Assembly (NCBI GenBank): GCA_011364925.1
Contig: RDOA01000001.1
Coordinates: 29,997-93,996 of the forward strand
DNA length: 64,000 nt
Source of the DNA: Promethearchaeota archaeon
GTDB taxonomy: Archaea > Asgardarchaeota > Lokiarchaeia > Sigyniarchaeales > SOKP01
Direction: 5' to 3'
Position 1 is the stretch's first letter. Each line of letters starts with the position of its first letter. Below are positions 1 to 64,000 of the stretch, in pieces. Made by a program: the position numbers and the translations under genes. The notes beneath the pieces are model-generated. The model was not told the origin of the DNA. It did no database searches and saw only the letters and a program-made list of their open reading frames with translations.

Positions 1-1705
1 ACATTAAGGAGAATGTAAAAACCCCGATCGAGTTCCCACACAGTCTTCCAAGTATAATGATGAATTGCTATCCATGGAATCCAATCTTCATTAGCAATAA
101 TCTTTGGATTTCTATTTTGGATATCTTTCTCATTTAACAAACAGATGAGTGAATCCCCCGATTCAACGTACGCAAATATGTTGGGAAGGATTGAATAATT
201 GTAGATTCCTTTAGGGTTTAGATTTAGTAAGACTCCCTGAAAATGCTCTGAATTAACATCAAATCCCATAGGCATTATAGCTACAATTGTACAATGTATC
301 CAAAACAACTTTGTTTTAATTTCTTCGCTTAAATTAGTAAAATCCAAGAATGGTGTCTTAAGGATTGGGGGTTTCAGAACTTTAATGACATTTTTGAAGA
401 TAGCATTTAATTCTGAAATTGTAATAGCAAATACAGACTCAAGATCTATCCCGAACTCTCCTAACGGGTGGTTATGTTTTTGAATAAAAAATCGAACGCG
501 CTCTAAGATTTCTTTGTCCTGCCATGATTCCTCAGGGATATATACCATAAAATGGACGATAGCACAATTAAAGCGATAAAAATCTATATAAACCTCATCA
601 ATCCAACAATCTAAATATTTTCCATTACCAATTTTTATGTTAAAGTTTTTTGATTGAATTACTTCATTTAAATCAGCGCGTAAAAAGCTTCCCACTTTAG
701 GTGGTGAATAATTATCTACAGCACCCGAAGCTAAAATTCCCTCTCCTTTTGCTGACCATCGAAATTTAGGATAATTTTTTCTCAAATATAATAAAATTTT
801 ATTACGATATTCCCGTTCTTCCGCAATCGTATCAAAATCAAATATAAAGTCTGGACTAAACACACCTGTGCCGTAAAAATATAAATCTTCAGCCAATGGC
901 AGTTCTTTTGAGAATACAAATCCTTCTTTTTGTTTTTTCACTTTTGCAATTATTCTCACTCCAAATTCATAGTTTTCCTCTATTAAATCTAACAGCATGT
1001 TATGCCATGCGTCTGGAGTTTTAAGCTTTTTAGAAAATTCGTCGGCCATTTTTATCATATGATCTTTGTAAATTTCGCTTAAATCGTCAATTATGATATT
1101 GGTAAAACCTGCTGATAATAAATCATCAACAAATTCCTTTACCGAAAGGCGAGTCATTTCTGGGAAACCGGCTTCAATAGTTACTCGTTCAAAATATTTA
1201 ACTTTATCTTCTGGCATACTAGGGCAAGGAAGCCATAGCTGGAAAGCTAATACTCCTTGAGGTTTTAATACTCGAGCAATTTCTTTAAAAATTAACGATC
1301 TATCTTTATGAGCTAACCCATCGGCATCTTGACCATAAACAATATCAAACGCAGAATCTCTATAAGGCAATTCAAAAACGTCTGCGATCTTGAAATCAAC
1401 AAAATCTCCGACCCCTTTCTCTGTTGCGTGTTTTTTTGCTACTTCAATTGCACTGTCTAAAATATCCACACCTGAAACTTTCTTTTTGTATTTTTCTCCA
1501 AGCCATATCGCAGTTCCTCCTTCACCGCAACAAATATCTAACGCGCGATCTACTTTTTCTAGGCCAATTCTATCGATTAAATCGTAGGTAGCATTCCACC
1601 CTCCGAAATGTAATTGTTCTCGTGGCTCAGGCCAAAACTCAGCAAGCCGTTCAATGACAATTTTATCTACTTTAGTTCGGAATTTACTCTGTCTCCTCTT
1701 TTCCA
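1..1705 (-). CDS. Class I SAM-dependent methyltransferase with long C-terminal extension (partial, 3' end beyond window)
   Basis: An open reading frame starts at ATG 1705 and stays open through 568 codons to the left edge, so the stop lies outside the window. Residues 1 to about 190 look like a class I Rossmann methyltransferase: motif I is ALDICCGEGG (about residues 55-64), then GVDILDSAIEVA as the acidic post-I strand and an ARVLKPQG segment as motif post-III. The remaining 370 or more residues are not part of the standard domain; they are rich in aromatic residues and I cannot assign them. The substrate is unknown. The gene is divergent from the esterase at 1874, with about 170 AT-rich bases between them. 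The fold call is firm; the function is open. Confidence 0.8.
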
Positions 1706-1873
1706 TAAAAATAACTCCCTAAATTCTAAATATATAAACAACTAAAAATCTATCATTATTAAAATCACCCATTATAAGATTTTATGTCATGTAAACTCGA
1801 TTTTTTTATGAAAGATTTGATATAATATAATTAATTTTTAATTCTAACTATTTTATTAAAAAGAAGCAAAATC

Positions 1874-2854
1874 ATGTCTTATCTCGAAGTGGCAAAGTTA
1901 CATCCAAAATTAGGAAATCTTTTAGAAAAAAATTTTAAAACTAGCAATAATATTGCAGAAGAATTCGCGATTAAAAACGGTGTTAGTGTGGATGACATTA
2001 CTAGTATGAGAGTTAAACCAATTCTTTTGTTAGGTATGCACAGGTATATTGACAACATTATTGCTATCGAAGAAAATAGTTATATCCCAAATAATGTTCA
2101 ATTTATGCGTATTAAAACTGGAGATATCAAATCTGAATGGGTATATACTACAGATTTAGACGAACAAAAAATCCTGTTTCATTTGTTTGGCGGAGGCTAC
2201 ATTATGGGGACTCTAGATACTCGTCGCTGGATTGCATCTCTTTTTATGAGGGAAACTAATATTCGGTGTTTAAATGTTGGATATCGATTAGCACCAGAAC
2301 ATCCTTATCCTACTGCTTTAGAAGATTCAATTTCAGCATATAAGTGGTTATTAACTCAAAAATACGACCCAATGAAGATAATCTTCTGCGGAGAATCAGC
2401 GGGTGGAGGCTTAGCAATAGCAACGATGCTTAAAATCATAAAATTAGGGCTCCCGATGCCCGTGATGGCCGTTCTGATATCACCATGGGTAGATTTGGAG
2501 GGAAAAGGGAAATCTTTAAATACTAATTATAAATACGAACCAATTGTAGCTGATGGTGCGAAATTAATGGCTCAATTATACGCGGGAAAATACAATAAAA
2601 GTGACCCTTATATATCTCCTATTTACGCTGAATTAAGAGGATTGCCACCGCTTTTATTCCAAGCAGGAGGCATCGAAGTCATTCGGGATGAAGTAGAATT
2701 AATAGCGGAACAAGCAAAAAAATCTAGTGTGGAGGTAACATTAGAAATATACGATAGAATGACTCATGTGTTTCAAAGACTTGGTAATAGGTTAGAAGAA
2801 AGCATTGACGCGTGGAGAAGCATCCGGAATTTTATTAACAAGCATGTATCTTAA
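1874..2854 (+). CDS. Alpha/beta hydrolase, HSL-type esterase/lipase
   Basis: This 326-residue protein has the hallmarks of the hormone-sensitive-lipase (alpha/beta hydrolase 3) family. The oxyanion-hole region reads LFGGGY near residue 106, in the place of the usual HGGG. The nucleophile elbow is GESAGGG with Ser175. A likely acid is Asp272 in IRDEVE, and the catalytic His is about residue 298 in MTHVFQ. No signal peptide is seen, so it is probably a cytoplasmic carboxylesterase for short acyl esters. The gene ends one base before the convergent TraB-like gene, so the two probably share terminator sequence. Family call is strong, substrate unknown. Confidence 0.88.
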   Translation: MSYLEVAKLHPKLGNLLEKNFKTSNNIAEEFAIKNGVSVDDITSMRVKPILLLGMHRYIDNIIAIEENSYIPNNVQFMRIKTGDIKSEWVYTTDLDEQKILFHLFGGGYIMGTLDTRRWIASLFMRETNIRCLNVGYRLAPEHPYPTALEDSISAYKWLLTQKYDPMKIIFCGESAGGGLAIATMLKIIKLGLPMPVMAVLISPWVDLEGKGKSLNTNYKYEPIVADGAKLMAQLYAGKYNKSDPYISPIYAELRGLPPLLFQAGGIEVIRDEVELIAEQAKKSSVEVTLEIYDRMTHVFQRLGNRLEESIDAWRSIRNFINKHVS

Positions 2855-2855
2855 C

Positions 2856-3860
2856 CTATCTCTCTTCGATATCAAATGCTTTGAAACGCTGTCTATATTT
2901 AAAATTGAATCCGTGTTCAAGTATAAACTTCTCGATTGCACTCATGTGGGCTACTCCGTAAAAAACCAATATTTCCTGATGGTTTCTGATTAAGTTCAAA
3001 ATTTGGTCTTGAACCATTGAATTTCTTCCTTCTAGTAGATATTCGGGCGTAGTATCCTTGATCTCTCCAAATTGATCAGATAAGAAGTGGATTAAACCAT
3101 TTGCTAATAATTCTCTTCGTTTAGTAATCTCTTGGATTTTTTTAAAATCCAACATACCTAAAACATTAATTAAGAGTAAAGCGATTTGTTTCATGAGCAT
3201 ATTAAGTATTTCTGGTGAAGGTTCCGTTAGCATTTCTTCTACTAGCTCGTTAAGATCCACATTCTTTGTTACACTCCCAACATCCAAATCTGTATGTATC
3301 CAGTTAGACCGTCTAGGAATATCATATATATAATCGATTGCAATCATTTGATGGCTTAAATTCATACTTTCACATAGATATAATTGTACTGGATACAAAT
3401 TTTGAATTCCAAAACCAGTCTTTATACAACCATCATAAATTGCTTTAATTTTATCATCAAAATTTTTCGATTGCTTTTTAACCTTTTTACATAAAGATTT
3501 GACTTCTCGAGTAAGAAACTTCTTGTAAAACTTTTTTAAAAGCTCGTTATATTGTTGCCAAAAATCTTCTACCGATGGAGAGACTATTTCTAAATATTCG
3601 TTAAGGGATTTCGCGGATTTTTCCATTGAGACATCTGAAGGAGTGAGATTCATTTTCTCATATATACAAATTCGATCATGAATATAATCTAGTAAACTAG
3701 CATAATATTCTAAATCTCCGATGTGAATTACGGGTAACAAATGAATTTGAACTTTCTTATCGTTTTGATATACTAAACAATTAGAATACAACGAACTTCC
3801 GTCATAATCTAAGAATTTTAATTCCGTCAAGGTTTCTTTTTTCAATAGATTAAAAATCAA
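2856..3860 (-). CDS. TraB/PrgY-family protein
   Basis: The 334-residue product begins with a strand-loop motif (LLPVIHIGD) followed by an EK pair, and ends with LVFYGVAHMSAIEKF. These match the N-terminal GxxH-type and C-terminal G-x-A-H-type motifs of the TraB/PrgY/GumN superfamily, proposed to be metal-dependent hydrolases or peptidases. The middle is alpha-helical and variable. There is no clear C-terminal membrane segment, unlike many archaeal TraB proteins. The start at 3860 is a TTG; a better start is not obvious because no ATG lies near the first conserved strand. The gene is convergent with the esterase. I assign the superfamily by motif only. Confidence 0.65.
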   Translation of the reverse strand: MIFNLLKKETLTELKFLDYDGSSLYSNCLVYQNDKKVQIHLLPVIHIGDLEYYASLLDYIHDRICIYEKMNLTPSDVSMEKSAKSLNEYLEIVSPSVEDFWQQYNELLKKFYKKFLTREVKSLCKKVKKQSKNFDDKIKAIYDGCIKTGFGIQNLYPVQLYLCESMNLSHQMIAIDYIYDIPRRSNWIHTDLDVGSVTKNVDLNELVEEMLTEPSPEILNMLMKQIALLLINVLGMLDFKKIQEITKRRELLANGLIHFLSDQFGEIKDTTPEYLLEGRNSMVQDQILNLIRNHQEILVFYGVAHMSAIEKFILEHGFNFKYRQRFKAFDIEER

Positions 3861-3964
3861 TATTTTGATGTACCTAATAAAGAATTAAGAAAATAAATTG
3901 ATTTTTAATTACAATTATTTAGCTAGATTAATAGCTCAGTACAATAAGAAAATATTAAAAAATT

Positions 3965-4933
3965 TTAAATAAATGTCTCAATTGGGAAATAAAGTGCGAT
4001 GGAAATTAGAGCAGCTATTGGAAATGTGGCTAACCAAATTATCAGGATTTTCCATAATCCTTTTTTAGTCGGAGCTCTCCTAGCTTTTGCTAATCCAATC
4101 AAGGAAGCAACTAACATATGAGAGCCAGATAATGGAATTCCTAATAATGTTCCAAAAAATAATATTACTCCGATTGGAATTTCGCTGGCAAACGCGGTAC
4201 TCGGATGTAATTCCGTTATTGTACCCACATTTTTAATGACGCTACGACCCAATATTACAATACCGCTAGCAAAGCTTAATCCGGTGATTAGAAGCAAAAT
4301 ATTGGTATCTACACCTATTCCCACCCCCACCACGATTCCTACTGCATTAGAGCAATCGTTTCCTGCCCTAGAAAATGCAGTCCAACATATTACAGCAAGT
4401 AAAATATAGGAGAAATATTTTTCAGTTTTTATAAAGCTTTTAAAACCATTTAGTTTACTAATTACAAACTTATGAATTAGTTTATAAGTTCCATAAGTTA
4501 CTAGGTACCCTATAACAGGAGATAATATCCACCAAATCCCCATTTCTAAGATTGTTGACCAATTTACACCAAATCCTCCGCCTTTCAAAAAGCCTATTCC
4601 AATAATAGCACCTATAGTAGCATGAGTAGTGGAAATTGGTAATCCAAATGCAGATGATACTATTAACCAAATAGATGTTGATATTAAAATAGTCAAAACG
4701 ATTGAATTTGTTACTTCGATTGCTAATAGATCTTTTCCCACAGTTTCACTAACATTATTTCCTAATAATGTTGCTCCCAAAATCGCGAAGATTGTAGCTA
4801 ATATAAGTAATTCTTTCATCGATAGAGTTTTGGAACCATACAAAGTCGCCATTGTTTCGTCATTAGCGCCGATACCAAAGCTAATAATAATTGAAATTAT
4901 CAAAAAAATCATTATTATATATAATAAAGCCAT
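3965..4933 (-). CDS. pit: Inorganic phosphate transporter, PiT family
   Basis: The 322-residue membrane protein carries the duplicated PiT signatures: GANDETMATLYGS near the N-terminus, GLPISTTHATIGAIIG, then in the second half RAGNDCSNAVG and GIPLSGSHML. PiT proteins are cation-coupled phosphate symporters of the cytoplasmic membrane. Around nine to ten hydrophobic segments are visible. At 322 residues it is at the short end of the family, as in other archaeal members. It starts 22 bases after the stop of the DUF47 gene, so the two form an operon transcribed leftward from a promoter near 5680. The first signature has Glu-Thr-Met in place of the usual Val-Ala-Asn. Confidence 0.92.
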   Translation of the reverse strand: MALLYIIMIFLIISIIISFGIGANDETMATLYGSKTLSMKELLILATIFAILGATLLGNNVSETVGKDLLAIEVTNSIVLTILISTSIWLIVSSAFGLPISTTHATIGAIIGIGFLKGGGFGVNWSTILEMGIWWILSPVIGYLVTYGTYKLIHKFVISKLNGFKSFIKTEKYFSYILLAVICWTAFSRAGNDCSNAVGIVVGVGIGVDTNILLLITGLSFASGIVILGRSVIKNVGTITELHPSTAFASEIPIGVILFFGTLLGIPLSGSHMLVASLIGLAKARRAPTKKGLWKILIIWLATFPIAALISIALYFPIETFI

Positions 4934-4955
4934 TTTAACTCTATACCTTTAATCT

Positions 4956-5609
4956 TTATCTACTTGGATACTTAATAATTAATCCTCTTAAATAATCTGA
5001 TGTTTCTTCTGTCCATGATGCTATTTCATATATATAAGTTACAAGTTTGGAAGTTAGGTAAACTTTAAGCGGATTATCCTCCATTTTGTATAACTTTTCT
5101 AAAAGATCAAATTTCGCAGTTCGAGCTTTTCTTTTTAAACCTTCTATTGTAAATGTTATTTTATAAGCTCCATCAAAATCTGTTTCGATGAGGATGACGC
5201 AATTAATCAATTCTTCAACTGATTTAGTACAAGCATTGCATAGTTCTCTAAACTCATCATTAATGTCTTCGTAAAGCTTGAAAGGATTCACTTTTAGGAA
5301 TCGAGCAAAAAATTCCATTTTATCATTAACAGTATCAATCATCATGAGGATATTATAGCGATCTTCTACTAAAAAAGGAAGTGCCCTTTTATCCTTAAAT
5401 AAAACTTGAGTAAATTTTTCTTTTAACTCGTCGCATTTTCTTTCTGATTGGATTACTCCGTCAAGTAATTCTTTACTTACCTTACCTTCAATAAAACTTG
5501 AGAGCGCTTCGTGTAATATCGCTGAACCGTTTAGTGTTTCGGCTAAAAACTCCTTGTTAATTTCATCAAGTTCATTTTTCTTATCTTTTAATAACTTCAA
5601 GACATTCAC
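4956..5609 (-). CDS. DUF47 / PhoU-like phosphate transport accessory protein
   Basis: This 217-residue, almost fully helical protein matches the DUF47 (PhoU-like, Pit accessory) family: a helical bundle with the conserved HEALSSFIEG and ERKCDELKEKF segments and a late LTSKLVTYIYEIASWTEE segment. Family members are encoded next to PiT permeases and are thought to control phosphate uptake. Here the gene is immediately upstream of the PiT gene. The indicated start is GTG 5609; a TTG at 5600 is preceded by GGTGA at good spacing and is an equally good candidate. Two inverted repeats lie in the promoter region (5625-5641 and 5731-5761), which suggests regulated expression. Confidence 0.87.
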   Translation of the reverse strand: MNVLKLLKDKKNELDEINKEFLAETLNGSAILHEALSSFIEGKVSKELLDGVIQSERKCDELKEKFTQVLFKDKRALPFLVEDRYNILMMIDTVNDKMEFFARFLKVNPFKLYEDINDEFRELCNACTKSVEELINCVILIETDFDGAYKITFTIEGLKRKARTAKFDLLEKLYKMEDNPLKVYLTSKLVTYIYEIASWTEETSDYLRGLIIKYPSR

Positions 5610-5624
5610 CTTCCAAATTTAACG

Positions 5625-5641
5625 ATTCTCTTTATGAGAAT
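5625..5641. promoter_or_regulatory. Inverted repeat near transcription start of phosphate operon
   Basis: ATTCTC and GAGAAT form perfect 6-base arms around a 5-base spacer, 16 bases upstream of the DUF47 start. A TATA-like run (TTTTTTATAAAA on the minus strand, about 5675-5690) lies at the right distance for transcription to begin close to this dyad. A repressor site is the simplest reading; this is inference. Confidence 0.4.
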
Positions 5642-5730
5642 TGTTTATTTTTTTATATTCTATTTATTACTTTTTTTATAAAAAAGCTTATGCCTTTATT
5701 AAGACTAATAAAAGCTAGGCTAAGTTTTCC

Positions 5731-5761
5731 TAGATTTAGGAATAACCTAGACCTAAATCTA
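5731..5761. promoter_or_regulatory. 10-base inverted repeat upstream of phosphate operon
   Basis: TAGATTTAGG (5731-5740) and CCTAAATCTA (5752-5761) are perfect 10-base arms separated by 11 bases. The repeat lies between the 3' end of purA and the DUF47/PiT promoter, about 45 bases upstream of the TATA-like element. It could be an activator or repressor site or a purA 3' hairpin. No T-tract follows it in the purA direction, which argues against a plain terminator. Confidence 0.45.
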
Positions 5762-5805
5762 AGTATTATTTTATTATTTTTATTAAAAAAAAAATGAAGA
5801 GTAAT

Positions 5806-7143
<1,338 letters not shown>

Positions 7144-7304
7144 CTAATGTATTTTATTTCAGTGGTTAGGAATTATAATTTCTAATTTTTATCAAAAAAG
7201 TAATCCAAAAAGGATTAATCATCAATCTTTATAAAATTTATCTCTGGAAATTTTGGTTATAGATTTATTTTTATAGTAGTATTTTTTTCACTTTTATAGA
7301 AAAA

Positions 7305-8177
7305 ATGCAGAGAAAAACGATTTTATTCGACTTAAATCATAACGAGATGCTTAACCTTAGTGAAGAATTTTCTGATTTTTTAAAAGTTCTTCAAAATCTT
7401 GATCTAAAGATTAAAAAAAACGAAGATAAAGATGTAACCAAGAAATTATTGGAAGATGTTGACGTATTAATATTAGGAAACCCAATTAACGATTATTTCT
7501 CGAACATAGAGATAAAGGACATCGTTAATTATGTGAGGTCAGGAGGTAATTTAATGCTTGTAAGTGAATATGGAGCTGACTACCTTCAAAAAACGAATCT
7601 CAACGATTTAGCGTCTAATTTTGGTATTATCTTTGAGAAGAACTTAATTAAAGAGCAGAATTCACATAATCAGAATTGTAGTAGTATTCTCCATATCCAG
7701 CAATTTCCCACCCATGACGTTGTTTCTGGACTTAGAGAAGTAATAATCGGCGGTGCCTGTTCCCTCTCTTTAAAAAAAGGTGCTAAAGCATTATTAAAAA
7801 CGAATAAAGACAACATATGGTCTGAAGTATATAACAGTAATTCTGAAGAATGGATAAAAAGCAAGAAAGAGCAGCATACATTAGCAGCCTATACAAATTT
7901 TGGACAGGGTAAAATAGTTGCTATTGGAGATATTGATATATTTTGTAGTGACGACAATATAGGGATTAATTCGCGAGACAATTACAAATTTTTACGAAAT
8001 GCCATTAACTGGTTAATTGAACCTATAAAAAGACCAGAAGTGATGTCATTTATCTTGGACCAATTAGGTGAACTGCAATCTGGAGTAAAAGAAGTTCAAA
8101 ATACCATTAATAATATCATTGAAACAATAAGCATTTTAGAAACGAGAATTTCCTTTTTGGAGGAAAAAAAAAGATAA
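7305..8177 (+). CDS. GIFT/DUF4350-like protein with C-terminal coiled coil
   Basis: The 290-residue product has two parts. Residues 1 to about 235 look like a glutamine-amidotransferase-like flavodoxin fold of the DUF4350/GldG/IFT52 (GIFT) type: ILFDLNHNE as the first strand, DVLILGNP as the second, a YVRSGGNLMLVSEYG strand-turn typical of this superfamily, and a C-terminal GKIVAIGDIDIF strand followed by FLRNAINWL. The rest, from about residue 245, is a predicted coiled coil with heptad spacing ending in ISFLEEKKR. No catalytic Cys-His-Glu triad is apparent. Family members bind sugars or act in transport and gliding complexes; no specific function can be given. Monocistronic, with AT-rich flanks. 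Confidence 0.6.
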   Translation: MQRKTILFDLNHNEMLNLSEEFSDFLKVLQNLDLKIKKNEDKDVTKKLLEDVDVLILGNPINDYFSNIEIKDIVNYVRSGGNLMLVSEYGADYLQKTNLNDLASNFGIIFEKNLIKEQNSHNQNCSSILHIQQFPTHDVVSGLREVIIGGACSLSLKKGAKALLKTNKDNIWSEVYNSNSEEWIKSKKEQHTLAAYTNFGQGKIVAIGDIDIFCSDDNIGINSRDNYKFLRNAINWLIEPIKRPEVMSFILDQLGELQSGVKEVQNTINNIIETISILETRISFLEEKKR

Positions 8178-8321
8178 ACAAATTTTAACATCCTATGAAG
8201 TTTTTTAATAAAAGTCGCATAGGAACTCGAGAACTAAACCTATATATTATTACATAAATTATCCTACCTATAATTTTAAGTAAAAATAATCTACTTAATT
8301 CTATTTAAATTAGTGAAACAG

Positions 8322-9704
8322 ATGAGTAGTAAATCGTATGATGAAATCTTCTCTGATTTTGAAGAAATTTCTTCCCACTATAAACGGAGCGACCAATATT
8401 TTGACATTTTATACGATTCAATTTCATCAACAACCATAGCAAAAACGCCCTCTGCAGAAAATTTTTCAATAAATGCTAAAAAGTCAGGAATTGTTGCACG
8501 CACTTTTTTAGGAACGTGGAAAGAAGTAGCTATTGATGAAAACTATAAAGTTAGCGAAATTAAGCAAAGGATTCCGAAGTTGATTAACAAGGGTGATGCT
8601 ATAACAGAGTTTGAAAGCTGGGAGATGAATAAAGAGATTAAGCCCAAAATCGACTCATTGAACGTTCCAATCGATGAAAAAATCAAAAATGTGAGAGAAA
8701 TCTTTAATTACGTCAAGAATGTCGATGAAAGGATAATAAATGTTCAAATTAGGTATTTGGAATCATTAATTGAGCGAATTTTTGTTAATAACGAGGGATG
8801 TAAACTCCGACAAGTAATTCCTCGCTCTCGTCTTTATATCATTCCAATAGCTCGGGAGGGATCTGTAGTAGATTATGATTACCTCATTAAGTCCGGAGAA
8901 ATGGGATTCGAAATTTTTGATTTCATTGATAATGATGCATTGGATAAAGCTGTTCAAAATTCTCTTGATATGTTAAACGCGAAATTACCTCCATCAGGTA
9001 GAAACACGATAATTCTAGATCCTAAAATGGCGGGATTAATTGCTCACGAAAGTTTTGGCCACGGACTAGAAGCAGATCAAATATTAAGAGGGCGAAGCTA
9101 CCTGGAGCGACATTTAGGCAAACAAGTCGCGTCCGAAATTAGTACGATCTATGACACTCCTTCCTTAGACAAAAAACTTGGGTCTTACTTTTTTGATGAT
9201 GAGGGAATTAGAGCGGGTCACAATGTATTAGTTGAAAATGGAATATTAAAAAATTTTATCTACGATCGAAGGACAGCTTCTGAACTTAAAGCCATACCTC
9301 AAGGTAATGGGAGGCGAGAAAGTTTTGCCCACCCCGTAAATGTTCGCATGACAAATACCTATTTTGGTTCCGGAGATTATGATCTAAAGGAAATGATCTC
9401 GGAAGTAAAGGAAGGTGTAATGTTAGTGCATGGGTACTTTGGAATGGAGGACCCCCTAGGAGGAGGAATGCAATGTACATCGAAAAAAGCCTATTTAATT
9501 GAAAATGGAGAAAAAACAAAGACTCTTAAGGCTACTGCGTTAAGTGGGGATGTTCTGACTTTATTAAAAAATATAGACGCGATAAGTAAAGATGCTCTGA
9601 AACTCGACGGAGGGACATGTGGGAAAGGTACAGAAGACTATGTTCCCGTTACTTCAGGAGGTAGTTATCTTAGAGCTAAAAACGCGTTAGTAAGTCCGGG
9701 GTGA
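8322..9704 (+). CDS. tldD: TldD-family zinc metalloprotease
   Basis: This is the catalytic partner of a TldD/TldE (PmbA) protease pair, which in bacteria processes small modified peptides and unfolded chains. The HExxGH zinc motif is plain: HESFGH with His242, Glu243 and His247 counted from ATG 8322. Downstream GGGMQCTSKKAYLIENGEK and the Cys-rich end are typical of TldD. An in-frame GTG at 8313 would add three residues; neither start has a strong ribosome site. The tldE gene follows immediately, and the two form an operon. Confidence 0.9.
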   Translation: MSSKSYDEIFSDFEEISSHYKRSDQYFDILYDSISSTTIAKTPSAENFSINAKKSGIVARTFLGTWKEVAIDENYKVSEIKQRIPKLINKGDAITEFESWEMNKEIKPKIDSLNVPIDEKIKNVREIFNYVKNVDERIINVQIRYLESLIERIFVNNEGCKLRQVIPRSRLYIIPIAREGSVVDYDYLIKSGEMGFEIFDFIDNDALDKAVQNSLDMLNAKLPPSGRNTIILDPKMAGLIAHESFGHGLEADQILRGRSYLERHLGKQVASEISTIYDTPSLDKKLGSYFFDDEGIRAGHNVLVENGILKNFIYDRRTASELKAIPQGNGRRESFAHPVNVRMTNTYFGSGDYDLKEMISEVKEGVMLVHGYFGMEDPLGGGMQCTSKKAYLIENGEKTKTLKATALSGDVLTLLKNIDAISKDALKLDGGTCGKGTEDYVPVTSGGSYLRAKNALVSPG

Positions 9705-9712
9705 ATGAAATA

Positions 9713-11041
9713 ATGTCAAACGAAAGGTTAGAAGTTATAGAAAATGTATTGAAATCAAAAAAGATTGAAGATTACGAAATATATCTCGTCGATAAAGCCA
9801 TTTTTGAGACTATATTCCTAAAAGATAAATTAGAAAAGGAAAGAGAAGTAAGTTATTTCGAATATTTTATACGCACACTCTCTCAGAAGGGAGATCAAAC
9901 GGGTATAGGTGTAGTTAAAGGGAATTCCCTTGATCCTCGTCAAATCGAAAAAAGTGTCGAGATTAGTCAATTGTTATCTAAAAATAACGCGAGTTCTAAG
10001 TATCAATTTCCAATAAGTGCAAAAATTCAGGATATTAAAACAGCGGATGATAGAATTTTAAAAGATCCGTTAACTATTAAAAAAAACTTAGCTGAAGAAC
10101 TAATTGTAGAAGCCATTCAACAAAAACACGCAACTCCCACCTTTGGACGATTTCGAATTCATAGTTACAATAATTTTTTAAGAAATAGCAATGATTTAAA
10201 TTTAGAAGCCAAAAAGACATTCTTTTTCATTGAATTCGCCTTAAAGGCACAATCGGAGGGAAAATTGTCAGAATTTTGGGAAGTGGGGTATTTCAAAGAG
10301 AAAGAACATTTAAAGTTTAAGGAACGAGTATCTGAATGGGCGAGAAAAGCGAATGATACATTAAAAGCAGAAATTCCTAAACCTTCGAGCAGTGCGATCG
10401 TTGTTTTTCCACCTTCGGTGTTAAGACTTGCCCTTACGCCAGTACTTGGAACACACTCTCTCGGTAAGGCATATTTTGAAAAAATATCTCGATTTAACAT
10501 TGGAGACAAGGTAGCAAGCGATAATATCTCTTTATATGACGATGGATTATTAGAAGGAGGTTTAAATTCGAATTCTTGGGATTCAGAAGGGAATGCTCAT
10601 CAAACAACCGAGGTCATAAAGAATGGAGTCTTTCAAAATAGATTATTCGATCAAAAATACGCAATGTTAGAAGGAGTACAATCCACCGGTAACGCCAGAA
10701 GAGCTGAGAGTGGAACAATCGAAAATGGGTTTAGTAATTTTACGATATCACCTGGAGAGATCTCTTTTAAAGAAATGATTTCAAATATTAAAGAAGGCTA
10801 TTATATAGAACAGTTTTCTTGGCTTAATCCCGATGCAATTTCAGGAAATTTTGGAGCTGAGATTCGAAATGGATATTACATCAAGAATGGTGAGCTCCAA
10901 AATCCAATCAAATTAGGAAATGTGAGTGGGAATGTCCTTGAGATGGTAAAGAATTGCGTATGTATCTCAAAAGAACGCGAATTTACAGAAGATACTCTGT
11001 TTCCATACATGGCATTTAGAACTTTGAATGTATCTTCTTAA
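9713..11041 (+). CDS. tldE: TldE/PmbA-family partner of TldD
   Basis: The 442-residue protein is a TldD paralogue without the HExxxH motif; the equivalent region reads LALTPVLGTHSLG. That is expected for TldE/PmbA, the non-catalytic half of the heterodimer that helps form the substrate tunnel. The C-terminal NPDAISGNFGAEIRNGYYI segment is the usual PmbA ending. I choose ATG 9713 because GGGGTGA lies 8 bases upstream; a GTG at 9701 would overlap the tldD stop and add four residues. Coupled translation with tldD is likely. Confidence 0.9.
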   Translation: MSNERLEVIENVLKSKKIEDYEIYLVDKAIFETIFLKDKLEKEREVSYFEYFIRTLSQKGDQTGIGVVKGNSLDPRQIEKSVEISQLLSKNNASSKYQFPISAKIQDIKTADDRILKDPLTIKKNLAEELIVEAIQQKHATPTFGRFRIHSYNNFLRNSNDLNLEAKKTFFFIEFALKAQSEGKLSEFWEVGYFKEKEHLKFKERVSEWARKANDTLKAEIPKPSSSAIVVFPPSVLRLALTPVLGTHSLGKAYFEKISRFNIGDKVASDNISLYDDGLLEGGLNSNSWDSEGNAHQTTEVIKNGVFQNRLFDQKYAMLEGVQSTGNARRAESGTIENGFSNFTISPGEISFKEMISNIKEGYYIEQFSWLNPDAISGNFGAEIRNGYYIKNGELQNPIKLGNVSGNVLEMVKNCVCISKEREFTEDTLFPYMAFRTLNVSS

Positions 11042-11074
11042 GTTTTCTTTGACCCATACCAATTTTTTTCAATT

Positions 11075-12802
11075 CTATTTTTTTAGGTGGATAAAGTTAA
11101 ACCATCTTAACACCTCAATTTCAGGATTACTGAAGTGTTGGTATTCTTTCACTTCATTAAGAACTTTAATTAACTTATAAGCTTCGCTTAAATATTTCGT
11201 AAATTCAGAATTGTGGTCGATCAATTCCTCATCAAAACAATCATGCAATTCTGATGATACTATCGAATTGATATTTGGTTCGTTAATAAAATTTGAATCT
11301 TCAAATTGAAGATAGGTCCACTCACCTGAACAGATGTCAAAAGCATATTCACTTAGGAATAAATAACCATAATCTGCTACAAATTCAATCGTTTTACAGA
11401 TGAATTCAAACTCGATTTCAGTAAATAAGTAATGAAAATTGACGCGACACCAACCGGGTTTAAGTCCAAGCTTCCCTTCTTGCGTAATACATCGAAACCT
11501 TTGAGATTGTTCTTCAGTAATGTCAAGTAAAAGATGTCCATACGGTCCTGCACACATGCAGCCTGCTCGACTCTGAATTCCAAATAAATCGTTGAGTAAT
11601 TTTGTAATTAACTTGGGGTGTAAATACTTATCTTCATGCTTAATCATAAAAGATACGATAGAAATACGATTTTCTGGGTCTAGCGGTCCAAGAATTTTAA
11701 TCTTTGGATGTCTAGATAATCGATCCAAAGCTCTCGAAGTATATTCGAATTCTTTCGCTTCAATATTTTCAATCCCAACGGCATCTTTTAAATCGATAGC
11801 TAACGCGGCTTTAATGGTCTGTAATACGCCTGGAGTTCCGGCTTTTTCTCTTATTTCTATATCCTCGGAGTAATCTACCGTTGTCGGACTAACATAATCA
11901 ACAGTTCCTCCTCCAGCCGTTGTTGGAGATAATGCCTTTTTGTAAACCCGTTCGTTGAACACTAATATTCCCGACGATCCTGGGCCTCCAATGAACTTAT
12001 GCGGAGATATAAAAATCGCATCGAAAAATGAATTTAGGTCGTGATTCATGTCTATTTTAACATAGGGAGCGCTCGCAGCAAAATCAAAACAAACTAAACA
12101 ATTATATTTATGGAGAATGCGAGCAATTTTATACACAGGAGATTTTAATCCAGTTACATTAGATGCTGCAGAAAAAGAACCGATCTTTATTCTACCATTA
12201 TATTTAGGATCTGAAACTTGATGTTCCAAATCTACCAGATCAATATATCCTTCTGGAGTAAGTTTTATAGCAACAACCTCAGCGATCGCTTCACGCCACA
12301 TTATATCGTTGGAATGATGTTCGTATGGACCAATAAAAACCACTGGTTTCATTCTATTTAGTTCATTATTAAGTTTATTTAGGATATTTTGTTCTAAAAC
12401 ATTGTTTTTAACTGATTTATCCACTATCATCTTTAACAGTTCTTTCGTAGCTGGAGGGAGCCGTATACCTATAATTTCTTGGAATTTAACTATTGCTCCT
12501 GTTGCACCAGTACCTGTAGCTATGATGCGACAGTTCTCCTCTGCATTAAAAGCTTTCTTTATTATCATTTCTGCTTGGTTTAATATCGTAGTCATCTGCC
12601 GACCAGTTATATCGTCTTCTGTGTGGGTGTTTGCATATTCCCTTTGAACTTTTATTAAGAACTGCTCAATAAATTTTATAGATCTGCCAGACGCTGTGTA
12701 ATCAGCATAAAGTAAGAGCCGTTTTCCGTAAGGAGTTTGAAATGTAAAATTCTGACCAATTACCGCATCTCTTAATCTTTCAAATGTTAAAACAGATTCC
12801 AT
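11075..12802 (-). CDS. Class V aminotransferase / cysteine desulfurase-like PLP enzyme, long form
   Basis: The 575-residue protein has the class V aminotransferase fold: LLYADYTASGRS at the N-terminus, TGTGATGAI for phosphate binding, CLVCFDFAASAP with the PLP-ring Asp, and FISPHKFIGGPGS with the Schiff-base Lys near residue 268. It is about 150 residues longer than typical SufS or Csd enzymes. The late motif GCMCAGPYGHLL gives cysteines where desulfurases keep a catalytic Cys. The final 110 residues contain no recognised domain. It may be a cysteine desulfurase or selenocysteine-lyase-like enzyme; the precise reaction is not shown by the sequence. Its 3' end faces tldE with 33 bases between the stops. 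Confidence 0.8.
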   Translation of the reverse strand: MESVLTFERLRDAVIGQNFTFQTPYGKRLLLYADYTASGRSIKFIEQFLIKVQREYANTHTEDDITGRQMTTILNQAEMIIKKAFNAEENCRIIATGTGATGAIVKFQEIIGIRLPPATKELLKMIVDKSVKNNVLEQNILNKLNNELNRMKPVVFIGPYEHHSNDIMWREAIAEVVAIKLTPEGYIDLVDLEHQVSDPKYNGRIKIGSFSAASNVTGLKSPVYKIARILHKYNCLVCFDFAASAPYVKIDMNHDLNSFFDAIFISPHKFIGGPGSSGILVFNERVYKKALSPTTAGGGTVDYVSPTTVDYSEDIEIREKAGTPGVLQTIKAALAIDLKDAVGIENIEAKEFEYTSRALDRLSRHPKIKILGPLDPENRISIVSFMIKHEDKYLHPKLITKLLNDLFGIQSRAGCMCAGPYGHLLLDITEEQSQRFRCITQEGKLGLKPGWCRVNFHYLFTEIEFEFICKTIEFVADYGYLFLSEYAFDICSGEWTYLQFEDSNFINEPNINSIVSSELHDCFDEELIDHNSEFTKYLSEAYKLIKVLNEVKEYQHFSNPEIEVLRWFNFIHLKK

Positions 12803-12910
12803 TGTTTTACCTCTATATCTAAAGAGACATTTTAGTTATATCTCTAATTTAAATTAGGATAAAAATTTTGTTAAATAAATTTAATAAAACAAAGATTCAA
12901 TGAATAAAAT

Positions 12911-14155
12911 TTAGTCCTTTTTCTTAGATTCTACAATCACTTCTATTAGATTGTAGTCTCGACTTCCTAATCCTATTTCTTCAGCAGCTTTTAATTGAGT
13001 CTCCCAGTGCTTAGACTCTTTTCCATTAGGATTCAAATCTAATTCGTGTGTTATTGCGTCAAATCTTGGGATATAGGAAAGCCAATCAGTTGTTTTATCT
13101 TTTGAAAGGTTTTCTATATTCCCCAAAATTGAATGCGGATTCATCAAGGATAAGTGTATCAAATCTACTGCACATTGATCAATCGCAACCGGATCTTTTG
13201 AGGATAATATCCCAATATCGCTTACGAATGGCACATCAGAACCGCCCGTGCAATCACATTGCCATGTCACATCAACTACATAATTTAAATAATAAATTTT
13301 ATCACTTCCGTAATAATCTACTACGCCTGCGGCATTATCGACCATCTGAACGATAAATTCTTGTTGTGTTGACGATCCTGTATCAATCACATTGTTTTTA
13401 CAAACAGATTTGCACATATAACAATATCTACATTTTTCCTCGTCACGTTTCAATTTTCCATCTAAACCTACACTCAAAGCTTTCGTTGGACAGATTTTTA
13501 AGCAGACTTCGTAATCAGAAATGGGAGCATTAAAGTCAAATTCAAACTTCTTCCCTACATGTGCTTGAGCTTTTCCACCTTTACTCACGCATCCTATTCC
13601 TAGATTTTTTATAGCACCACCAAATCCCGCTCCAGCGTGTCCTTTAAAGTGAGTGGCTAAGACCATATGATCGAATTCTTTCAATCTTCCAGCCACTAAG
13701 ACCTCACTAAATCGCTTACCCGCAATGCTATGTTTTATAATATTTGTTCCTACGCTCCCATCAAGCATAAGAATTTCTGCCCCCATAGTATCCGTTGTGA
13801 ACCCATGTATCTTAGCAATCTCTAAATACTCTTCTTCTGTAGCCCTTCCACTATACTCGGTATGAGCTCCAGAAACCTCCTCAGGAACACCCCACCCACA
13901 CGACTCTGCAACATATGGTGTCCCTCCTAAATCTTTTATGTGATCACACAAAAATCTAATGTAGCTTGGTCGTAAGTATCGTACATTCTCTAAAGCACCA
14001 AAATGTGTTTTGATGACGACTTTTTCTCCACTTTTAACTTTACTACTAAAGCCAATTTTTTCGAGTGCTAAAGGGCCCTTGACTTTACTTAAACTTTCTT
14101 GATGATTATAGGTCCGTGCAGTAAAAAAATACACATCTGATTTCAAATCTCTCAC
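12911..14155 (-). CDS. DUF362 protein with C-terminal [4Fe-4S] ferredoxin region
   Basis: The 414-residue protein has a DUF362 domain (about residues 20-210 and continuing after the cluster): HFGALENVRYLRP, GAGFGGAIKNLGIGC and the later DPVAIDQCAVDLI are characteristic. Between them is a ferredoxin insert. The second cluster motif, CRYCYMCKSVC, is complete (C-x2-C-x2-C-x3-C), but the first is reduced to CLKICP, lacking its first two cysteines. A single [4Fe-4S] cluster is therefore more likely than two. DUF362 proteins are common in anaerobes and of unknown function. Divergent from the zinc-ribbon gene. Confidence 0.88.
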   Translation of the reverse strand: MRDLKSDVYFFTARTYNHQESLSKVKGPLALEKIGFSSKVKSGEKVVIKTHFGALENVRYLRPSYIRFLCDHIKDLGGTPYVAESCGWGVPEEVSGAHTEYSGRATEEEYLEIAKIHGFTTDTMGAEILMLDGSVGTNIIKHSIAGKRFSEVLVAGRLKEFDHMVLATHFKGHAGAGFGGAIKNLGIGCVSKGGKAQAHVGKKFEFDFNAPISDYEVCLKICPTKALSVGLDGKLKRDEEKCRYCYMCKSVCKNNVIDTGSSTQQEFIVQMVDNAAGVVDYYGSDKIYYLNYVVDVTWQCDCTGGSDVPFVSDIGILSSKDPVAIDQCAVDLIHLSLMNPHSILGNIENLSKDKTTDWLSYIPRFDAITHELDLNPNGKESKHWETQLKAAEEIGLGSRDYNLIEVIVESKKKD

Positions 14156-14310
14156 TGATTTTAAAATATAACTGCAATAAAATATTTTAATATCCTAATT
14201 TACCATTAAAAATAAATTTAAAGATTATATGATATACATTAATTATTTTAAATGTGTATAATTCTAATATAAATAGAAATTAGAAAAATTAACGAGTTAA
14301 TAGAAAAATA

Positions 14311-14541
14311 ATGTCACGTTGTCCTGAATGCGCAGGAAACATGAAATATAACCCCATCAATCGTCTTATGGTATGTAGTTCGTGTGGACTATCGTTGACT
14401 CGTAATGAGTTAGATCGTTATTGGTCTCGCATAAGAGATGAACGAGGATCAGATGCGGATGAGGTACAGAAAGCAAAAGATCGAAGAAAAGAATGGCTTG
14501 ATTGGTATAGTAAAAGTAAAGACGAAAAACAAAATTATTAG
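14311..14541 (+). CDS. Small zinc-ribbon protein
   Basis: A 76-residue protein with an N-terminal zinc ribbon: CPEC at residues 4-7 and CSSC about 15 residues later, both CxxC. The ribbon resembles those at the N-terminus of TFB or in TFS-like proteins. It is followed by a charged helical tail ending SKDEKQNY. It is too short for a general transcription factor and could be a nucleic-acid-binding or protein-binding adapter. It is preceded by an AT-rich promoter region and followed by the steroid-reductase gene 84 bases later. Real gene because both CxxC pairs and coding character are clear; function unknown. Confidence 0.7.
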   Translation: MSRCPECAGNMKYNPINRLMVCSSCGLSLTRNELDRYWSRIRDERGSDADEVQKAKDRRKEWLDWYSKSKDEKQNY

Positions 14542-14625
14542 TTGAATCCTTAATAAGACCAGCAAATCGTTCTTATAATATAGTTTAAATTCTTCTAAGA
14601 TGAGTTAGTTTTTCTCATAATTATA

Positions 14626-15405
14626 ATGGAATTGGGGATAATTGCTATGAATGAACTCGTAATTTTCAACTTTTTGATGTTATTCTTTGGTATTGTAGGA
14701 GTTGGTGTATTTATTCTTCTGTTTTTTGTGGCAGCTCCTTATGGACAACATATTAGGAAAGGGTGGGGACCAAATATTAACAATAAATTAGGTTGGTTTT
14801 TAATGGAAATCCCAACGATCGTAATTTTTCTTGTTTTATATCTTCTAGGAGACAGAAAAACCAGTATTACCTCTATACTCTTTCTAATTATTTGGATGAC
14901 ACATTATGGTCAGCGAACACTTATTTTTCCTTTATTAATCAGAGGAAAACAACCAATGCCATTAACAATTATAACTTTTGGGTTTGTTTTCAACGGTATT
15001 AATACTTATCTCCAAGCTCGGTGGATTTATACTTTGTCCACACCCTATCCTAATGAGTGGATTATTTCCCCTTTTTTTATAATTGGAGTTATTATTTTTA
15101 TCCTTGGATTTATCATCAACCTTCATTCAGATAATATTGTGAGAGAATTACGCAAACCGGGAGAAATTGAATATAAGATACCGTACGGGGGTATGTTCAG
15201 ATGGGTCAGTTGCCCAAGCTATTTAGGTGAGATTACTGAATGGGCAGGGTGGGCGATCTTAACGTGGTCCTTTCCAGGATTACTATTTGTAGCTTGGACA
15301 TTTGCTAATCTAGGCCCAAGAGCTCTCTCTCATCATAAATGGTATCTTAAAACGTTCCCAGATTATCCAAAAAATAGAAAAGCACTAATTCCTTTTATTT
15401 ATTGA
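14626..15405 (+). CDS. 3-oxo-5-alpha-steroid 4-dehydrogenase (SRD5A) family membrane protein
   Basis: The 259-residue polytopic protein matches the steroid 5-alpha-reductase family along its whole length. An N-terminal APYGQH element is followed by LGWFLMEIPT, MTHYGQRTLIFP, INLHSDNIVRELRKPGE, YKIPYGGMFRWVSCPSYLGEI and a C-terminal HHKWY...FPDYPKNRKALIPF. These are the NADPH and substrate motifs of SRD5A1/2-type enzymes, which reduce a carbon-carbon double bond next to a carbonyl in the membrane. Six or seven hydrophobic segments are visible. An alternative ATG at 14647 removes seven residues. The substrate in an archaeon is unknown: a polyprenyl chain, other enone lipid or imported steroid are options. 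Confidence 0.85.
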   Translation: MELGIIAMNELVIFNFLMLFFGIVGVGVFILLFFVAAPYGQHIRKGWGPNINNKLGWFLMEIPTIVIFLVLYLLGDRKTSITSILFLIIWMTHYGQRTLIFPLLIRGKQPMPLTIITFGFVFNGINTYLQARWIYTLSTPYPNEWIISPFFIIGVIIFILGFIINLHSDNIVRELRKPGEIEYKIPYGGMFRWVSCPSYLGEITEWAGWAILTWSFPGLLFVAWTFANLGPRALSHHKWYLKTFPDYPKNRKALIPFIY

Positions 15406-15420
15406 TTAAAACCCGACTAT

Positions 15421-16308
15421 ATGCATGATAGAGATAACGAAATGTTAATCAAATCATACATTCTTTGTTTATTTTCTTATTTAATCGCCCTATTTACAGC
15501 GTTTATTGTTTTATTAATGTTAGTTCTTTATCCTCCCTTATTGGCGTTATTGATTGCAGATTTATCGGCTACGTTAGTAATTTTTCTTATTGGAACTTTA
15601 TATAAAAATGCTAGCTTTTACGATCCTTACTGGAGCGTGTTTCCTATTTTTATAGCCTTATTTTGGATAATACGCTCTGGAGGACTAGCATTAAGTTTTA
15701 CTCGCCAACTAGTCGTACTTCTGTTGGTTTTTACTTGGTCTGTTAGACTAACATATAATTGGATTCGACAATGGAAAGGAATAAAGCACGAGGATTGGCG
15801 TTATTCAAATTTAAGATTTAAAAAAGGAAAAACGTTTTGGCTAGTAAATCTCACAGGCATTCATTTCATGCCAACAATATTGGTGTTTCTAGGATCGCTA
15901 TCTTTATATCCTTCATTAGGGACAACTGCTACTCCTTTTAATTTTATTGATATTATAGCCACATTAATCACTTTCAGTGCCATTGCGATAGAAACAATCG
16001 CAGATCAACAATTGAATAAATTCATTAAAACTCGACAAGACATAGAGCAGATCATACAGCGAGGGTTATGGAAATACTCAAGGCATCCTAATTATTTTGG
16101 TGAAATTCTATTTTGGTGTGGTTTATACTTATTTGCACTAGCATCTGATATTTCTTATTGGTGGATGATAATTGGACCTATCTGCGTAATTATCCTGTTT
16201 CTGGGGGTGAGTATACCTTTAATGGAAAGGAGAATGCTGAAAAGACCAGGTTATGCTTTGTATAAAAGTAAAGTATCTAAATTAATCCCATGGCCTTCAA
16301 GAGATTAA
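15421..16308 (+). CDS. DUF1295 / isoprenylcysteine-methyltransferase-fold membrane reductase
   Basis: The 295-residue polytopic membrane protein belongs to the DUF1295 family, related to steroid 5-alpha-reductases. Key features are FYDPYWSVFPIF, SVRLTYNWIRQW, an EDWRY element, and the C-terminal RGLWKYSRHPNYFGEILFWCG motif that binds nucleotide or SAM in this superfamily. About seven hydrophobic segments are visible. It starts 15 bases after the stop of the SRD5A homologue, so the two form an operon and probably act on the same kind of lipid. Its last four bases overlap the convergent SDR gene. Confidence 0.82.
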   Translation: MHDRDNEMLIKSYILCLFSYLIALFTAFIVLLMLVLYPPLLALLIADLSATLVIFLIGTLYKNASFYDPYWSVFPIFIALFWIIRSGGLALSFTRQLVVLLLVFTWSVRLTYNWIRQWKGIKHEDWRYSNLRFKKGKTFWLVNLTGIHFMPTILVFLGSLSLYPSLGTTATPFNFIDIIATLITFSAIAIETIADQQLNKFIKTRQDIEQIIQRGLWKYSRHPNYFGEILFWCGLYLFALASDISYWWMIIGPICVIILFLGVSIPLMERRMLKRPGYALYKSKVSKLIPWPSRD

Positions 16309-17309
16309 AGCTTTTTTTTTCTTTTCCTTCTATAGTCTTGGTAAAATTCCGATCGTCTTAAAAAGTACCATCGGAGTAACGGTTTTACAATCGGAACTAA
16401 ATACTTTTTAATTCCAATCCACTTATTAACTTCTTTATAGAAATCCTCCAAAGTGAAATTCTGAAATTTCAAAATGCTCTGAATATAGTTCGTTTCTTGG
16501 GCATCATAAAAGCCGCAATGAGAATGAATTTTTGAATAAGCTTCTTCGGGTAAAAATCCTCTTCCAAAACCCATAATTTCGTACATATCGTCTATATTAT
16601 CTCGATAAGACATTTGACATTGCTTTCCTCCTCCTAGGTTAAATGTTTTGTACCAGACATCTTTCGATTCAATAGCATTCACTAACGCTAATCCAACATC
16701 TTTGGCATGGATAGATTCTACGCTAGTTTCTAAAGCAATATAAAACATAACCCTTCTGAATTTTAAAACATCTGTTGACAAAACAAACGGAAGTCTAAAA
16801 ATGCAATACTCAAGTTTTGATTCCCTAATTAGGTTTTCAGCTTGTATTTTAGTGGAAGCGTATAAGTCCTTTGTGTTTTTATCAACAGGATCAGATAGTT
16901 TAATAATGGGATTTTTCCGACGATCACCATAAATAGCCACGGAGGAGGTAAAGATAAGTTTGGGAGGATTTTTCTGGTTTTCCATCGCCTTTATTACATT
17001 TTGAGTCCCTCCCACATTAGTAGACACAACAATCTCGGGATTTTTAAACGCTATATCGGGTAAAGCGGCTGCAACGTGGATTACAACATCTTTTTCATTA
17101 ACAGCCTTTTCAACTTCTTGATAATTCTGTAGTGTACCCCAAACAATTCTAACTTTGTCTAGATATCGTTTAAATAGCTTTCTATTCTTTTTAGATCCTC
17201 TAAGAAACAGACTTACTTCATATTCGTTTGTTCTTTTTAACAATTCTTTAAAAACGTCTTTACCAACTGTACCAGATGCTCCTGTTAATAAAATTTTTTT
17301 CTCTACCAT
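16305..17309 (-). CDS. Extended short-chain dehydrogenase (NAD-dependent epimerase / 3-beta-HSD-like)
   Basis: An extended SDR of about 334 residues: the Rossmann motif TGASGTVGKDV near the N-terminus, HVAAALPD, a TSSVAIYGDR strand and the catalytic YASTK (YxxxK). The closest well-known relatives are sugar-nucleotide epimerases and 3-beta-hydroxysteroid dehydrogenase/isomerases. ATG 17309 is preferred over ATG 17324, because a TATA-like TTTATAAAT overlaps the codon at 17324 and would place transcription initiation near 17309, giving a leaderless message. Its 3' end overlaps the DUF1295 gene by four bases on the opposite strand. The neighbourhood hints at a lipid or sterol-like substrate, but this is unproven. 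Confidence 0.8.
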   Translation of the reverse strand: MVEKKILLTGASGTVGKDVFKELLKRTNEYEVSLFLRGSKKNRKLFKRYLDKVRIVWGTLQNYQEVEKAVNEKDVVIHVAAALPDIAFKNPEIVVSTNVGGTQNVIKAMENQKNPPKLIFTSSVAIYGDRRKNPIIKLSDPVDKNTKDLYASTKIQAENLIRESKLEYCIFRLPFVLSTDVLKFRRVMFYIALETSVESIHAKDVGLALVNAIESKDVWYKTFNLGGGKQCQMSYRDNIDDMYEIMGFGRGFLPEEAYSKIHSHCGFYDAQETNYIQSILKFQNFTLEDFYKEVNKWIGIKKYLVPIVKPLLRWYFLRRSEFYQDYRRKRKKKL

Positions 17310-17408
17310 GGTACATTCAAACATTTATAAATTCAATTAGCTAAAAATATCCCTTAGGTAATTGAATATAAAGGATCATTAATAGTTATTACTATTTAAA
17401 AAAAGAAT

Positions 17409-18602
17409 TCAAGAGCCAAATTTTTTGTTAAAAATCTGAATTAGAAATTCTTCCAATTTAACAGCGGGGATGTCTAAAAGAGTAATTTCCAAGTGTCTTC
17501 CTCTTTCTGCTTCTTCGATTCTAACTGTTTTCGACGCAATTATCTTAAGTTGATTAAGCGTTCTGATGTATTTCCGAAAACTCATCTTTACATGAGGTTC
17601 TATTGAATAAGTTTCGCTAATTGTTTGATATTCTTCGAACGCTTCGTCAACTAATGTAAAAGGTTCATCCTTATTAATTAAAGCTCTAGCAATTCCAAAT
17701 AATGCTAAAAGTTCCTGATCGTTAAGTTGATCCACGATTTCTGCTCTAAACGTGGGATACACATCGTTTGAGGCCTCCCTAATGATGTCGGCATTAATTC
17801 TATCTAAACCTTCTTTATCGGCGTATAACCCACTCTTTCTTAAAATTTCGATTCCGTGTCGCATGTCTTGGTGATCTGTAACTATTTGACTGACCATACT
17901 TAGAATGTCATCGTCTACAACGTACTCTTTAAATGCTAGGTCTGCCCTATATTCTAAAATTTGTTTTGCCTCTTCGTACTTGTAAGGCTTTAGTTTAATT
18001 TTCTCGTTTATCCTACTTAATATTCGTTCGGTCTCGATTCTCATCCAATCTTTATTTCTAGAGATAAGGATTATAGAAAGTTTTGCGTTTTGATGTCCAT
18101 AAGTTTCGGCGATATCTAAAAAAGCTAAAATTTCGTCAGGTCTTAATAAGTGAACTTCGTCGATTACTAAGAGCATATAACTCTTTTCTCTGATTAACTG
18201 CTTAAGAATCAGTTTAAGGGCTTCATCATCTGAAAATCCTCGACCACTTCCATGAGTATGTTTAGCTAAAAGTTCACGGATTATCTTGCTCTTCGAGCGA
18301 AAGTTTATACAATTATAATATTCAGTAAACAAGTTAACATCTTTTTCTAGTGCTACATTTTTGAAGTTTTTCCCAAACCATCTAGCGGTGCAAGTTTTTC
18401 CAACTCCTCCTTGTCCTAAAATTAAGCAGTTAACCGAAGGTTGCTCTTCTTCGTCAAGGATCCTTCTAAAGTTGAAAATCAACTTATTTATTGCCTCATC
18501 ACGACAATATAAATTCTCGGGCACATAACTCATATCCAACGAGCTAGCGCTTTTGAATATTGACTTTTTCATGAAAGGTTTTCTAAAATCATTCTCATCC
18601 AT
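17409..18602 (-). CDS. Orc1/Cdc6-type replication initiator ATPase
   Basis: The 397-residue AAA+ protein fits archaeal Orc1/Cdc6. Walker A is GQGGVGKT (residues 63-70), Walker B is LLVIDEVHLL (Asp148, Glu149), sensor 1 is ILISRNKDW, the arginine-finger region is ILSRINEKI, and a sensor-2-like DMRHGIEILR follows. A C-terminal winged-helix domain (about 290-390) ends with an EITLLDI strand. The usual GDAR at sensor 2 is replaced by HQDMR and the Walker B has His where many have Asp, so it may be a divergent paralogue. It is preceded by TTAGGAG at good spacing. Other AAA+ ATPases of the same clade are possible but less likely. Confidence 0.78.
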   Translation of the reverse strand: MDENDFRKPFMKKSIFKSASSLDMSYVPENLYCRDEAINKLIFNFRRILDEEEQPSVNCLILGQGGVGKTCTARWFGKNFKNVALEKDVNLFTEYYNCINFRSKSKIIRELLAKHTHGSGRGFSDDEALKLILKQLIREKSYMLLVIDEVHLLRPDEILAFLDIAETYGHQNAKLSIILISRNKDWMRIETERILSRINEKIKLKPYKYEEAKQILEYRADLAFKEYVVDDDILSMVSQIVTDHQDMRHGIEILRKSGLYADKEGLDRINADIIREASNDVYPTFRAEIVDQLNDQELLALFGIARALINKDEPFTLVDEAFEEYQTISETYSIEPHVKMSFRKYIRTLNQLKIIASKTVRIEEAERGRHLEITLLDIPAVKLEEFLIQIFNKKFGS

Positions 18603-18660
18603 GATAGGCTGGCTCCTAATTGAAATTTTTAGTATTATATAAGTAATTATAGAACAAATT

Positions 18661-18672
18661 AAGTTTAAACTT
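18661..18672. repeat. 12-base perfect palindrome upstream of orc1/cdc6
   Basis: AAGTTTAAACTT is a perfect palindrome about 60 bases upstream of the initiator start. It lies just upstream of a TATA-like ATTATATAA (minus-strand promoter, about 18630-18645). It could be a regulatory site or part of an AT-rich unwinding region. No typical G-rich origin recognition box was recognised around it. Confidence 0.3.
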
Positions 18673-18751
18673 TCTTATACATTTAACTTTATTCTAGAAT
18701 GTTAATAGATTTATGACTTAAGATAATATATATAAATTTTCGATTAACAAC

Positions 18752-19681
18752 TTATTGAAGTTTGAACTCGTCATTATTTAATGGATGCATCTCAGAATAT
18801 GATTCTTTAATTTTAGTTATATCGTTCTTAGCATAGATACGGGTTGTGTTTGGAGAACTGTGTCCTAAGATGTCTTGCAATTCGCTTATATCCATTCCAG
18901 AACGTCTAAGGTGCGTAGCTCCAGTATGCCTGAACACGTGGGGCGTGATAATTTTAGAATCGGGGAAATCGCACTTTTCTTTGATTAATTTTATGTCTGC
19001 TTGAACCACACGAGGATTTAATTTCTGATTTCTTGTATTAACTAAAAGGTAATCTTCAGTACTATAAGATAATCGATCACTAAGATATTCATTAAAAAGA
19101 TGTAATGTGTTAAAGTCAACGGGAACTATTCTTTCTTTACTCCCTTTACCCCTTAATCTTATGTAGCCATTATCAAAATCGATGTCTTTGATTTGTATGT
19201 CGCATAACTCGCTTACTCGAGCCATCGTAGAGTAAAGTAACCGTACAATCAAATAGTATCTCTGGCTTTTTTTAGAGTTGAATAGTTTCTTGTCCTTTAG
19301 CTTATTAAATATTACTTCAATATCAGAAACATCAAGAAATTTTGGTAGACTCTCTTCTATTTTGATTTTAGGAGATTTAATCGTAGTCATTGGATTTTTC
19401 GATATAAATTCATTTAACGTTAAAAACTTGAAAAAAGACCTCAATGAAGCAATTTTTCTACTAATCCCTTTCTTCGTATAATTTAAATCCTTAAGTTGTT
19501 TTAAAAAAAACCTGATCCGTTGTCTAAGCATAGGCGATTCAAGGCTCAAATCTCCCACAAGGTTGATGAATTTTTCAAGGTCGTATCGATACGCTTTTAT
19601 TGTCGAAGGGGCACATCCTTCCTCCACCTCCTTTGATATTAAAAAGTCATCGATGAAATCAGAAACCTTATAATCTACCAT
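18752..19681 (-). CDS. xerA: Tyrosine recombinase, XerA/XerC/D-like
   Basis: The 309-residue protein has the two-domain Xer architecture: an N-terminal SAM-like core-binding domain (1-100) and a catalytic domain with Arg155 (TMARVSEL), His248, Arg251 (HVFRH), His274 (LGHSS) and Tyr283 (RIYAK). Archaeal XerA resolves chromosome dimers at a dif site. Location beside the initiator gene, standard length and lack of phage-like neighbours favour a host XerA over an element integrase. An inverted repeat (19703-19726) lies in its promoter region. Confidence 0.88.
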   Translation of the reverse strand: MVDYKVSDFIDDFLISKEVEEGCAPSTIKAYRYDLEKFINLVGDLSLESPMLRQRIRFFLKQLKDLNYTKKGISRKIASLRSFFKFLTLNEFISKNPMTTIKSPKIKIEESLPKFLDVSDIEVIFNKLKDKKLFNSKKSQRYYLIVRLLYSTMARVSELCDIQIKDIDFDNGYIRLRGKGSKERIVPVDFNTLHLFNEYLSDRLSYSTEDYLLVNTRNQKLNPRVVQADIKLIKEKCDFPDSKIITPHVFRHTGATHLRRSGMDISELQDILGHSSPNTTRIYAKNDITKIKESYSEMHPLNNDEFKLQ

Positions 19682-19702
19682 AATAGAAAAAATAACATCG
19701 TG

Positions 19703-19726
19703 ATATTACATAATAGAGTGTAATAT
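19703..19726. repeat. Inverted repeat in xerA promoter
   Basis: ATATTAC (19703-19709) and GTAATAT (19720-19726) form perfect 7-base arms with a 10-base spacer, 22 bases upstream of the xerA start. It may be an autoregulatory site. A dif site would be expected to have about 11-base arms and a 6-base centre, so it does not fit that well. Confidence 0.35.
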
Positions 19727-19782
19727 GCAGATGATACTGGAAATATTTTTAAAAATTATAGGGGATATTCCTTGTGAGGATT

Positions 19783-20724
19783 TTAACTCAATCCTTCTCC
19801 ATACCATCCTTGTTTTATGAAAAGATACGCATTCATAGCGGCGGTGGTTGCCTCTCCCGTAGCAGTGGTTACTTGTCGTATTCCACCAGTGACATCTCCT
19901 GCGGCATATATTCCAGAGAAGTTAGTTTGTTGATTTCTATCAACTTTAATATTATTCTCCTCGTCAAGCTCGATTCCCGCATTTTTCGCTAGTTCGCTCT
20001 GGGGTTCAACTCCTATTGCAATAAAAAGCGCATTTATATCTAATTTTGTTATTTCGCCAGTTTCAACGTTCTTAACCTTTATTTCTGATAATTTTTCATC
20101 TTTAGATATAGCTTCTTCAATAGTGCAATTATACATTGGTTCCACATTCGGTAATGAATCGACTTCATCTACAATGCAGGCTTCTGCTCTCATGCAATGT
20201 CGTCTATGAATAAGATACACTTTTTTTGCTACTCCTGAAAGAAAAATCACTTCTAAACCCGCAGCATTACTACCACCAACCGTTGCTACTACTTGATCTC
20301 GAAATAACGGACCATCACAAGTAGCGCAGTAAGAAATTCCGTTACCTACTAATTCGTATTCATTCGGTAGTCCAAGAGTTAGGTGCTTTGAACCAGTTGC
20401 AATTATTATAGCCCTCGCTTTTGTTTTCCCTTTTCCAGAAGTTATAGTTAAATCTTTTGGATTAATTGATGTAACTTCGTTATAAAAAAAGGTGGTCCCC
20501 CAATTTTCTGCTTGTTTTCTCATTCTTTCTGTTAATTCAAGACCATTAATGCTCTCGATCCCAGGGTAATTTTCGATTTTAGGCGCTGTGCCGGCTAAAC
20601 CTCCAAACGCCTTATACTCAAACAACGCAGTTTTTAAACCCATTCTTCCCGCATAAAGAGCCGCTGTTAATCCTGCGGGACCACCACCAATGATTACTAG
20701 ATCAAATTCATTCTTCTCAGACAA
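19783..20724 (-). CDS. trxB: Thioredoxin reductase
   Basis: A 313-residue FAD flavoprotein with the FAD motif GGGPAGLTAALYAGR, the redox pair CATC (Cys133, Cys136) in SYCATCDGPLF, the second Rossmann motif VGGSNAAGLEV and the C-terminal GIYAAGDVTGG. It reduces thioredoxin or a similar redoxin in the cytoplasm. The NADPH-site HRRHCMRAE retains the basic residues typical of NADPH specificity. Promoter sequences with a TATA-like TTATTATAATTATC lie about 45 bases upstream of the start. Length is normal. It is followed by xerA on the same strand after about 100 bases. Confidence 0.95.
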   Translation of the reverse strand: MSEKNEFDLVIIGGGPAGLTAALYAGRMGLKTALFEYKAFGGLAGTAPKIENYPGIESINGLELTERMRKQAENWGTTFFYNEVTSINPKDLTITSGKGKTKARAIIIATGSKHLTLGLPNEYELVGNGISYCATCDGPLFRDQVVATVGGSNAAGLEVIFLSGVAKKVYLIHRRHCMRAEACIVDEVDSLPNVEPMYNCTIEEAISKDEKLSEIKVKNVETGEITKLDINALFIAIGVEPQSELAKNAGIELDEENNIKVDRNQQTNFSGIYAAGDVTGGIRQVTTATGEATTAAMNAYLFIKQGWYGEGLS

Positions 20725-21028
20725 TTCTTCTCTCCACTCTTGTGTAGGGTGATTCGATTTTATGAATGATAATTATAATAAAAGTTTAAATTTTTTTAAG
20801 GAAATTATTTTGAATCATAAATTTTTCCAATTTAATCCATCTTTAATTTCTATATTAAAAATAATGTTCAAAGATTACCGTTATAACTAAATTGATTGCA
20901 CATTATTAATGGTGAGTTTTATTTTAAATAATTTGAACATTTATTATTGACTCTGAATTATCTTTGATCAAATTGCAAAATTTATATTATCACATCTTTA
21001 TAATTAATTGAAATTAGTAGGAACTATA
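20725..21028. other. Divergent intergenic region trxB / GRE1
   Basis: About 300 bases, very AT-rich, no gene seen. A TATA-like TTTATATTAT at 20981-20990 sits about 40 bases before the GRE1 ATG. A second TATA-like sequence at about 20767-20783 serves trxB in the other direction. I found no strong dyad or RNA structure. Confidence 0.5.
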
Positions 21029-23530
21029 ATGAGCGACCTAAAGCAGAAAACAGAAATTAATAAGGAACCACCAAAGTACCCTATCGCTGAACCTCACCAT
21101 TTATCCAAAAGATCTAAATGGTTAAGAGATTATTATTTTAAAGGAGTTGAACGCGAGTGGAATAACGAATACATGTCATTCACCACTGGCACTGATTGGG
21201 ATTTAATTTGGACCGAATCTGATTATTATGTCACCCCTGAAGTTCACTTCTACATCGGTAATAAAGGTAAAGGCGTCTTTGAAGGGTGTTTGAGGTCTAT
21301 TGCAATTCCAGTAACTTTACCTGAGGGTTTCTGGGATTTATCGCTACCAGAACGGCGGGTTAAATTCTTTGAAACCGTTATGTTGGATTACGTGCCACAC
21401 GAGATTATTTCAGAACACGACTTAATCGCTGGAGGTCGATTTAATACTCAACTAAGCCACTGTTTAACTAAAGAAGAAACTAAGAAATTTTGGAAGAGAA
21501 ATCTAAAAAACAGAAAAACTTTTTACGCATATCATAAAAAAGGATTTGGAAACTGTGGTGCTACTGGAGGTCATTTAATAGTTTCGCATGAAACCATAAT
21601 CAACAAAGGATTTAAACATATTAATGAAAAAATAAAAACCAGATACTCTCAATTATCACAAAAAGAACGGAAAGGACCTAAAGGTCAAGAATTAAAAGCT
21701 ATGTTGGAAGCATCAGAACTTCCACGAAGATTTGCGAAAAAATACGCTGACGAATGTCGAAGGCTTAAGGCTATGGCGTTGACACCTGAAAGAGCAGAAG
21801 AATTAGAACAGATGGCTAAAAATCTTGAGAAGGTTCCATGGGAACCCGCTGAAACTTTTTGGCAAGGACTTCAAGCGATCTGGATAACTCACATGCTTAT
21901 AATGGCAGAAGAGTCTTATCCCGGTCCTGGTACGTCGTTTGGTCGCACGGATCAACACCTCTGGAATTTATACAAAAAAGACGTTATTGACGAAAAGAAT
22001 ATCTCAAAAGAGTTCGCTAAGGATCTCTTAGGTAGTTTCTGGTTCCATTGCAACACTGCTTACGATGCACAAATAATGGTTGGAAAACAGGGTATTACTT
22101 CAGCGTTCGGTCAGTTAATGACTCTTAGTGGTTGTGGACCTAATGGAGAGGATCTCACAAATGAGTTAACATATACGATTTTAGAAGTCATTGACGAATG
22201 GTCTCCAATATTAGAACCAAAACCAAATGTGCGGCTCCATAGAAATTCACCCGATAAACTTTTAGATGCTATTATTGATATGATTTCGCGCTCTCAGGGA
22301 GCACCATTTCTTATTAATTTCGACGAGAGGAGCATTGCTGGAATGATTGAGGAAGGAATACCTCTTGAAGACGCTTGGGATTATGCATGCGTTGGATGCT
22401 TAGAAAACACGATGCAAGGGAACGATCGATCAGGAACTGTTAATTGTAATCCAAATTTAACAAAGAGCGTTGAGTTAACTCTCTGGAATGGCAAAAACAT
22501 GCCTGGGAACGATGTCGTTACTAAAAAAGATGAACAAGTTGGACCAAAAACAGGTGATACTGAGCAATTTCTTACGTGGGAAGAATTTTGGAATGCATGG
22601 AAGAAACAAATTGAATTTCTAATTAAATACACAGTAGAAATATATAATTTAACAGAAGCTCTTAGAGCAGAATACTTACCTACTCCGTACTTATCAACTT
22701 TAGTTCATGGGTGTATTGAAAGAGGGTTAGATATTAGAGCTGGCGGTCCTGAGTTAAGATTTATAACTGTTGAGGGTGTTGGATTCGCAACTACTGTGGA
22801 CTCCTTACTAGCGATAAAGAAGCTGGTATACGAAGACAAAAAGTATAAGATTTCTCAAATTAAAGATGCATTGATTAACAATTTCGAGGGAGAAAAATAC
22901 GCTTTAATGCAAACCTTTCTAAAAAATAGAGCTCCTAAATATGGAAACGATTCAGACGAAGCTGACGATTTAGCTCGAAAAGTTATGAAAGTGTGGGCAG
23001 ATGAAACGTGGAAATATAAAACACCAACAGATTTTCAATTTCGACCTGGAATGCTCTCATGGAACTATTGGGCGGGAGCAGACGCGGGTTTGACGATTGC
23101 TACTCCTAATGGTCGAAATATGGGCACATTTCTATCGAACGCAATTTGTCCCACAAGCGGAGCTGATCTTAAAGGTCCAACTGCAGTTACCAATTCAGTA
23201 GGTATCGCCTTAGGGGGAAAAACAGAAGACGGCGAATATATTAATTATCTACCTAACGGTGCAAGCCACACTATTACATTTAATCCCGCTATTATCAAAA
23301 ATACTGAACACAAAGAAAAGTTCAAATCTTATCTAAGAGGATATATTGAAAACGGAGGAACCTGCTTACAAGTTAACATGCTCGATGTCAACATGTTAAG
23401 GGACGCCCAATTACATCCAGAAAACTACACTAATCTTTTGGTTCGAATTACAGGTTATAACGCTTACTTCAATGCAATTGGAAAGGAATTACAAGACGAA
23501 ATAATCGCTCGTGAATCGCATTCAATGTAG
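21029..23530 (+). CDS. Glycyl radical enzyme of the PFL-like superfamily (GRE1), substrate unknown
   Basis: The 833-residue protein is a glycyl radical enzyme. The radical loop is RITGYNAYF with Gly809, and the active-site cysteine is Cys457 in YACVGCLEN. The loop reads VGCLEN where diol dehydratase and choline lyase types have VGCVEP, and where benzylsuccinate synthase types have a CxxCMSPG-like sequence, so the subclass is uncertain. Segments such as TSFGRTDQHLWNLYKKD are reminiscent of the aryl/alkylsuccinate synthase branch. An in-frame TTG at 21008 would add seven residues; ATG 21029 is preferred. There is no activase next to it; the one at 38428 could serve both enzymes. Oxygen-sensitive chemistry points to a strict anaerobe. 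Confidence 0.85.
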   Translation: MSDLKQKTEINKEPPKYPIAEPHHLSKRSKWLRDYYFKGVEREWNNEYMSFTTGTDWDLIWTESDYYVTPEVHFYIGNKGKGVFEGCLRSIAIPVTLPEGFWDLSLPERRVKFFETVMLDYVPHEIISEHDLIAGGRFNTQLSHCLTKEETKKFWKRNLKNRKTFYAYHKKGFGNCGATGGHLIVSHETIINKGFKHINEKIKTRYSQLSQKERKGPKGQELKAMLEASELPRRFAKKYADECRRLKAMALTPERAEELEQMAKNLEKVPWEPAETFWQGLQAIWITHMLIMAEESYPGPGTSFGRTDQHLWNLYKKDVIDEKNISKEFAKDLLGSFWFHCNTAYDAQIMVGKQGITSAFGQLMTLSGCGPNGEDLTNELTYTILEVIDEWSPILEPKPNVRLHRNSPDKLLDAIIDMISRSQGAPFLINFDERSIAGMIEEGIPLEDAWDYACVGCLENTMQGNDRSGTVNCNPNLTKSVELTLWNGKNMPGNDVVTKKDEQVGPKTGDTEQFLTWEEFWNAWKKQIEFLIKYTVEIYNLTEALRAEYLPTPYLSTLVHGCIERGLDIRAGGPELRFITVEGVGFATTVDSLLAIKKLVYEDKKYKISQIKDALINNFEGEKYALMQTFLKNRAPKYGNDSDEADDLARKVMKVWADETWKYKTPTDFQFRPGMLSWNYWAGADAGLTIATPNGRNMGTFLSNAICPTSGADLKGPTAVTNSVGIALGGKTEDGEYINYLPNGASHTITFNPAIIKNTEHKEKFKSYLRGYIENGGTCLQVNMLDVNMLRDAQLHPENYTNLLVRITGYNAYFNAIGKELQDEIIARESHSM

Positions 23531-23674
23531 GAACATTTAGAAGGACGCAACTATTACTTTTTAAATCTTTTATATTTTAATTTTATCTAACTTTTTCACA
23601 TTGCAATATAATTTATTAATTCTGTTTAATTTATGTCAATAATTAAATTTCATTAAACCTAAAATGTGAACAAT

Positions 23675-24727
23675 ATGGTATTAGAAACCAATATAACAAA
23701 AATGTTTGGAATTAAACACCCAATTGTCGCAGCGCCAATGGGCCCCTTTTATACAACCAAATTGACAATTGCTGTTTCTGAAGCGGGAGGTTTAGGAGTA
23801 CTGAGCCATTCGGCTTTAGTAAGCGATTATCTAAGCGGAAGAAGTGCCATTCAAATTATGAAAGATAATATGATGGAAGTTATTGAGCACACAGACAAGC
23901 CATTTGGATTCAACATAAGAACATCGAGAAGAGAAGCTGATGCGTTAGAATTGGTGAAAGAGATCCCTAAATTCATCATGTCTAATCAGAGATTAAAAGA
24001 ACAGTGCATTTATGCTATTACTAGTGCAGGATCTTCAAAAATGTTACCTGAATCTCAAGACTATAAAAAATTAAAAGAGAGTGGATCGCAAATAAAGCAC
24101 TTCCATGTTGCTCCCGCTTTATGGCTAGCAGATAAATGCGTAGCATCGAACGTAGATGGGGTTGTTGTCACCGGCAACGAAGGTGGAGGGCATCAATCCT
24201 ATGAAAAAGTAAGTACGTTAGTGGTGCTTCAACAAATTTTGAACAAACATCCTGATCTTCCGGTAATTGCATGTGGTGGCTTTGCTACTGGAGAGGGTCT
24301 CGCTGCAGCGCTATCTATGGGTGCGGGCGCTATTGCGATGGGTTCCCGTTTTATTGCATCAGAAGAAAGCGAATTTTCAATTGAATATAAATCAGTTCCT
24401 CCCAAAGCTAAAGCTCAAGACACTATTTTAGTAACTGGTGCACTTGGACCTATAAGATTATGGCAGAATGAGTATTCGCTACATCATGGTCTCGTTGCAG
24501 ATAAGGATGCAAAGATAGCTCAAGAAACAGCTATGACCCAGGAAGATATTATCGCTGAAGGAAGAGCTTACGAAGCAGCGTATAAAGGGGACACAAATTC
24601 TGGTGCTGTCTTACTCGGTCAAAGTATTGGCATAATTGAAAGCCTGAAAAAAGTTAAAGATATAATCGAAGATATCGTATCTGGTGCCGAGAAACGATTA
24701 AAAAAAGCAGCAGGCTATATTAGTTAA
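23675..24727 (+). CDS. Nitronate monooxygenase / 2-nitropropane dioxygenase-like FMN protein
   Basis: A TIM-barrel FMN protein of about 350 residues: HPIVAAPMGPF at the start, EAGGLGVLSH, VVTGNEGGGH for phosphate binding, ACGGFATGEGLAAALSMGAGAIAMGSRF as the standard FMN-phosphate motif. The family includes nitronate monooxygenases and the FMN enoyl-ACP reductase FabK; in anaerobes true oxygen-using activity is doubtful. It lies downstream of GRE1 with its own leader of about 140 bases. ATG 23675 is chosen; a GTG at 23666 adds three residues. A T-run follows the stop. Confidence 0.87.
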   Translation: MVLETNITKMFGIKHPIVAAPMGPFYTTKLTIAVSEAGGLGVLSHSALVSDYLSGRSAIQIMKDNMMEVIEHTDKPFGFNIRTSRREADALELVKEIPKFIMSNQRLKEQCIYAITSAGSSKMLPESQDYKKLKESGSQIKHFHVAPALWLADKCVASNVDGVVVTGNEGGGHQSYEKVSTLVVLQQILNKHPDLPVIACGGFATGEGLAAALSMGAGAIAMGSRFIASEESEFSIEYKSVPPKAKAQDTILVTGALGPIRLWQNEYSLHHGLVADKDAKIAQETAMTQEDIIAEGRAYEAAYKGDTNSGAVLLGQSIGIIESLKKVKDIIEDIVSGAEKRLKKAAGYIS

Positions 24728-24740
24728 AAAATTAAGAATG

Positions 24741-24756
24741 AATTTTTTTTATTCCT
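24741..24756 (+). terminator. T-rich terminator after the nitronate-monooxygenase-like gene
   Basis: A run of eight T residues follows the stop codon by about 20 bases, and further T-rich sequence continues to the convergent MBL gene. Archaeal termination at T-tracts is well known, so this is a plausible terminator without a hairpin. Confidence 0.4.
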
Positions 24757-24827
24757 TTAAATTTACTTTTTTCTTTTATCTCTATTGGAATTTCATTCCT
24801 AATTCATTTTAGGTAGTTTATTGTAAA

Positions 24828-25709
24828 TTAAATGAATCCGCTTCTCTTTAAACCTTCTACAAGCCATTTCATCTGCTGTTCTAAAATTCCAATATATCCC
24901 AATTTAATGATTTTTGAATTAGGAATGAATTTTTCGTGAAATTTAAGAGCTAAATAATTGAACGAAGGATTTTCTTTATACCACTTTATTATTGAATTTT
25001 TAGTATTGAAATGTAACTCTTCCATATTATCTATAATGTTTACACAATCCTCGCCCGTCCAAACACCATAATGAGCCAACGAAATTGAATTAAGTTTATT
25101 TTTCATGTTCCTCAACCTTTGAAAAGTCCCTAATAATGCGTCTTCGTGGAAATCCGGAGGCATATAGGTTGGTTGGAAATAATGTATGCTCGATTTATCG
25201 ATAATTGCATCACCAGTGAATATGTTTTTGTTTTTACTGTCAAACAAAGCGATAGAATCCATAGTATGCCCAAAAAAATTTAAAACCTCTAATTTTAAGC
25301 CGTTTAAATCGATCACATCATGGTCTTTCAAAGGAGTAACATCTTCTATAGGTTCTGTTTCAGCTTCAAATACAGCATTAATATTGCTTGGATTTTTCAG
25401 ATTCTTGATTGCGTTCTCTGACGCCAAAACTTCAATGTTAGTGTCATTCATTAATTTCTGTAATAAATTAACCCCATCAACATGATCAAAGTGAGAATGT
25501 GTAAGCAAAATTTTATTTATGGGATATATTTTAAACTTTTTCAACTTATCAATAATTTTGGGTATTGACGTTTTTTCAGAAGCATCTATCATCATTCTTT
25601 CACCCTCATTTTCGATTATGTAAATTGATAGGGTTCCTTTTCCACCAAATAAATATCCATCGATCATCCAGGTATTATCGTTAACTTTACCTTCTTTATT
25701 AATATACAT
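24828..25709 (-). CDS. Metallo-beta-lactamase-fold hydrolase
   Basis: The 293-residue protein has the MBL signature HSHFDHVDG (His71, His73, Asp75, His76), a GHTMDSIALF motif with the third His and a FTGDAIIDK motif with the bridging Asp. A later LAHYG gives the last His. These proteins bind two metal ions and hydrolyse thioesters, lactones or phosphodiesters; glyoxalase-II-like thioesterase is one possibility next to CoA-dependent genes. No signal peptide. Convergent with the flavoprotein gene and followed upstream by thiolase 1 on the same strand, 64 bases away. Confidence 0.87.
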   Translation of the reverse strand: MYINKEGKVNDNTWMIDGYLFGGKGTLSIYIIENEGERMMIDASEKTSIPKIIDKLKKFKIYPINKILLTHSHFDHVDGVNLLQKLMNDTNIEVLASENAIKNLKNPSNINAVFEAETEPIEDVTPLKDHDVIDLNGLKLEVLNFFGHTMDSIALFDSKNKNIFTGDAIIDKSSIHYFQPTYMPPDFHEDALLGTFQRLRNMKNKLNSISLAHYGVWTGEDCVNIIDNMEELHFNTKNSIIKWYKENPSFNYLALKFHEKFIPNSKIIKLGYIGILEQQMKWLVEGLKRSGFI

Positions 25710-25773
25710 CTTTACGCAGCTATTTTCAGAAATTATATCAATTAATTAATTAAAAAAAAAGTATTAAACAACT

Positions 25774-27054
25774 TCAGACATTTATATTTTCAATTACAGT
25801 TGCAACTCCTTGTCCGCCACCTACACAGGCATTTGCGACACCATATTTTGCATTCTTTTCCTTTAAAATACGAGCTAAAGTACCTGTGAGTCTCACCATC
25901 GTTGAGCCTAAAGGATGTCCTATTGCAGTAGACCCTCCTTTAATGTTAACTTTCTCCTCAGGAATGTTAAGCTTATCCATACAATTTAATGCAACGATAC
26001 AGAAAGCTTCGTTTATTTCCCAGAAATCAATCTCATCAGCTGTTAATCCTACAATCTTCAAGGCTTTTTGAGTAGCTGGTACTGGACCTCTTCCCATTAC
26101 AGTAGGATCGACCCCCGCCCATCCAATTGATAGGATCTTTGCCATAGGTTCAATCCCTCGCTTTTTGGCCTCTTCCGCTTCCATGATTACTGCTGCAGTA
26201 GCTCCTGCGTTTAAAGGCGACGAATTTCCCGCAGTTATTACTCCTTCTTCTGTTCCCTCTCGTTTCATATACCCTTCTTTACCACCATTTTTCTCTAAAT
26301 AAAAAGGAATCGATATTCGACGCAACTGGGAAACGGCTTCTAAAGTTGACTTCCTTGCATTCATGTCTCTATCAATCATCATCTTCTCATCGACATTCCC
26401 TTCAACGTGACCTTCAATGGGTATGATTTCTCCCTTGAAATACCCCTCCTCTTGACTCTTAATAGTCAAATTGTGGCTTCTCACCCCGAATTTATCTAAA
26501 TCTTCTTTTGTAAATCTAGGGACTTCTTCTTCGTATAGTTTCTGAGCAGTCTGTAGCATATTAAATGTAGTTTGTAAGTCCAATTCGGGCCGATAAAACT
26601 TACTTTCCTTGTTTTCAGTGGAATAATTACGATCTATACCAATCCCGCGAACGCGAGTCATGTGTTCAAACCCGGTGGCTAACATACACTTACTGTTACC
26701 GGTCATGATCTCCATAATTCCTACGTGCATCCCTGAGCCTGCTGAGCCGCATTGTCGATCAATGAAGAACGATGGAACTTTGTAAGGAAATCCCGCTAGG
26801 AATAAAGGACCGCGACCCCCGTAAGTCCAATTCTCTAACACTCCTGCCGCAACACCGATTGATACTTCCTCCATATCCTTTTTCTCAATTCCTTTATCAG
26901 CTAAACTCCCATCAAAAAATTTCATTAATAGTTCAGCAAGAAGTTCGTCACCCCGAATTTCACCAAACACGTCACGTTCAGGTTGGGTAGGCCTTGAACG
27001 GGAAAAAGCCGTTCGAGCATAATCAATTAACCATACTTCTTTCACACTAATCAC
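25774..27054 (-). CDS. Thiolase (acetyl-CoA C-acyltransferase family), copy 1
   Basis: A 426-residue thiolase. The acyl-binding cysteine is Cys102 in DRQCGSAGSGMH; the other motifs are WEINEAF, GGSTAIGHPLGSTMVR with the catalytic His, and CVGGGQG with the proton-donating Cys. This full set is that of bacterial-type beta-oxidation or acetoacetyl-CoA thiolases, not the OB-fold-associated archaeal thiolase system. The start is GTG 27054, with GTG 27045 as an alternative. It closely resembles the thiolase at 55937-57214, including a nearly identical 44-base stretch. It lies beside substrate-binding protein 1. Confidence 0.93.
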   Translation of the reverse strand: MISVKEVWLIDYARTAFSRSRPTQPERDVFGEIRGDELLAELLMKFFDGSLADKGIEKKDMEEVSIGVAAGVLENWTYGGRGPLFLAGFPYKVPSFFIDRQCGSAGSGMHVGIMEIMTGNSKCMLATGFEHMTRVRGIGIDRNYSTENKESKFYRPELDLQTTFNMLQTAQKLYEEEVPRFTKEDLDKFGVRSHNLTIKSQEEGYFKGEIIPIEGHVEGNVDEKMMIDRDMNARKSTLEAVSQLRRISIPFYLEKNGGKEGYMKREGTEEGVITAGNSSPLNAGATAAVIMEAEEAKKRGIEPMAKILSIGWAGVDPTVMGRGPVPATQKALKIVGLTADEIDFWEINEAFCIVALNCMDKLNIPEEKVNIKGGSTAIGHPLGSTMVRLTGTLARILKEKNAKYGVANACVGGGQGVATVIENINV

Positions 27055-27149
27055 ACTTATAATTTTGAGTTTTATTAGTAATTATATTGCATCATTTTAA
27101 AAACTTAGAATAAAGAATAAAAAAATTATATTTTGATTATTTAATATTT

Positions 27150-29456
27150 CTATAGAATTCTCTTTTTTCTCATCAGATTGACGGCAATTCCGATTAAAGT
27201 TATTAATGAAGCAGATAGCATAAATCCAATTGAAAATCCTGGAATTCCTGGCACTGGAGCAGTAGGACTATACTTCACTGAATCAAAACGCAGTATCCAA
27301 TTCCAATTCCAAGCAGTGACCCAATCCTTACTTATCGCACGTCCGGTTAAATCATTTCCTAAATAGAGCATGGGATATTGATAATTCTGAGCCCAATCTG
27401 CTAATTCACTATAATATTGTTGGCGTCCAGTATCGTTTTGGAACCATAGTTTTGCTATCAGACTATCACATGTAGCGTTGTAATTAAAACCCATATTCGA
27501 TCCCGCTTTATATGGGAATGCATAAGGATAGGAATTGTAATCAGCTATGTATCTAGAATAGCCTATAAATGGAAAGGTACCAGCGGTCGGAATTCGCTCA
27601 ATAATGCCAGTGCTTTGATAATATGCTTGAATGTATCCAAGATCATTAATATCGCTGTGATAAGGTTTAAGCGCAAAACCATCGCAGGATAATAAAGGAA
27701 GTGTACCAGCCAATATTGCAGGATAGGTACCGCCTTGCGGCGTGTCGTCAGTAGCATCTATATCACACCCAATATCAGCAAGAGAGGATATCAATACAGA
27801 ATAAGATTCAAGATGGGCACCATCGTAATGATCTTCAAATGTGTAGATAGGATTGCTAACTGCTACAGCATTCCAGTCATCTGTTGTGCTAGTTAATCCA
27901 CGAGCTGCACAAATTGGACCCCAGAATGGATCATCCAGAAGCGTCTGTCGCGCTATAGTAAGATCTCTAGTTGGCAAGTTTACAGCTGGGTTATAATATT
28001 CGTGAGTCCCTGCTAATAATCCCCCAGAACGTACTACCCGACCTCCATATAATGCGATATATGCATCGTAATCAAACGCGTATGAAAGCGCTTTCCTAAA
28101 AGCACGATCAACTCCATTTGTAGGTTTTAAAGTTCCATCTGCTTCTTTAATATTAGAGGAGGATAAAATTGGGTATGTATATGGTGACCCTACGGGTTGG
28201 GACAAATTAAAACTTACATCATACCAATAACGTAAATATGTCTCATTAACGCAATTTAAAACCATAACTTCACCGTAATTTTCTTGCCCCATGTCTATAT
28301 ATTCCAAGTTAGGAGCAGCAGCTACATCACTATAACCTAAAGGTTCCCAGGAGTGATCATATGCAAAGTCAATATCCCCTGTCACTATCGCTGTTGTCCT
28401 TGCAGCATATCCTGCTGTTGAGTGACTAAAAGTGACTACTGATACACTTGGAACTTTATGCCATCCTTTAGCCTGTTGAGCTGAAGCGTTCCACCAATTG
28501 TCAAATCTTGTCATTGTACCTGTATCTATAGAAAATCCATCGAACATATAGGGTCCCGTACCGATTAAATGTCCAGGGAAAGTTAAAGGATCATCTTGTG
28601 GAAAACCTGGAACATCTCCATATCCCATTATTGGCACGTCAAAATAGTCCTTATAAGTATCCATGGAGATAAATCTCACCCACGCATTCGATAAATATTG
28701 TGGACCGGTGCCCCAATCATTAAAGAAGACTCTAACTGTTCCTCCTGATTGCTTACCATCCAATATGGTTACATTTGTAAATCGAGGGAAACGATTAATA
28801 CCATACGGTTGATCCGCTACACTGGAATATCCGAATCCAGGGTATTCATTAAGATAAGTAGTTCCTCCAAGAAAGGGCCCCCGATAATTTGTTACATCCC
28901 AGGATGCAGTTCTATAAGGATACCAATCAGCTACGCTCAACCAATAAATCGGTCTATTACCGGACACAGCGGAATCAATTGTTGCTGGACTACCCAGACA
29001 ATAATTGATACTTCCCAAGGTGTACATGAGCCTATCAAGATTCCATTTGCACACTGTGGCGTTCCAATCACTCCCATCGTGAAATAGAACGTTTTCTCTG
29101 AGAGTGATATCCATATAATCAACTCCACCGTAATTCATAAAACCTGCAGCGTTCATTTCATCTGGTCGAGAATGTATTGTCCAGTTGGTTGCAAGTACTG
29201 GTACTAAATTACTATAATCTCCGGAATCCGCACTATATGGTAAATCAAATAATCCTTCAAGAGCATTATACCTGAAATAATCACCAGTAGTAGCTCCAAA
29301 ACTTATACCATCCCAATTACCTATGGGGGCAGGTCCGCAAGCTCCTACAGTAAAAGTGGGTATCGTATTTTGCGCTTTGACACCGATGGGTATAAGCGGA
29401 AATAACATGGACATAACAAATAGAGAAAAAATTAAACTTATCGACAATTTTCTCAT
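27150..29456 (-). CDS. ABC transporter substrate-binding protein, family 5 (oligopeptide type), C-terminally anchored, copy 1
   Basis: The 768-residue extracellular protein has a Sec signal peptide (MRKLSISLIFSLFVMSMLFP, cut near residue 28), a large family 5 solute-binding region with TLRENVLFHDGSDWNA and GTGPYMFDGF, and a C-terminal anchor: PGIPGFSIGF followed by a hydrophobic helix and a basic MRKKR tail. It would hold peptides or other organic substrates outside the cell and pass them to the Opp permeases encoded divergently at 29684-35685. The PGIPGFS sequence before the helix resembles a sorting or anchoring signal. A palindromic operator-like site lies in its promoter at 29524-29540. 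It is paralogous to 45022-47154. Confidence 0.92.
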   Translation of the reverse strand: MRKLSISLIFSLFVMSMLFPLIPIGVKAQNTIPTFTVGACGPAPIGNWDGISFGATTGDYFRYNALEGLFDLPYSADSGDYSNLVPVLATNWTIHSRPDEMNAAGFMNYGGVDYMDITLRENVLFHDGSDWNATVCKWNLDRLMYTLGSINYCLGSPATIDSAVSGNRPIYWLSVADWYPYRTASWDVTNYRGPFLGGTTYLNEYPGFGYSSVADQPYGINRFPRFTNVTILDGKQSGGTVRVFFNDWGTGPQYLSNAWVRFISMDTYKDYFDVPIMGYGDVPGFPQDDPLTFPGHLIGTGPYMFDGFSIDTGTMTRFDNWWNASAQQAKGWHKVPSVSVVTFSHSTAGYAARTTAIVTGDIDFAYDHSWEPLGYSDVAAAPNLEYIDMGQENYGEVMVLNCVNETYLRYWYDVSFNLSQPVGSPYTYPILSSSNIKEADGTLKPTNGVDRAFRKALSYAFDYDAYIALYGGRVVRSGGLLAGTHEYYNPAVNLPTRDLTIARQTLLDDPFWGPICAARGLTSTTDDWNAVAVSNPIYTFEDHYDGAHLESYSVLISSLADIGCDIDATDDTPQGGTYPAILAGTLPLLSCDGFALKPYHSDINDLGYIQAYYQSTGIIERIPTAGTFPFIGYSRYIADYNSYPYAFPYKAGSNMGFNYNATCDSLIAKLWFQNDTGRQQYYSELADWAQNYQYPMLYLGNDLTGRAISKDWVTAWNWNWILRFDSVKYSPTAPVPGIPGFSIGFMLSASLITLIGIAVNLMRKKRIL

Positions 29457-29523
29457 TTTAACGATTCGCCTTATTTTTCTTTAAATTAATTTTAATTTTT
29501 TAGTAAAATTTTTGTATTAAATT

Positions 29524-29540
29524 AATTTACGATGTAAATT
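29524..29540. promoter_or_regulatory. Operator-like dyad AATTTAC-N3-GTAAATT before substrate-binding protein 1
   Basis: Perfect 7-base arms separated by GAT. On the minus strand it directly abuts a TATA-like TTTAAATA, and reads AAATAAATTTAC at the junction, exactly as in the GRE2 and activase promoters. A repressor bound here would block transcription start of the substrate-binding protein gene. Confidence 0.55.
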
Positions 29541-29683
29541 TATTTAAAGCTTGTGTAATTATATATTTAAACATTTGTGAACCTTATAACTAATGGTAAC
29601 AAAATTGTGGAATTTAGAAGGACTATACGGAAATTTGAATCGTTTAAGTTAAATTTATTATTAAAAAATCTCAATTTACGATA

Positions 29684-30223
29684 ATGTTGCAAGAAGAGGA
29701 AAATCACTCTAGAGTTGAGACTAACGAGAAAAAAGGCCATCTAAAAATAGATTTTGGGCGCCAAGGAGGTCTTGTGTTAGCGTATATTATAGTCTTGTTG
29801 GGATATTATGGTATTGTCGTCAATATCGTTATGGTTAAGGATTGGATATCTCTTACAACACAAACCTGGATATCTTTTACTGAATTGGATAGAACGATAT
29901 TATTTTGGACGTATGAGGCGTATGTAGACACATTCTTTTTACCGTTCATATTATTATTTGTTACTTGTTTTTTATTAACATATAAAGAGGAAATTCCGCA
30001 CTATGGAATAAAAGCGTCAATCTGGCTTGTTCCTTTTATAATTATTGAAGCCTTTATTTTTTATACAATCATGTTTGGTTTTAGCTTAGAGCCGATTATC
30101 TTACAATTTGGTAATTGGCAGGGATATATACATATAATCATACTATTTGCAACTACACTTTCTGGTGCCATATGTGGTATGAAAGTCAAACAATTAATTG
30201 AATCAAAAAGAAAAATTCAATAA
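29684..30223 (+). CDS. Four-helix membrane protein heading the Opp1 operon
   Basis: A 179-residue membrane protein with four hydrophobic helices and a short polar N-terminus containing a GRQGG sequence just before the first helix. A conserved central segment, TYKEEIPHYGIKASIW, lies in the loop between helices 2 and 3. It is not a recognised Opp subunit. A clear paralogue heads the second Opp operon at 55179, in the same position relative to the DppB-like gene, so it is likely an accessory subunit of these transporters. It starts the rightward operon divergent from substrate-binding protein 1; the DppB-like gene follows after 42 bases. Confidence 0.75.
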   Translation: MLQEEENHSRVETNEKKGHLKIDFGRQGGLVLAYIIVLLGYYGIVVNIVMVKDWISLTTQTWISFTELDRTILFWTYEAYVDTFFLPFILLFVTCFLLTYKEEIPHYGIKASIWLVPFIIIEAFIFYTIMFGFSLEPIILQFGNWQGYIHIIILFATTLSGAICGMKVKQLIESKRKIQ

Positions 30224-30265
30224 AAATTTTTAAAGCATCATATTATTTGAAAAAGGAGAAAGAAG

Positions 30266-31336
30266 ATGGCTAAACAACCAAAAAACATGATAAAATACAT
30301 CATTAAACGGATATTAATGATGATTCCGATGTTGTTTCTTGTTTTAACCGTTAGCTGGCTTATATCGAAAGTGATGGTTGAACTAAATTTAGTTAGCCCG
30401 GTTGCCGGTAGATTGGGTGATACACTCGATCCTGATATTATTGATGCAGAATTAAGGAGAATTGGATATTACGATCCTTGGTATATTCAACTTGCTGTAT
30501 ATTTTAAGAATTTCTTCACCGGAAACTGGGGTACTTCTTATTTAATCATCCGGGATAAACCGGTAATAGATTTTATTTCGGAAATATTTCCAAGAACAAT
30601 AGAGTTAATGATAATCCCAATAATATTAAGTCCTATTATCGCTGTTAAACTTGGGATATCATCTGCTACCCATAAAGATAAGATAAAAGATGTAGGTGTT
30701 AGAACTATTGCTATTTTAGGGGCAGGATTCCCGATCTTTTGGATTGCTGACATGCTCCAACGCATTTTTGGTTTTTACTTAAGTAACTTTACATACTCAA
30801 GCTTCGATATCCCCGCTTTTTTCGCAAATTCACCTGGATTAAAAAATCCTCCAATATCTATAACGGGATTTCGGCTTATTGATAGTATATTAGGCAATAA
30901 CCAAGTTTATTTATGGGACACAATTGTCCATTTGATCCTTCCCGCTATATGTATAACTTTTGTTTCATTGGCGAGTATGACAAGGCAAACGCGATCCAGT
31001 ATGTTGGATGTTTTAAATCAAGATTATATTAGAACCGCTCGAGCTAAAGGTGTTTTAGAACACGATGTCATAAATAATCACGCTATTCGTAACGCTTTGT
31101 TGCCTGTTAGTAATCTTATCGTAGGGGGTACAGCAACAGCGTTATTAGGTTCTTTTTTTATCGAAGTAACTTTTAATTATAAAGGTTATGGTTATTACAT
31201 GGTTAGTTCTATATTAACAGGAGATTACCTCGTTACCCTTGGGCTCTTAGTTTTTGCTACAATAATAATCCTATCAGGGACATTAATCGCAGATGTTTTA
31301 TATACTATAATTGACCCTAGAATTGTTTATAGATAA
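30266..31336 (+). CDS. ABC transporter permease, DppB/OppB-like, Opp1
   Basis: The 356-residue inner-membrane permease begins with MIKYIIKRILMMIPMLFLV, the usual DppB N-terminal helix, and has the FFTGNWGTS element and the EAA-loop segment DYIRTARAKGVLEHDVINNHAIRNALLP that contacts the ATPase. About six transmembrane helices are present. It pairs with the DppC-like protein to form the substrate channel. The start has GGAGAAAGAAG just upstream. The DppC-like gene starts 12 bases after the stop. Confidence 0.95.
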   Translation: MAKQPKNMIKYIIKRILMMIPMLFLVLTVSWLISKVMVELNLVSPVAGRLGDTLDPDIIDAELRRIGYYDPWYIQLAVYFKNFFTGNWGTSYLIIRDKPVIDFISEIFPRTIELMIIPIILSPIIAVKLGISSATHKDKIKDVGVRTIAILGAGFPIFWIADMLQRIFGFYLSNFTYSSFDIPAFFANSPGLKNPPISITGFRLIDSILGNNQVYLWDTIVHLILPAICITFVSLASMTRQTRSSMLDVLNQDYIRTARAKGVLEHDVINNHAIRNALLPVSNLIVGGTATALLGSFFIEVTFNYKGYGYYMVSSILTGDYLVTLGLLVFATIIILSGTLIADVLYTIIDPRIVYR

Positions 31337-31348
31337 GAAGGTGTTAAA

Positions 31349-32344
31349 ATGCTGGTTAAACAAAAATATATAGGAAAAGCTGAAAAACAAGCTCAAATAT
31401 CAAAAAAGCTAAAGTTTTTTCGTTATTTAAAGTTCTATTTAATTCCTGGATGGCGGGATCCCGAATTTTCCGCGCAAGAATATGAGATTGAAAAAATAAA
31501 ATCTAAAAGGAGATTGTTTCGGCACCTTCTTAAACCCCTTACAATGATAGGATTAATAATGATTTTATTTATTTTTGTGTTAGCTATATTTGCACCTATC
31601 CTTACTATATATCCATTACAAGGCTTAGTAGTACCAAATTACCCCCCTAATCCAGATCCTTTTGCTCTCCCATCGGTGGAACATCCCTTAGGGACAACGT
31701 ATCATGGATTTGATGTTTTAGCCAGAATTATTTGGGGAGCTAGAACTACAATTTTGTCGTCGTTAATCCCCGTAACAATATCTATAGGTGGAGGCCTTAT
31801 TATAGGCATTATTTCTGCTTATTTCGGTGGGGTTGTTGACTATCTCATCATGCGCTTTGTAGATTTATTCTACGCTTTTCCAACATTGATACTCGTTATC
31901 ATAGTTACACCACTATTTGGTCAAGATTTATTTAGCATTCTTATTATCTACGGACTTCTATTTATACCATATAATATTCGGTTCATGCGATCACTTGTTT
32001 TCCAAGTAAAGCAGCTTGAATACGTTCAAGCAGCGAAAGTGGGTGGTGCATCACGGTTTATAGTAATGTTTAAACACATATTACCAAACGCAATATCACC
32101 AATGTTAGTATCTTTTTTTGGAGGTGCTGCAGTTGCAATTATAGGTTTAGCAGGCCTTGCATTTATCGGATTTGCAGATGATAGTGTCGCAAGCTGGGGT
32201 ATTGATATTTTATGGGCTCGAGGAAAGTATACTAATATTAGCGCTGCTATTTTACCGGGAGTGTTTATTGGAATTGCTGCCATCGGCTTTATACTTCTTG
32301 GAGATGGATTTCGCGATGCGTTAGATCCACGATTAAAATTATAA
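31349..32344 (+). CDS. ABC transporter permease, DppC/OppC-like, Opp1
   Basis: The 331-residue permease has a cytoplasmic N-terminal region with a conserved PGWRDPEFSAQEYEIEKIKSK-like segment, the OppC_N helix, then HPLGTTYHGFDVLARIIWGARTT and the EAA loop AAKVGGASRFIVMFKHILPN. It ends RDALDPRLKL, the standard DppC terminus. Five or six helices. GGTG lies six bases before the ATG. Partner of the DppB-like protein and of the two fused ATPases that follow. Confidence 0.95.
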   Translation: MLVKQKYIGKAEKQAQISKKLKFFRYLKFYLIPGWRDPEFSAQEYEIEKIKSKRRLFRHLLKPLTMIGLIMILFIFVLAIFAPILTIYPLQGLVVPNYPPNPDPFALPSVEHPLGTTYHGFDVLARIIWGARTTILSSLIPVTISIGGGLIIGIISAYFGGVVDYLIMRFVDLFYAFPTLILVIIVTPLFGQDLFSILIIYGLLFIPYNIRFMRSLVFQVKQLEYVQAAKVGGASRFIVMFKHILPNAISPMLVSFFGGAAVAIIGLAGLAFIGFADDSVASWGIDILWARGKYTNISAAILPGVFIGIAAIGFILLGDGFRDALDPRLKL

Positions 32345-32354
32345 AAAAGAGGGA

Positions 32355-34331
32355 TTGAAAGTTTTAAATACATTATATCAGACTGTCTTTGGATTAAATT
32401 ACGGAAAAGCATTAATTGAAGCAATTATACTTGTTATTGTTTTATATTTAATTTTAAACTTCATTAATAATCAAATTCCTGAGGATCAACAACTTTTAAA
32501 GAAAGTATTTAAGAGAAGGTCAGCAATAATTTGTTTTGCCATATTATTACCGATTATCATTGGCGTTAAATCTATCTTTGAAACCTTATGGGTTTTTAAT
32601 TCCACATTTTTGGCGTTCAATAATAATGCTGTCTCGTTCGCAATTATAACTACTCTCTTTTACTTCTTCTCCAAAATACTACTATTAAACGATAAGAGAA
32701 TTAGAGCTTCAAGGGAGGTGCATTTAAAGAACCCATTTATCAAAATATTTAAGATATTTATTGTAATAACTTGGATAATTGCCATAATATTTATTTCAAT
32801 TCCTCTCTTAGGACTTGAAAGGCTTGAAGGGGAACATCCGGTATTAGTGGATATATTTTACCTTGGATTTATATGGGCGGGTTTTACTGTCGGATGTAAT
32901 ACACTTCTCACAATTCTAATTAATAGAATTATTCCAATTAAGTACCGGATTCCTAAGAGACCTTTAAAATATTCCATGTTTGCTGGTGGACTAATCTCAT
33001 TTGGAATTTGGTCAATCCAATTAATTATCGTTGAATTATATTTGAAAAGATTATTTGGAATAACGATCTATAATCAAGACATTAGGATATTAATTTTTGT
33101 TGTTAGCCAACTTTATGGCATCATATTTTACATATCGTGGGATAAGAGATTCATGCCAAAAGCTAAAGAAAGAAGTACTTTAAAACTCCAGAGAGCGTTA
33201 GAATTGGTTGAAGAACAATCCTTAGAAAGTTCTAAATTAACTGGCAATCAGATTATTCTTGATGTAAAAGACCTCACTACGTATTTTTATACAGAAGAGG
33301 GTGTAGTGCGTGCAGTAGAAGATGTTTCTTTTAAAATATATGAAGGTGAAGTTCTTGGTCTTGTAGGCGAAACCGGTTGTGGAAAATCTGTTACCGCATT
33401 ATCGATCGTTCAACTAATTCGTCCTCCAGGAAAAAGAATAAAAGGGAATATCATTTTTAGCGGAGAAGATTTATCTTTAAAATCTGAATCAGAAATGTTG
33501 AAATATCGTGGAAAAGACATTACAATGATTTTTCAAGACCCGCTTAATTCGCTCAATCCAGTTTTTAAAGTAGGTAAACAAATTTCTGAAGTATTTTTAC
33601 TACATATGGAAAACGAAATGCTGGTCGAGACTTCTAAATTTCCTAATAAGAGTTTATATAGCGTTGCTCAGGAATGGAGTATCGCTCTTTTAAAAGATTT
33701 AAATATCCCCTTCCCTGGAATAATTTTTGATAGATATCCCCACGAACTAAGCGGTGGGATGCGACAAAGAGTTCAGATTGCAATGGCATTGGCATGTAGA
33801 CCTAAATTACTAATCGCAGATGAACCGACTACCGCTTTAGATGTTACAATCCAAAATCAAATTCTTAAACTGATGAAAGAACTTCGCAAGAAATACAACA
33901 CTAGTATTTTATATATCACCCACGATTTAGGTCTTATCTCTAAAATGTGTAATCGTGTTGCTGTTATGTACAGTGGATCAATTGTCGAATATGGAGATAT
34001 AAAAAGATTATTAACTAATCCCTATCACCCATATACCCGAGGACTTATTGCTTCTGTTCCAGTAATTGAAAAACAAAAACCAAGGCTAGAAGTTATACCG
34101 GGAACGGTCCCAAATTTAATTTATCCGCCATCGGGATGTAGATTTCATCCTAGATGCAAATATTGTTTCGAACCATGTGATTCAGTAGTTCCAAAACAAA
34201 ATGAGGTTGATAAAGATTATTTTGTAGCGTGTCATCTCTATAATCCAGAATATAAACGTTTAGCAGAAATTTCTATAAAGAATGTAGAAGAACCAAACAC
34301 ATATGCAAATAAAAATGAGGTTATGTCGTAA
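32355..34331 (+). CDS. Oligopeptide ABC ATPase (DppD-like) with N-terminal membrane module, Opp1
   Basis: A 658-residue fusion. Residues 1 to about 270 form a membrane module with six to seven hydrophobic helices, followed by a charged linker. From about residue 300 comes a complete DppD-type ATPase: Walker A GETGCGKS (near 337), signature LSGGMRQR (near 464), Walker B LLIADEP (near 485) and the C-terminal oligo_HPY region with FHPRCKYCFEPC, a Cys-rich motif that can carry an iron-sulfur cluster. DppD proteins are normally soluble and about 320-340 residues, so the membrane fusion is unusual. Start codon is TTG with AAAGAGGG just upstream. Paralogue at 50083. Confidence 0.93.
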   Translation: MKVLNTLYQTVFGLNYGKALIEAIILVIVLYLILNFINNQIPEDQQLLKKVFKRRSAIICFAILLPIIIGVKSIFETLWVFNSTFLAFNNNAVSFAIITTLFYFFSKILLLNDKRIRASREVHLKNPFIKIFKIFIVITWIIAIIFISIPLLGLERLEGEHPVLVDIFYLGFIWAGFTVGCNTLLTILINRIIPIKYRIPKRPLKYSMFAGGLISFGIWSIQLIIVELYLKRLFGITIYNQDIRILIFVVSQLYGIIFYISWDKRFMPKAKERSTLKLQRALELVEEQSLESSKLTGNQIILDVKDLTTYFYTEEGVVRAVEDVSFKIYEGEVLGLVGETGCGKSVTALSIVQLIRPPGKRIKGNIIFSGEDLSLKSESEMLKYRGKDITMIFQDPLNSLNPVFKVGKQISEVFLLHMENEMLVETSKFPNKSLYSVAQEWSIALLKDLNIPFPGIIFDRYPHELSGGMRQRVQIAMALACRPKLLIADEPTTALDVTIQNQILKLMKELRKKYNTSILYITHDLGLISKMCNRVAVMYSGSIVEYGDIKRLLTNPYHPYTRGLIASVPVIEKQKPRLEVIPGTVPNLIYPPSGCRFHPRCKYCFEPCDSVVPKQNEVDKDYFVACHLYNPEYKRLAEISIKNVEEPNTYANKNEVMS

Positions 34332-34386
34332 TTATGTCTTTCTTAATTAAAATTGTCAATTATTTCAATAAAGTGGGGGAGAAACT

Positions 34387-35685
34387 ATGATTTTTCAACT
34401 GGAAATTATAACATTATTAGTCGCAAAATACATATTTTTTTTTCCTGTAGCTTTTATTATTTCAATCTTTATTATTAGTTGGGATCCACGATCCCAATTA
34501 GTGAGATTAAGGTTCCGTTTATACCTAATATCAGCGTTTAATAGTAATCTTTTTATTTTTATCCCTTTAGGAACAAGTTTCTTAGGAAACATTTGGATGT
34601 ATATAATTATCTACGTATTAATAGCAGCGATTGTTAGTTTTGTTGTTAAACTTATTACGTATAAAATAGTTGGAATTGAAAAATTTGGTCAAATTAAAAC
34701 TCTTGAAAGAAGCAAGAATTTGCTTGAAGTTAAAAATCTTAAGGTGCATTATCCACTTGTAGGGGGAATTTTAAAAAGAAAAATAGGAGCAGTTAAAGCA
34801 GTTGATGGTGTGTCGTTTGATGTAGAGTTTGGGGAAACTCTTGGATTAGTAGGAGAGAGTGGGTGTGGAAAAACAACCATAGCAAAAGCTATATTAGGTT
34901 TACTTGAAAAAACCGAAGGAGAAATAATTTTTCAAGAAAAGGTAATTCCTCGCAAGTTTTCACCTTATTTAAGACAAAAGATTCAAATGATTTTCCAAGA
35001 CCCTGACGCCTCCCTGAATCCCCGTAAAAAAGTTGTTGATATTATAGCCGATCCTCTGAAAAATTTACTTGGTATAACTAATGAAATAGAAATCAGAAAA
35101 AGGGTTTTAGAGTTGTTAGACCAAGTATCGTTAAAGCGAGAACATCTGGATCGTTATCCTCACGAGTTTTCAGGCGGACAAAAGCAAAGAATTGTCATAG
35201 CTAGAGCATTAGCATGCAATCCGGGGTTGATAATTTTAGACGAACCTACTTCTGCTCTTGACGTATCAGTACAAGCGCAAATTCTTAACCTACTTAAAGA
35301 TTTACAGATTGAATATGGCTATGGATTTTTGTTTATTACCCATAATTTAGCTGTGGTCTCCCATGTAGCAGATCGCGTAGCTGTTATGTATCTTGGTAAA
35401 TTTGTGGAAGTTGGAAGTAAAAATCAAATCTTTTCGAATCCAACTCATCCTTACACTAAAGCTCTCCTCGCTTCGCGCAGTACAATCGATCCTTACAACC
35501 AAGAAATCAAATTTGTTATAAAAGGTGAAGTTCCAAGCCCTATTGCTCCACCACCAGGATGCACTTATAATCCACGCTGTGTTTCTGAATTTCGTACAAA
35601 AGATTGTGAATTAAACCTTCCTCATAAGATTAAAATCGACGAAGGTCACTTTATATGGTGTAATAATCCACCAACCTCTAAGTAG
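34387..35685 (+). CDS. Oligopeptide ABC ATPase (DppF-like) with N-terminal membrane segment, Opp1
   Basis: The 432-residue protein has about 110 extra N-terminal residues with three to four hydrophobic helices and a conserved DPRSQLVRLRF loop, then a DppF-type ATPase. Walker A is GESGCGKTT (near 155), signature FSGGQKQR (near 261), Walker B LIILDEP (near 281), and the end has the YNPRC...C oligo_HPY motif. It is the second ATPase of the Opp1 transporter, and it too is tied to the membrane. It starts 55 bases after the DppD-like gene. Its paralogue is 48751-50055, which shares the DxRSQLVR loop. Confidence 0.93.
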   Translation: MIFQLEIITLLVAKYIFFFPVAFIISIFIISWDPRSQLVRLRFRLYLISAFNSNLFIFIPLGTSFLGNIWMYIIIYVLIAAIVSFVVKLITYKIVGIEKFGQIKTLERSKNLLEVKNLKVHYPLVGGILKRKIGAVKAVDGVSFDVEFGETLGLVGESGCGKTTIAKAILGLLEKTEGEIIFQEKVIPRKFSPYLRQKIQMIFQDPDASLNPRKKVVDIIADPLKNLLGITNEIEIRKRVLELLDQVSLKREHLDRYPHEFSGGQKQRIVIARALACNPGLIILDEPTSALDVSVQAQILNLLKDLQIEYGYGFLFITHNLAVVSHVADRVAVMYLGKFVEVGSKNQIFSNPTHPYTKALLASRSTIDPYNQEIKFVIKGEVPSPIAPPPGCTYNPRCVSEFRTKDCELNLPHKIKIDEGHFIWCNNPPTSK

Positions 35686-35798
35686 TTAGGAAAATCAATT
35701 GTTAAAAGAGGATTGGTATTAATTATAAGAACAGAGTTTTTAATTGAAAATAACAATCTATAATAAAGTATAAATATTTTATTAGCGATATATATAAA

Positions 35799-35819
35799 TA
35801 AATTTACTGTGTAAATTTA
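35799..35819. promoter_or_regulatory. Perfect palindromic operator-like site before GRE2
   Basis: TAAATTTAC-TGT-GTAAATTTA: perfect 9-base arms around a 3-base centre, 27 bases upstream of the GRE2 ATG. It lies directly after a TATA-like TATATATAA at about 35789-35797, so it would cover the transcription start. The left half AAATAAATTTAC is shared with the promoters of substrate-binding protein 1 and the activase. A repressor site is the simplest reading. Confidence 0.65.
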
Positions 35820-35846
35820 ATTAATAACATACAAAATTGTTGAATT

Positions 35847-38294
35847 ATGGTTGTTCAAGATTTGAAAATGACTCCTCTTCAAGGAATCCCTTCAGAGCGA
35901 GTTAGAAAGATTAGAGATAGAATGCTCTCTATGCCAAGAGAACTTGATCTTGAGCGTGCTCGGTGTTATACGAGAATATACAAACAAATGGAAGATGCTC
36001 CGCCCTGCATGAAAAATGTGAAAGCATTAGAGGAATTTTTACGGTGTCTTCCAATCAGAATTGATGAAGACGAGCTTCTTGTAGGCGTAAAATCTAGTAA
36101 AATCAGAGCTGATCCAATTGAAATAGAACGTGGAATGCGGTCTAAACTTTTAGGTCTAGTCGTGAGCGAATCTATAAATAAACAAGTAAAAGATATGATT
36201 ATTTCAAAAATCTCATTTATTAATCGGTATGTTCCTTTAACAGAAGAAGAACAAGATGAGTTGAGGAATGAGATTCTACCCTTCTGGAAGGGAAGAACTG
36301 TCGCAGATCGAAAGGAAGAAGCCTATAAAGAGGCAGGTTTATATATGCAACAGAAGGGACCTTTGCCCTCAATGCTCCTCGTTAGTTTTGGGAGCGGTAC
36401 TGATATGTTTGCTGGTGCTATGGGTCAAGGACATGTCGTTCCAGGCTATAGACGAGTACTCAAAATGGGCTTTAGAGGTATCGAAAAGATGGCGAAAGAA
36501 GGGCTTGCAAAACTTAAGGAATCGGACGAAAAATTTGACCAACGCAAGGACTTTTATGAATCAGTCATAGTAGCTGCAAACGCCGTCTGTGATTATTCCA
36601 ATCGATACGCTGATCTCGCAATGGAAATGGCAAAAACTGCTTCAGAAACAAGAAAGGCAGAGCTTTTAGATATAGCAGAAAGAATTCGAAGAGTGCCGGC
36701 TTATCCTCCAAGGAGCTTTATGGAAGCACTTCAATCAGTTTGGATGACCAATGTCGTTATGGAAATGAGTTATGGTGAAGGAAACATATTCTCTCAAGGA
36801 CGCGTAGACCAATATCTTTATCCATTTTACGAAGCTGATTTGGCAGAGGGTCGGATTACTTACGAGGAAGCTGTAGAAGCAATTGAGGAATATTTAGTTA
36901 AACTTTCTTCTGTCGTTATAGCTGGACAGAACAATATAACTATCGGAGGATTAGATCATGATGGAAGTGATGCCACGAATGATGTTTCCTATATGTTTCT
37001 TGAAGCTATTTCAAATGTAAAAAGCTTATTAAACACATTATCGATAAGAATTTCTTCCAAGAGTCCCCGTGATTTTTTGAAAAGAACTCTTGAAGCTTTT
37101 AAATATACAGCCGGAATGGGAATTCATAACGATGAGGTGTTAGTGCCACAACTTCACGATACGGGATATTCGTTAGAAGATGCCCGAGATTATTCAATCG
37201 TCGGTTGTGTAGAACCACATGGTACGGGGAACGACTTCTCTTATACTGCAGGTAATGCCGTCCAGATTTCAATTCTTCTTAATATGGCATTAAATGAAGG
37301 GCGTACGATTCTTTCAGGAAAAGAAACCATGGGAGCAAAAACACCCCCAGCCAGTACTTTTAAAACTTTTGAAGATGTGAAGAACGCGTTTGTAGACCAA
37401 CTTAAATTTGCTATAGACCTAACTGTAAGAAAGGCTGAGATAAAAGATAAAACATTTGCTAAGTACTTACCTTCTCCGTTGCTTTCTTCTTCAATAGAAG
37501 GATGTCTCGAAAGCGGAATGGACGCAACTCGAAACGGTGCTAAATATAATAATAACCCAATGGGCTCACAAGGGCTTGGTACTGTGGTAGATTCATTAGC
37601 AGCAATACGTTGGGCAGTATTTGAAGAGAAATTAGTAACCATGGAAGAATTGGTTAACCATATGAATAATAATTTCAAGGGAGCCGAAGAACTTCGCGAA
37701 AAATTACGAAATAAATCACCCAAATATGGAAATGGTGATGAAAGAACCGATGAACTAGGGAGATGGGTAGCAAGTACTTTATGCGATATCACAAGAAAAT
37801 ATAAAGCGAGAGGCGGTGATGGCATATATCATAATTGCCTTGTATCTTCTGGAACTCAGGTTATAGAGGGTAAATCATTAGGTGCAACTGCAGATGGAAG
37901 ATTGAAAGGTGAACCCGTAGCGAACGGTATCTCTCCTTCAAATGGCACTGAAAAGAATGGTCTTACCATGACACTCAAATCCGTAGCTTATGCGACAGCT
38001 GATCCTCATCTAACAAACGGAGCATCATTTAATATTAGACTTAATCCGAGTATACTACAAACTGACGAAGGACTCGATCAATTTACTTCTATAGTAGAAG
38101 CGTATTTAGATTTAGGCGGTCGAGAGCTTCAAATAAATCCAATAAGCTCAGAAACCCTTAGAGACGCGCAAGCTCATCCCGAAAATTATCCCGACTTATC
38201 CGTTAAAGTGACAGGTTACTCTGCCAGATTTATAGATCTAACAAAAGAGCTTCAGGACGATATTATAGCAAGAACAGTATTCAACGAATTATAA
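35847..38294 (+). CDS. Glycyl radical enzyme, diol-dehydratase/choline-lyase-like (GRE2)
   Basis: The 815-residue protein carries the catalytic Cys454 in SIVGCVEPHG and the glycyl radical motif VTGYSARF with Gly790. The GCVEP loop is that of glycerol/propanediol dehydratases, choline lyase CutC and related C-O, C-N or C-S lyases, many of which release an aldehyde. The next genes are its activase, an AOR and an alcohol dehydrogenase, which supports an aldehyde product. The exact substrate is not readable from sequence; a structural model of the pocket would be needed to decide. An operator-like palindrome lies just upstream of the start. No microcompartment shell gene is visible nearby. Confidence 0.9.
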   Translation: MVVQDLKMTPLQGIPSERVRKIRDRMLSMPRELDLERARCYTRIYKQMEDAPPCMKNVKALEEFLRCLPIRIDEDELLVGVKSSKIRADPIEIERGMRSKLLGLVVSESINKQVKDMIISKISFINRYVPLTEEEQDELRNEILPFWKGRTVADRKEEAYKEAGLYMQQKGPLPSMLLVSFGSGTDMFAGAMGQGHVVPGYRRVLKMGFRGIEKMAKEGLAKLKESDEKFDQRKDFYESVIVAANAVCDYSNRYADLAMEMAKTASETRKAELLDIAERIRRVPAYPPRSFMEALQSVWMTNVVMEMSYGEGNIFSQGRVDQYLYPFYEADLAEGRITYEEAVEAIEEYLVKLSSVVIAGQNNITIGGLDHDGSDATNDVSYMFLEAISNVKSLLNTLSIRISSKSPRDFLKRTLEAFKYTAGMGIHNDEVLVPQLHDTGYSLEDARDYSIVGCVEPHGTGNDFSYTAGNAVQISILLNMALNEGRTILSGKETMGAKTPPASTFKTFEDVKNAFVDQLKFAIDLTVRKAEIKDKTFAKYLPSPLLSSSIEGCLESGMDATRNGAKYNNNPMGSQGLGTVVDSLAAIRWAVFEEKLVTMEELVNHMNNNFKGAEELREKLRNKSPKYGNGDERTDELGRWVASTLCDITRKYKARGGDGIYHNCLVSSGTQVIEGKSLGATADGRLKGEPVANGISPSNGTEKNGLTMTLKSVAYATADPHLTNGASFNIRLNPSILQTDEGLDQFTSIVEAYLDLGGRELQINPISSETLRDAQAHPENYPDLSVKVTGYSARFIDLTKELQDDIIARTVFNEL

Positions 38295-38427
38295 ATTCTT
38301 ATTTATCATTCTTTTTATTTTTTAAATTTGATTTTTCTTTCTAGCTTCAATTTTTAAAATTAGTAGAGATTAAGATATTTTTATATAAAAATTAAGAAAA
38401 ACAGAATTTGATTATTGTTCTCTGAAC

Positions 38428-39330
38428 TTATCGAGTTAAACCTGACCACTTAACATTAGTAACGCCTGTTCCTTTAGCAATTTCAACAAAATGTTCCATC
38501 TCCTCCTTTGTCATTAATGGCTCATCTTTTAAAGACCATGACATATCTAATTGTGTATATTTAATATCACAGAGTTTATTAAAGCTCAATAAATCCCATT
38601 TATCCGGGATATTATCTAATTCATTTACAATGAATTCTCCGATTCCTTGAACATTCTCTTCCGTGGCAGTATAGTTTGGAATTAACGGTGTCCTTATCCA
38701 CATAATTTTCTTATTTTCCTGGATATATTTGGACATCCATATAGCATTTTCCAAGATTGCTTTATTTGAAACGCCTGTGAATTGTTTGTGCTTTTCAGGA
38801 TCAATCTCTTTAATATCTAACAACACGATATCAAGGTAGGGTAATAATTCTTGATAGACTTTTTTACTTGAAATTCCGCACGTATCTAAAGCCGTAGTAA
38901 TACCATTTTCCTTGCATAATTTCAAGATTTTCAAGAGAAAATCCGGTTGTAAAGTAGGTTCACCACCAGAAACGGTGATGCCTCCTTTTGCTTTATCAAA
39001 AAATATCTTTTCTTTTTCTATTTCGTGAAAAAGCTCTTTTACATCCCACCATTTTCCATACATGCTTAATGCCGTACTAGGACAAGCTTCCACGCAATCT
39101 CCACAACTAGTACATCGTTCTCTATTAATGTGTAATCCGTCATCTTCAAAAGTCAAGACGTCCTCTTGACAAGCATCTATACAACTATCACATTTAATAC
39201 ATTTACGTTCTGTCCAATAAAGTTGAGGTTTTTTTGGAATTGATTCGGGATTGTGACACCAGACGCAATTTAACAGACAATTATTAAAAAAAATTGTTGT
39301 ACGCACGCCAGGGCCATCGTCAGTGGCCAT
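38428..39330 (-). CDS. Glycyl-radical-enzyme activating protein (radical SAM), conserved N-terminus probably extends upstream
   Basis: The radical SAM activase has the CxxxCxxC cluster motif CLLNCVWC in its N-terminal third, two complete ferredoxin motifs (CIKCDSCIDAC and CTSCGDCVEAC) and the SAM-binding GGITVSGGEP. It installs the glycyl radical on GRE2 and possibly GRE1. The usual activase N-terminus (a strand before DDGPG) is not covered from ATG 39330; in-frame upstream codons encode TRGLIFKIER, a good match, but no ATG, GTG or TTG opens that frame. An ATG at 39391 would fit if one base in the GTGGTTT run (about 39376-39382) were extra. Convergent with GRE2; the two genes are 133 bases apart. 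Confidence 0.9.
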   Translation of the reverse strand: MATDDGPGVRTTIFFNNCLLNCVWCHNPESIPKKPQLYWTERKCIKCDSCIDACQEDVLTFEDDGLHINRERCTSCGDCVEACPSTALSMYGKWWDVKELFHEIEKEKIFFDKAKGGITVSGGEPTLQPDFLLKILKLCKENGITTALDTCGISSKKVYQELLPYLDIVLLDIKEIDPEKHKQFTGVSNKAILENAIWMSKYIQENKKIMWIRTPLIPNYTATEENVQGIGEFIVNELDNIPDKWDLLSFNKLCDIKYTQLDMSWSLKDEPLMTKEEMEHFVEIAKGTGVTNVKWSGLTR

Positions 39331-39453
39331 TCTTTCTATTTTGAAGATTAATCCTCGAGTTGTTGCTTCTATCTTAAACCACTTTATCCATCTTGAATTT
39401 ATTTTAAAATGAAAATAAACTTAATTATTAAAATTAAGAAATTTTTAAAAAGA

Positions 39454-39480
39454 TTGTTAATAGCTATCGTAAATTTATTT
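39454..39480 (-). promoter_or_regulatory. Operator-like site upstream of the activase
   Basis: On the minus strand it begins AAATAAATTTAC, identical to the half-site of the GRE2 and substrate-binding protein 1 operators. It continues GAT then AGCTATTAACAA, which matches the AGCTATTAAAAA end of the site before the alcohol dehydrogenase. It thus links the two types of motif. Its distance to the proposed start at 39391 (about 60 bases) is like that at the other promoters. Confidence 0.5.
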
Positions 39481-39502
39481 TTATTTCGAACAATAATTTA
39501 AT

Positions 39503-41386
39503 CTAAGATATTATTTCTAATTCTTTCAATTTTTCCTCAGTTGGTCTTCCAGTTTCCCAATCCCATCCGCGAATATTATAATATTTCTTCAAATTATCTT
39601 CTAAATCGAGTTTTACATTTTTTAATCTTCCTGATGATAATACTTTCATATTGTGATTGGGTAATCTATCGTCTTTCCTTGAAATTCCTAAATTGCAGCT
39701 AATTAACCGTTTCAAATTATTTATTCGTTCTCCAACCTTCATCAGCGATTTTCGATCGTAATTAAAACCTGTAGCAGCGTTTATATAGCCAAGAATATGT
39801 TCGAATTTGGGGGTTGCAAAATTGCAATTTACTGCCGAATCATCAATAGCCCTAAGGTCTTGAAGATTTACTACACCTTTTTCTCTTCCTGAGGCATCAA
39901 ATCTGTCTTTACTTCTTTTAATGTGGAGAATTCTATCGTTAATTGTTCCTGCTTCCGCTGAATACCAATCGCATTTGTTATGGTTTGCTCCAACGCATCC
40001 AGTCATATAACTTAATGCTTGACCGGCAAACGCTCTAGGTTCATGCATAGGGATTTCTAAACCTTTTACGTGTGCTGCTAATTCAGGATCAACTTCAAAT
40101 TTCAAAGCCATAGCTCTCACGCCTTCTGCAAGAACATCACCGATACCTTCTCGCTGGCTTATTTTTTCAATAAGTTTGCAGACTAGTTCTCCATTTCCCC
40201 ACTTAATATCTTCTACAGGGATTTCGTCCAAAAATTCCTTTATTCTGTTGATTCCTAAACTATTTTCTACTAAATAAGTTAGAAACGCAATTGAGACTCC
40301 ACAAGAAATAGTATCGACGCCAAATTTATTACAAAGATGATTTGCGAGAACTACTGGTTTTGAATCAAAAACTCCACATAAACTACCTAATGCAGCAACA
40401 GATTCATATTCTGGTCCATCGCTTTCAATTTCAATTTCCCCTGTGTTAATGACAGTTGATTTACCGCACTTTATCGTACAACCTGCGCACCCGTAACTGA
40501 ACATGGGATATTCTTCTCTCAGAGTTTTTCCTGTTAAATTCTCGGCAATAAACTCCGTTTCTGTAAAGTAATACCCAGGAGTATCACCATTAACCATCCC
40601 TAGATCGAGATACATATTAGTACCATATAAATTAAAAAGTAGGGATCCTACTTCTCCCATCGGGTTTGCTTCCCTTTCAAGTTGTGCTTGTTTTCTTAAT
40701 GTTTTCCCTAGTTCGTTATCTGCGAGATCAATCTTTTCTTTTCCATGGACTACTAAAGCTTTTAGATTCTTCGAACCCATAAGAGCTCCTAACCCACACC
40801 TACCAACTACTCTCCCTTCATCGTTCAATATAACGCTATATTTAACGAGGTTTTCTCCCCCTGGACCAATACAAGCTATCCGAGTGTTTGGAGCATTTAA
40901 TTCATCTTTAATTAGTTTTTGAGTTTCGTAGCAATCTTTACCCTGAAGTTCTGAAGCATCTTTAAACTCTATTTTTCCATCATGGATATATAAATAACTT
41001 AATTTGTTTAATTTTCCGAAGAGAACAACAGCATCAAATCCACTATTTCTTAAAGCAATGCAAAACAAACCTCCCGAAGAACCTTCACCCCAGATACCCG
41101 TTAAAGGTGATATTCCGCTCACAGTATAACGACCCGAATTGGGGCGAATAGTGCCTGTAATTGGACCAGTAGCAAATATTAAAGGATTAATTTCTGAGTA
41201 AGGATTTCCTCTTAATTTATTGTAATCTTCTTCTGAAAGTAGATCGTACGTTAATTTAGCGCTTAATCCCGTTCCTCCTAAATATTTTTGCGCAGTTTCA
41301 GGACTTAAATCTTTCACTTCAGAAGTTTCTCTGCTTAAATCCACATAAAGGACTTTTCCATTATAACCGTATAATTTATCATTCAT
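39503..41386 (-). CDS. Aldehyde:ferredoxin oxidoreductase (AOR family)
   Basis: The 627-residue protein is an AOR-family tungsten or molybdenum pterin enzyme that oxidises aldehydes to acids with ferredoxin. The N-terminal GYNGKVLYVDLS and YLGGTGLSAKL are typical; the cluster motif CAGCTIKC is near residue 297, the fourth ligand is probably the Cys in SAVNCNFA, and pterin-binding segments include GALMGSKNLKALVV and EYESVAALGSLCG. Start ATG 41386 lies 23 bases after the stop of the alcohol dehydrogenase gene, so the two are co-transcribed. Cytoplasmic. The pairing points to an aldehyde that is both oxidised and reduced. Confidence 0.94.
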   Translation of the reverse strand: MNDKLYGYNGKVLYVDLSRETSEVKDLSPETAQKYLGGTGLSAKLTYDLLSEEDYNKLRGNPYSEINPLIFATGPITGTIRPNSGRYTVSGISPLTGIWGEGSSGGLFCIALRNSGFDAVVLFGKLNKLSYLYIHDGKIEFKDASELQGKDCYETQKLIKDELNAPNTRIACIGPGGENLVKYSVILNDEGRVVGRCGLGALMGSKNLKALVVHGKEKIDLADNELGKTLRKQAQLEREANPMGEVGSLLFNLYGTNMYLDLGMVNGDTPGYYFTETEFIAENLTGKTLREEYPMFSYGCAGCTIKCGKSTVINTGEIEIESDGPEYESVAALGSLCGVFDSKPVVLANHLCNKFGVDTISCGVSIAFLTYLVENSLGINRIKEFLDEIPVEDIKWGNGELVCKLIEKISQREGIGDVLAEGVRAMALKFEVDPELAAHVKGLEIPMHEPRAFAGQALSYMTGCVGANHNKCDWYSAEAGTINDRILHIKRSKDRFDASGREKGVVNLQDLRAIDDSAVNCNFATPKFEHILGYINAATGFNYDRKSLMKVGERINNLKRLISCNLGISRKDDRLPNHNMKVLSSGRLKNVKLDLEDNLKKYYNIRGWDWETGRPTEEKLKELEIIS

Positions 41387-41409
41387 TTTTTTAAATCACT
41401 CCAAATATC

Positions 41410-42705
41410 TTAAAAATCAATAGTTTTACCATCCCAAGCATATTCAAATATTCTTTTAATAACTTCGCTATCAATATACCGAGTAACCATGTACGCTACA
41501 GGATCAGTTTCAGCATAATTTACTAAAAGATCTAGATTTTTATTGTAGTCCTCCTCAGTAATAACAGGGTTCTTTATTTCTTTTATACTTACTGGACCGT
41601 CTATTGAATGTATGAAGTCCTTAAGACTTTTAAGAAATTCAGCAGCTAGCTCATTATCGCTTTTATTTTTTGGATCAACTCCAAAAAGTGGACATAAATC
41701 TTTCCATCTTTCAGAAATTTTCATTTGGAACGCAATTGTGTACGGTAGAAACATACCCACACAAAGTCCATGATGAACATTGAGTACTTTACCCAAACTA
41801 TGGCCCAAGGCGTGATCAATTCCCACACGAGAGTGAATAAATCCAAGTCCAGCCATACTCGCTGCAATTTGCATATGTGCTCTAGCTTCTATATCTTTGG
41901 CTCCATATTTGACTGCGCGAGGTAAATATTTAATTGTTTCTTTAACAGCGTAAAAGTTCATTGCATCCGCAAACGGAGTTCCTATGTTTGATACGTAAGA
42001 TCCTGCTGCGTGAGCCAATGCATCAAGACCTGTAGCCATGGTTAAAAATGGCGGCATATCTTTTACAAAATCTGTAATTAAAACTGCATAATCAGGGATT
42101 AACTCTGGATGAGAGACGGTAAATTTTTTCGGAGGATCACGAGATATATCGGTTAACATCGAAGCGAGAGTAACTTCAGATCCAGTTCCTGATGTTGTTG
42201 GAATAGCAACAAAATATTTGATTTTTTTCCTCAAACCAAGCGGCTCTAAAGCAGACACCGTAAATAAATTAGTTTCAGGCTTTTCGAATTTTATCATTAA
42301 AGCTTTTGTTGTATCAAGTACACTCCCTCCACCAATTGCTACAAATACTCTAGGTTTAAAATCGTTACATATTTTTACTGCTTCATCAATAGTATCAATT
42401 GGTACCTCTGGCTTCACTCCAGACCATACTCTTGATTCTATATTTATTTTACCCAGTATACTACTTATTGGGCTAGCAAACTTCTCAGTAAAATCGTCTG
42501 TAATTATTAGAACTCTTCTATCTCCTTCTTCAAGATTACCATCTAAGTAATTCTTTATCCTGTTTAACGCTGTCATTCCAAATATAATCTGTGGTGTTCG
42601 AAAAGCAGTCAATAATCCTCCAGGTGCTCTCCCTTTTAATAAATTCATAAGAGCTTTTAATTGTTCACTTACTAGGTCTTGTGTTTGTTCGATTTTTTTT
42701 TCCAA
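41410..42705 (-). CDS. Iron-containing alcohol dehydrogenase
   Basis: The 431-residue protein has the group III (Fe-dependent) ADH motifs: GGGSVLDTTKAL and the AIPTTSGTGSEVT nucleotide loop, and metal ligands in TGLDALAHAAGSYVS, the IDHALGHSLG segment and VHHGLCVG. These enzymes interconvert alcohols and aldehydes with NAD(P)H; their usual partner in fermenters is an aldehyde-producing enzyme. The start is TTG 42705; the first ATG would remove 19 residues and cut into the conserved region. It heads a leftward operon with the AOR. A motif at 42763-42792 lies in its promoter, and the TetR gene is divergent from it. Confidence 0.93.
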   Translation of the reverse strand: MEKKIEQTQDLVSEQLKALMNLLKGRAPGGLLTAFRTPQIIFGMTALNRIKNYLDGNLEEGDRRVLIITDDFTEKFASPISSILGKINIESRVWSGVKPEVPIDTIDEAVKICNDFKPRVFVAIGGGSVLDTTKALMIKFEKPETNLFTVSALEPLGLRKKIKYFVAIPTTSGTGSEVTLASMLTDISRDPPKKFTVSHPELIPDYAVLITDFVKDMPPFLTMATGLDALAHAAGSYVSNIGTPFADAMNFYAVKETIKYLPRAVKYGAKDIEARAHMQIAASMAGLGFIHSRVGIDHALGHSLGKVLNVHHGLCVGMFLPYTIAFQMKISERWKDLCPLFGVDPKNKSDNELAAEFLKSLKDFIHSIDGPVSIKEIKNPVITEEDYNKNLDLLVNYAETDPVAYMVTRYIDSEVIKRIFEYAWDGKTIDF

Positions 42706-42762
42706 AAAAAACCACTTTTTATTTTTAAATTTAAGATAAATATTGTTTTACTTTTTTAAAAA

Positions 42763-42792
42763 GGTTTTTAATAGCTGTCGTCTATTTATTGC
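42763..42792. promoter_or_regulatory. Operator-like site between alcohol dehydrogenase and TetR1
   Basis: The site contains CTATTTATTGCA at one end and TTTTTAATAGCTGTC at the other. Both segments recur with nearly the same spacing at 57354-57385, and the second half recurs at 39454-39465. It sits 57 bases before the alcohol dehydrogenase start, in the divergent promoter region with the TetR1 gene, the classic position for a TetR-family operator. Confidence 0.55.
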
Positions 42793-42925
42793 ATAGTGTT
42801 GCCCTACAACACTCGAATGTAGAATTTTAAATCAAAGAAAAGATTTTTCTAAATAGTAGAAAAGTAATTTAAAGACCAAAATGAGTAAATACCTTTAACT
42901 AATTATTTAGGATTTGAAATAAAAA

Positions 42926-43660
42926 ATGGTGAAACAAGAACAAGCTCAATCTAATACTGTAAAGAGGAGAATGCGATCGCCAGAAAAAAAAGCTCAGCAA
43001 TTTGAAAAAATTCTGGAAGTAGGCAAACAATTATTTGAAACTAGTGGACGCGATGGTTTTACCTTATCAGCGTTAGCAAAAAAATTAGATATGAATAAAA
43101 ATAATCTTTACAATTATATTGAGAGTAAACGAGAATTATGGATTGCAATAAGAAAGAAATGCTATGAACAGTATCGCGATGAGAACCGTAAGATCATAAA
43201 AGAAACTAGTGGTACTAATGTCGACGTTTTATTGAAAATCTTTGAGCACTTTTTTGAGTTTGCAGAAAATGATTATGCTGCTTTCCGAATCATGCACACC
43301 ATACGCTCTCCACCGTCGGATAAAGTCGGTCCATTTGAAAAAGAATATAAGCAATTTAGCTTTTTAGATGGAACTACTCGTTTAATTCAAAAGGCTATTG
43401 ATAACGGAGAGATTAAAGAAAATAACGCTGCTTTACTCTCATTCTTTATGTTTAGCTTATTATTAGGATCAACTATGATAGAATGGGCGATGAGGGATAT
43501 TGAAAATACAACTGATAAAGAAGGGAAAAAAATAGACGAATACTTACAATTCGGAAGTCAAAAGTTTACAAGCAAGGAATTTCGGAAATATACATTACAA
43601 AAGATTCAAAAAGGCTTTACCGAGCCGAATATGGCAGTAAATGAATTTGAGTATAAATAA
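42926..43660 (+). CDS. TetR-family transcriptional regulator, copy 1
   Basis: A 244-residue TetR protein. Its N-terminal helix-turn-helix (about residues 25-75) includes GFTLSALAKKLDMNKNNLYNYIESKREL, the usual TetR pattern; the C-terminal helical domain would bind a ligand. It is divergent from the alcohol dehydrogenase/AOR operon with 220 bases between them, so it probably represses that operon and itself. Its paralogue is at 60018 and shares RSPEKKAQQFE, the NAALLSFF segment and the QFTSKEFR-like ending. Ligand unknown; an acyl-CoA or aldehyde-related signal would fit the neighbours. Confidence 0.93.
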   Translation: MVKQEQAQSNTVKRRMRSPEKKAQQFEKILEVGKQLFETSGRDGFTLSALAKKLDMNKNNLYNYIESKRELWIAIRKKCYEQYRDENRKIIKETSGTNVDVLLKIFEHFFEFAENDYAAFRIMHTIRSPPSDKVGPFEKEYKQFSFLDGTTRLIQKAIDNGEIKENNAALLSFFMFSLLLGSTMIEWAMRDIENTTDKEGKKIDEYLQFGSQKFTSKEFRKYTLQKIQKGFTEPNMAVNEFEYK

Positions 43661-43741
43661 AATCAATTATTTCTATTTTTGAATTTCTCTTGCCTTAAAA
43701 AATTGAATAAACTTTATATAATAAATCAAAGATGATATTGA

Positions 43742-44773
43742 ATGTTTGGAGGAAGAAAACCACAGTACCGATTTAAAACTTATAAATCCGATGCAGCACC
43801 CTTTTTCTTCTTTATCGATATCTTTCCGCTTGATCTTAACCTTTTTGATACTCCTCACTCATTAGCGTTAGCTAAGCATATTAAAAACAATCCAATAATG
43901 CCTTTACCAATGAGAATTGATCGCGTTTACAACGGAGTAAGTTCGATCCTTATTCGACCTAATTCTCCAGTATCATTTCCCTTGAACGAATCGATTGTAG
44001 CTTTAGTTAATCCGGTTCCCTTTCTCCAATTGGGAATTGAGAATTTGCTTTTTTTTACAGAAATTCGATCTCAACAACGATTGTTACGCTCCGTTAGGAA
44101 AGAAAAAGTTAAGGAATGGTGGGAAAATACACGACACCTTTATGGCAATCTACACCAGGTCGAAGAAGATTTTGCTGCTTTTCTAAAAGCATATTTATAT
44201 ACTATAGTTAATGCAAAAATCAATGAAGAGGATATTACAGGTGCTGCTTTAGAATATTGTGAAATTGTTAATAATATTTGTAAACAGAGAATGCTTAAAA
44301 ATAAGATTTTAGTGGAGATCAAAAATGCTCAAAAGCATGTAAAACTATATCGAGAAAAAACAGCCAAAAGGAGAGAAAAGCTAACTATAGTCAAAAAACT
44401 CGAATATCACCCAGATCTCATCGATATTGAAGTATTTAATTTTTCAGATACTGGTTTTCCAAAGCAGATGGATTTTAAAAATTCTAATTTGAAAAACTAT
44501 GGAAGTATTGTAGCGAAGTATATTCCATTGCTATTATATGATGATTTACAGGAATGTATGCTACAAAATATGAAATTACTTGAAACGAATGAAATTTCGT
44601 TATTAAATCCATCATTTCTTTTGGAAAATAATGTTATTATTCTTTTAAGCTCAGAAAAAGCAGAAGATAGTGATTTGAACAAATATATATGGTTATCGGA
44701 TTTAAATGAAGTAGATATTGAAGGAATTTTAAATTCCATAACTCAATCTTTAATCTCTATAAGTAATATCTAG
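43742..44773 (+). CDS. Hypothetical protein, 343 residues, no recognised family
   Basis: I do not recognise this gene. The start ATG 43742 follows a TATA-like TTTATATAATAAA by about 15 bases, so the message is probably nearly leaderless. The N-terminal part is rich in Phe and Pro and may be a small beta domain (residues 1-100); residues 110-230 are strongly helical and charged; the remainder mixes helix and strand. There are no membrane helices, signal peptide or Cys motifs. It follows TetR1 on the same strand after about 80 bases, but has its own promoter. Confidence 0.6.
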   Translation: MFGGRKPQYRFKTYKSDAAPFFFFIDIFPLDLNLFDTPHSLALAKHIKNNPIMPLPMRIDRVYNGVSSILIRPNSPVSFPLNESIVALVNPVPFLQLGIENLLFFTEIRSQQRLLRSVRKEKVKEWWENTRHLYGNLHQVEEDFAAFLKAYLYTIVNAKINEEDITGAALEYCEIVNNICKQRMLKNKILVEIKNAQKHVKLYREKTAKRREKLTIVKKLEYHPDLIDIEVFNFSDTGFPKQMDFKNSNLKNYGSIVAKYIPLLLYDDLQECMLQNMKLLETNEISLLNPSFLLENNVIILLSSEKAEDSDLNKYIWLSDLNEVDIEGILNSITQSLISISNI

Positions 44774-44943
44774 AATATGGGATAATAATCATCGTTGATC
44801 TATCTTACACTAGAAAAGCGATCTTCTTGAGAATCTCTTAAATTAGGGCATTCAAAGATTCTCTTGGCTGATTTGTTAAATATTCAAATTTCACCTTGAA
44901 AAAGAAACAAGAATGAAAAGTTTAAATACTCTCGTATCGTATG

Positions 44944-44976
44944 ATAGACTAAGTATGTTTAATACATACTGTCTAT
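44944..44976. promoter_or_regulatory. Nested inverted repeat before substrate-binding protein 2
   Basis: Inner arms AGTATGT (44952-44958) and ACATACT (44964-44970), outer arms ATAGAC (44944-44949) and GTCTAT (44971-44976). It lies after a TATA-like TTTAAATA (44921-44928) and 46 bases before the ATG, so it spans the likely transcription start. The span 44953-44981 matches 48602-48630 (opposite strand) at 25 of 29 positions. Confidence 0.65.
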
Positions 44977-45021
44977 TTAAAAAAAAAAACTAAAAAATAA
45001 TAAACAAGGGAAAGAATAAGA

Positions 45022-47154
45022 ATGAGAAAATTTACAAAAATATTAGTCATGATACTTCTCTTTAGTTCTTTTGTTATCTCATTTATTCCAGTCATAGCAG
45101 AACCTAAACCCGCACAAGCTGATCCATTAATTTTTAGGTTTGGAGTTCAATCAACTGCCGGAGATTGGGATCCAGCAATTCGGTATGCTGCTCCAGCTGA
45201 TGTGGCCCGATTCCCTACCCTCGAGGGCTTTGTAACATATCCTGCTTATTGGAATGGCGATGTCAATTCATTAATACCATGTCTTGCAACCGATTGGGTT
45301 TTCGAATATTGGCCAGTAGAACAAAATTCAAAAGGATATTATAATAGCGGAGGTATAAAGTCGACTACTTTAACATTGCGAGAAAATGTAACCTTCCATG
45401 ATGGTTCTCAATGGAACGCTACAGTAGCAAAATGGAATCTGGATCGAATAATGATTGTTTCTGGTAATTTGACAGGAAGGGGTAATACTAAATATCTAGC
45501 TGATTTTTGGGAAGATGCAAGCGATTACTTACCTTTTTATACTCAAAGTTGGAACTTTTCATCTGCTATTGGCCAGATGCCTTCCTATAATGGCATGACT
45601 GCAACGATTCCTGCATTAAACGGTACTTTTCCTAAAATCAATAATGTAACTATCTTAGACGCGGGAGGACCGAATGGAGGGGGCATAATTAAAATCAATT
45701 ATAATGATTGGGCTTCTTTTTCAGTTTGGGAGATTTTAGCAGGTAATCCTCAACATTATGTATTGATGATATCGATGGCGGCTTATGCGGATTATTGGGA
45801 TAGAGCAATTTATGGTTTTGGAGAAGTTCCTGGCTTTCCTCAGGACGCTACCTTCAAACACTTGGTTGGAACGGGGCCTTATATATTTGATCATTGGACG
45901 ACCACAGGACCGACAACGGGAGGCTTAATAGTAAAAAACGAGAATTATTGGAATAAAACAGCCCTTGAAGCTGCTGGTTGGTTCGGGATTGATGAAGTAC
46001 AATTTGTGTTATTTACTCCCGACGATGCTGGTACACAAGCACGTAATTTGGCAATGAAGACTGGAGCTATAGACTTTTCTTCCGATGTCAGTGGTTTTAA
46101 TTTTGTTTACGATGAAGTTATTTCTCAAGCTGACTTAACATATTTTACCAACCCGATTGGAGATTATCCATTCTGTCTTATATTGAATTGCATCAATGAG
46201 ACCGCCTGGAAGACGCTTTACGACGGTGGAATGTTTCCATATAAGACCAATGGACTCCCGCGCTTATTCCGGAAAGCAATATCATACGCATTCGACTATG
46301 AAGCATTTTTACAGACAGCTTATAATGGACGTGCGACGCGTATGAATAGTTATCTTGGTAACGATAATCTCTATGCTAATCCAAGCATTCCTATGCCATA
46401 CTTAAATCTTTCCATCGCACGAGAGGCTATACTTGCTCAATATCCAACTGAATGCGCTGCTAGAGGTCTTGATGCAAATAGTCCCGATCAAGATTGGATA
46501 AATGTTGCAAACTCAAATCCTATTTACAGGGTTAGTTTCTATTGGGATATATCTTCGGTTCAGCAGGTTTTAAAAGATTATATAGAAACTGCTCTTAAAA
46601 GTATTGGGATGGCTTATTATGACGATGCTGATCATCAAGCGACACCTACTATATGGGCAAAAATATTTCAACCAGGAATCATGTTTTCTGCACAAATGTG
46701 GGGATCGACTTGGGCTATAGCACCAAATGATATCGGTCACGCACACATTAACGCGTACTTCAAGTATCCAGGCCCAGGTACGGTATATTATAACTTAGCC
46801 TTCTGTTATCTCAATAATGTCACAGACTGGATAGACCAAATTTATTTTTCAAACAGTACTACACGACAAGAATACTACGATGATATAGGCGTCACTCTAC
46901 AAGAATACGAGTACCCATGGATGTGGATAGGTCATGGTCAATTTGGTTATGTCTATAGGAGAGAATGGGAAGTGCGCGAGTTTGAGCGCTATTTTGGTAT
47001 GCCAACAATTGTTGGAGATCTTACCCATATAAAGTGGGTTGGATGGGAGCCACCCATACCTGGAATACCCGGATATTCGATGTATATCACCTTGTCTGTT
47101 TCAGCAGCTGCAACTGTCGGAATTATTTATGTAATGATGAAAAAAAGAAAGTAA
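45022..47154 (+). CDS. ABC transporter substrate-binding protein, family 5, C-terminally anchored, copy 2
   Basis: The 710-residue paralogue of 27150-29456: signal peptide MRKFTKILVMILLFSSF with cleavage near residue 26, TLRENVTFHDGSQWNATVAKWNLDR-type lobe I sequences, GTGPYIFDHW, and a C-terminal PGIPGYSMYIT sequence before one hydrophobic helix and a MMKKRK tail. It would be exposed on the cell surface and feed the Opp2 permeases (48751-55703, leftward). The nested inverted repeat in its promoter suggests tight control. It has no permease gene on its own strand. Convergent with the M24-fold gene; about 140 AT-rich bases, including a long T-run, lie between the two stops. Confidence 0.92.
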   Translation: MRKFTKILVMILLFSSFVISFIPVIAEPKPAQADPLIFRFGVQSTAGDWDPAIRYAAPADVARFPTLEGFVTYPAYWNGDVNSLIPCLATDWVFEYWPVEQNSKGYYNSGGIKSTTLTLRENVTFHDGSQWNATVAKWNLDRIMIVSGNLTGRGNTKYLADFWEDASDYLPFYTQSWNFSSAIGQMPSYNGMTATIPALNGTFPKINNVTILDAGGPNGGGIIKINYNDWASFSVWEILAGNPQHYVLMISMAAYADYWDRAIYGFGEVPGFPQDATFKHLVGTGPYIFDHWTTTGPTTGGLIVKNENYWNKTALEAAGWFGIDEVQFVLFTPDDAGTQARNLAMKTGAIDFSSDVSGFNFVYDEVISQADLTYFTNPIGDYPFCLILNCINETAWKTLYDGGMFPYKTNGLPRLFRKAISYAFDYEAFLQTAYNGRATRMNSYLGNDNLYANPSIPMPYLNLSIAREAILAQYPTECAARGLDANSPDQDWINVANSNPIYRVSFYWDISSVQQVLKDYIETALKSIGMAYYDDADHQATPTIWAKIFQPGIMFSAQMWGSTWAIAPNDIGHAHINAYFKYPGPGTVYYNLAFCYLNNVTDWIDQIYFSNSTTRQEYYDDIGVTLQEYEYPWMWIGHGQFGYVYRREWEVREFERYFGMPTIVGDLTHIKWVGWEPPIPGIPGYSMYITLSVSAAATVGIIYVMMKKRK

Positions 47155-47296
47155 CAACATCAAAAATTACCTTTTAATATACTTTTTTTTTATTTTTATG
47201 TATTATACCAATTCTTCAAGAATATAGAGATAAGAGTCTTTAGCTAACTTCTTAATAATTAAAAAAAAAGAATCTATAAGCAGATTTTTACGCTCT

Positions 47297-48550
47297 CTAA
47301 ATGGGAACTATACGTATTTCATTGACAGGATATTTATTAAAATTTTCATAACCATTGTGTGTAAAGACACCTGAGGAACCTACCCAAAGAGCTTTTTTTG
47401 TATTAGGAATCCTAACCCATATATGTAAAGTAACCGTGTTACCCGGTTTAAACTCAAAATTTTGATACAATTGTGCCCATGCTGCGCTATTAGTACCGGG
47501 TGTTGCCCCTGCTACCGGTGGTTGCATCATAAAACACCAACCAGCAATTAATATACTTGGTACTTGCTCAAGACCAGCGTCATAAATTGGCTTAAGAAAC
47601 TGATCTATATCTTTTCCTTTCATTCCAGGCTTTAGTTCAGAAACCATATTATCATGAACCATAGCTGCAACATTGAACATTTTTTCATATTCAGGTGTTG
47701 GATTACCAACAAACCAAGTTCCCCAGAGCTTTCCCCAATAATTACCGTATCCTAAACAAAATTCGGACATTAGAAAATCACCTACTTTCACTCGTTTTCC
47801 TGTTGAATAAGGCGTAGGATAAAAGTAATCAGGATTTTCCATTGAAAAGGAACTGACATGACCGAACGGAAATGTTCCATAATGGCGAACTGCTGTCAAA
47901 TTCATTGCTCGTTGTAAGTCTTTGTGTTTTATTCCGGGACGGGTTAATTGAAAAACCTCTTCTTGAGCCAGATCCGTTAAAGCTCCTGCCCTTCTAAGGA
48001 GCGCTATTTCTTCTTCGCTTTTAATAAGTTGTAGATCCTGCAACCAAGGATTAGCGCTGACAATTTTTGCATCCGGAAAGTTTTTATCTATAAGCTGACG
48101 TTGTTCAGTGAATAAGGTGATATCACCATATTGAGCTCCTCCAGGACCAACAAGTCCAATCGTTCCTTTTTCGTATCCAAGATCTTTGATTTTTTGAATT
48201 GCATTTGATAATGGTTCTCCATCTTTTATATCTTTCACGTAGGAAATGGTAGCCGCGTTTACGCAATGATAATCTAAATTAATAAACATTGTAGGTTCGC
48301 CTTCTACTGGAACAGTAAGATATGTTTCAAAAACATTTGCGAAACGGGTAAGATACTGGAGGTGTATCTGACCAGGACTATTTCCTATCCCCACATGCCC
48401 ATAAACTAAAAGTACATCTATTCCTCTTTCCTTCATCTCCTTTCGAACATATTTGTAGCGTTGAGCCATTTCTTTATCTGAAAAATATGGAAGAAAGTTA
48501 TTATCAGCGTCTTCAGGTATTACATCATAAATTTCTTTACTCATTTTCAT
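47297..48550 (-). CDS. M24 peptidase-fold (pita-bread) protein, probable non-metallo variant
   Basis: A 417-residue protein with a creatinase-type N-terminal domain (about 20-170) and a pita-bread C-terminal domain (180-410), the layout of Xaa-Pro peptidases and creatinase. The metal ligands are not conserved: the first Asp position reads SEFCLGYG, the second Asp falls at GKLWGT, the His region is AGWCFMMQPP, and the final Glu positions read LHIWVRI and VFTHNG. It is therefore unlikely to be a dinuclear aminopeptidase; it may be a creatinase-like hydrolase or a binding protein. ATG 48550 or 48544 may be the start. Located beside the Opp2 operon, whose regulation it probably shares. Confidence 0.8.
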   Translation of the reverse strand: MKMSKEIYDVIPEDADNNFLPYFSDKEMAQRYKYVRKEMKERGIDVLLVYGHVGIGNSPGQIHLQYLTRFANVFETYLTVPVEGEPTMFINLDYHCVNAATISYVKDIKDGEPLSNAIQKIKDLGYEKGTIGLVGPGGAQYGDITLFTEQRQLIDKNFPDAKIVSANPWLQDLQLIKSEEEIALLRRAGALTDLAQEEVFQLTRPGIKHKDLQRAMNLTAVRHYGTFPFGHVSSFSMENPDYFYPTPYSTGKRVKVGDFLMSEFCLGYGNYWGKLWGTWFVGNPTPEYEKMFNVAAMVHDNMVSELKPGMKGKDIDQFLKPIYDAGLEQVPSILIAGWCFMMQPPVAGATPGTNSAAWAQLYQNFEFKPGNTVTLHIWVRIPNTKKALWVGSSGVFTHNGYENFNKYPVNEIRIVPI

Positions 48551-48601
48551 CTCTCTAATTAATTTTATTACTATAAAATTCTAACCACAAATGAGAATTT
48601 T

Positions 48602-48630
48602 TTTTAATATACAGTATGCATTAAACATAT
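48602..48630 (-). promoter_or_regulatory. Operator-like site before the M24-fold gene
   Basis: Read on the minus strand it matches the site before substrate-binding protein 2 at 25 of 29 positions, with the common core TTTAATNCATACTGT. It follows a TATA-like TTATAAATA and ends about 50 bases before the M24 start codon, the same arrangement as at 44953. Confidence 0.65.
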
Positions 48631-48750
48631 TTATAACTTTTCATAATTTAAAGCGTTTCAATCAAAGTTCTTCAAATACAGTTAAAACTCAGATACTCTC
48701 TCTTTATTCCACAAATAATTGACTTACTTAAACGCTTTTTACAAAAGAAA

Positions 48751-50055
48751 TCACTGTTTTGGGGGATTTACACACCAAATATAATGATCCTCCTCAATTT
48801 TTATCTTATGAGGCAAATCAAATTCACATTCCTTAGTTCGCACATCTGAGGAGCAGCGAGGGTGAAAAGTACATCCCGTAGGTGGGGTTATAGGGCTTGG
48901 AACTTCACCGCGAATAATAAACTTTATATCCCTATTTTTCATGTCTACTTCGGATCTCGACGCTAATAGCGCTCGGGTGTAAGGATGCGTGGGTTTCGAA
49001 AAAATTTGTTCGGTATCCCCAATTTCAACGATCTGACCGAGATACATAACTGCGATTCGATCAGCAATATGATTTACTGCAGCTAAATTGTGTGTAATAA
49101 ATAAATACCCATAACCGTAATTTTTCTGTAATCTTTTTAATAAGTTTAGGATTTGTGCTTGTACTGATACATCAAGGGCAGATGTTGGTTCGTCAAGAAT
49201 TATAAGTTCTGGATTGGTTGCGAGTGCTCGAGCAATAACAATTCTTTGCTTTTGGCCACCTGAAAATTCATGTGGATAGCGATCCATATGTTCTCGCTTC
49301 AAGGCAACCTCTTTCATTAATCCTAAAACTCTTTTTCTTAGTTCATCTTTTTTAGTGATGCCTAACAAGTTTTTCAGAGGTTCAGCAATAATCTCAAATA
49401 CTTTTAAGCGAGGATTTAAAGAAGCATCTGGATCCTGATAAACAATTTGAATTTTCTGTCTTAAATTAGATGGATATTTACGATGAATTGCCCTGTCTTG
49501 GAATCGAATATTTCCATCAGTTTTCTTTACTAAACCTAAAATCGAAAGAGCTACCGTTGTTTTCCCACAACCGCTTTCTCCGACTAATCCAAGGGTTTGA
49601 CCTGAATTAATTTCAAAAGATATACCATTAACAGCTTTAATGACCCCTATTTGTCTTCTAAACATTCCTCCAATGAGAGGATAAAAAACTTTCAAATCCT
49701 TAACATCTAATAGATTCTTCCCTCTTTCAAGAGTTTTCATTTGACCAAATTTATCAACTCTAAGAACATTAAATCTAATATATCTAACAGCAAAACTCGT
49801 AATAATTCGTATTAGAAGATAAATTAGCCAAAAATTAGTTAAGAAAATTTCTGGTAGAGGAAAGAAGATAAAAAGAATACCTGAAATTGATGAAATAAAA
49901 TATAAATGAACTTTTACCCTAACTAATTGGGATCTAGCATCCGATTTAATGATAAAAAACGAAAGAAAAAATCCTATCCAAAAAAGAAGTAAAAAAACAA
50001 TTATAAATACGTTTAAATCAAAGATGTTAAAGATATAATTATATTGAAAAATCAT
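48751..50055 (-). CDS. Oligopeptide ABC ATPase (DppF-like) with N-terminal membrane segment, Opp2
   Basis: The 434-residue counterpart of the Opp1 DppF-like protein. About 110 N-terminal residues form hydrophobic helices with the conserved DARSQLVRVK loop. The ATPase has Walker A GESGCGKTT, signature FSGGQKQR, Walker B LIILDEP and a C-terminal FHPRC-type oligo_HPY motif. It is the last gene of the leftward Opp2 operon and follows the 980-residue ATPase by 27 bases. A T-rich, non-coding stretch separates it from the M24-fold gene promoter. Confidence 0.93.
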   Translation of the reverse strand: MIFQYNYIFNIFDLNVFIIVFLLLFWIGFFLSFFIIKSDARSQLVRVKVHLYFISSISGILFIFFPLPEIFLTNFWLIYLLIRIITSFAVRYIRFNVLRVDKFGQMKTLERGKNLLDVKDLKVFYPLIGGMFRRQIGVIKAVNGISFEINSGQTLGLVGESGCGKTTVALSILGLVKKTDGNIRFQDRAIHRKYPSNLRQKIQIVYQDPDASLNPRLKVFEIIAEPLKNLLGITKKDELRKRVLGLMKEVALKREHMDRYPHEFSGGQKQRIVIARALATNPELIILDEPTSALDVSVQAQILNLLKRLQKNYGYGYLFITHNLAAVNHIADRIAVMYLGQIVEIGDTEQIFSKPTHPYTRALLASRSEVDMKNRDIKFIIRGEVPSPITPPTGCTFHPRCSSDVRTKECEFDLPHKIKIEEDHYIWCVNPPKQ

Positions 50056-50082
50056 ACTCGTTCACTCTATTCTATTTCTTTT

Positions 50083-53025
50083 TTAATTCTTCTTATTAAA
50101 CGGTACCTCGTCTTTATATTGAGGATCATAAAGATGGCAAGCCACGAAATACTCTGGTTCAACTTCTATGCTTTTCGGTATTATAGAATTACATGGTTTA
50201 AAGCGATATTGACAACGAGGGTGAAATCGACATCCTGAGGGGGGATATATTAGATTTGGCACGAGTCCAGGGATAACTTCAAGTTCCTCTTTCTTTTTTC
50301 CTATAACAGGTATCGACGCAATAAGACCCTTTGTATACGGATGAGATGGGCTCTCGAAGATTCTATAAACATCTCCATATTCAACTATAAACCCACTATA
50401 CATAACTGCGACTCTATCACACATTTTTGATATGATTCCAAGATCATGCGTGATAAAAAGAATTGAGGTATTGTATTTTTGCTTAAGATTCTTCATTAAT
50501 TGAAGAATTTGATTCTGGATTGTTACATCCAATGCGGTTGTAGGCTCATCTGCGATTAATAATTTAGGACTACACGCAAGCGCCATAGCAACTTGAATTC
50601 TTTGGCGCATCCCCCCACTTAATTCGTGGGGATATAGGTTATAAACGCGTCCTGGGGCGGGAATGTTAAGGTCTCTTAGTAATTGCTCACTCAACTCTCG
50701 AGCAATACTGTATATACTTTCGTCGGGATGTTTCATTGCTTCGACGAGAAGTTCATTTTCCATGTGTAGGAGAAATACTTCCGAGATCTGTCTACCTACT
50801 TTAAAAACTGGATTTAGAGAATTAAGAGGGTCTTGAAATATCATCGTGATCTTGTTTCCGCGATAACTTAATATTTCCTTTTCAGATTTTTGGAGTAAAT
50901 TTTCACCTTCAAATATCACTCTTCCACTCTCAATTTTCCCGGGAGGTCGAACGACCTGAAGTATAGATAAAGCAGTAACTGATTTCCCACAACCTGTTTC
51001 TCCTACAAGGCCAAGAGTTTCCCCTTCATAAATTTTAAAAGAAACTCCTTCTACTGCGCGTACAACTCCTTCTTCACTGTAGAAATAAGTCGTTAGACCA
51101 TTCACATCCAAGATAACTTTTCTTTCTTCAATCTTTATAGGTTGAACTTGAGTTTCCGCCACTGAAGTTAATATTTTTTGGCTTTTTCTCATTTCTTCCT
51201 TGAAGTATTCTGGACGGAACTTAACTCTTAAAGAAACGGCAAAAGAAATGAGAAATATAAATATATCGATAATAAGATGCACACGTATGTCCTGAACATT
51301 AAAATGATAATTTGGTAAAATTCTTAGAAAGACACTTGACAAGATTTCAATAATAATTATACCTACGAAAAATGTGATAATTTCAACACTGAACACGAAA
51401 TTTAAGGAGCGTCTAAACTTTTTATTATAAAGCTTCATAACGATAACTGACCCAATAACGATGTCTATAGCTAGAATAAGAAGATCGTTTAGAAGATTAT
51501 TACCAAAGTTATAGACGAACAATAATTTAAGTGGTAAATTTATAATCAACCATAATGAATTAATAACAACTGCCTTTCTAAGAGAAGCGTCAAAATCTCT
51601 TTTACTTGAAAGCCATTTCGTAATATATACTCCTAATAGAAAAGTCGTAATCAAAAAAACTATTATAGAGAAAAAATCAGAACTGATGGTTTTGTAGATA
51701 CCTGTAAAAAAATAATAATAAATAAAGAAGAGCGGAACTACCCAGACCCAAAGTAGAACTATTCCACCAAAGTAACTGGAATCTCTAAGAAATTTTTTAG
51801 AGATCTGGTTCTCGCTAGGGATAAGTCTGTTAAAAATGAAATTAATGGAAATGTCGATAAGAATCATAAAAAAAGCAAACTGAACACTAAGAGTAAATAT
51901 ATCAAAAACAGGACTTAAGTTAGGTAATAATTGTAATAAATTAATGAATACAATGACCAAAACGACGATCCACAGAAGTCCTACGATGATATACTTGTAT
52001 ATCTTTCTGTTTCTTCTTGTCGGATGAGCGTTTTCGTCTAAAAAACGAAATTTTCTAAGTTTTTTCAATATAAAGAAGTAAATATTATTAGAAACACTTT
52101 CTGCAAGATAAACAATATTTTCTTGCTCGTTATAACTAACATCAAGATCTTGAGCGCCTACTACAGAATCCTTTTCTTTAAATTGCTGAATTTGTAACGA
52201 TTTGTCGTTCTCTTTCATTACCGCTTCTAGAATCTTTTTCTTACTTCTTATAGCTGCTTCTGGTAAAAATTTAGTTCGTAATAGATTGAAATAACTCACA
52301 ATAAATACACCCAAGATAATTACAATTATCACACGAAGGTCTTGTTTTATAATAGTTAATCCGAAGAGGCGAGATAAATACATTTCAAAAATTATAAATT
52401 GAACGAACCAGATCCCAAACGAGATGATTCCACTTGCGATCAATGAATTTCTAAGTTCAATGTTTGGAATTTGTTTCTCAATAGGTTTAGCTTTGTTAAT
52501 TAAATAGGTTAGTACTATAAGAAGAAGGACGGTTAAAAAAGCCGTGAAAACCCCAATATATAACATATCGTAATTCGCATACTTTATATCCCATACCAAG
52601 TGAAGTCCTAATATCTCAAACGAGAGAAATACTGCTGCTATACTCCAAACTACACCATCTATTATTAAGAATTTTTTTTTGTGTCTTTTAAATAATAGAT
52701 CGCCATCTTTGGAAGAAAATGATTTGTTAAATATTCTAAAAAAGGCTTTGTATAGGGGAAAATATATGGTTATTACTATTGCAAAAAAGAGATAATAGTT
52801 ATTCAAATATCCAATTATCGGATAATAATATTCTATACTTTCAATAACAGCTCCGATGCCGTATATAGTGCCAAAGACTATTATTAAGCTTAAAACTAAG
52901 CTTTTTGTATTTGTTAGTATCCTTTTATCCTTTGGGAGTAGTTTATTTATTAAACTAATAATCAAGCTTAATATTAACAAAATGACAACATCTTCAACCA
53001 GAAGAAATCGATAATTAAAAGCCAT
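50083..53025 (-). CDS. Oligopeptide ABC ATPase (DppD-like) with two N-terminal membrane modules, Opp2
   Basis: A 980-residue fusion, about three times normal DppD length. Residues 1 to about 290 form a membrane module clearly related to that of the Opp1 ATPase (shared GIISFGIW and QDLR segments and RTKFLPEA end). Residues about 340-620 form a second module with the same end pattern (QDIRVH..., RVKFRPEYF). The ATPase follows from about 635: Walker A GETGCGKS, signature LSGGMRQR, Walker B LLIADEP and FHPRCQYRFKPC. About a dozen or more hydrophobic helices are visible. This looks like tandem duplication of the membrane module. Function of the modules is unknown. Confidence 0.92.
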   Translation of the reverse strand: MAFNYRFLLVEDVVILLILSLIISLINKLLPKDKRILTNTKSLVLSLIIVFGTIYGIGAVIESIEYYYPIIGYLNNYYLFFAIVITIYFPLYKAFFRIFNKSFSSKDGDLLFKRHKKKFLIIDGVVWSIAAVFLSFEILGLHLVWDIKYANYDMLYIGVFTAFLTVLLLIVLTYLINKAKPIEKQIPNIELRNSLIASGIISFGIWFVQFIIFEMYLSRLFGLTIIKQDLRVIIVIILGVFIVSYFNLLRTKFLPEAAIRSKKKILEAVMKENDKSLQIQQFKEKDSVVGAQDLDVSYNEQENIVYLAESVSNNIYFFILKKLRKFRFLDENAHPTRRNRKIYKYIIVGLLWIVVLVIVFINLLQLLPNLSPVFDIFTLSVQFAFFMILIDISINFIFNRLIPSENQISKKFLRDSSYFGGIVLLWVWVVPLFFIYYYFFTGIYKTISSDFFSIIVFLITTFLLGVYITKWLSSKRDFDASLRKAVVINSLWLIINLPLKLLFVYNFGNNLLNDLLILAIDIVIGSVIVMKLYNKKFRRSLNFVFSVEIITFFVGIIIIEILSSVFLRILPNYHFNVQDIRVHLIIDIFIFLISFAVSLRVKFRPEYFKEEMRKSQKILTSVAETQVQPIKIEERKVILDVNGLTTYFYSEEGVVRAVEGVSFKIYEGETLGLVGETGCGKSVTALSILQVVRPPGKIESGRVIFEGENLLQKSEKEILSYRGNKITMIFQDPLNSLNPVFKVGRQISEVFLLHMENELLVEAMKHPDESIYSIARELSEQLLRDLNIPAPGRVYNLYPHELSGGMRQRIQVAMALACSPKLLIADEPTTALDVTIQNQILQLMKNLKQKYNTSILFITHDLGIISKMCDRVAVMYSGFIVEYGDVYRIFESPSHPYTKGLIASIPVIGKKKEELEVIPGLVPNLIYPPSGCRFHPRCQYRFKPCNSIIPKSIEVEPEYFVACHLYDPQYKDEVPFNKKN

Positions 53026-53058
53026 AGAATTAATCCTTTTTTAACGTATTTTTATTTT

Positions 53059-54042
53059 TTATATATGTAATCGTGGATCTAATGCATCTCTCAATCCATC
53101 ACCAATTAGTATACATCCAATTGCGGTAATTCCTATGAACAATCCAGGCCAAAGAGATGCTCCTGGAGTATTGAAATGACCTTGAGCATACATGATATCT
53201 GCTCCCCAATTAGCTACTCGTGGGTCCCCCAAGCCTATAAAAGCAAGACCTGCTAGACCTATTACAGTAATACCCATTGCTCCAAAAAAGGATATAATAA
53301 TGGGAGAAATTGTATTTGGAAAAATATGTTTAAACATTACCCTAAATTTATCTCCACCACTACTTATTGCAGCTCTAACATAATCGTTTTGTTTTACTTG
53401 TAAAACTAAAGATCGCATAAATCTAATGTTAAAAGGTATAAAAAGAACGCCATAAATTCCAAGAACGCTATACAAATTTTTTCCAACCAAAGGAGCAAGA
53501 ACTATAACAATTATCAACATTGGTAAACTTAGGAATATATCACAGACACGCATAATGATAGTATCAACCCAACCTCCAAAATATCCCGAAATTGTTCCAA
53601 ATAAAATTCCTCCACCTATAGAAATTGCAACTGGGAACACTGCTGCTTGTAAAGTTGTCCTAGCTCCCCAGAGCAATCTCCCAAGAATATCCCATCCATA
53701 TTGCGTCGTACCTAACGGGTGTTCTGGTGATGGCGGTTGAAACGCTGCTTCTCCGGGATAAAGCGGTGGAGTTACATTCTCTAAAGTAAGTTCAGTAAGC
53801 CAGGGAGCATAAACGGCTATAAACGCTACAATTAAAACCATCAAAAAACCAACCAATGTTAATGGTGTAAGAAGTCGACGGAATAGTCTCCTCTTTGATT
53901 TTATTTTTTCAATCTGATATTCTCGAGCAGAAAACTCAGGATTTCGCCAACCAGGCATTAAATAAAATTTGATTAGATTTTTTGTGCTACTCTTCTTTCT
54001 TGAAAATTCTTCAATTTTTTCTTCTTCGCTATAAACTTGCAT
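53059..54042 (-). CDS. ABC transporter permease, DppC/OppC-like, Opp2
   Basis: The permease shares with its Opp1 paralogue the PGWRNPEFSAREYQIEKIKSK-like N-terminal segment, the HPLGTTQYGWDILGRLLWGA motif and the EAA loop AISSGGDKFRVMFKHIFPN. It ends RDALDPRLHI. ATG 54042 is chosen because GTGAT lies seven bases upstream; a GTG at 54054 is the alternative. It lies between the DppB-like gene (25 bases upstream, measured from the chosen start) and the fused ATPase. Confidence 0.94.
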   Translation of the reverse strand: MQVYSEEEKIEEFSRKKSSTKNLIKFYLMPGWRNPEFSAREYQIEKIKSKRRLFRRLLTPLTLVGFLMVLIVAFIAVYAPWLTELTLENVTPPLYPGEAAFQPPSPEHPLGTTQYGWDILGRLLWGARTTLQAAVFPVAISIGGGILFGTISGYFGGWVDTIIMRVCDIFLSLPMLIIVIVLAPLVGKNLYSVLGIYGVLFIPFNIRFMRSLVLQVKQNDYVRAAISSGGDKFRVMFKHIFPNTISPIIISFFGAMGITVIGLAGLAFIGLGDPRVANWGADIMYAQGHFNTPGASLWPGLFIGITAIGCILIGDGLRDALDPRLHI

Positions 54043-54067
54043 TATCCATATCACGCTCTATAAATCA

Positions 54068-55138
54068 TTAATTATAAGTTATCCTCGGATCGATAATTGT
54101 ATATATAACATCAGTAGCTAATGTTCCTCCAATTATAATTAAACACGAACATACTAAAAATCCATTAATAACTAAATAATCACCTAAAAATACAGCCCGA
54201 ACAAAGTAATATCCAAATCCTAAATACTGAAAAGTTGCTTCTAAGAAAATAGATCCTAAAAGTGAAGTTGTTATCGTGGTTATTATGAGATTACTTGAAG
54301 GAATTAAAGCATTCCGTAGAGCGTGAGAGTTGACGATCCTTTTTTCCGGAACTCCCTTAGCTCGCGCTGTCCGAATATAATCCTGATCCATAACATCTAG
54401 CATACTAGATCGAGTTTGTCTGGTGATACCGGCCAAAGAAGCGAAAGATATGCAAATTACTGGAATAAGTAAATGGAGGACGGTATCAAAAAAGAATCTT
54501 GGGTCGTTATTTAAAATAGAATCAATAAGGCGAAATCCAGTATAATATTCACCGTTTAATTCAAGTCCAGATGTATTCGAAAACATAATCGGGATTTGAA
54601 TTTCATTATATGTAAATCCTTTTAGAAAATCGCCAAAAAATAGTTGCAAGAGGTTACCAATAAAAAATATTGGAAATCCAGCACCTAGAACAGCAAGAAA
54701 ACGAATAGAGGTATCTTTTAATTTATCCTTGTTCGTTGAGGACACAACACCAAGCTTAACAGCTAGGATAGGTACTATAATTATCGGAACTATCATTAAT
54801 TCAAGCGTTTTAGGAAAAACCAAACTGAAAACATCGACTACAGGGGTACCTCGCATAATAATATAGGAATCACCCCAGTTTCCCGTGAAAAAATTTTGAA
54901 GATAAATAACTAACTGAACAAATACTGGTTTGTCATATCCCATTCTTCTCTCCTCCTCTTCAATCATTCTCTGGATTTGTTCAACATTTTCACCTACTGC
55001 ATTCCGTACTATGACGGGGAACACGTTCATGGATTTTGATAAAAGAAAAGTGAGTATTAAAACTATGAGTAATATTGGAACCATCATAAATATACGCTTG
55101 ACAATATATTTAATCATATTCTGAGATTGACGAGCCAT
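54068..55138 (-). CDS. ABC transporter permease, DppB/OppB-like, Opp2
   Basis: The 356-residue permease begins MIKYIVKRIFMMVPILLIV after a short cytoplasmic stretch and contains FFTGNWGDS and the EAA loop DYIRTARAKGVPEKRIVNSHALRNALIP. It ends TIIDPRITYN. It has the same length as the Opp1 DppB-like protein, but differs in the first periplasmic loop, where a charged VEQIQRMIEEEERR helix is inserted. That loop is the most likely place for a change in substrate or partner. The gene follows the small membrane protein gene by 40 bases. Confidence 0.94.
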   Translation of the reverse strand: MARQSQNMIKYIVKRIFMMVPILLIVLILTFLLSKSMNVFPVIVRNAVGENVEQIQRMIEEEERRMGYDKPVFVQLVIYLQNFFTGNWGDSYIIMRGTPVVDVFSLVFPKTLELMIVPIIIVPILAVKLGVVSSTNKDKLKDTSIRFLAVLGAGFPIFFIGNLLQLFFGDFLKGFTYNEIQIPIMFSNTSGLELNGEYYTGFRLIDSILNNDPRFFFDTVLHLLIPVICISFASLAGITRQTRSSMLDVMDQDYIRTARAKGVPEKRIVNSHALRNALIPSSNLIITTITTSLLGSIFLEATFQYLGFGYYFVRAVFLGDYLVINGFLVCSCLIIIGGTLATDVIYTIIDPRITYN

Positions 55139-55178
55139 ACTTTCTTCCTTCTCAAATTATATATTTACTTTTATCCAT

Positions 55179-55703
55179 TTATTTCGAATATTTTTCTTTT
55201 TTTCGTTCTACTGATTGTTTTAATTTCATACCTAATAAAGAACCACTTAGAGTTAATCCGATTAAGATTAAAATGTTAAGATATCCCTCGATATGAGCAA
55301 ATTGCAAAACAAAGGGCTCCAAACTGAACCCAAACATAACAAAATAAAATATAAACCCTTCCACGATTATAGTAGGAATTAACCAAATCGATGCTCTAAT
55401 TCCATAATGAGGAATGTCTTCCTTGTAGGTCAATATAAAACACACGATAAATACTAAAATTGCTCCTAGAAAAAAACTACGAATATAAGCAGTATAAGTC
55501 CATATTAAAATTGTCCTATTCATATCTAAAAAAGAAATCCAATTGCCATTCTCGTCTATAAGCATAGTATTTGCGATAATTCCATAGTATCCTAAAAGTA
55601 TTATTACATAACCTAATATAACGCCTCCTTGCCTACCCCAATTAACTTTAAAATGAGCAGGAAAATCCGTCTTATCTTGAAGTTCTTCTTCTTGAACCCT
55701 AAT
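55179..55703 (-). CDS. Four-helix membrane protein heading the Opp2 operon; start codon unclear
   Basis: A paralogue of the 29684 gene. The first ATG, 55565, would remove the first helix, yet in-frame sequence up to about 55697 aligns with the paralogue: VQEEELQ, the VNWGRQGG sequence and YVIILLGYYG. The codon aligned with the paralogue's ATG is AGG (55700-55698). ATT 55703 is next upstream, and the frame is closed by TGA 55724-55722. A GTG at 55725 would fit with one frameshift (MSNN...). So the gene either uses a non-standard start, has a one-base discrepancy, or is N-terminally truncated. The four helices are otherwise intact. Divergently placed next to thiolase 2's 3' end. Confidence 0.7.
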   Translation of the reverse strand: MRVQEEELQDKTDFPAHFKVNWGRQGGVILGYVIILLGYYGIIANTMLIDENGNWISFLDMNRTILIWTYTAYIRSFFLGAILVFIVCFILTYKEDIPHYGIRASIWLIPTIIVEGFIFYFVMFGFSLEPFVLQFAHIEGYLNILILIGLTLSGSLLGMKLKQSVERKKEKYSK

Positions 55704-55791
55704 AGGTTTATTAATTATTGCTCACTCAGTTTGGTTTAAACTCTATGATTCTATATTATTTTTTATCTTTATAAATGTTTGATTTGTAAAT

Positions 55792-55810
55792 GTTTAATGT
55801 ATATTTAAAC
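55792..55810. promoter_or_regulatory. Dyad before the Opp2 operon
   Basis: GTTTAA (55792-55797) and TTAAAC (55805-55810) are 6-base arms with a 7-base centre. The sequence ATGTTTAATG within it resembles the core of the operator-like sites at 44953 and 48602. It lies about 90 bases upstream of the proposed start of the small membrane protein. Confidence 0.4.
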
Positions 55811-55936
55811 TTTTTTTTGTTTAGTTCATTGTACTATCAAATATGTATGAATAAAATGTTGATGGAAACAAATCTATGTTGTATTCAAATCGTTCTTGTT
55901 AAGCATTAAATAAATTAAAAAAAATTTAAAGCGATT

Positions 55937-57214
55937 TTAGGCATCAAGATTTTCAATTATAGTTGCCACACCTTGTCCACCACCACAACAAGCATTAGCA
56001 ACACCATATTTTGCTTTATTGTCCTTTAGGATACGTGCTAAAGTGCCAGTAAGGCGAACCATTGTTGATGCTAGAGGGTGCCCGATAGCAGTTGATCCCC
56101 CCATTACGTTTACCTTCTCTTCTGGAATTTTAAACTTATCCATACAATTCAACGTAACGATGCAAAATGCCTCGTTAATCTCCCAAAAGTCGATATCTTC
56201 CGCTTTAAGATTAGCATATTCTAAAGCTTTACGCGTTGCGGGTACTGGACCTCTCCCCATGGTATGAGGATCTACACCTGCCCACCCTATAGAAACAATT
56301 CGTGCCATTGGTTCAAGTCCCCTTCTCTTAGCTTCTTCAGCTTCCATTAAAACTGCCGCAGTTGCTCCAGCGTTTAAAGGAGAAGAATTAGCAGCAGTTA
56401 TGACCCCTTCATCTGTCCCTTCTCTTTTAATATATCCTTCTTTTCCGCCATTTTTTTCTAAGAAAAATGGTTTGGTCAAACGAGGTAATTTTGATACTGT
56501 TTCTAATGTGGACTTTCTAGGGTTGATGTCCTTATCAACTATCATTTTCTCCTCTACGTTACCGGGTACATGACCTTCAATTGGAACTATTTCACCTTTA
56601 AACCACCCAGATTCTTGGTTTTCAATAGTTAGGTTATGGCTTCTCACTCCAAATTTGTCGAGATCTTCTTTCGTAAAGGTTGGGATTTCTTCTTCGTATA
56701 ATAGTTGAGCAGTATTTAGCATATTGAAAACATTAGCTAAATTCATCTCTGGTCGATAATATATGCTATTTTTATAAGCAACTTTTATATTGGGATCCGC
56801 ACCCTTTCCATATACTCTTGTCATATGTTCAAATCCAGTAGATAGAACAGTTTTACTGTTGCCTGTCATGATCTCCATGATTCCTACGTGCATCCCTGAG
56901 CCTGCTGACCCACATTGCCTATCAATGGAAAACGCGGGAACGCTATATGGGAACCCTGCCATAAAGAGGGGAATACGGCCTCCGTAAGTCCAATTTTCTA
57001 GTACTCCCGCAGCACATCCTACAGAGAACTCGTCGATGTCTTTTCTTTCGATTCCTTTATCTGCTAATCTTTTATCAAACATGTGCAACAAAAGCTGGGC
57101 TAATAGTTCATCTCCTCTAATTTCACCAAATACATCACTTTCAGGTTGATTTGGTCGAGATCGTGAGAATGCGGTGCGTGTGTAATCAATTAACCATACA
57201 TCTTTATTTTTCAC
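55937..57214 (-). CDS. Thiolase (acetyl-CoA C-acyltransferase family), copy 2
   Basis: The 425-residue paralogue of thiolase 1, with Cys101 in DRQCGSAGSGMH, WEINEAF, GGSTAIGHPLASTMVR and NACCGGGQG. Its catalytic set is complete. It is divergent from 3-hydroxyacyl-CoA dehydrogenase and could act with it in beta-oxidation or in reverse. The divergent promoter region (57215-57416) contains a motif shared with the alcohol dehydrogenase promoter. In the mirrored block structure this gene holds the same place next to Opp2 that thiolase 1 holds next to Opp1. ATG 57214 is the start. Confidence 0.93.
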   Translation of the reverse strand: MKNKDVWLIDYTRTAFSRSRPNQPESDVFGEIRGDELLAQLLLHMFDKRLADKGIERKDIDEFSVGCAAGVLENWTYGGRIPLFMAGFPYSVPAFSIDRQCGSAGSGMHVGIMEIMTGNSKTVLSTGFEHMTRVYGKGADPNIKVAYKNSIYYRPEMNLANVFNMLNTAQLLYEEEIPTFTKEDLDKFGVRSHNLTIENQESGWFKGEIVPIEGHVPGNVEEKMIVDKDINPRKSTLETVSKLPRLTKPFFLEKNGGKEGYIKREGTDEGVITAANSSPLNAGATAAVLMEAEEAKRRGLEPMARIVSIGWAGVDPHTMGRGPVPATRKALEYANLKAEDIDFWEINEAFCIVTLNCMDKFKIPEEKVNVMGGSTAIGHPLASTMVRLTGTLARILKDNKAKYGVANACCGGGQGVATIIENLDA

Positions 57215-57353
57215 TTCTAATCTTCACCAGTAATATATTTAAATCTACATTGTATATTATTTCTTTTAAATTTTGCCTAGGTTATATATGTGAAAATTCA
57301 CTATTTAGTAGCATAAAAGCTAGTATTTCATTAGAAGTGCTATTTTTAAAAAA

Positions 57354-57385
57354 CATTTTTAATGAGTGCTGTCTATTTATTGCAC
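57354..57385. promoter_or_regulatory. Operator-like site between thiolase 2 and 3-hydroxyacyl-CoA dehydrogenase
   Basis: The site contains TTTTTAATGAGTG and CTGTCTATTTATTGCAC. The segment CTATTTATTGCA and the TTTTTAAT flank are shared with 42763-42792, at nearly the same spacing. It lies 32 bases upstream of the dehydrogenase start and could control both divergent genes. Confidence 0.55.
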
Positions 57386-57416
57386 ATCATTAAAACTTAA
57401 AACAGAGTGATAAAAA

Positions 57417-58589
57417 GTGGAAGTAAAAAAGATTGTAATGCTTGGATTTGGGGATATGGGAAAGGGCATTGCCCAAGTATGTTTAATGGCAGGCTATAAC
57501 GTTACCGCGGTGGATGTGATTGATAAGATCATCCAACAGGGGTTAGAGTACAATAAGACTGGTTTTGAGAAGTTAGAAGAGAAAGGTAAATTACCTAAAG
57601 GTGTAACAGCAGCAACGATGATGGAAAGATTACAAGTGAATAAAAACTTAAGCGATGCGGTAAAAGACGCTGATCTTCTTATAGAAGCGGTATCAGAGAA
57701 ACCCGATCTCAAACAGCAATTATGTAGAGAGGTAATCGATAATTCACCCGAGCATTGTATATTTGCTTCGAATACATCTTCTATTAGCATAACAGAAATT
57801 GCTCAAGGTTGCGATAAACCGGAAAATGTTGTTGGAATGCATTTCTTTAATCCTGCTCCTTTGATGCGCTTGACAGAAGTGATAAAAGGAGATAAAACTT
57901 CAGAAGATACGATGGAAACTGTTGTGAAAGTCGCTAAGACCTTGCCTTGTCTTAGAGGAGAGAGATTCGTTGCGCAAGTTTTAAAAGATCGCCCTGGATT
58001 TATTGTAAATAGGGTTTTAGCACCCAATGCTATTTACACTAATTACATTGTGGATTTAGCACATGAGAAGGGAATACCGTGGGAACAGGTTGATGCTGAT
58101 TTATCTAATCCGAATGCTCCAATGTCATCGTTAACCTTAGCCGATTTTACTGGTAGAGATATAGCATATAACGCTGGTTTATATTATGCAGAGAAAATAT
58201 CAGCCGATTTCAAGCCTGGGAAAGTATTAACAATGCAATATAACGCTGGTACTTTAGGTAAAAAAACAGGAAAAGGATACTATGATTGGTCCAAAGGGAG
58301 ACCGCAGCCTGATTTATCTAAAAAAGCCGGATTAGTCGATCGTCGAGTTTTTGCGGCCATTTCTGCTAACGAAGGTTGTAGGATTTTAGAGGAAGGTGTC
58401 GTAAAGAGTTGGAAGGTTATAGATGAAGCGATTTTAGCGGGCATGAACTTTCCAGGCCCAATGCAGTATGCTACAACTAACTATAAAGAACTTAGCGATC
58501 TATTAGAAGAATACTCAGCGAAATTAGGAAAAAATTATTTAAAACCATGTGATTTACTCAAAACTGGAAAATTCGTAGAGATGCAATAA
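57417..58589 (+). CDS. 3-hydroxyacyl-CoA dehydrogenase
   Basis: The 390-residue protein has the NAD-binding GFGDMG motif (Gly10, Gly12, Gly15) and the catalytic-dyad region GMHFFNPAPLMRLTEVI, then RPGFIVNRVLAPNAIY, all standard for 3-hydroxyacyl-CoA dehydrogenases, which oxidise 3-hydroxyacyl-CoA to 3-ketoacyl-CoA. A second C-terminal 3HCDH-like segment (about 300-390) explains the length. Start is GTG 57417 with GAGTGATA just upstream. It is convergent with enoyl-CoA hydratase 1. With thiolase, hydratase and dehydrogenase here, most of a beta-oxidation cycle is present; no acyl-CoA dehydrogenase is in the window. Confidence 0.93.
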   Translation: MEVKKIVMLGFGDMGKGIAQVCLMAGYNVTAVDVIDKIIQQGLEYNKTGFEKLEEKGKLPKGVTAATMMERLQVNKNLSDAVKDADLLIEAVSEKPDLKQQLCREVIDNSPEHCIFASNTSSISITEIAQGCDKPENVVGMHFFNPAPLMRLTEVIKGDKTSEDTMETVVKVAKTLPCLRGERFVAQVLKDRPGFIVNRVLAPNAIYTNYIVDLAHEKGIPWEQVDADLSNPNAPMSSLTLADFTGRDIAYNAGLYYAEKISADFKPGKVLTMQYNAGTLGKKTGKGYYDWSKGRPQPDLSKKAGLVDRRVFAAISANEGCRILEEGVVKSWKVIDEAILAGMNFPGPMQYATTNYKELSDLLEEYSAKLGKNYLKPCDLLKTGKFVEMQ

Positions 58590-58641
58590 AAATTAAAAAA
58601 AAATCAAAAAAATTTATTTTTAGTATTTTCTTCTTGGTTTT

Positions 58642-59466
58642 TTATTCACCAGTGAACTTGGGTTCTCGTTTCTGTAGAAATGCGGTAACGCCCTCAATTA
58701 CATCTTTAGATTGGGAATTAATACCATACCCTAAATACTCAAATTGAAGCCCTATATTCAAAGGTGTTTGAGATCCGTAATCAATAGCCTTTTTTATAAC
58801 AAAAAGACTCTTTGTTGGTGCATTCCCTAACCAAGAAGCTTTTTGGTAGATAAATTCTTCAAACTTATCGTCGTCTACAAGGAAAGAGATTACTCCCCAG
58901 TTATACATTTCCTCAGCTGAATAATGTTCGCCAAAAAAAATAACAGTTTTCGTTCTTATTTTTCCAAGATTTCTAATTAGCCTCTGCGTCCCTCCATTGA
59001 ATGGAGCGATTCCTCTCTTTATTTCAGGGAAGCCGAATGTAGATCGCTTCGACGCAATAATAATATCGCAGACTAACGCGAGTTCAAATCCTCCTCCTAA
59101 AGCGTATCCATCTACAGCTGCTATTAACGGTTTGGGAAATCTCTCGATGATGTCATAATATTTTTGTCGTACATACATTGCATTACTTTGGTCCATCAAG
59201 TTTTTAGGATCTAACTCTTGGTCACCACGGCTGGACAAATCTGCACCTGCAGAAAATGCGGGCTTTTTTGTATAATCTTTAGTCCCTCTTAGCACTACGC
59301 ACCTCACAGACTTCTTGAAAGCCATACTTTCTAGCGCATCAGCGATCTCTTTTAAAGTGATATTGTGTAAAGCGTTTAGTTTATCCGGTCTATTTATTGA
59401 GACGACTGCATAATTATTATCACTATCTAATTCGACTTTTATATGTTCAAATTGCTTTTCAGACAT
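58642..59466 (-). CDS. Enoyl-CoA hydratase/isomerase family protein, copy 1
   Basis: About 274 residues of the crotonase superfamily: SINRPDKLNALHN, the CoA-binding/oxyanion segment FSAGADLSSRG, ALGGGFELALVCDIIIAS and FGFPEIKRGIAPFNGGTQRL, where a Glu lies at a usual catalytic position. ATG 59466 is preferred because GTGAGG lies just upstream; a GTG at 59478 would add four residues. Likely role: hydration of enoyl-CoA or a related CoA reaction. Convergent with the dehydrogenase, whose stop is 53 bases away. Confidence 0.92.
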   Translation of the reverse strand: MSEKQFEHIKVELDSDNNYAVVSINRPDKLNALHNITLKEIADALESMAFKKSVRCVVLRGTKDYTKKPAFSAGADLSSRGDQELDPKNLMDQSNAMYVRQKYYDIIERFPKPLIAAVDGYALGGGFELALVCDIIIASKRSTFGFPEIKRGIAPFNGGTQRLIRNLGKIRTKTVIFFGEHYSAEEMYNWGVISFLVDDDKFEEFIYQKASWLGNAPTKSLFVIKKAIDYGSQTPLNIGLQFEYLGYGINSQSKDVIEGVTAFLQKREPKFTGE

Positions 59467-60017
59467 AATATTCCTCACTTTATTATAGTAATAATCTTTT
59501 TAGTAATATATTAAATTAATAACATACAAAAATATTTTTTAATAAATATACAATATCTATTCGCACAAAGAACATCGAAAATTTATTGGGAAGAGAAGAA
59601 ACCAAGAAATTAAATTTGTTTTTAAAAAATATTGCAATGATAGTATTTTAGACTTTTTAAATAAGAGAAATTGAAGCTTTGAACCTAAATTTTCATCAAA
59701 TTTCTTTTAAAATGACCTTTAATTTAACAATTCGAAAAAAAATCAAGGCGAAAACCACACAAATCTACAGTGTCTATTAATTTAATATAACGCTTAAAAG
59801 TATCGATCTATCGTAAGTTCAATTATATTTAATTAAACACTCTAGTAAATTCTCAATTAAGAGATGTAGAATTCATTTTCTAATTTCTTATACATTCTTT
59901 CGTAGAACTATTTCACATTTGTCAAAATCTTTAAATAAAATAAAGATAAATTAGTATTTGAGATATTAATACTATTTAGATTCCTTAAAGAGATTATTTT
60001 ATTAAAAAAATTTTGTA
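59467..60017. other. Long AT-rich intergenic region between enoyl-CoA hydratase 1 and TetR2
   Basis: About 540 bases without a convincing gene or RNA. It holds the divergent promoters of both genes. Features seen are a TATA-like CTTTAAATAAAATAAAG near 59930, the dyad at 59953-59973, and a CAGTGTCTATTAATTTAA segment near 59770 that resembles part of the operator-like motif at 57354. Length and position make it a candidate control region. Confidence 0.5.
59953..59973. promoter_or_regulatory. Dyad AGTATT-N9-AATACT before TetR2
   Basis: Perfect 6-base arms, about 45 bases before the TetR2 ATG and directly downstream of a TATA-like sequence. It is a possible autoregulatory site for the TetR2 protein. 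The arms resemble the AGTATG half-site seen before substrate-binding protein 2. Confidence 0.4.
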
Positions 60018-60761
60018 ATGGTGAAAATAATGAGTAATAAAAATAAAACTAAAGTTAAACAGACAAGAAGTAGATCCCCCGAAAAGAAAGCTCAACAATT
60101 TGAACGGATAATCGATGCAGGAAAGCAACTTTTTCAGCAAAAAGGACGAGAAGGGTTTAGTTTAAGAGGTTTAGCAAAAATACTCAATATGAATCAAAAT
60201 AATGTTTACAATTATGTTGAAAGTAAACGAGAACTTTGGCTTTGTATTCGAAAAAAGTTTTACGAGCAATACAGGAATGAAAATAGAGTTATAATTAAAG
60301 ATCATCATGGATCTACCGTTGATTTATTAGTAGATTTATTTGATCACTTCTTTAAGTTTGCTGAAGAAGATTACGGAGCATTTGCGATGATGCATATTAT
60401 TCCATCACCTCCTTCAGATAAGGTAGGACCTTTTGAGAAGCAATACAAGCCATTCCATTTTCTTGATGGAACAACTAGAGTTATACAAAAAGCCATAGAC
60501 GAGGGTGAGATTAAAGAAAATAACGCAGCCTTACTCTCATTCTTCATATTCAGTTTAGTTTTAGGATCGACCATTGTAGAAAACGTAATGAGATCTATTG
60601 AGGAAAATAATGATAATATAGGCACAGAAGCAGAGGAAAAAATTCAATTTGGTACTCAACAGTTTACTAGCAAGGAATTTCGTAGATACGTACTACGTAA
60701 AATTCAATTAGGGTTAACAGATCCCAATCTTATCGTAGATGAATTAGATTACAAAAAATAA
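60018..60761 (+). CDS. TetR-family transcriptional regulator, copy 2
   Basis: A 247-residue TetR protein, paralogous to the one at 42926. The helix-turn-helix region is FSLRGLAKILNMNQNNVYNYVESKREL, and the C-terminal domain shares PPSDKVGPFEK, LDGTTR and NAALLSFF with the paralogue. Both proteins begin MVK, so ATG 60018 is kept, although ATG 60030 has GGTGA at ideal spacing. It precedes enoyl-CoA hydratase 2 by 59 bases on the same strand. Close similarity of the DNA-recognition helices suggests overlapping operators with the first copy. Confidence 0.92.
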   Translation: MVKIMSNKNKTKVKQTRSRSPEKKAQQFERIIDAGKQLFQQKGREGFSLRGLAKILNMNQNNVYNYVESKRELWLCIRKKFYEQYRNENRVIIKDHHGSTVDLLVDLFDHFFKFAEEDYGAFAMMHIIPSPPSDKVGPFEKQYKPFHFLDGTTRVIQKAIDEGEIKENNAALLSFFIFSLVLGSTIVENVMRSIEENNDNIGTEAEEKIQFGTQQFTSKEFRRYVLRKIQLGLTDPNLIVDELDYKK

Positions 60762-60819
60762 CTAAATAAAATTCAACATATTTTCTAAATTAATAAAAAA
60801 ATATAGGTGAAGTAGAAAA

Positions 60820-61572
60820 TTGGCAGAAAAGGAATTTGAGACTGTTTTATACGAAAGAAAGAAAAATGTAGGTTATATTACACTTAATCGCCCAGAAAAG
60901 CATAACGCTTTGAGTTATCAATTACTGGACGATATAGATGCTGTCTTTGATTATGCTGAGGCAGATACCCATGCAAAAGTAATAGTTTTAAAAGGAGCCG
61001 GTAAAAGTTTTTGTTCTGGCTTTGATCTCAAGCAATCTTATTATATAACACCTCCGGAAGGGGGATGGGAATATCAAAATTCCTATGATATTTTGAACAA
61101 GAAAATATACGCGAAATATCCAAGAATTTGGAATTTTCCTAGACCAACTATTGCTCAAGTTCATGGATATTGTACTGACGCAGGCTGCTATTTGCAATTA
61201 TTGTGTGACATTACGGTAGCTGCTGACGATGCCGTTTTAGGCCATCCTGCTCAACTATGGGGTGGATCACAGAGCTTACCATTATGGCAACTCTATTTAG
61301 GAGTTAAAAAAGCACGATATCTTCTTATGAGTGGAAGGAGAATTTCTGGAAAGGAAGCGGCAGAAATGGGACTTGTGAGTATTAGCGTGCCTCGAGAAAA
61401 TCTTGAAGCCGAAGTTGAGAAGTTAGCCGCGGAGATCGCTCAAGTACCCGCCGTAGGAGCTTTACACAATAAGATCGCTCTTAACACTGATCTTAAGATG
61501 AAAGGGATTGACGCTTTATTCGATTATTACGGTCAAATGAATCGATACTGGAGATTATTTCAGAAAAGGTAA
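60820..61572 (+). CDS. Enoyl-CoA hydratase/isomerase family protein, copy 2
   Basis: A 250-residue crotonase-family protein: YITLNRPEKHNALSYQLL, GAGKSFCSGFDLKQSY as the oxyanion-hole segment, and AQVHGYCTDAGCYLQLLCDITVAADDAVLGHP. It differs from copy 1 in the central CoA region (GYCTDAGC in place of GYALGGGF), so a different reaction is possible. Start TTG 60820 follows AGGTGA at good spacing. It follows TetR2 and may be its target. No usual catalytic Glu pair is obvious at the typical positions, which leaves hydratase activity uncertain. Confidence 0.9.
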   Translation: MAEKEFETVLYERKKNVGYITLNRPEKHNALSYQLLDDIDAVFDYAEADTHAKVIVLKGAGKSFCSGFDLKQSYYITPPEGGWEYQNSYDILNKKIYAKYPRIWNFPRPTIAQVHGYCTDAGCYLQLLCDITVAADDAVLGHPAQLWGGSQSLPLWQLYLGVKKARYLLMSGRRISGKEAAEMGLVSISVPRENLEAEVEKLAAEIAQVPAVGALHNKIALNTDLKMKGIDALFDYYGQMNRYWRLFQKR

Positions 61573-61598
61573 TAGTGGTCTCAAAAAAATAAAGAGAT

Positions 61599-62102
61599 TT
61601 AAAGTAAGGGAGACTCCTCTCTTGATGCTCGATTTCTAAAACCGATTGCAAACAAAACTCCAATTATTATCCCCATCATTGCGTACATTATTCCCGAGGA
61701 GATTAGAAAAACTAATAGGGTACTAATAAAATCAAATCCTCTCGGTAATAGATAAAAAATCCAGAAAAGGAGTGCGTTGAGTATTAAGGCAAAGATGGAG
61801 CCGGTAAATCCAACTATTACACCTAATTTAATATATTTTTGCGTTTCTTTCCTAGTTTTGAAGGTAAAATACTCTCCAATACAGGTTCCTGCTAACAAAT
61901 GGATATCTCCCCAAAAAAAGAAACCTGTAGGAAAAATAACAAACAAGACGCTAGTTATTAAAGTAATAATTAGAATTCCAAAAAAGGTATTTTTTTCCCC
62001 ACCTACTAATCCAATGACCACTCCTACTAATACAATGACCACACATACCAATCCAATGACCACACCTACTAATCCAAAGATAGTGTAAAACTCAGAAACC
62101 AT
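61599..62102 (-). CDS. Small polytopic membrane protein with heptad-repeat hydrophobic N-terminus
   Basis: A 167-residue membrane protein with about five hydrophobic helices. Residues 10-32 are built from a repeated VGVVIGL-type heptad, encoded by a 21-base tandem DNA repeat at 62002-62079. The rest has ordinary helices and a polar C-terminus with NRASREESPLL. I do not recognise a family. It is convergent with enoyl-CoA hydratase 2 (26 bases between stops) and divergent from the molybdopterin enzyme. Coding status is supported by the whole-length hydrophobic pattern and a sound start at ATG 62102. Confidence 0.65.
   Translation of the reverse strand: MVSEFYTIFGLVGVVIGLVCVVIVLVGVVIGLVGGEKNTFFGILIITLITSVLFVIFPTGFFFWGDIHLLAGTCIGEYFTFKTRKETQKYIKLGVIVGFTGSIFALILNALLFWIFYLLPRGFDFISTLLVFLISSGIMYAMMGIIIGVLFAIGFRNRASREESPLL
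62002..62079 (+). repeat. 21-base tandem repeat, about 3.7 copies
   Basis: Units begin at 62002, 62023, 62044 and 62065 (the last partial) and share a CCTACTAATCCAATGACCAC core with a few substitutions. The period is seven codons, so the repeat stays in frame and codes for the hydrophobic N-terminal segment of the membrane protein on the minus strand. Confidence 0.8.
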
Positions 62103-62227
62103 ATATTTCTCAATTCCTTCTTTAATTAATATGATAATAAATTTCCGTTCTAATAAAGAGTTTTTGATTACAGTTAAATTTTAAGAAAAACTAATTTAGC
62201 CAGCTGTTAATAGAGAGAGATGATTTT

Positions 62228-64000
62228 ATGGGAACTCCAGAAAATAATACCGTAAAAAAGGATTATAAAATCGTACGAACTGCTACTGCGTTTGATTGTG
62301 GGGGGAGATGCCCTCTACGATTTCACGTTAAAGAAGGAAAGGTCATTCGTATCGAAGGTGATGATTTTGAAGATAAAGACAATCAGCTTAGATCTTGTTT
62401 AAGATGTCGCGCTTTACGACAATATATATATCACCCGGATCGTTTAAAGTTTCCGCTAAAAAGGGACGGACCAAAAGGTTCGGGAAAATTTAAACGAATT
62501 TCATGGGACGAAGCCTTGTCTGAAATTGCTGGTAAACTTAAAGAAGTGAAGGAAAAATATGGAAACTCAAGCATTTTTCTAGCGATGGGTGGTGGATACC
62601 AAGCCGCGTTACACGACGGGATGTTCGCGATGATAAGATTGTTCACGCATTTTGGAGGATTCTCGACGCATTATGGCAACGTATCTTCTGAGGGTGCTGT
62701 GTACGCAACTCAAACGCAATATACATCTCCATTCGTTGGGCATAGTCGTCCAGATTTAAAAAATTCAAAACTCATCATTATGTGGGGTTGGGATCCTGCG
62801 AGAATGATCTCGGGTTCAGACACGATATATAACTTAATTCAAGCTAAAGAGATGGGCATAAGAATTGTTTGTATTGATCCAAGATATACGGACTCCGCAG
62901 TTGTGCTCGCGGATCAATGGATACCAATAATTCCAGGGACTGATACGGCGATGATGGTTGCTATGGCCTATGTTATGATTAAGGAAAACCTTTACGATCA
63001 AGCGTTTTTAGATAAATACACTATAGGATTTAATAAATTTGCTGAATATGTAATAGGAAAAGAAGATGGGATTCCTAAAACTCCAGAATGGGCAGAGGAA
63101 ATTACCTCAGTTCCTGCAGAAACGATAAGAGATCTTGCTCGAGAATACGCGACCGCCAAACCTGCGGCCCTTATGGATTGTCAAGGTCCCGCTCGAAGTG
63201 CTACTGGAGAATTATACAATCGATGTGCGATGACTTTAACTGCCATGACCGGAAACGTAGGAAGGCATGGTGGAAGCGCTGCTGGAGGATTAATGGGAAT
63301 TCCTTACGGACACATGTTTTTTGCCTCTCGAATTCCGCCTCCCTATCGGAATCCTGTTGAGACTGGTTTGAAGTCAGTTAGAGGTTCTTTGGATCTACAG
63401 CTAAGATTCCAAGCTAGATGTCATATTAACAAAATTTTCGATGCAATTCTAAAAGGAAAAGAGGGAGGATATCCCTTTGACGTTAAATTCGCTTGGTTTG
63501 TAAACAATAACTTCTTGAACCAGCTTGGAAACGCGAATAAAGCAGCTGAAGCGCTTAAAAAGCTGGATTATATGGTTTGTGCGGAATTGTGGCTTACTCC
63601 AACGGCAAGATACGCTGACATTATATTACCTGTTGCGAGCACCGCAGAAAAAACCGATTTTACTAGACCTTGGCCTTCCGGTCCATATTTCCTCGCAATA
63701 AATCAGGTAATAGAACCGTTAGGAGAGTGTAAGTCTGATTTAAGGATTGCTGAAGAATTGGCTGACAAGCTAGGGTTGGAAGAATTCGAAAAATACCAAG
63801 ATGAAGAGAAAGCATTAAAATTTTTAATCAAGTTGCGCGAAGACTCAAGAAAAAATATTAGAAATACGAAGGAATTTTGGGAAAAAGGAATCCATAGACT
63901 TGATATTGGGGAACCTTATGTAGCTTTCAAAGAACAAATTGAAGATATTGAAAACAAGCCTTTCGCTACACCATCTGGTAAAATCGAGATATTTTCTCAA
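62228..64000 (+). CDS. Molybdopterin oxidoreductase, DmsA-like catalytic subunit (partial, 3' end beyond window)
   Basis: The frame starts at ATG 62228 and is open for 591 codons to the right edge. It is DmsA-like along its whole visible length: GGRCPLRFHV, DRLKFPLKRDGPKG, KRISWDEALSEIA, HYGNVSSEGAV (Ser at 153/154 is the likely metal ligand) and IDPRYTDSA. The cluster ligands are unusual: Cys24 and Cys28 are kept, position 20 is Thr where DmsA has Cys, Cys57 is kept, and Cys60 replaces the usual Gly. No twin-arginine signal is seen, so it is probably cytoplasmic. The substrate is unknown; a reductase or a non-redox hydratase-like member is possible. Confidence 0.9.
   Translation, partial: MGTPENNTVKKDYKIVRTATAFDCGGRCPLRFHVKEGKVIRIEGDDFEDKDNQLRSCLRCRALRQYIYHPDRLKFPLKRDGPKGSGKFKRISWDEALSEIAGKLKEVKEKYGNSSIFLAMGGGYQAALHDGMFAMIRLFTHFGGFSTHYGNVSSEGAVYATQTQYTSPFVGHSRPDLKNSKLIIMWGWDPARMISGSDTIYNLIQAKEMGIRIVCIDPRYTDSAVVLADQWIPIIPGTDTAMMVAMAYVMIKENLYDQAFLDKYTIGFNKFAEYVIGKEDGIPKTPEWAEEITSVPAETIRDLAREYATAKPAALMDCQGPARSATGELYNRCAMTLTAMTGNVGRHGGSAAGGLMGIPYGHMFFASRIPPPYRNPVETGLKSVRGSLDLQLRFQARCHINKIFDAILKGKEGGYPFDVKFAWFVNNNFLNQLGNANKAAEALKKLDYMVCAELWLTPTARYADIILPVASTAEKTDFTRPWPSGPYFLAINQVIEPLGECKSDLRIAEELADKLGLEEFEKYQDEEKALKFLIKLREDSRKNIRNTKEFWEKGIHRLDIGEPYVAFKEQIEDIENKPFATPSGKIEIFSQ

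Follow-up and report, generated by a model that had tools for sequence, protein, structure and literature searches.

Why should the ATPases of a peptide importer carry membrane helices of their own? ABC importers are commonly seen as modular systems with separate permeases and docked soluble ATPases. According to an earlier note on the DNA analyzed here (a stretch of 64,000 nucleotides from a member of the Lokiarchaeia (Asgard), called the window below), all four DppD/DppF-like ATPases encoded in it begin with hydrophobic segments. Open reading frames and hydropathy profiles confirmed such segments in 4/4 proteins, and none of the four is a soluble ATPase of the kind usual in the Dpp/Opp architecture; the third Opp D/F pair of the same genome is an ordinary soluble one (L057). 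A lineage with both ATPases integral in the membrane would break the soluble-ATPase rule for ABC importers, and the fused proteins would offer a natural test of what the free exchange of ATPases is for.

The window contains two complete Dpp/Opp peptide-importer loci. Each encodes a pair of BPD_transp_1 permeases and a substrate-binding protein of family 5. Locus 1 lies on the plus strand and encodes, in this order, a small multi-TM protein (29684..30223), a DppB-type permease (30266..31336; PF00528, E 1.5e-31), a DppC-type permease (31349..32344; PF00528 and PF12911), the DppD/OppD-type ATPase D1 (32355..34331; 658 aa) and the DppF/OppF-type ATPase F1 (34387..35685; 432 aa). Its binding protein is encoded upstream on the opposite strand (27150..29456, minus strand; PF00496, E 2e-20). 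Locus 2 has the same gene order on the minus strand, with a small multi-TM protein (55179..55565), DppB (54068..55138; PF00528 and PF19300), DppC (53059..54054, assigned by position and similarity), D2 (50083..53025; 980 aa) and F2 (48751..50055; 434 aa). F2 adjoins an M24-type peptidase-like gene (47297-48550), beyond which lies the gene for a binding protein (45022..47154, plus strand; PF00496, E 9e-25; Loki-CTERM, NF033507). Based on the transporter family and on the M24-type peptidase-like gene that adjoins F2, we infer that the predicted cargo is peptides. A plasmid search gave no match.

The ABC_tran (PF00005) and oligo_HPY (PF08352) families are found above cut-off in 4/4 ATPases and cover only the C-terminal part of each protein, namely residues 301-628 in D1 (33255..34238, plus strand) and residues 638-965 in D2 (50131..51114, minus strand). 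Walker A, Q-loop, signature, the Walker B glutamate and the H-loop are intact in all four; for instance, D1 has GETGCGKS as Walker A, LSGGMRQR, DEPT and an H-loop. As judged from these motifs, the four proteins are catalytically intact ATPases of the DppD/DppF type. The OppD/DppF subfamily and equivalog models of NCBIfam score at best 330-365 bits, below their curated cut-offs of 408-575, so that this assignment holds at the family level only. In fold searches, the ATPases of E. coli OppBCDF and DppBCDF (PDB 8z1v, 8z21) rank first, with E values up to 1e-18 and 43% identity, and the E. coli systems also share the oligo_HPY region, a four-cysteine cluster, the B and C permeases and a family 5 binding protein. 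The cysteines of D1 (595/601/608/626) and D2 (932/938/945/963) have the 6/7/18 spacing of E. coli DppD, where Cys284/290/297/315 hold a [4Fe-4S] cluster (PMC12136057), whereas the four cysteines of F1 and F2 are spaced 6/9/18 compared to 6/7/17 in E. coli DppF. The E. coli D and F chains differ in having only about 325 residues and no TM module, while here both chains carry N-terminal TM modules. Automatic annotation, which reports an OppD/DppF match to the C-terminal part only, hides between a third and two thirds of the D proteins. D1 is read from a TTG start codon, and its relative in L049 begins near D1 residue 11, which makes the true start of D1 uncertain.

The modules ahead of the ATPase domains were told apart as three profile families: (i) D-type, about 285 residues with 7 TM helices, (ii) F-type, about 110-120 residues with 3 TM helices, which forms a profile family apart from the D-type, and (iii) type II, about 130 residues with 4 TM helices. 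These helix counts are hydropathy-based, with 7, 2, 3 and 15 Kyte-Doolittle peaks preceding the ATPase domain in D1, F1, F2 and D2, respectively; the third helix of F1 gives a weaker peak, consistent with a 3-helix module. The single module ascribed earlier to the 658-residue protein proved to be a 7-helix D-type module at D1 residues 7-297 (32373..33245, plus strand; E 1e-110 to a profile that includes D1). The F-type modules occupy residues 1-117 of F1 (34387..34737, plus strand) and residues 1-120 of F2 (49696..50055, minus strand), and the latter is 45% identical to the former. The 980-residue protein had been described as carrying two modules that both end in a 'QD[LI]RV...KF-x-P-E' motif. 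D2 does have 7+8 N-terminal helices, the first seven of which form a full D-type module at residues 1-284 (52174..53025, minus strand; E 7e-106 to a profile that includes D2) that is 31% identical to the N-terminal module of D1 over 278 residues (BLAST E 5e-47). The motif does occur twice in D2, at residues 228-257 and 578-607, and D1 has the version QDIRI...RFMPK. However, the second half of D2 is neither an equal copy of the first nor a plain tandem duplication. It is a composite of a partial D-type copy at residues 311-468 (51622..52095, minus strand; iE 5e-15), a type II 4-helix module at residues 447-572 (51310..51687, minus strand; iE 1e-31, and E 1.4e-30 in a second search) and, at its end, a helix that resembles the last one of the D-type module; the second motif (QDIRV...KFRPE; 51205..51294, minus strand) leads into the ATPase domain. 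The partial second D-type copy is also present in L181 and L178.

It had been left open earlier whether the modules belong to a common ATPase family already described with such N-termini, and none was found. Pfam, searched to E<=10, contains no family above cut-off for any module, the listed NCBIfam families have no match to the ATPase N-termini, and a PDB sequence search with the D1 module had no match. The structure-database comparison suggested earlier produced PDB fold matches in which the ATPase domain ranked first, and no credible module match. A description of such membrane-module ATPases was not found in the open-access literature either, and importer ATPases of this design are apparently previously undescribed. 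Sub-threshold matches to Fumarate_red_D, 7TMR-DISM and DUF2070 were dismissed as module identities. Within the D-type module, TM1-2 resemble TM5-6 (hhalign 95.8% for the first versus the second half, compared to 97% for DppB versus DppC as a control). This internal repeat is the only one of the tested module likenesses that we accept, since the idea that all three module types share one 3-helix unit was rejected (D versus F or type II below 3%, F versus type II 56%). A SWEET/PQ-loop-like 3+1+3 fold is compatible in topology (7 TM, N-out, TM1-2 similar to TM5-6) and was set aside, having neither sequence nor structure support.

The distribution of positive charges orients the modules in the membrane. 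In the D1 family, the mean number of K+R per loop alternates as 0.6/4.1/0.3/5.9/0.5/4.7/1.4, and the same alternation is seen in the D2 and F chains, so that D-, D2- and F-type chains are predicted to be N-out/C-in with a cytosolic ATPase domain. By the same charge statistics, the type II module would be N-out/C-out. It follows from the sequences themselves that both ATPases are permanently anchored in the membrane. Among 18 sequences, 15 module positions are invariant, and most of the invariant polar ones (D166, E227, Y229, Q241, D242 and R244 in D1) are found where TM5-7 end on the extracytoplasmic side. Conservation within the module is highest in TM6 and the outer loop between TM6 and TM7, with 3.3-3.5 bits compared to 2.0-3.1 elsewhere. 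Such high conservation points to the extracytoplasmic ends of TM5-7 as a probable contact surface. AlphaFold models of D1 and D2 are both weak (mean pLDDT 61 and 54, respectively). That of D1, in which the module mostly reaches 65-88, has seven long helices, from H2-40 to H243-294, and the poorer one of D2 serves for helix positions only.

In the D1 model, the last helix runs unbroken through residues 243-294 from the membrane to the ATPase domain. Together with the conserved TM6 and TM6-TM7 outer loop, this continuous helix would fit a membrane sensor, in which a ligand, a lipid or the loaded binding protein, bound at the outer face, signals via the last helix to ATP hydrolysis. We consider such a sensor unlikely, as no known sensor domain scores above the Pfam cut-off, the F modules are short and belong to a different family, and a size range of 3-17 helices would be unusual for an allosteric sensor.

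The distribution of the modules was analyzed in 228 genomes of the phylum, with scoring of the 10-19 best candidates in each. The D-type module was found in at least 22, the F-type module in at least 24 and a type II match in at least 46 of the 228 genomes. A contig scan with one peptide pattern placed the named module relatives in Asgard archaea only, namely in Lokiarchaeota/Lokiarchaeia and one Candidatus Hodarchaeum. Over all loci read, the distinct D-F pairs comprise 32 fused/fused pairs, 23 soluble/soluble pairs and no true mixed pair; the two apparent mixed pairs (L058 and L137) have a D gene truncated by the contig end. Separate D and F trees were built, because the long paralogue branch of a joint D+F tree made it unsuitable for rooting, and they place the fused D proteins on one side of a branch with support 98/89 and the fused F proteins likewise with 99/96. 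Relatives with fused pairs keep soluble D/F pairs as well. Two soluble proteins in this set are unusually long, an OppD of 821 aa (L045:7503-9965) and an OppF of 535 aa (L059:8002-9606), both with Walker A near the N-terminus and the extra length after it.

These data leave practically no room for an artefact, in which a misassembly, a missed stop or a frameshift would have joined separate genes. The frames are continuous in dozens of genomes, and many assemblies show the fused architecture independently, one of them a 4.36-Mb genome in a single contig (L048). The earlier argument against a chance fusion or an assembly error is strengthened by the 32 distinct D-F operons. On this comparative sequence evidence, it is near certain that the fused-ATPase architecture is real and conserved in Lokiarchaeia.

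The same comparison revealed that module size changes in whole blocks beside the same ATPase. D modules have 3 (L173), 7 or 13-17 helices at different loci, and F modules have 3 or 7-8 helices, with the N-terminal half of the long forms being a type II block and with two such blocks in a 678-aa protein (L141). This high variability, along with the promiscuity of the type II block, which is found fused to unrelated membrane proteins, would suit a constructive neutral accretion, in which modules gained by fusion are tolerated and hard to lose and serve no distinct function. Nevertheless, neutral accretion would hardly be expected to keep the 15 invariant module positions, the strict co-occurrence of D and F as fused proteins and the retention of the modules across Lokiarchaeia and a Hodarchaeum, and we regard this explanation as quite improbable.

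For the role of the modules, we favor an accessory domain specific to the lineage that anchors the ATPases beside DppB and DppC and serves as a platform for docking or assembly, a proposal that in our judgement has about an even chance of being correct. The core complex would be the usual B-C-D-F heterotetramer supplied by the family 5 binding protein. In E. coli, DppD is bound by DppB and DppF by DppC (PMC12136057). If this pairing is kept here, D, with 7 extra helices at locus 1 and 15 at locus 2, would adjoin DppB, and F, with 3 extra helices at each locus, would adjoin DppC. The predicted complexes have 22 or 30 helices compared to 12 in the E. coli type. The extra helices may pack at the outer edge of DppB/DppC, outside the peptide path, and the modules would tether each ATPase to the membrane and keep it together with its own permease. 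Their lateral and extracytoplasmic surface could then serve for docking or assembly; candidate partners are the anchored binding protein, the small membrane protein whose gene precedes dppB, or some further protein in the membrane. The conserved extracytoplasmic ends of TM5-7, taken as a contact surface, argue for this accessory role, as do the changes of module size in whole blocks and the recurrence of type II on other permeases; docking is the part that we infer. The soluble Opp systems without modules in the same genomes are a point against it.

Of the functions first offered for the extra helices, the one with the least support is an added transport path. Up to 15-17 helices would suffice for a transporter fold, and the internal repeat of the D-type module is a trait common in transporters, so that a second transport or channel path, making a fused double transporter, could be imagined. 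However, the standard permeases already supply a path, a minimal 3-helix D form exists (L173), module length is tolerated in blocks, the F modules have 3 helices only, and no likeness to a known transporter was found in Pfam, PDB sequence or fold searches. A second path is therefore very unlikely.

The proposed anchoring and docking role would resemble that of the TMD0 domains of TAP and TAPL. The N-terminal extensions of TAP1 and TAP2 are autonomous hubs that recruit tapasin and are dispensable for transport (PMC3437018). Like TMD0 of TAP1/TAP2, TAPL and ABCC, the modules described here are extra N-terminal helix bundles, carried by the two halves of an ABC transporter for peptides; unlike them, they join an importer NBD directly, whereas TMD0 precedes the core TMD-NBD half transporter of eukaryotic export systems. 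In searches of Pfam with all modules and of the PDB with the D1 module, no sequence similarity to TMD0 was found. If the docking role is correct, the archaeal group that is closest to eukaryotes would provide, in these modules, a prokaryotic parallel to the TMD0 hubs. In ABC half-exporters, too, a single chain has membrane helices ahead of its NBD, but the proteins studied here have an Opp-type NBD, separate DppB/DppC and no PF00664-type 6-TM core. Among importers, the M. tuberculosis OppABCD and DppABCD systems are known variants with altered ATPase architecture; they have two NBDs per chain, and a membrane module added to the ATPase is not described for them (PMC12136057).

The suggestion that the module might also exist as a stand-alone protein held for one block and failed for another: free relatives were found for the 4-helix module of D2 and the long F proteins, and none for the main D module. 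The free type II proteins have 138-145 aa and four helices (L123-L129, L138), and many begin with M[IL]FQ. Their genes occur in varied neighbourhoods among unrelated genes, and since many are not located beside ABC genes, the block may be a membrane module of general use, not one specific to ABC systems. Type II also forms the N-terminus of GlnP/HisM-type permeases in complete amino-acid ABC operons (L130, L136), with further fusions of this kind in L131, L132, L134 and L135, and the C-terminus of a BPD_transp_2 permease (L133). No curated family matched the block. From its stand-alone copies and permease fusions, type II can be read as an exchangeable accessory piece. A broader view, which we consider possible but doubtful, is that Lokiarchaeia use exchangeable 3-, 4- and 7-helix modules, both free and on several ABC importer families, as a coupling system common to the lineage, by which nutrient importers are positioned or assembled in the membrane. 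In such a system, the module would be on the ATPase in peptide importers and on the permease in amino-acid and BPD_transp_2-type importers.

Additional proteins accompany both loci. The small multi-TM proteins encoded directly upstream of dppB belong to one phmmer family, which is conserved in 29 entries from fused and soluble Lokiarchaeia Opp operons alike. The family has no NCBIfam match, and the locus 1 copy has no Pfam match either; it may be an additional subunit of peptide importers in Asgard archaea. In one fused operon, the DppB-type permease (L055:5334-6839) has 502 aa and extra N-terminal helices, which indicates that the permease of a fused system can be extended too. The locus 2 binding protein (45022-47154) ends C-terminally in a Loki-CTERM sorting signal and a TM anchor, unlike the binding proteins of the soluble operons L057 and L059, which appear to be N-terminally anchored. 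Adjoining it is a gene for a 343-aa soluble protein (43742-44773, plus strand) without an NCBIfam match. Opp loci of both kinds, fused (L039, L055) as well as soluble (L057, L045), encode similar-looking proteins, which share an opening of the 'FFF-x-D...P-x-P-x-R-x-D-K/R-V' type. Beside locus 1, the region 35847-42705 of the window contains genes for a glycyl radical enzyme and its activating enzyme, as well as aldehyde ferredoxin oxidoreductase-like and iron-dependent alcohol dehydrogenase genes; at the corresponding place in L091, there are three consecutive copies of a glycyl radical enzyme.
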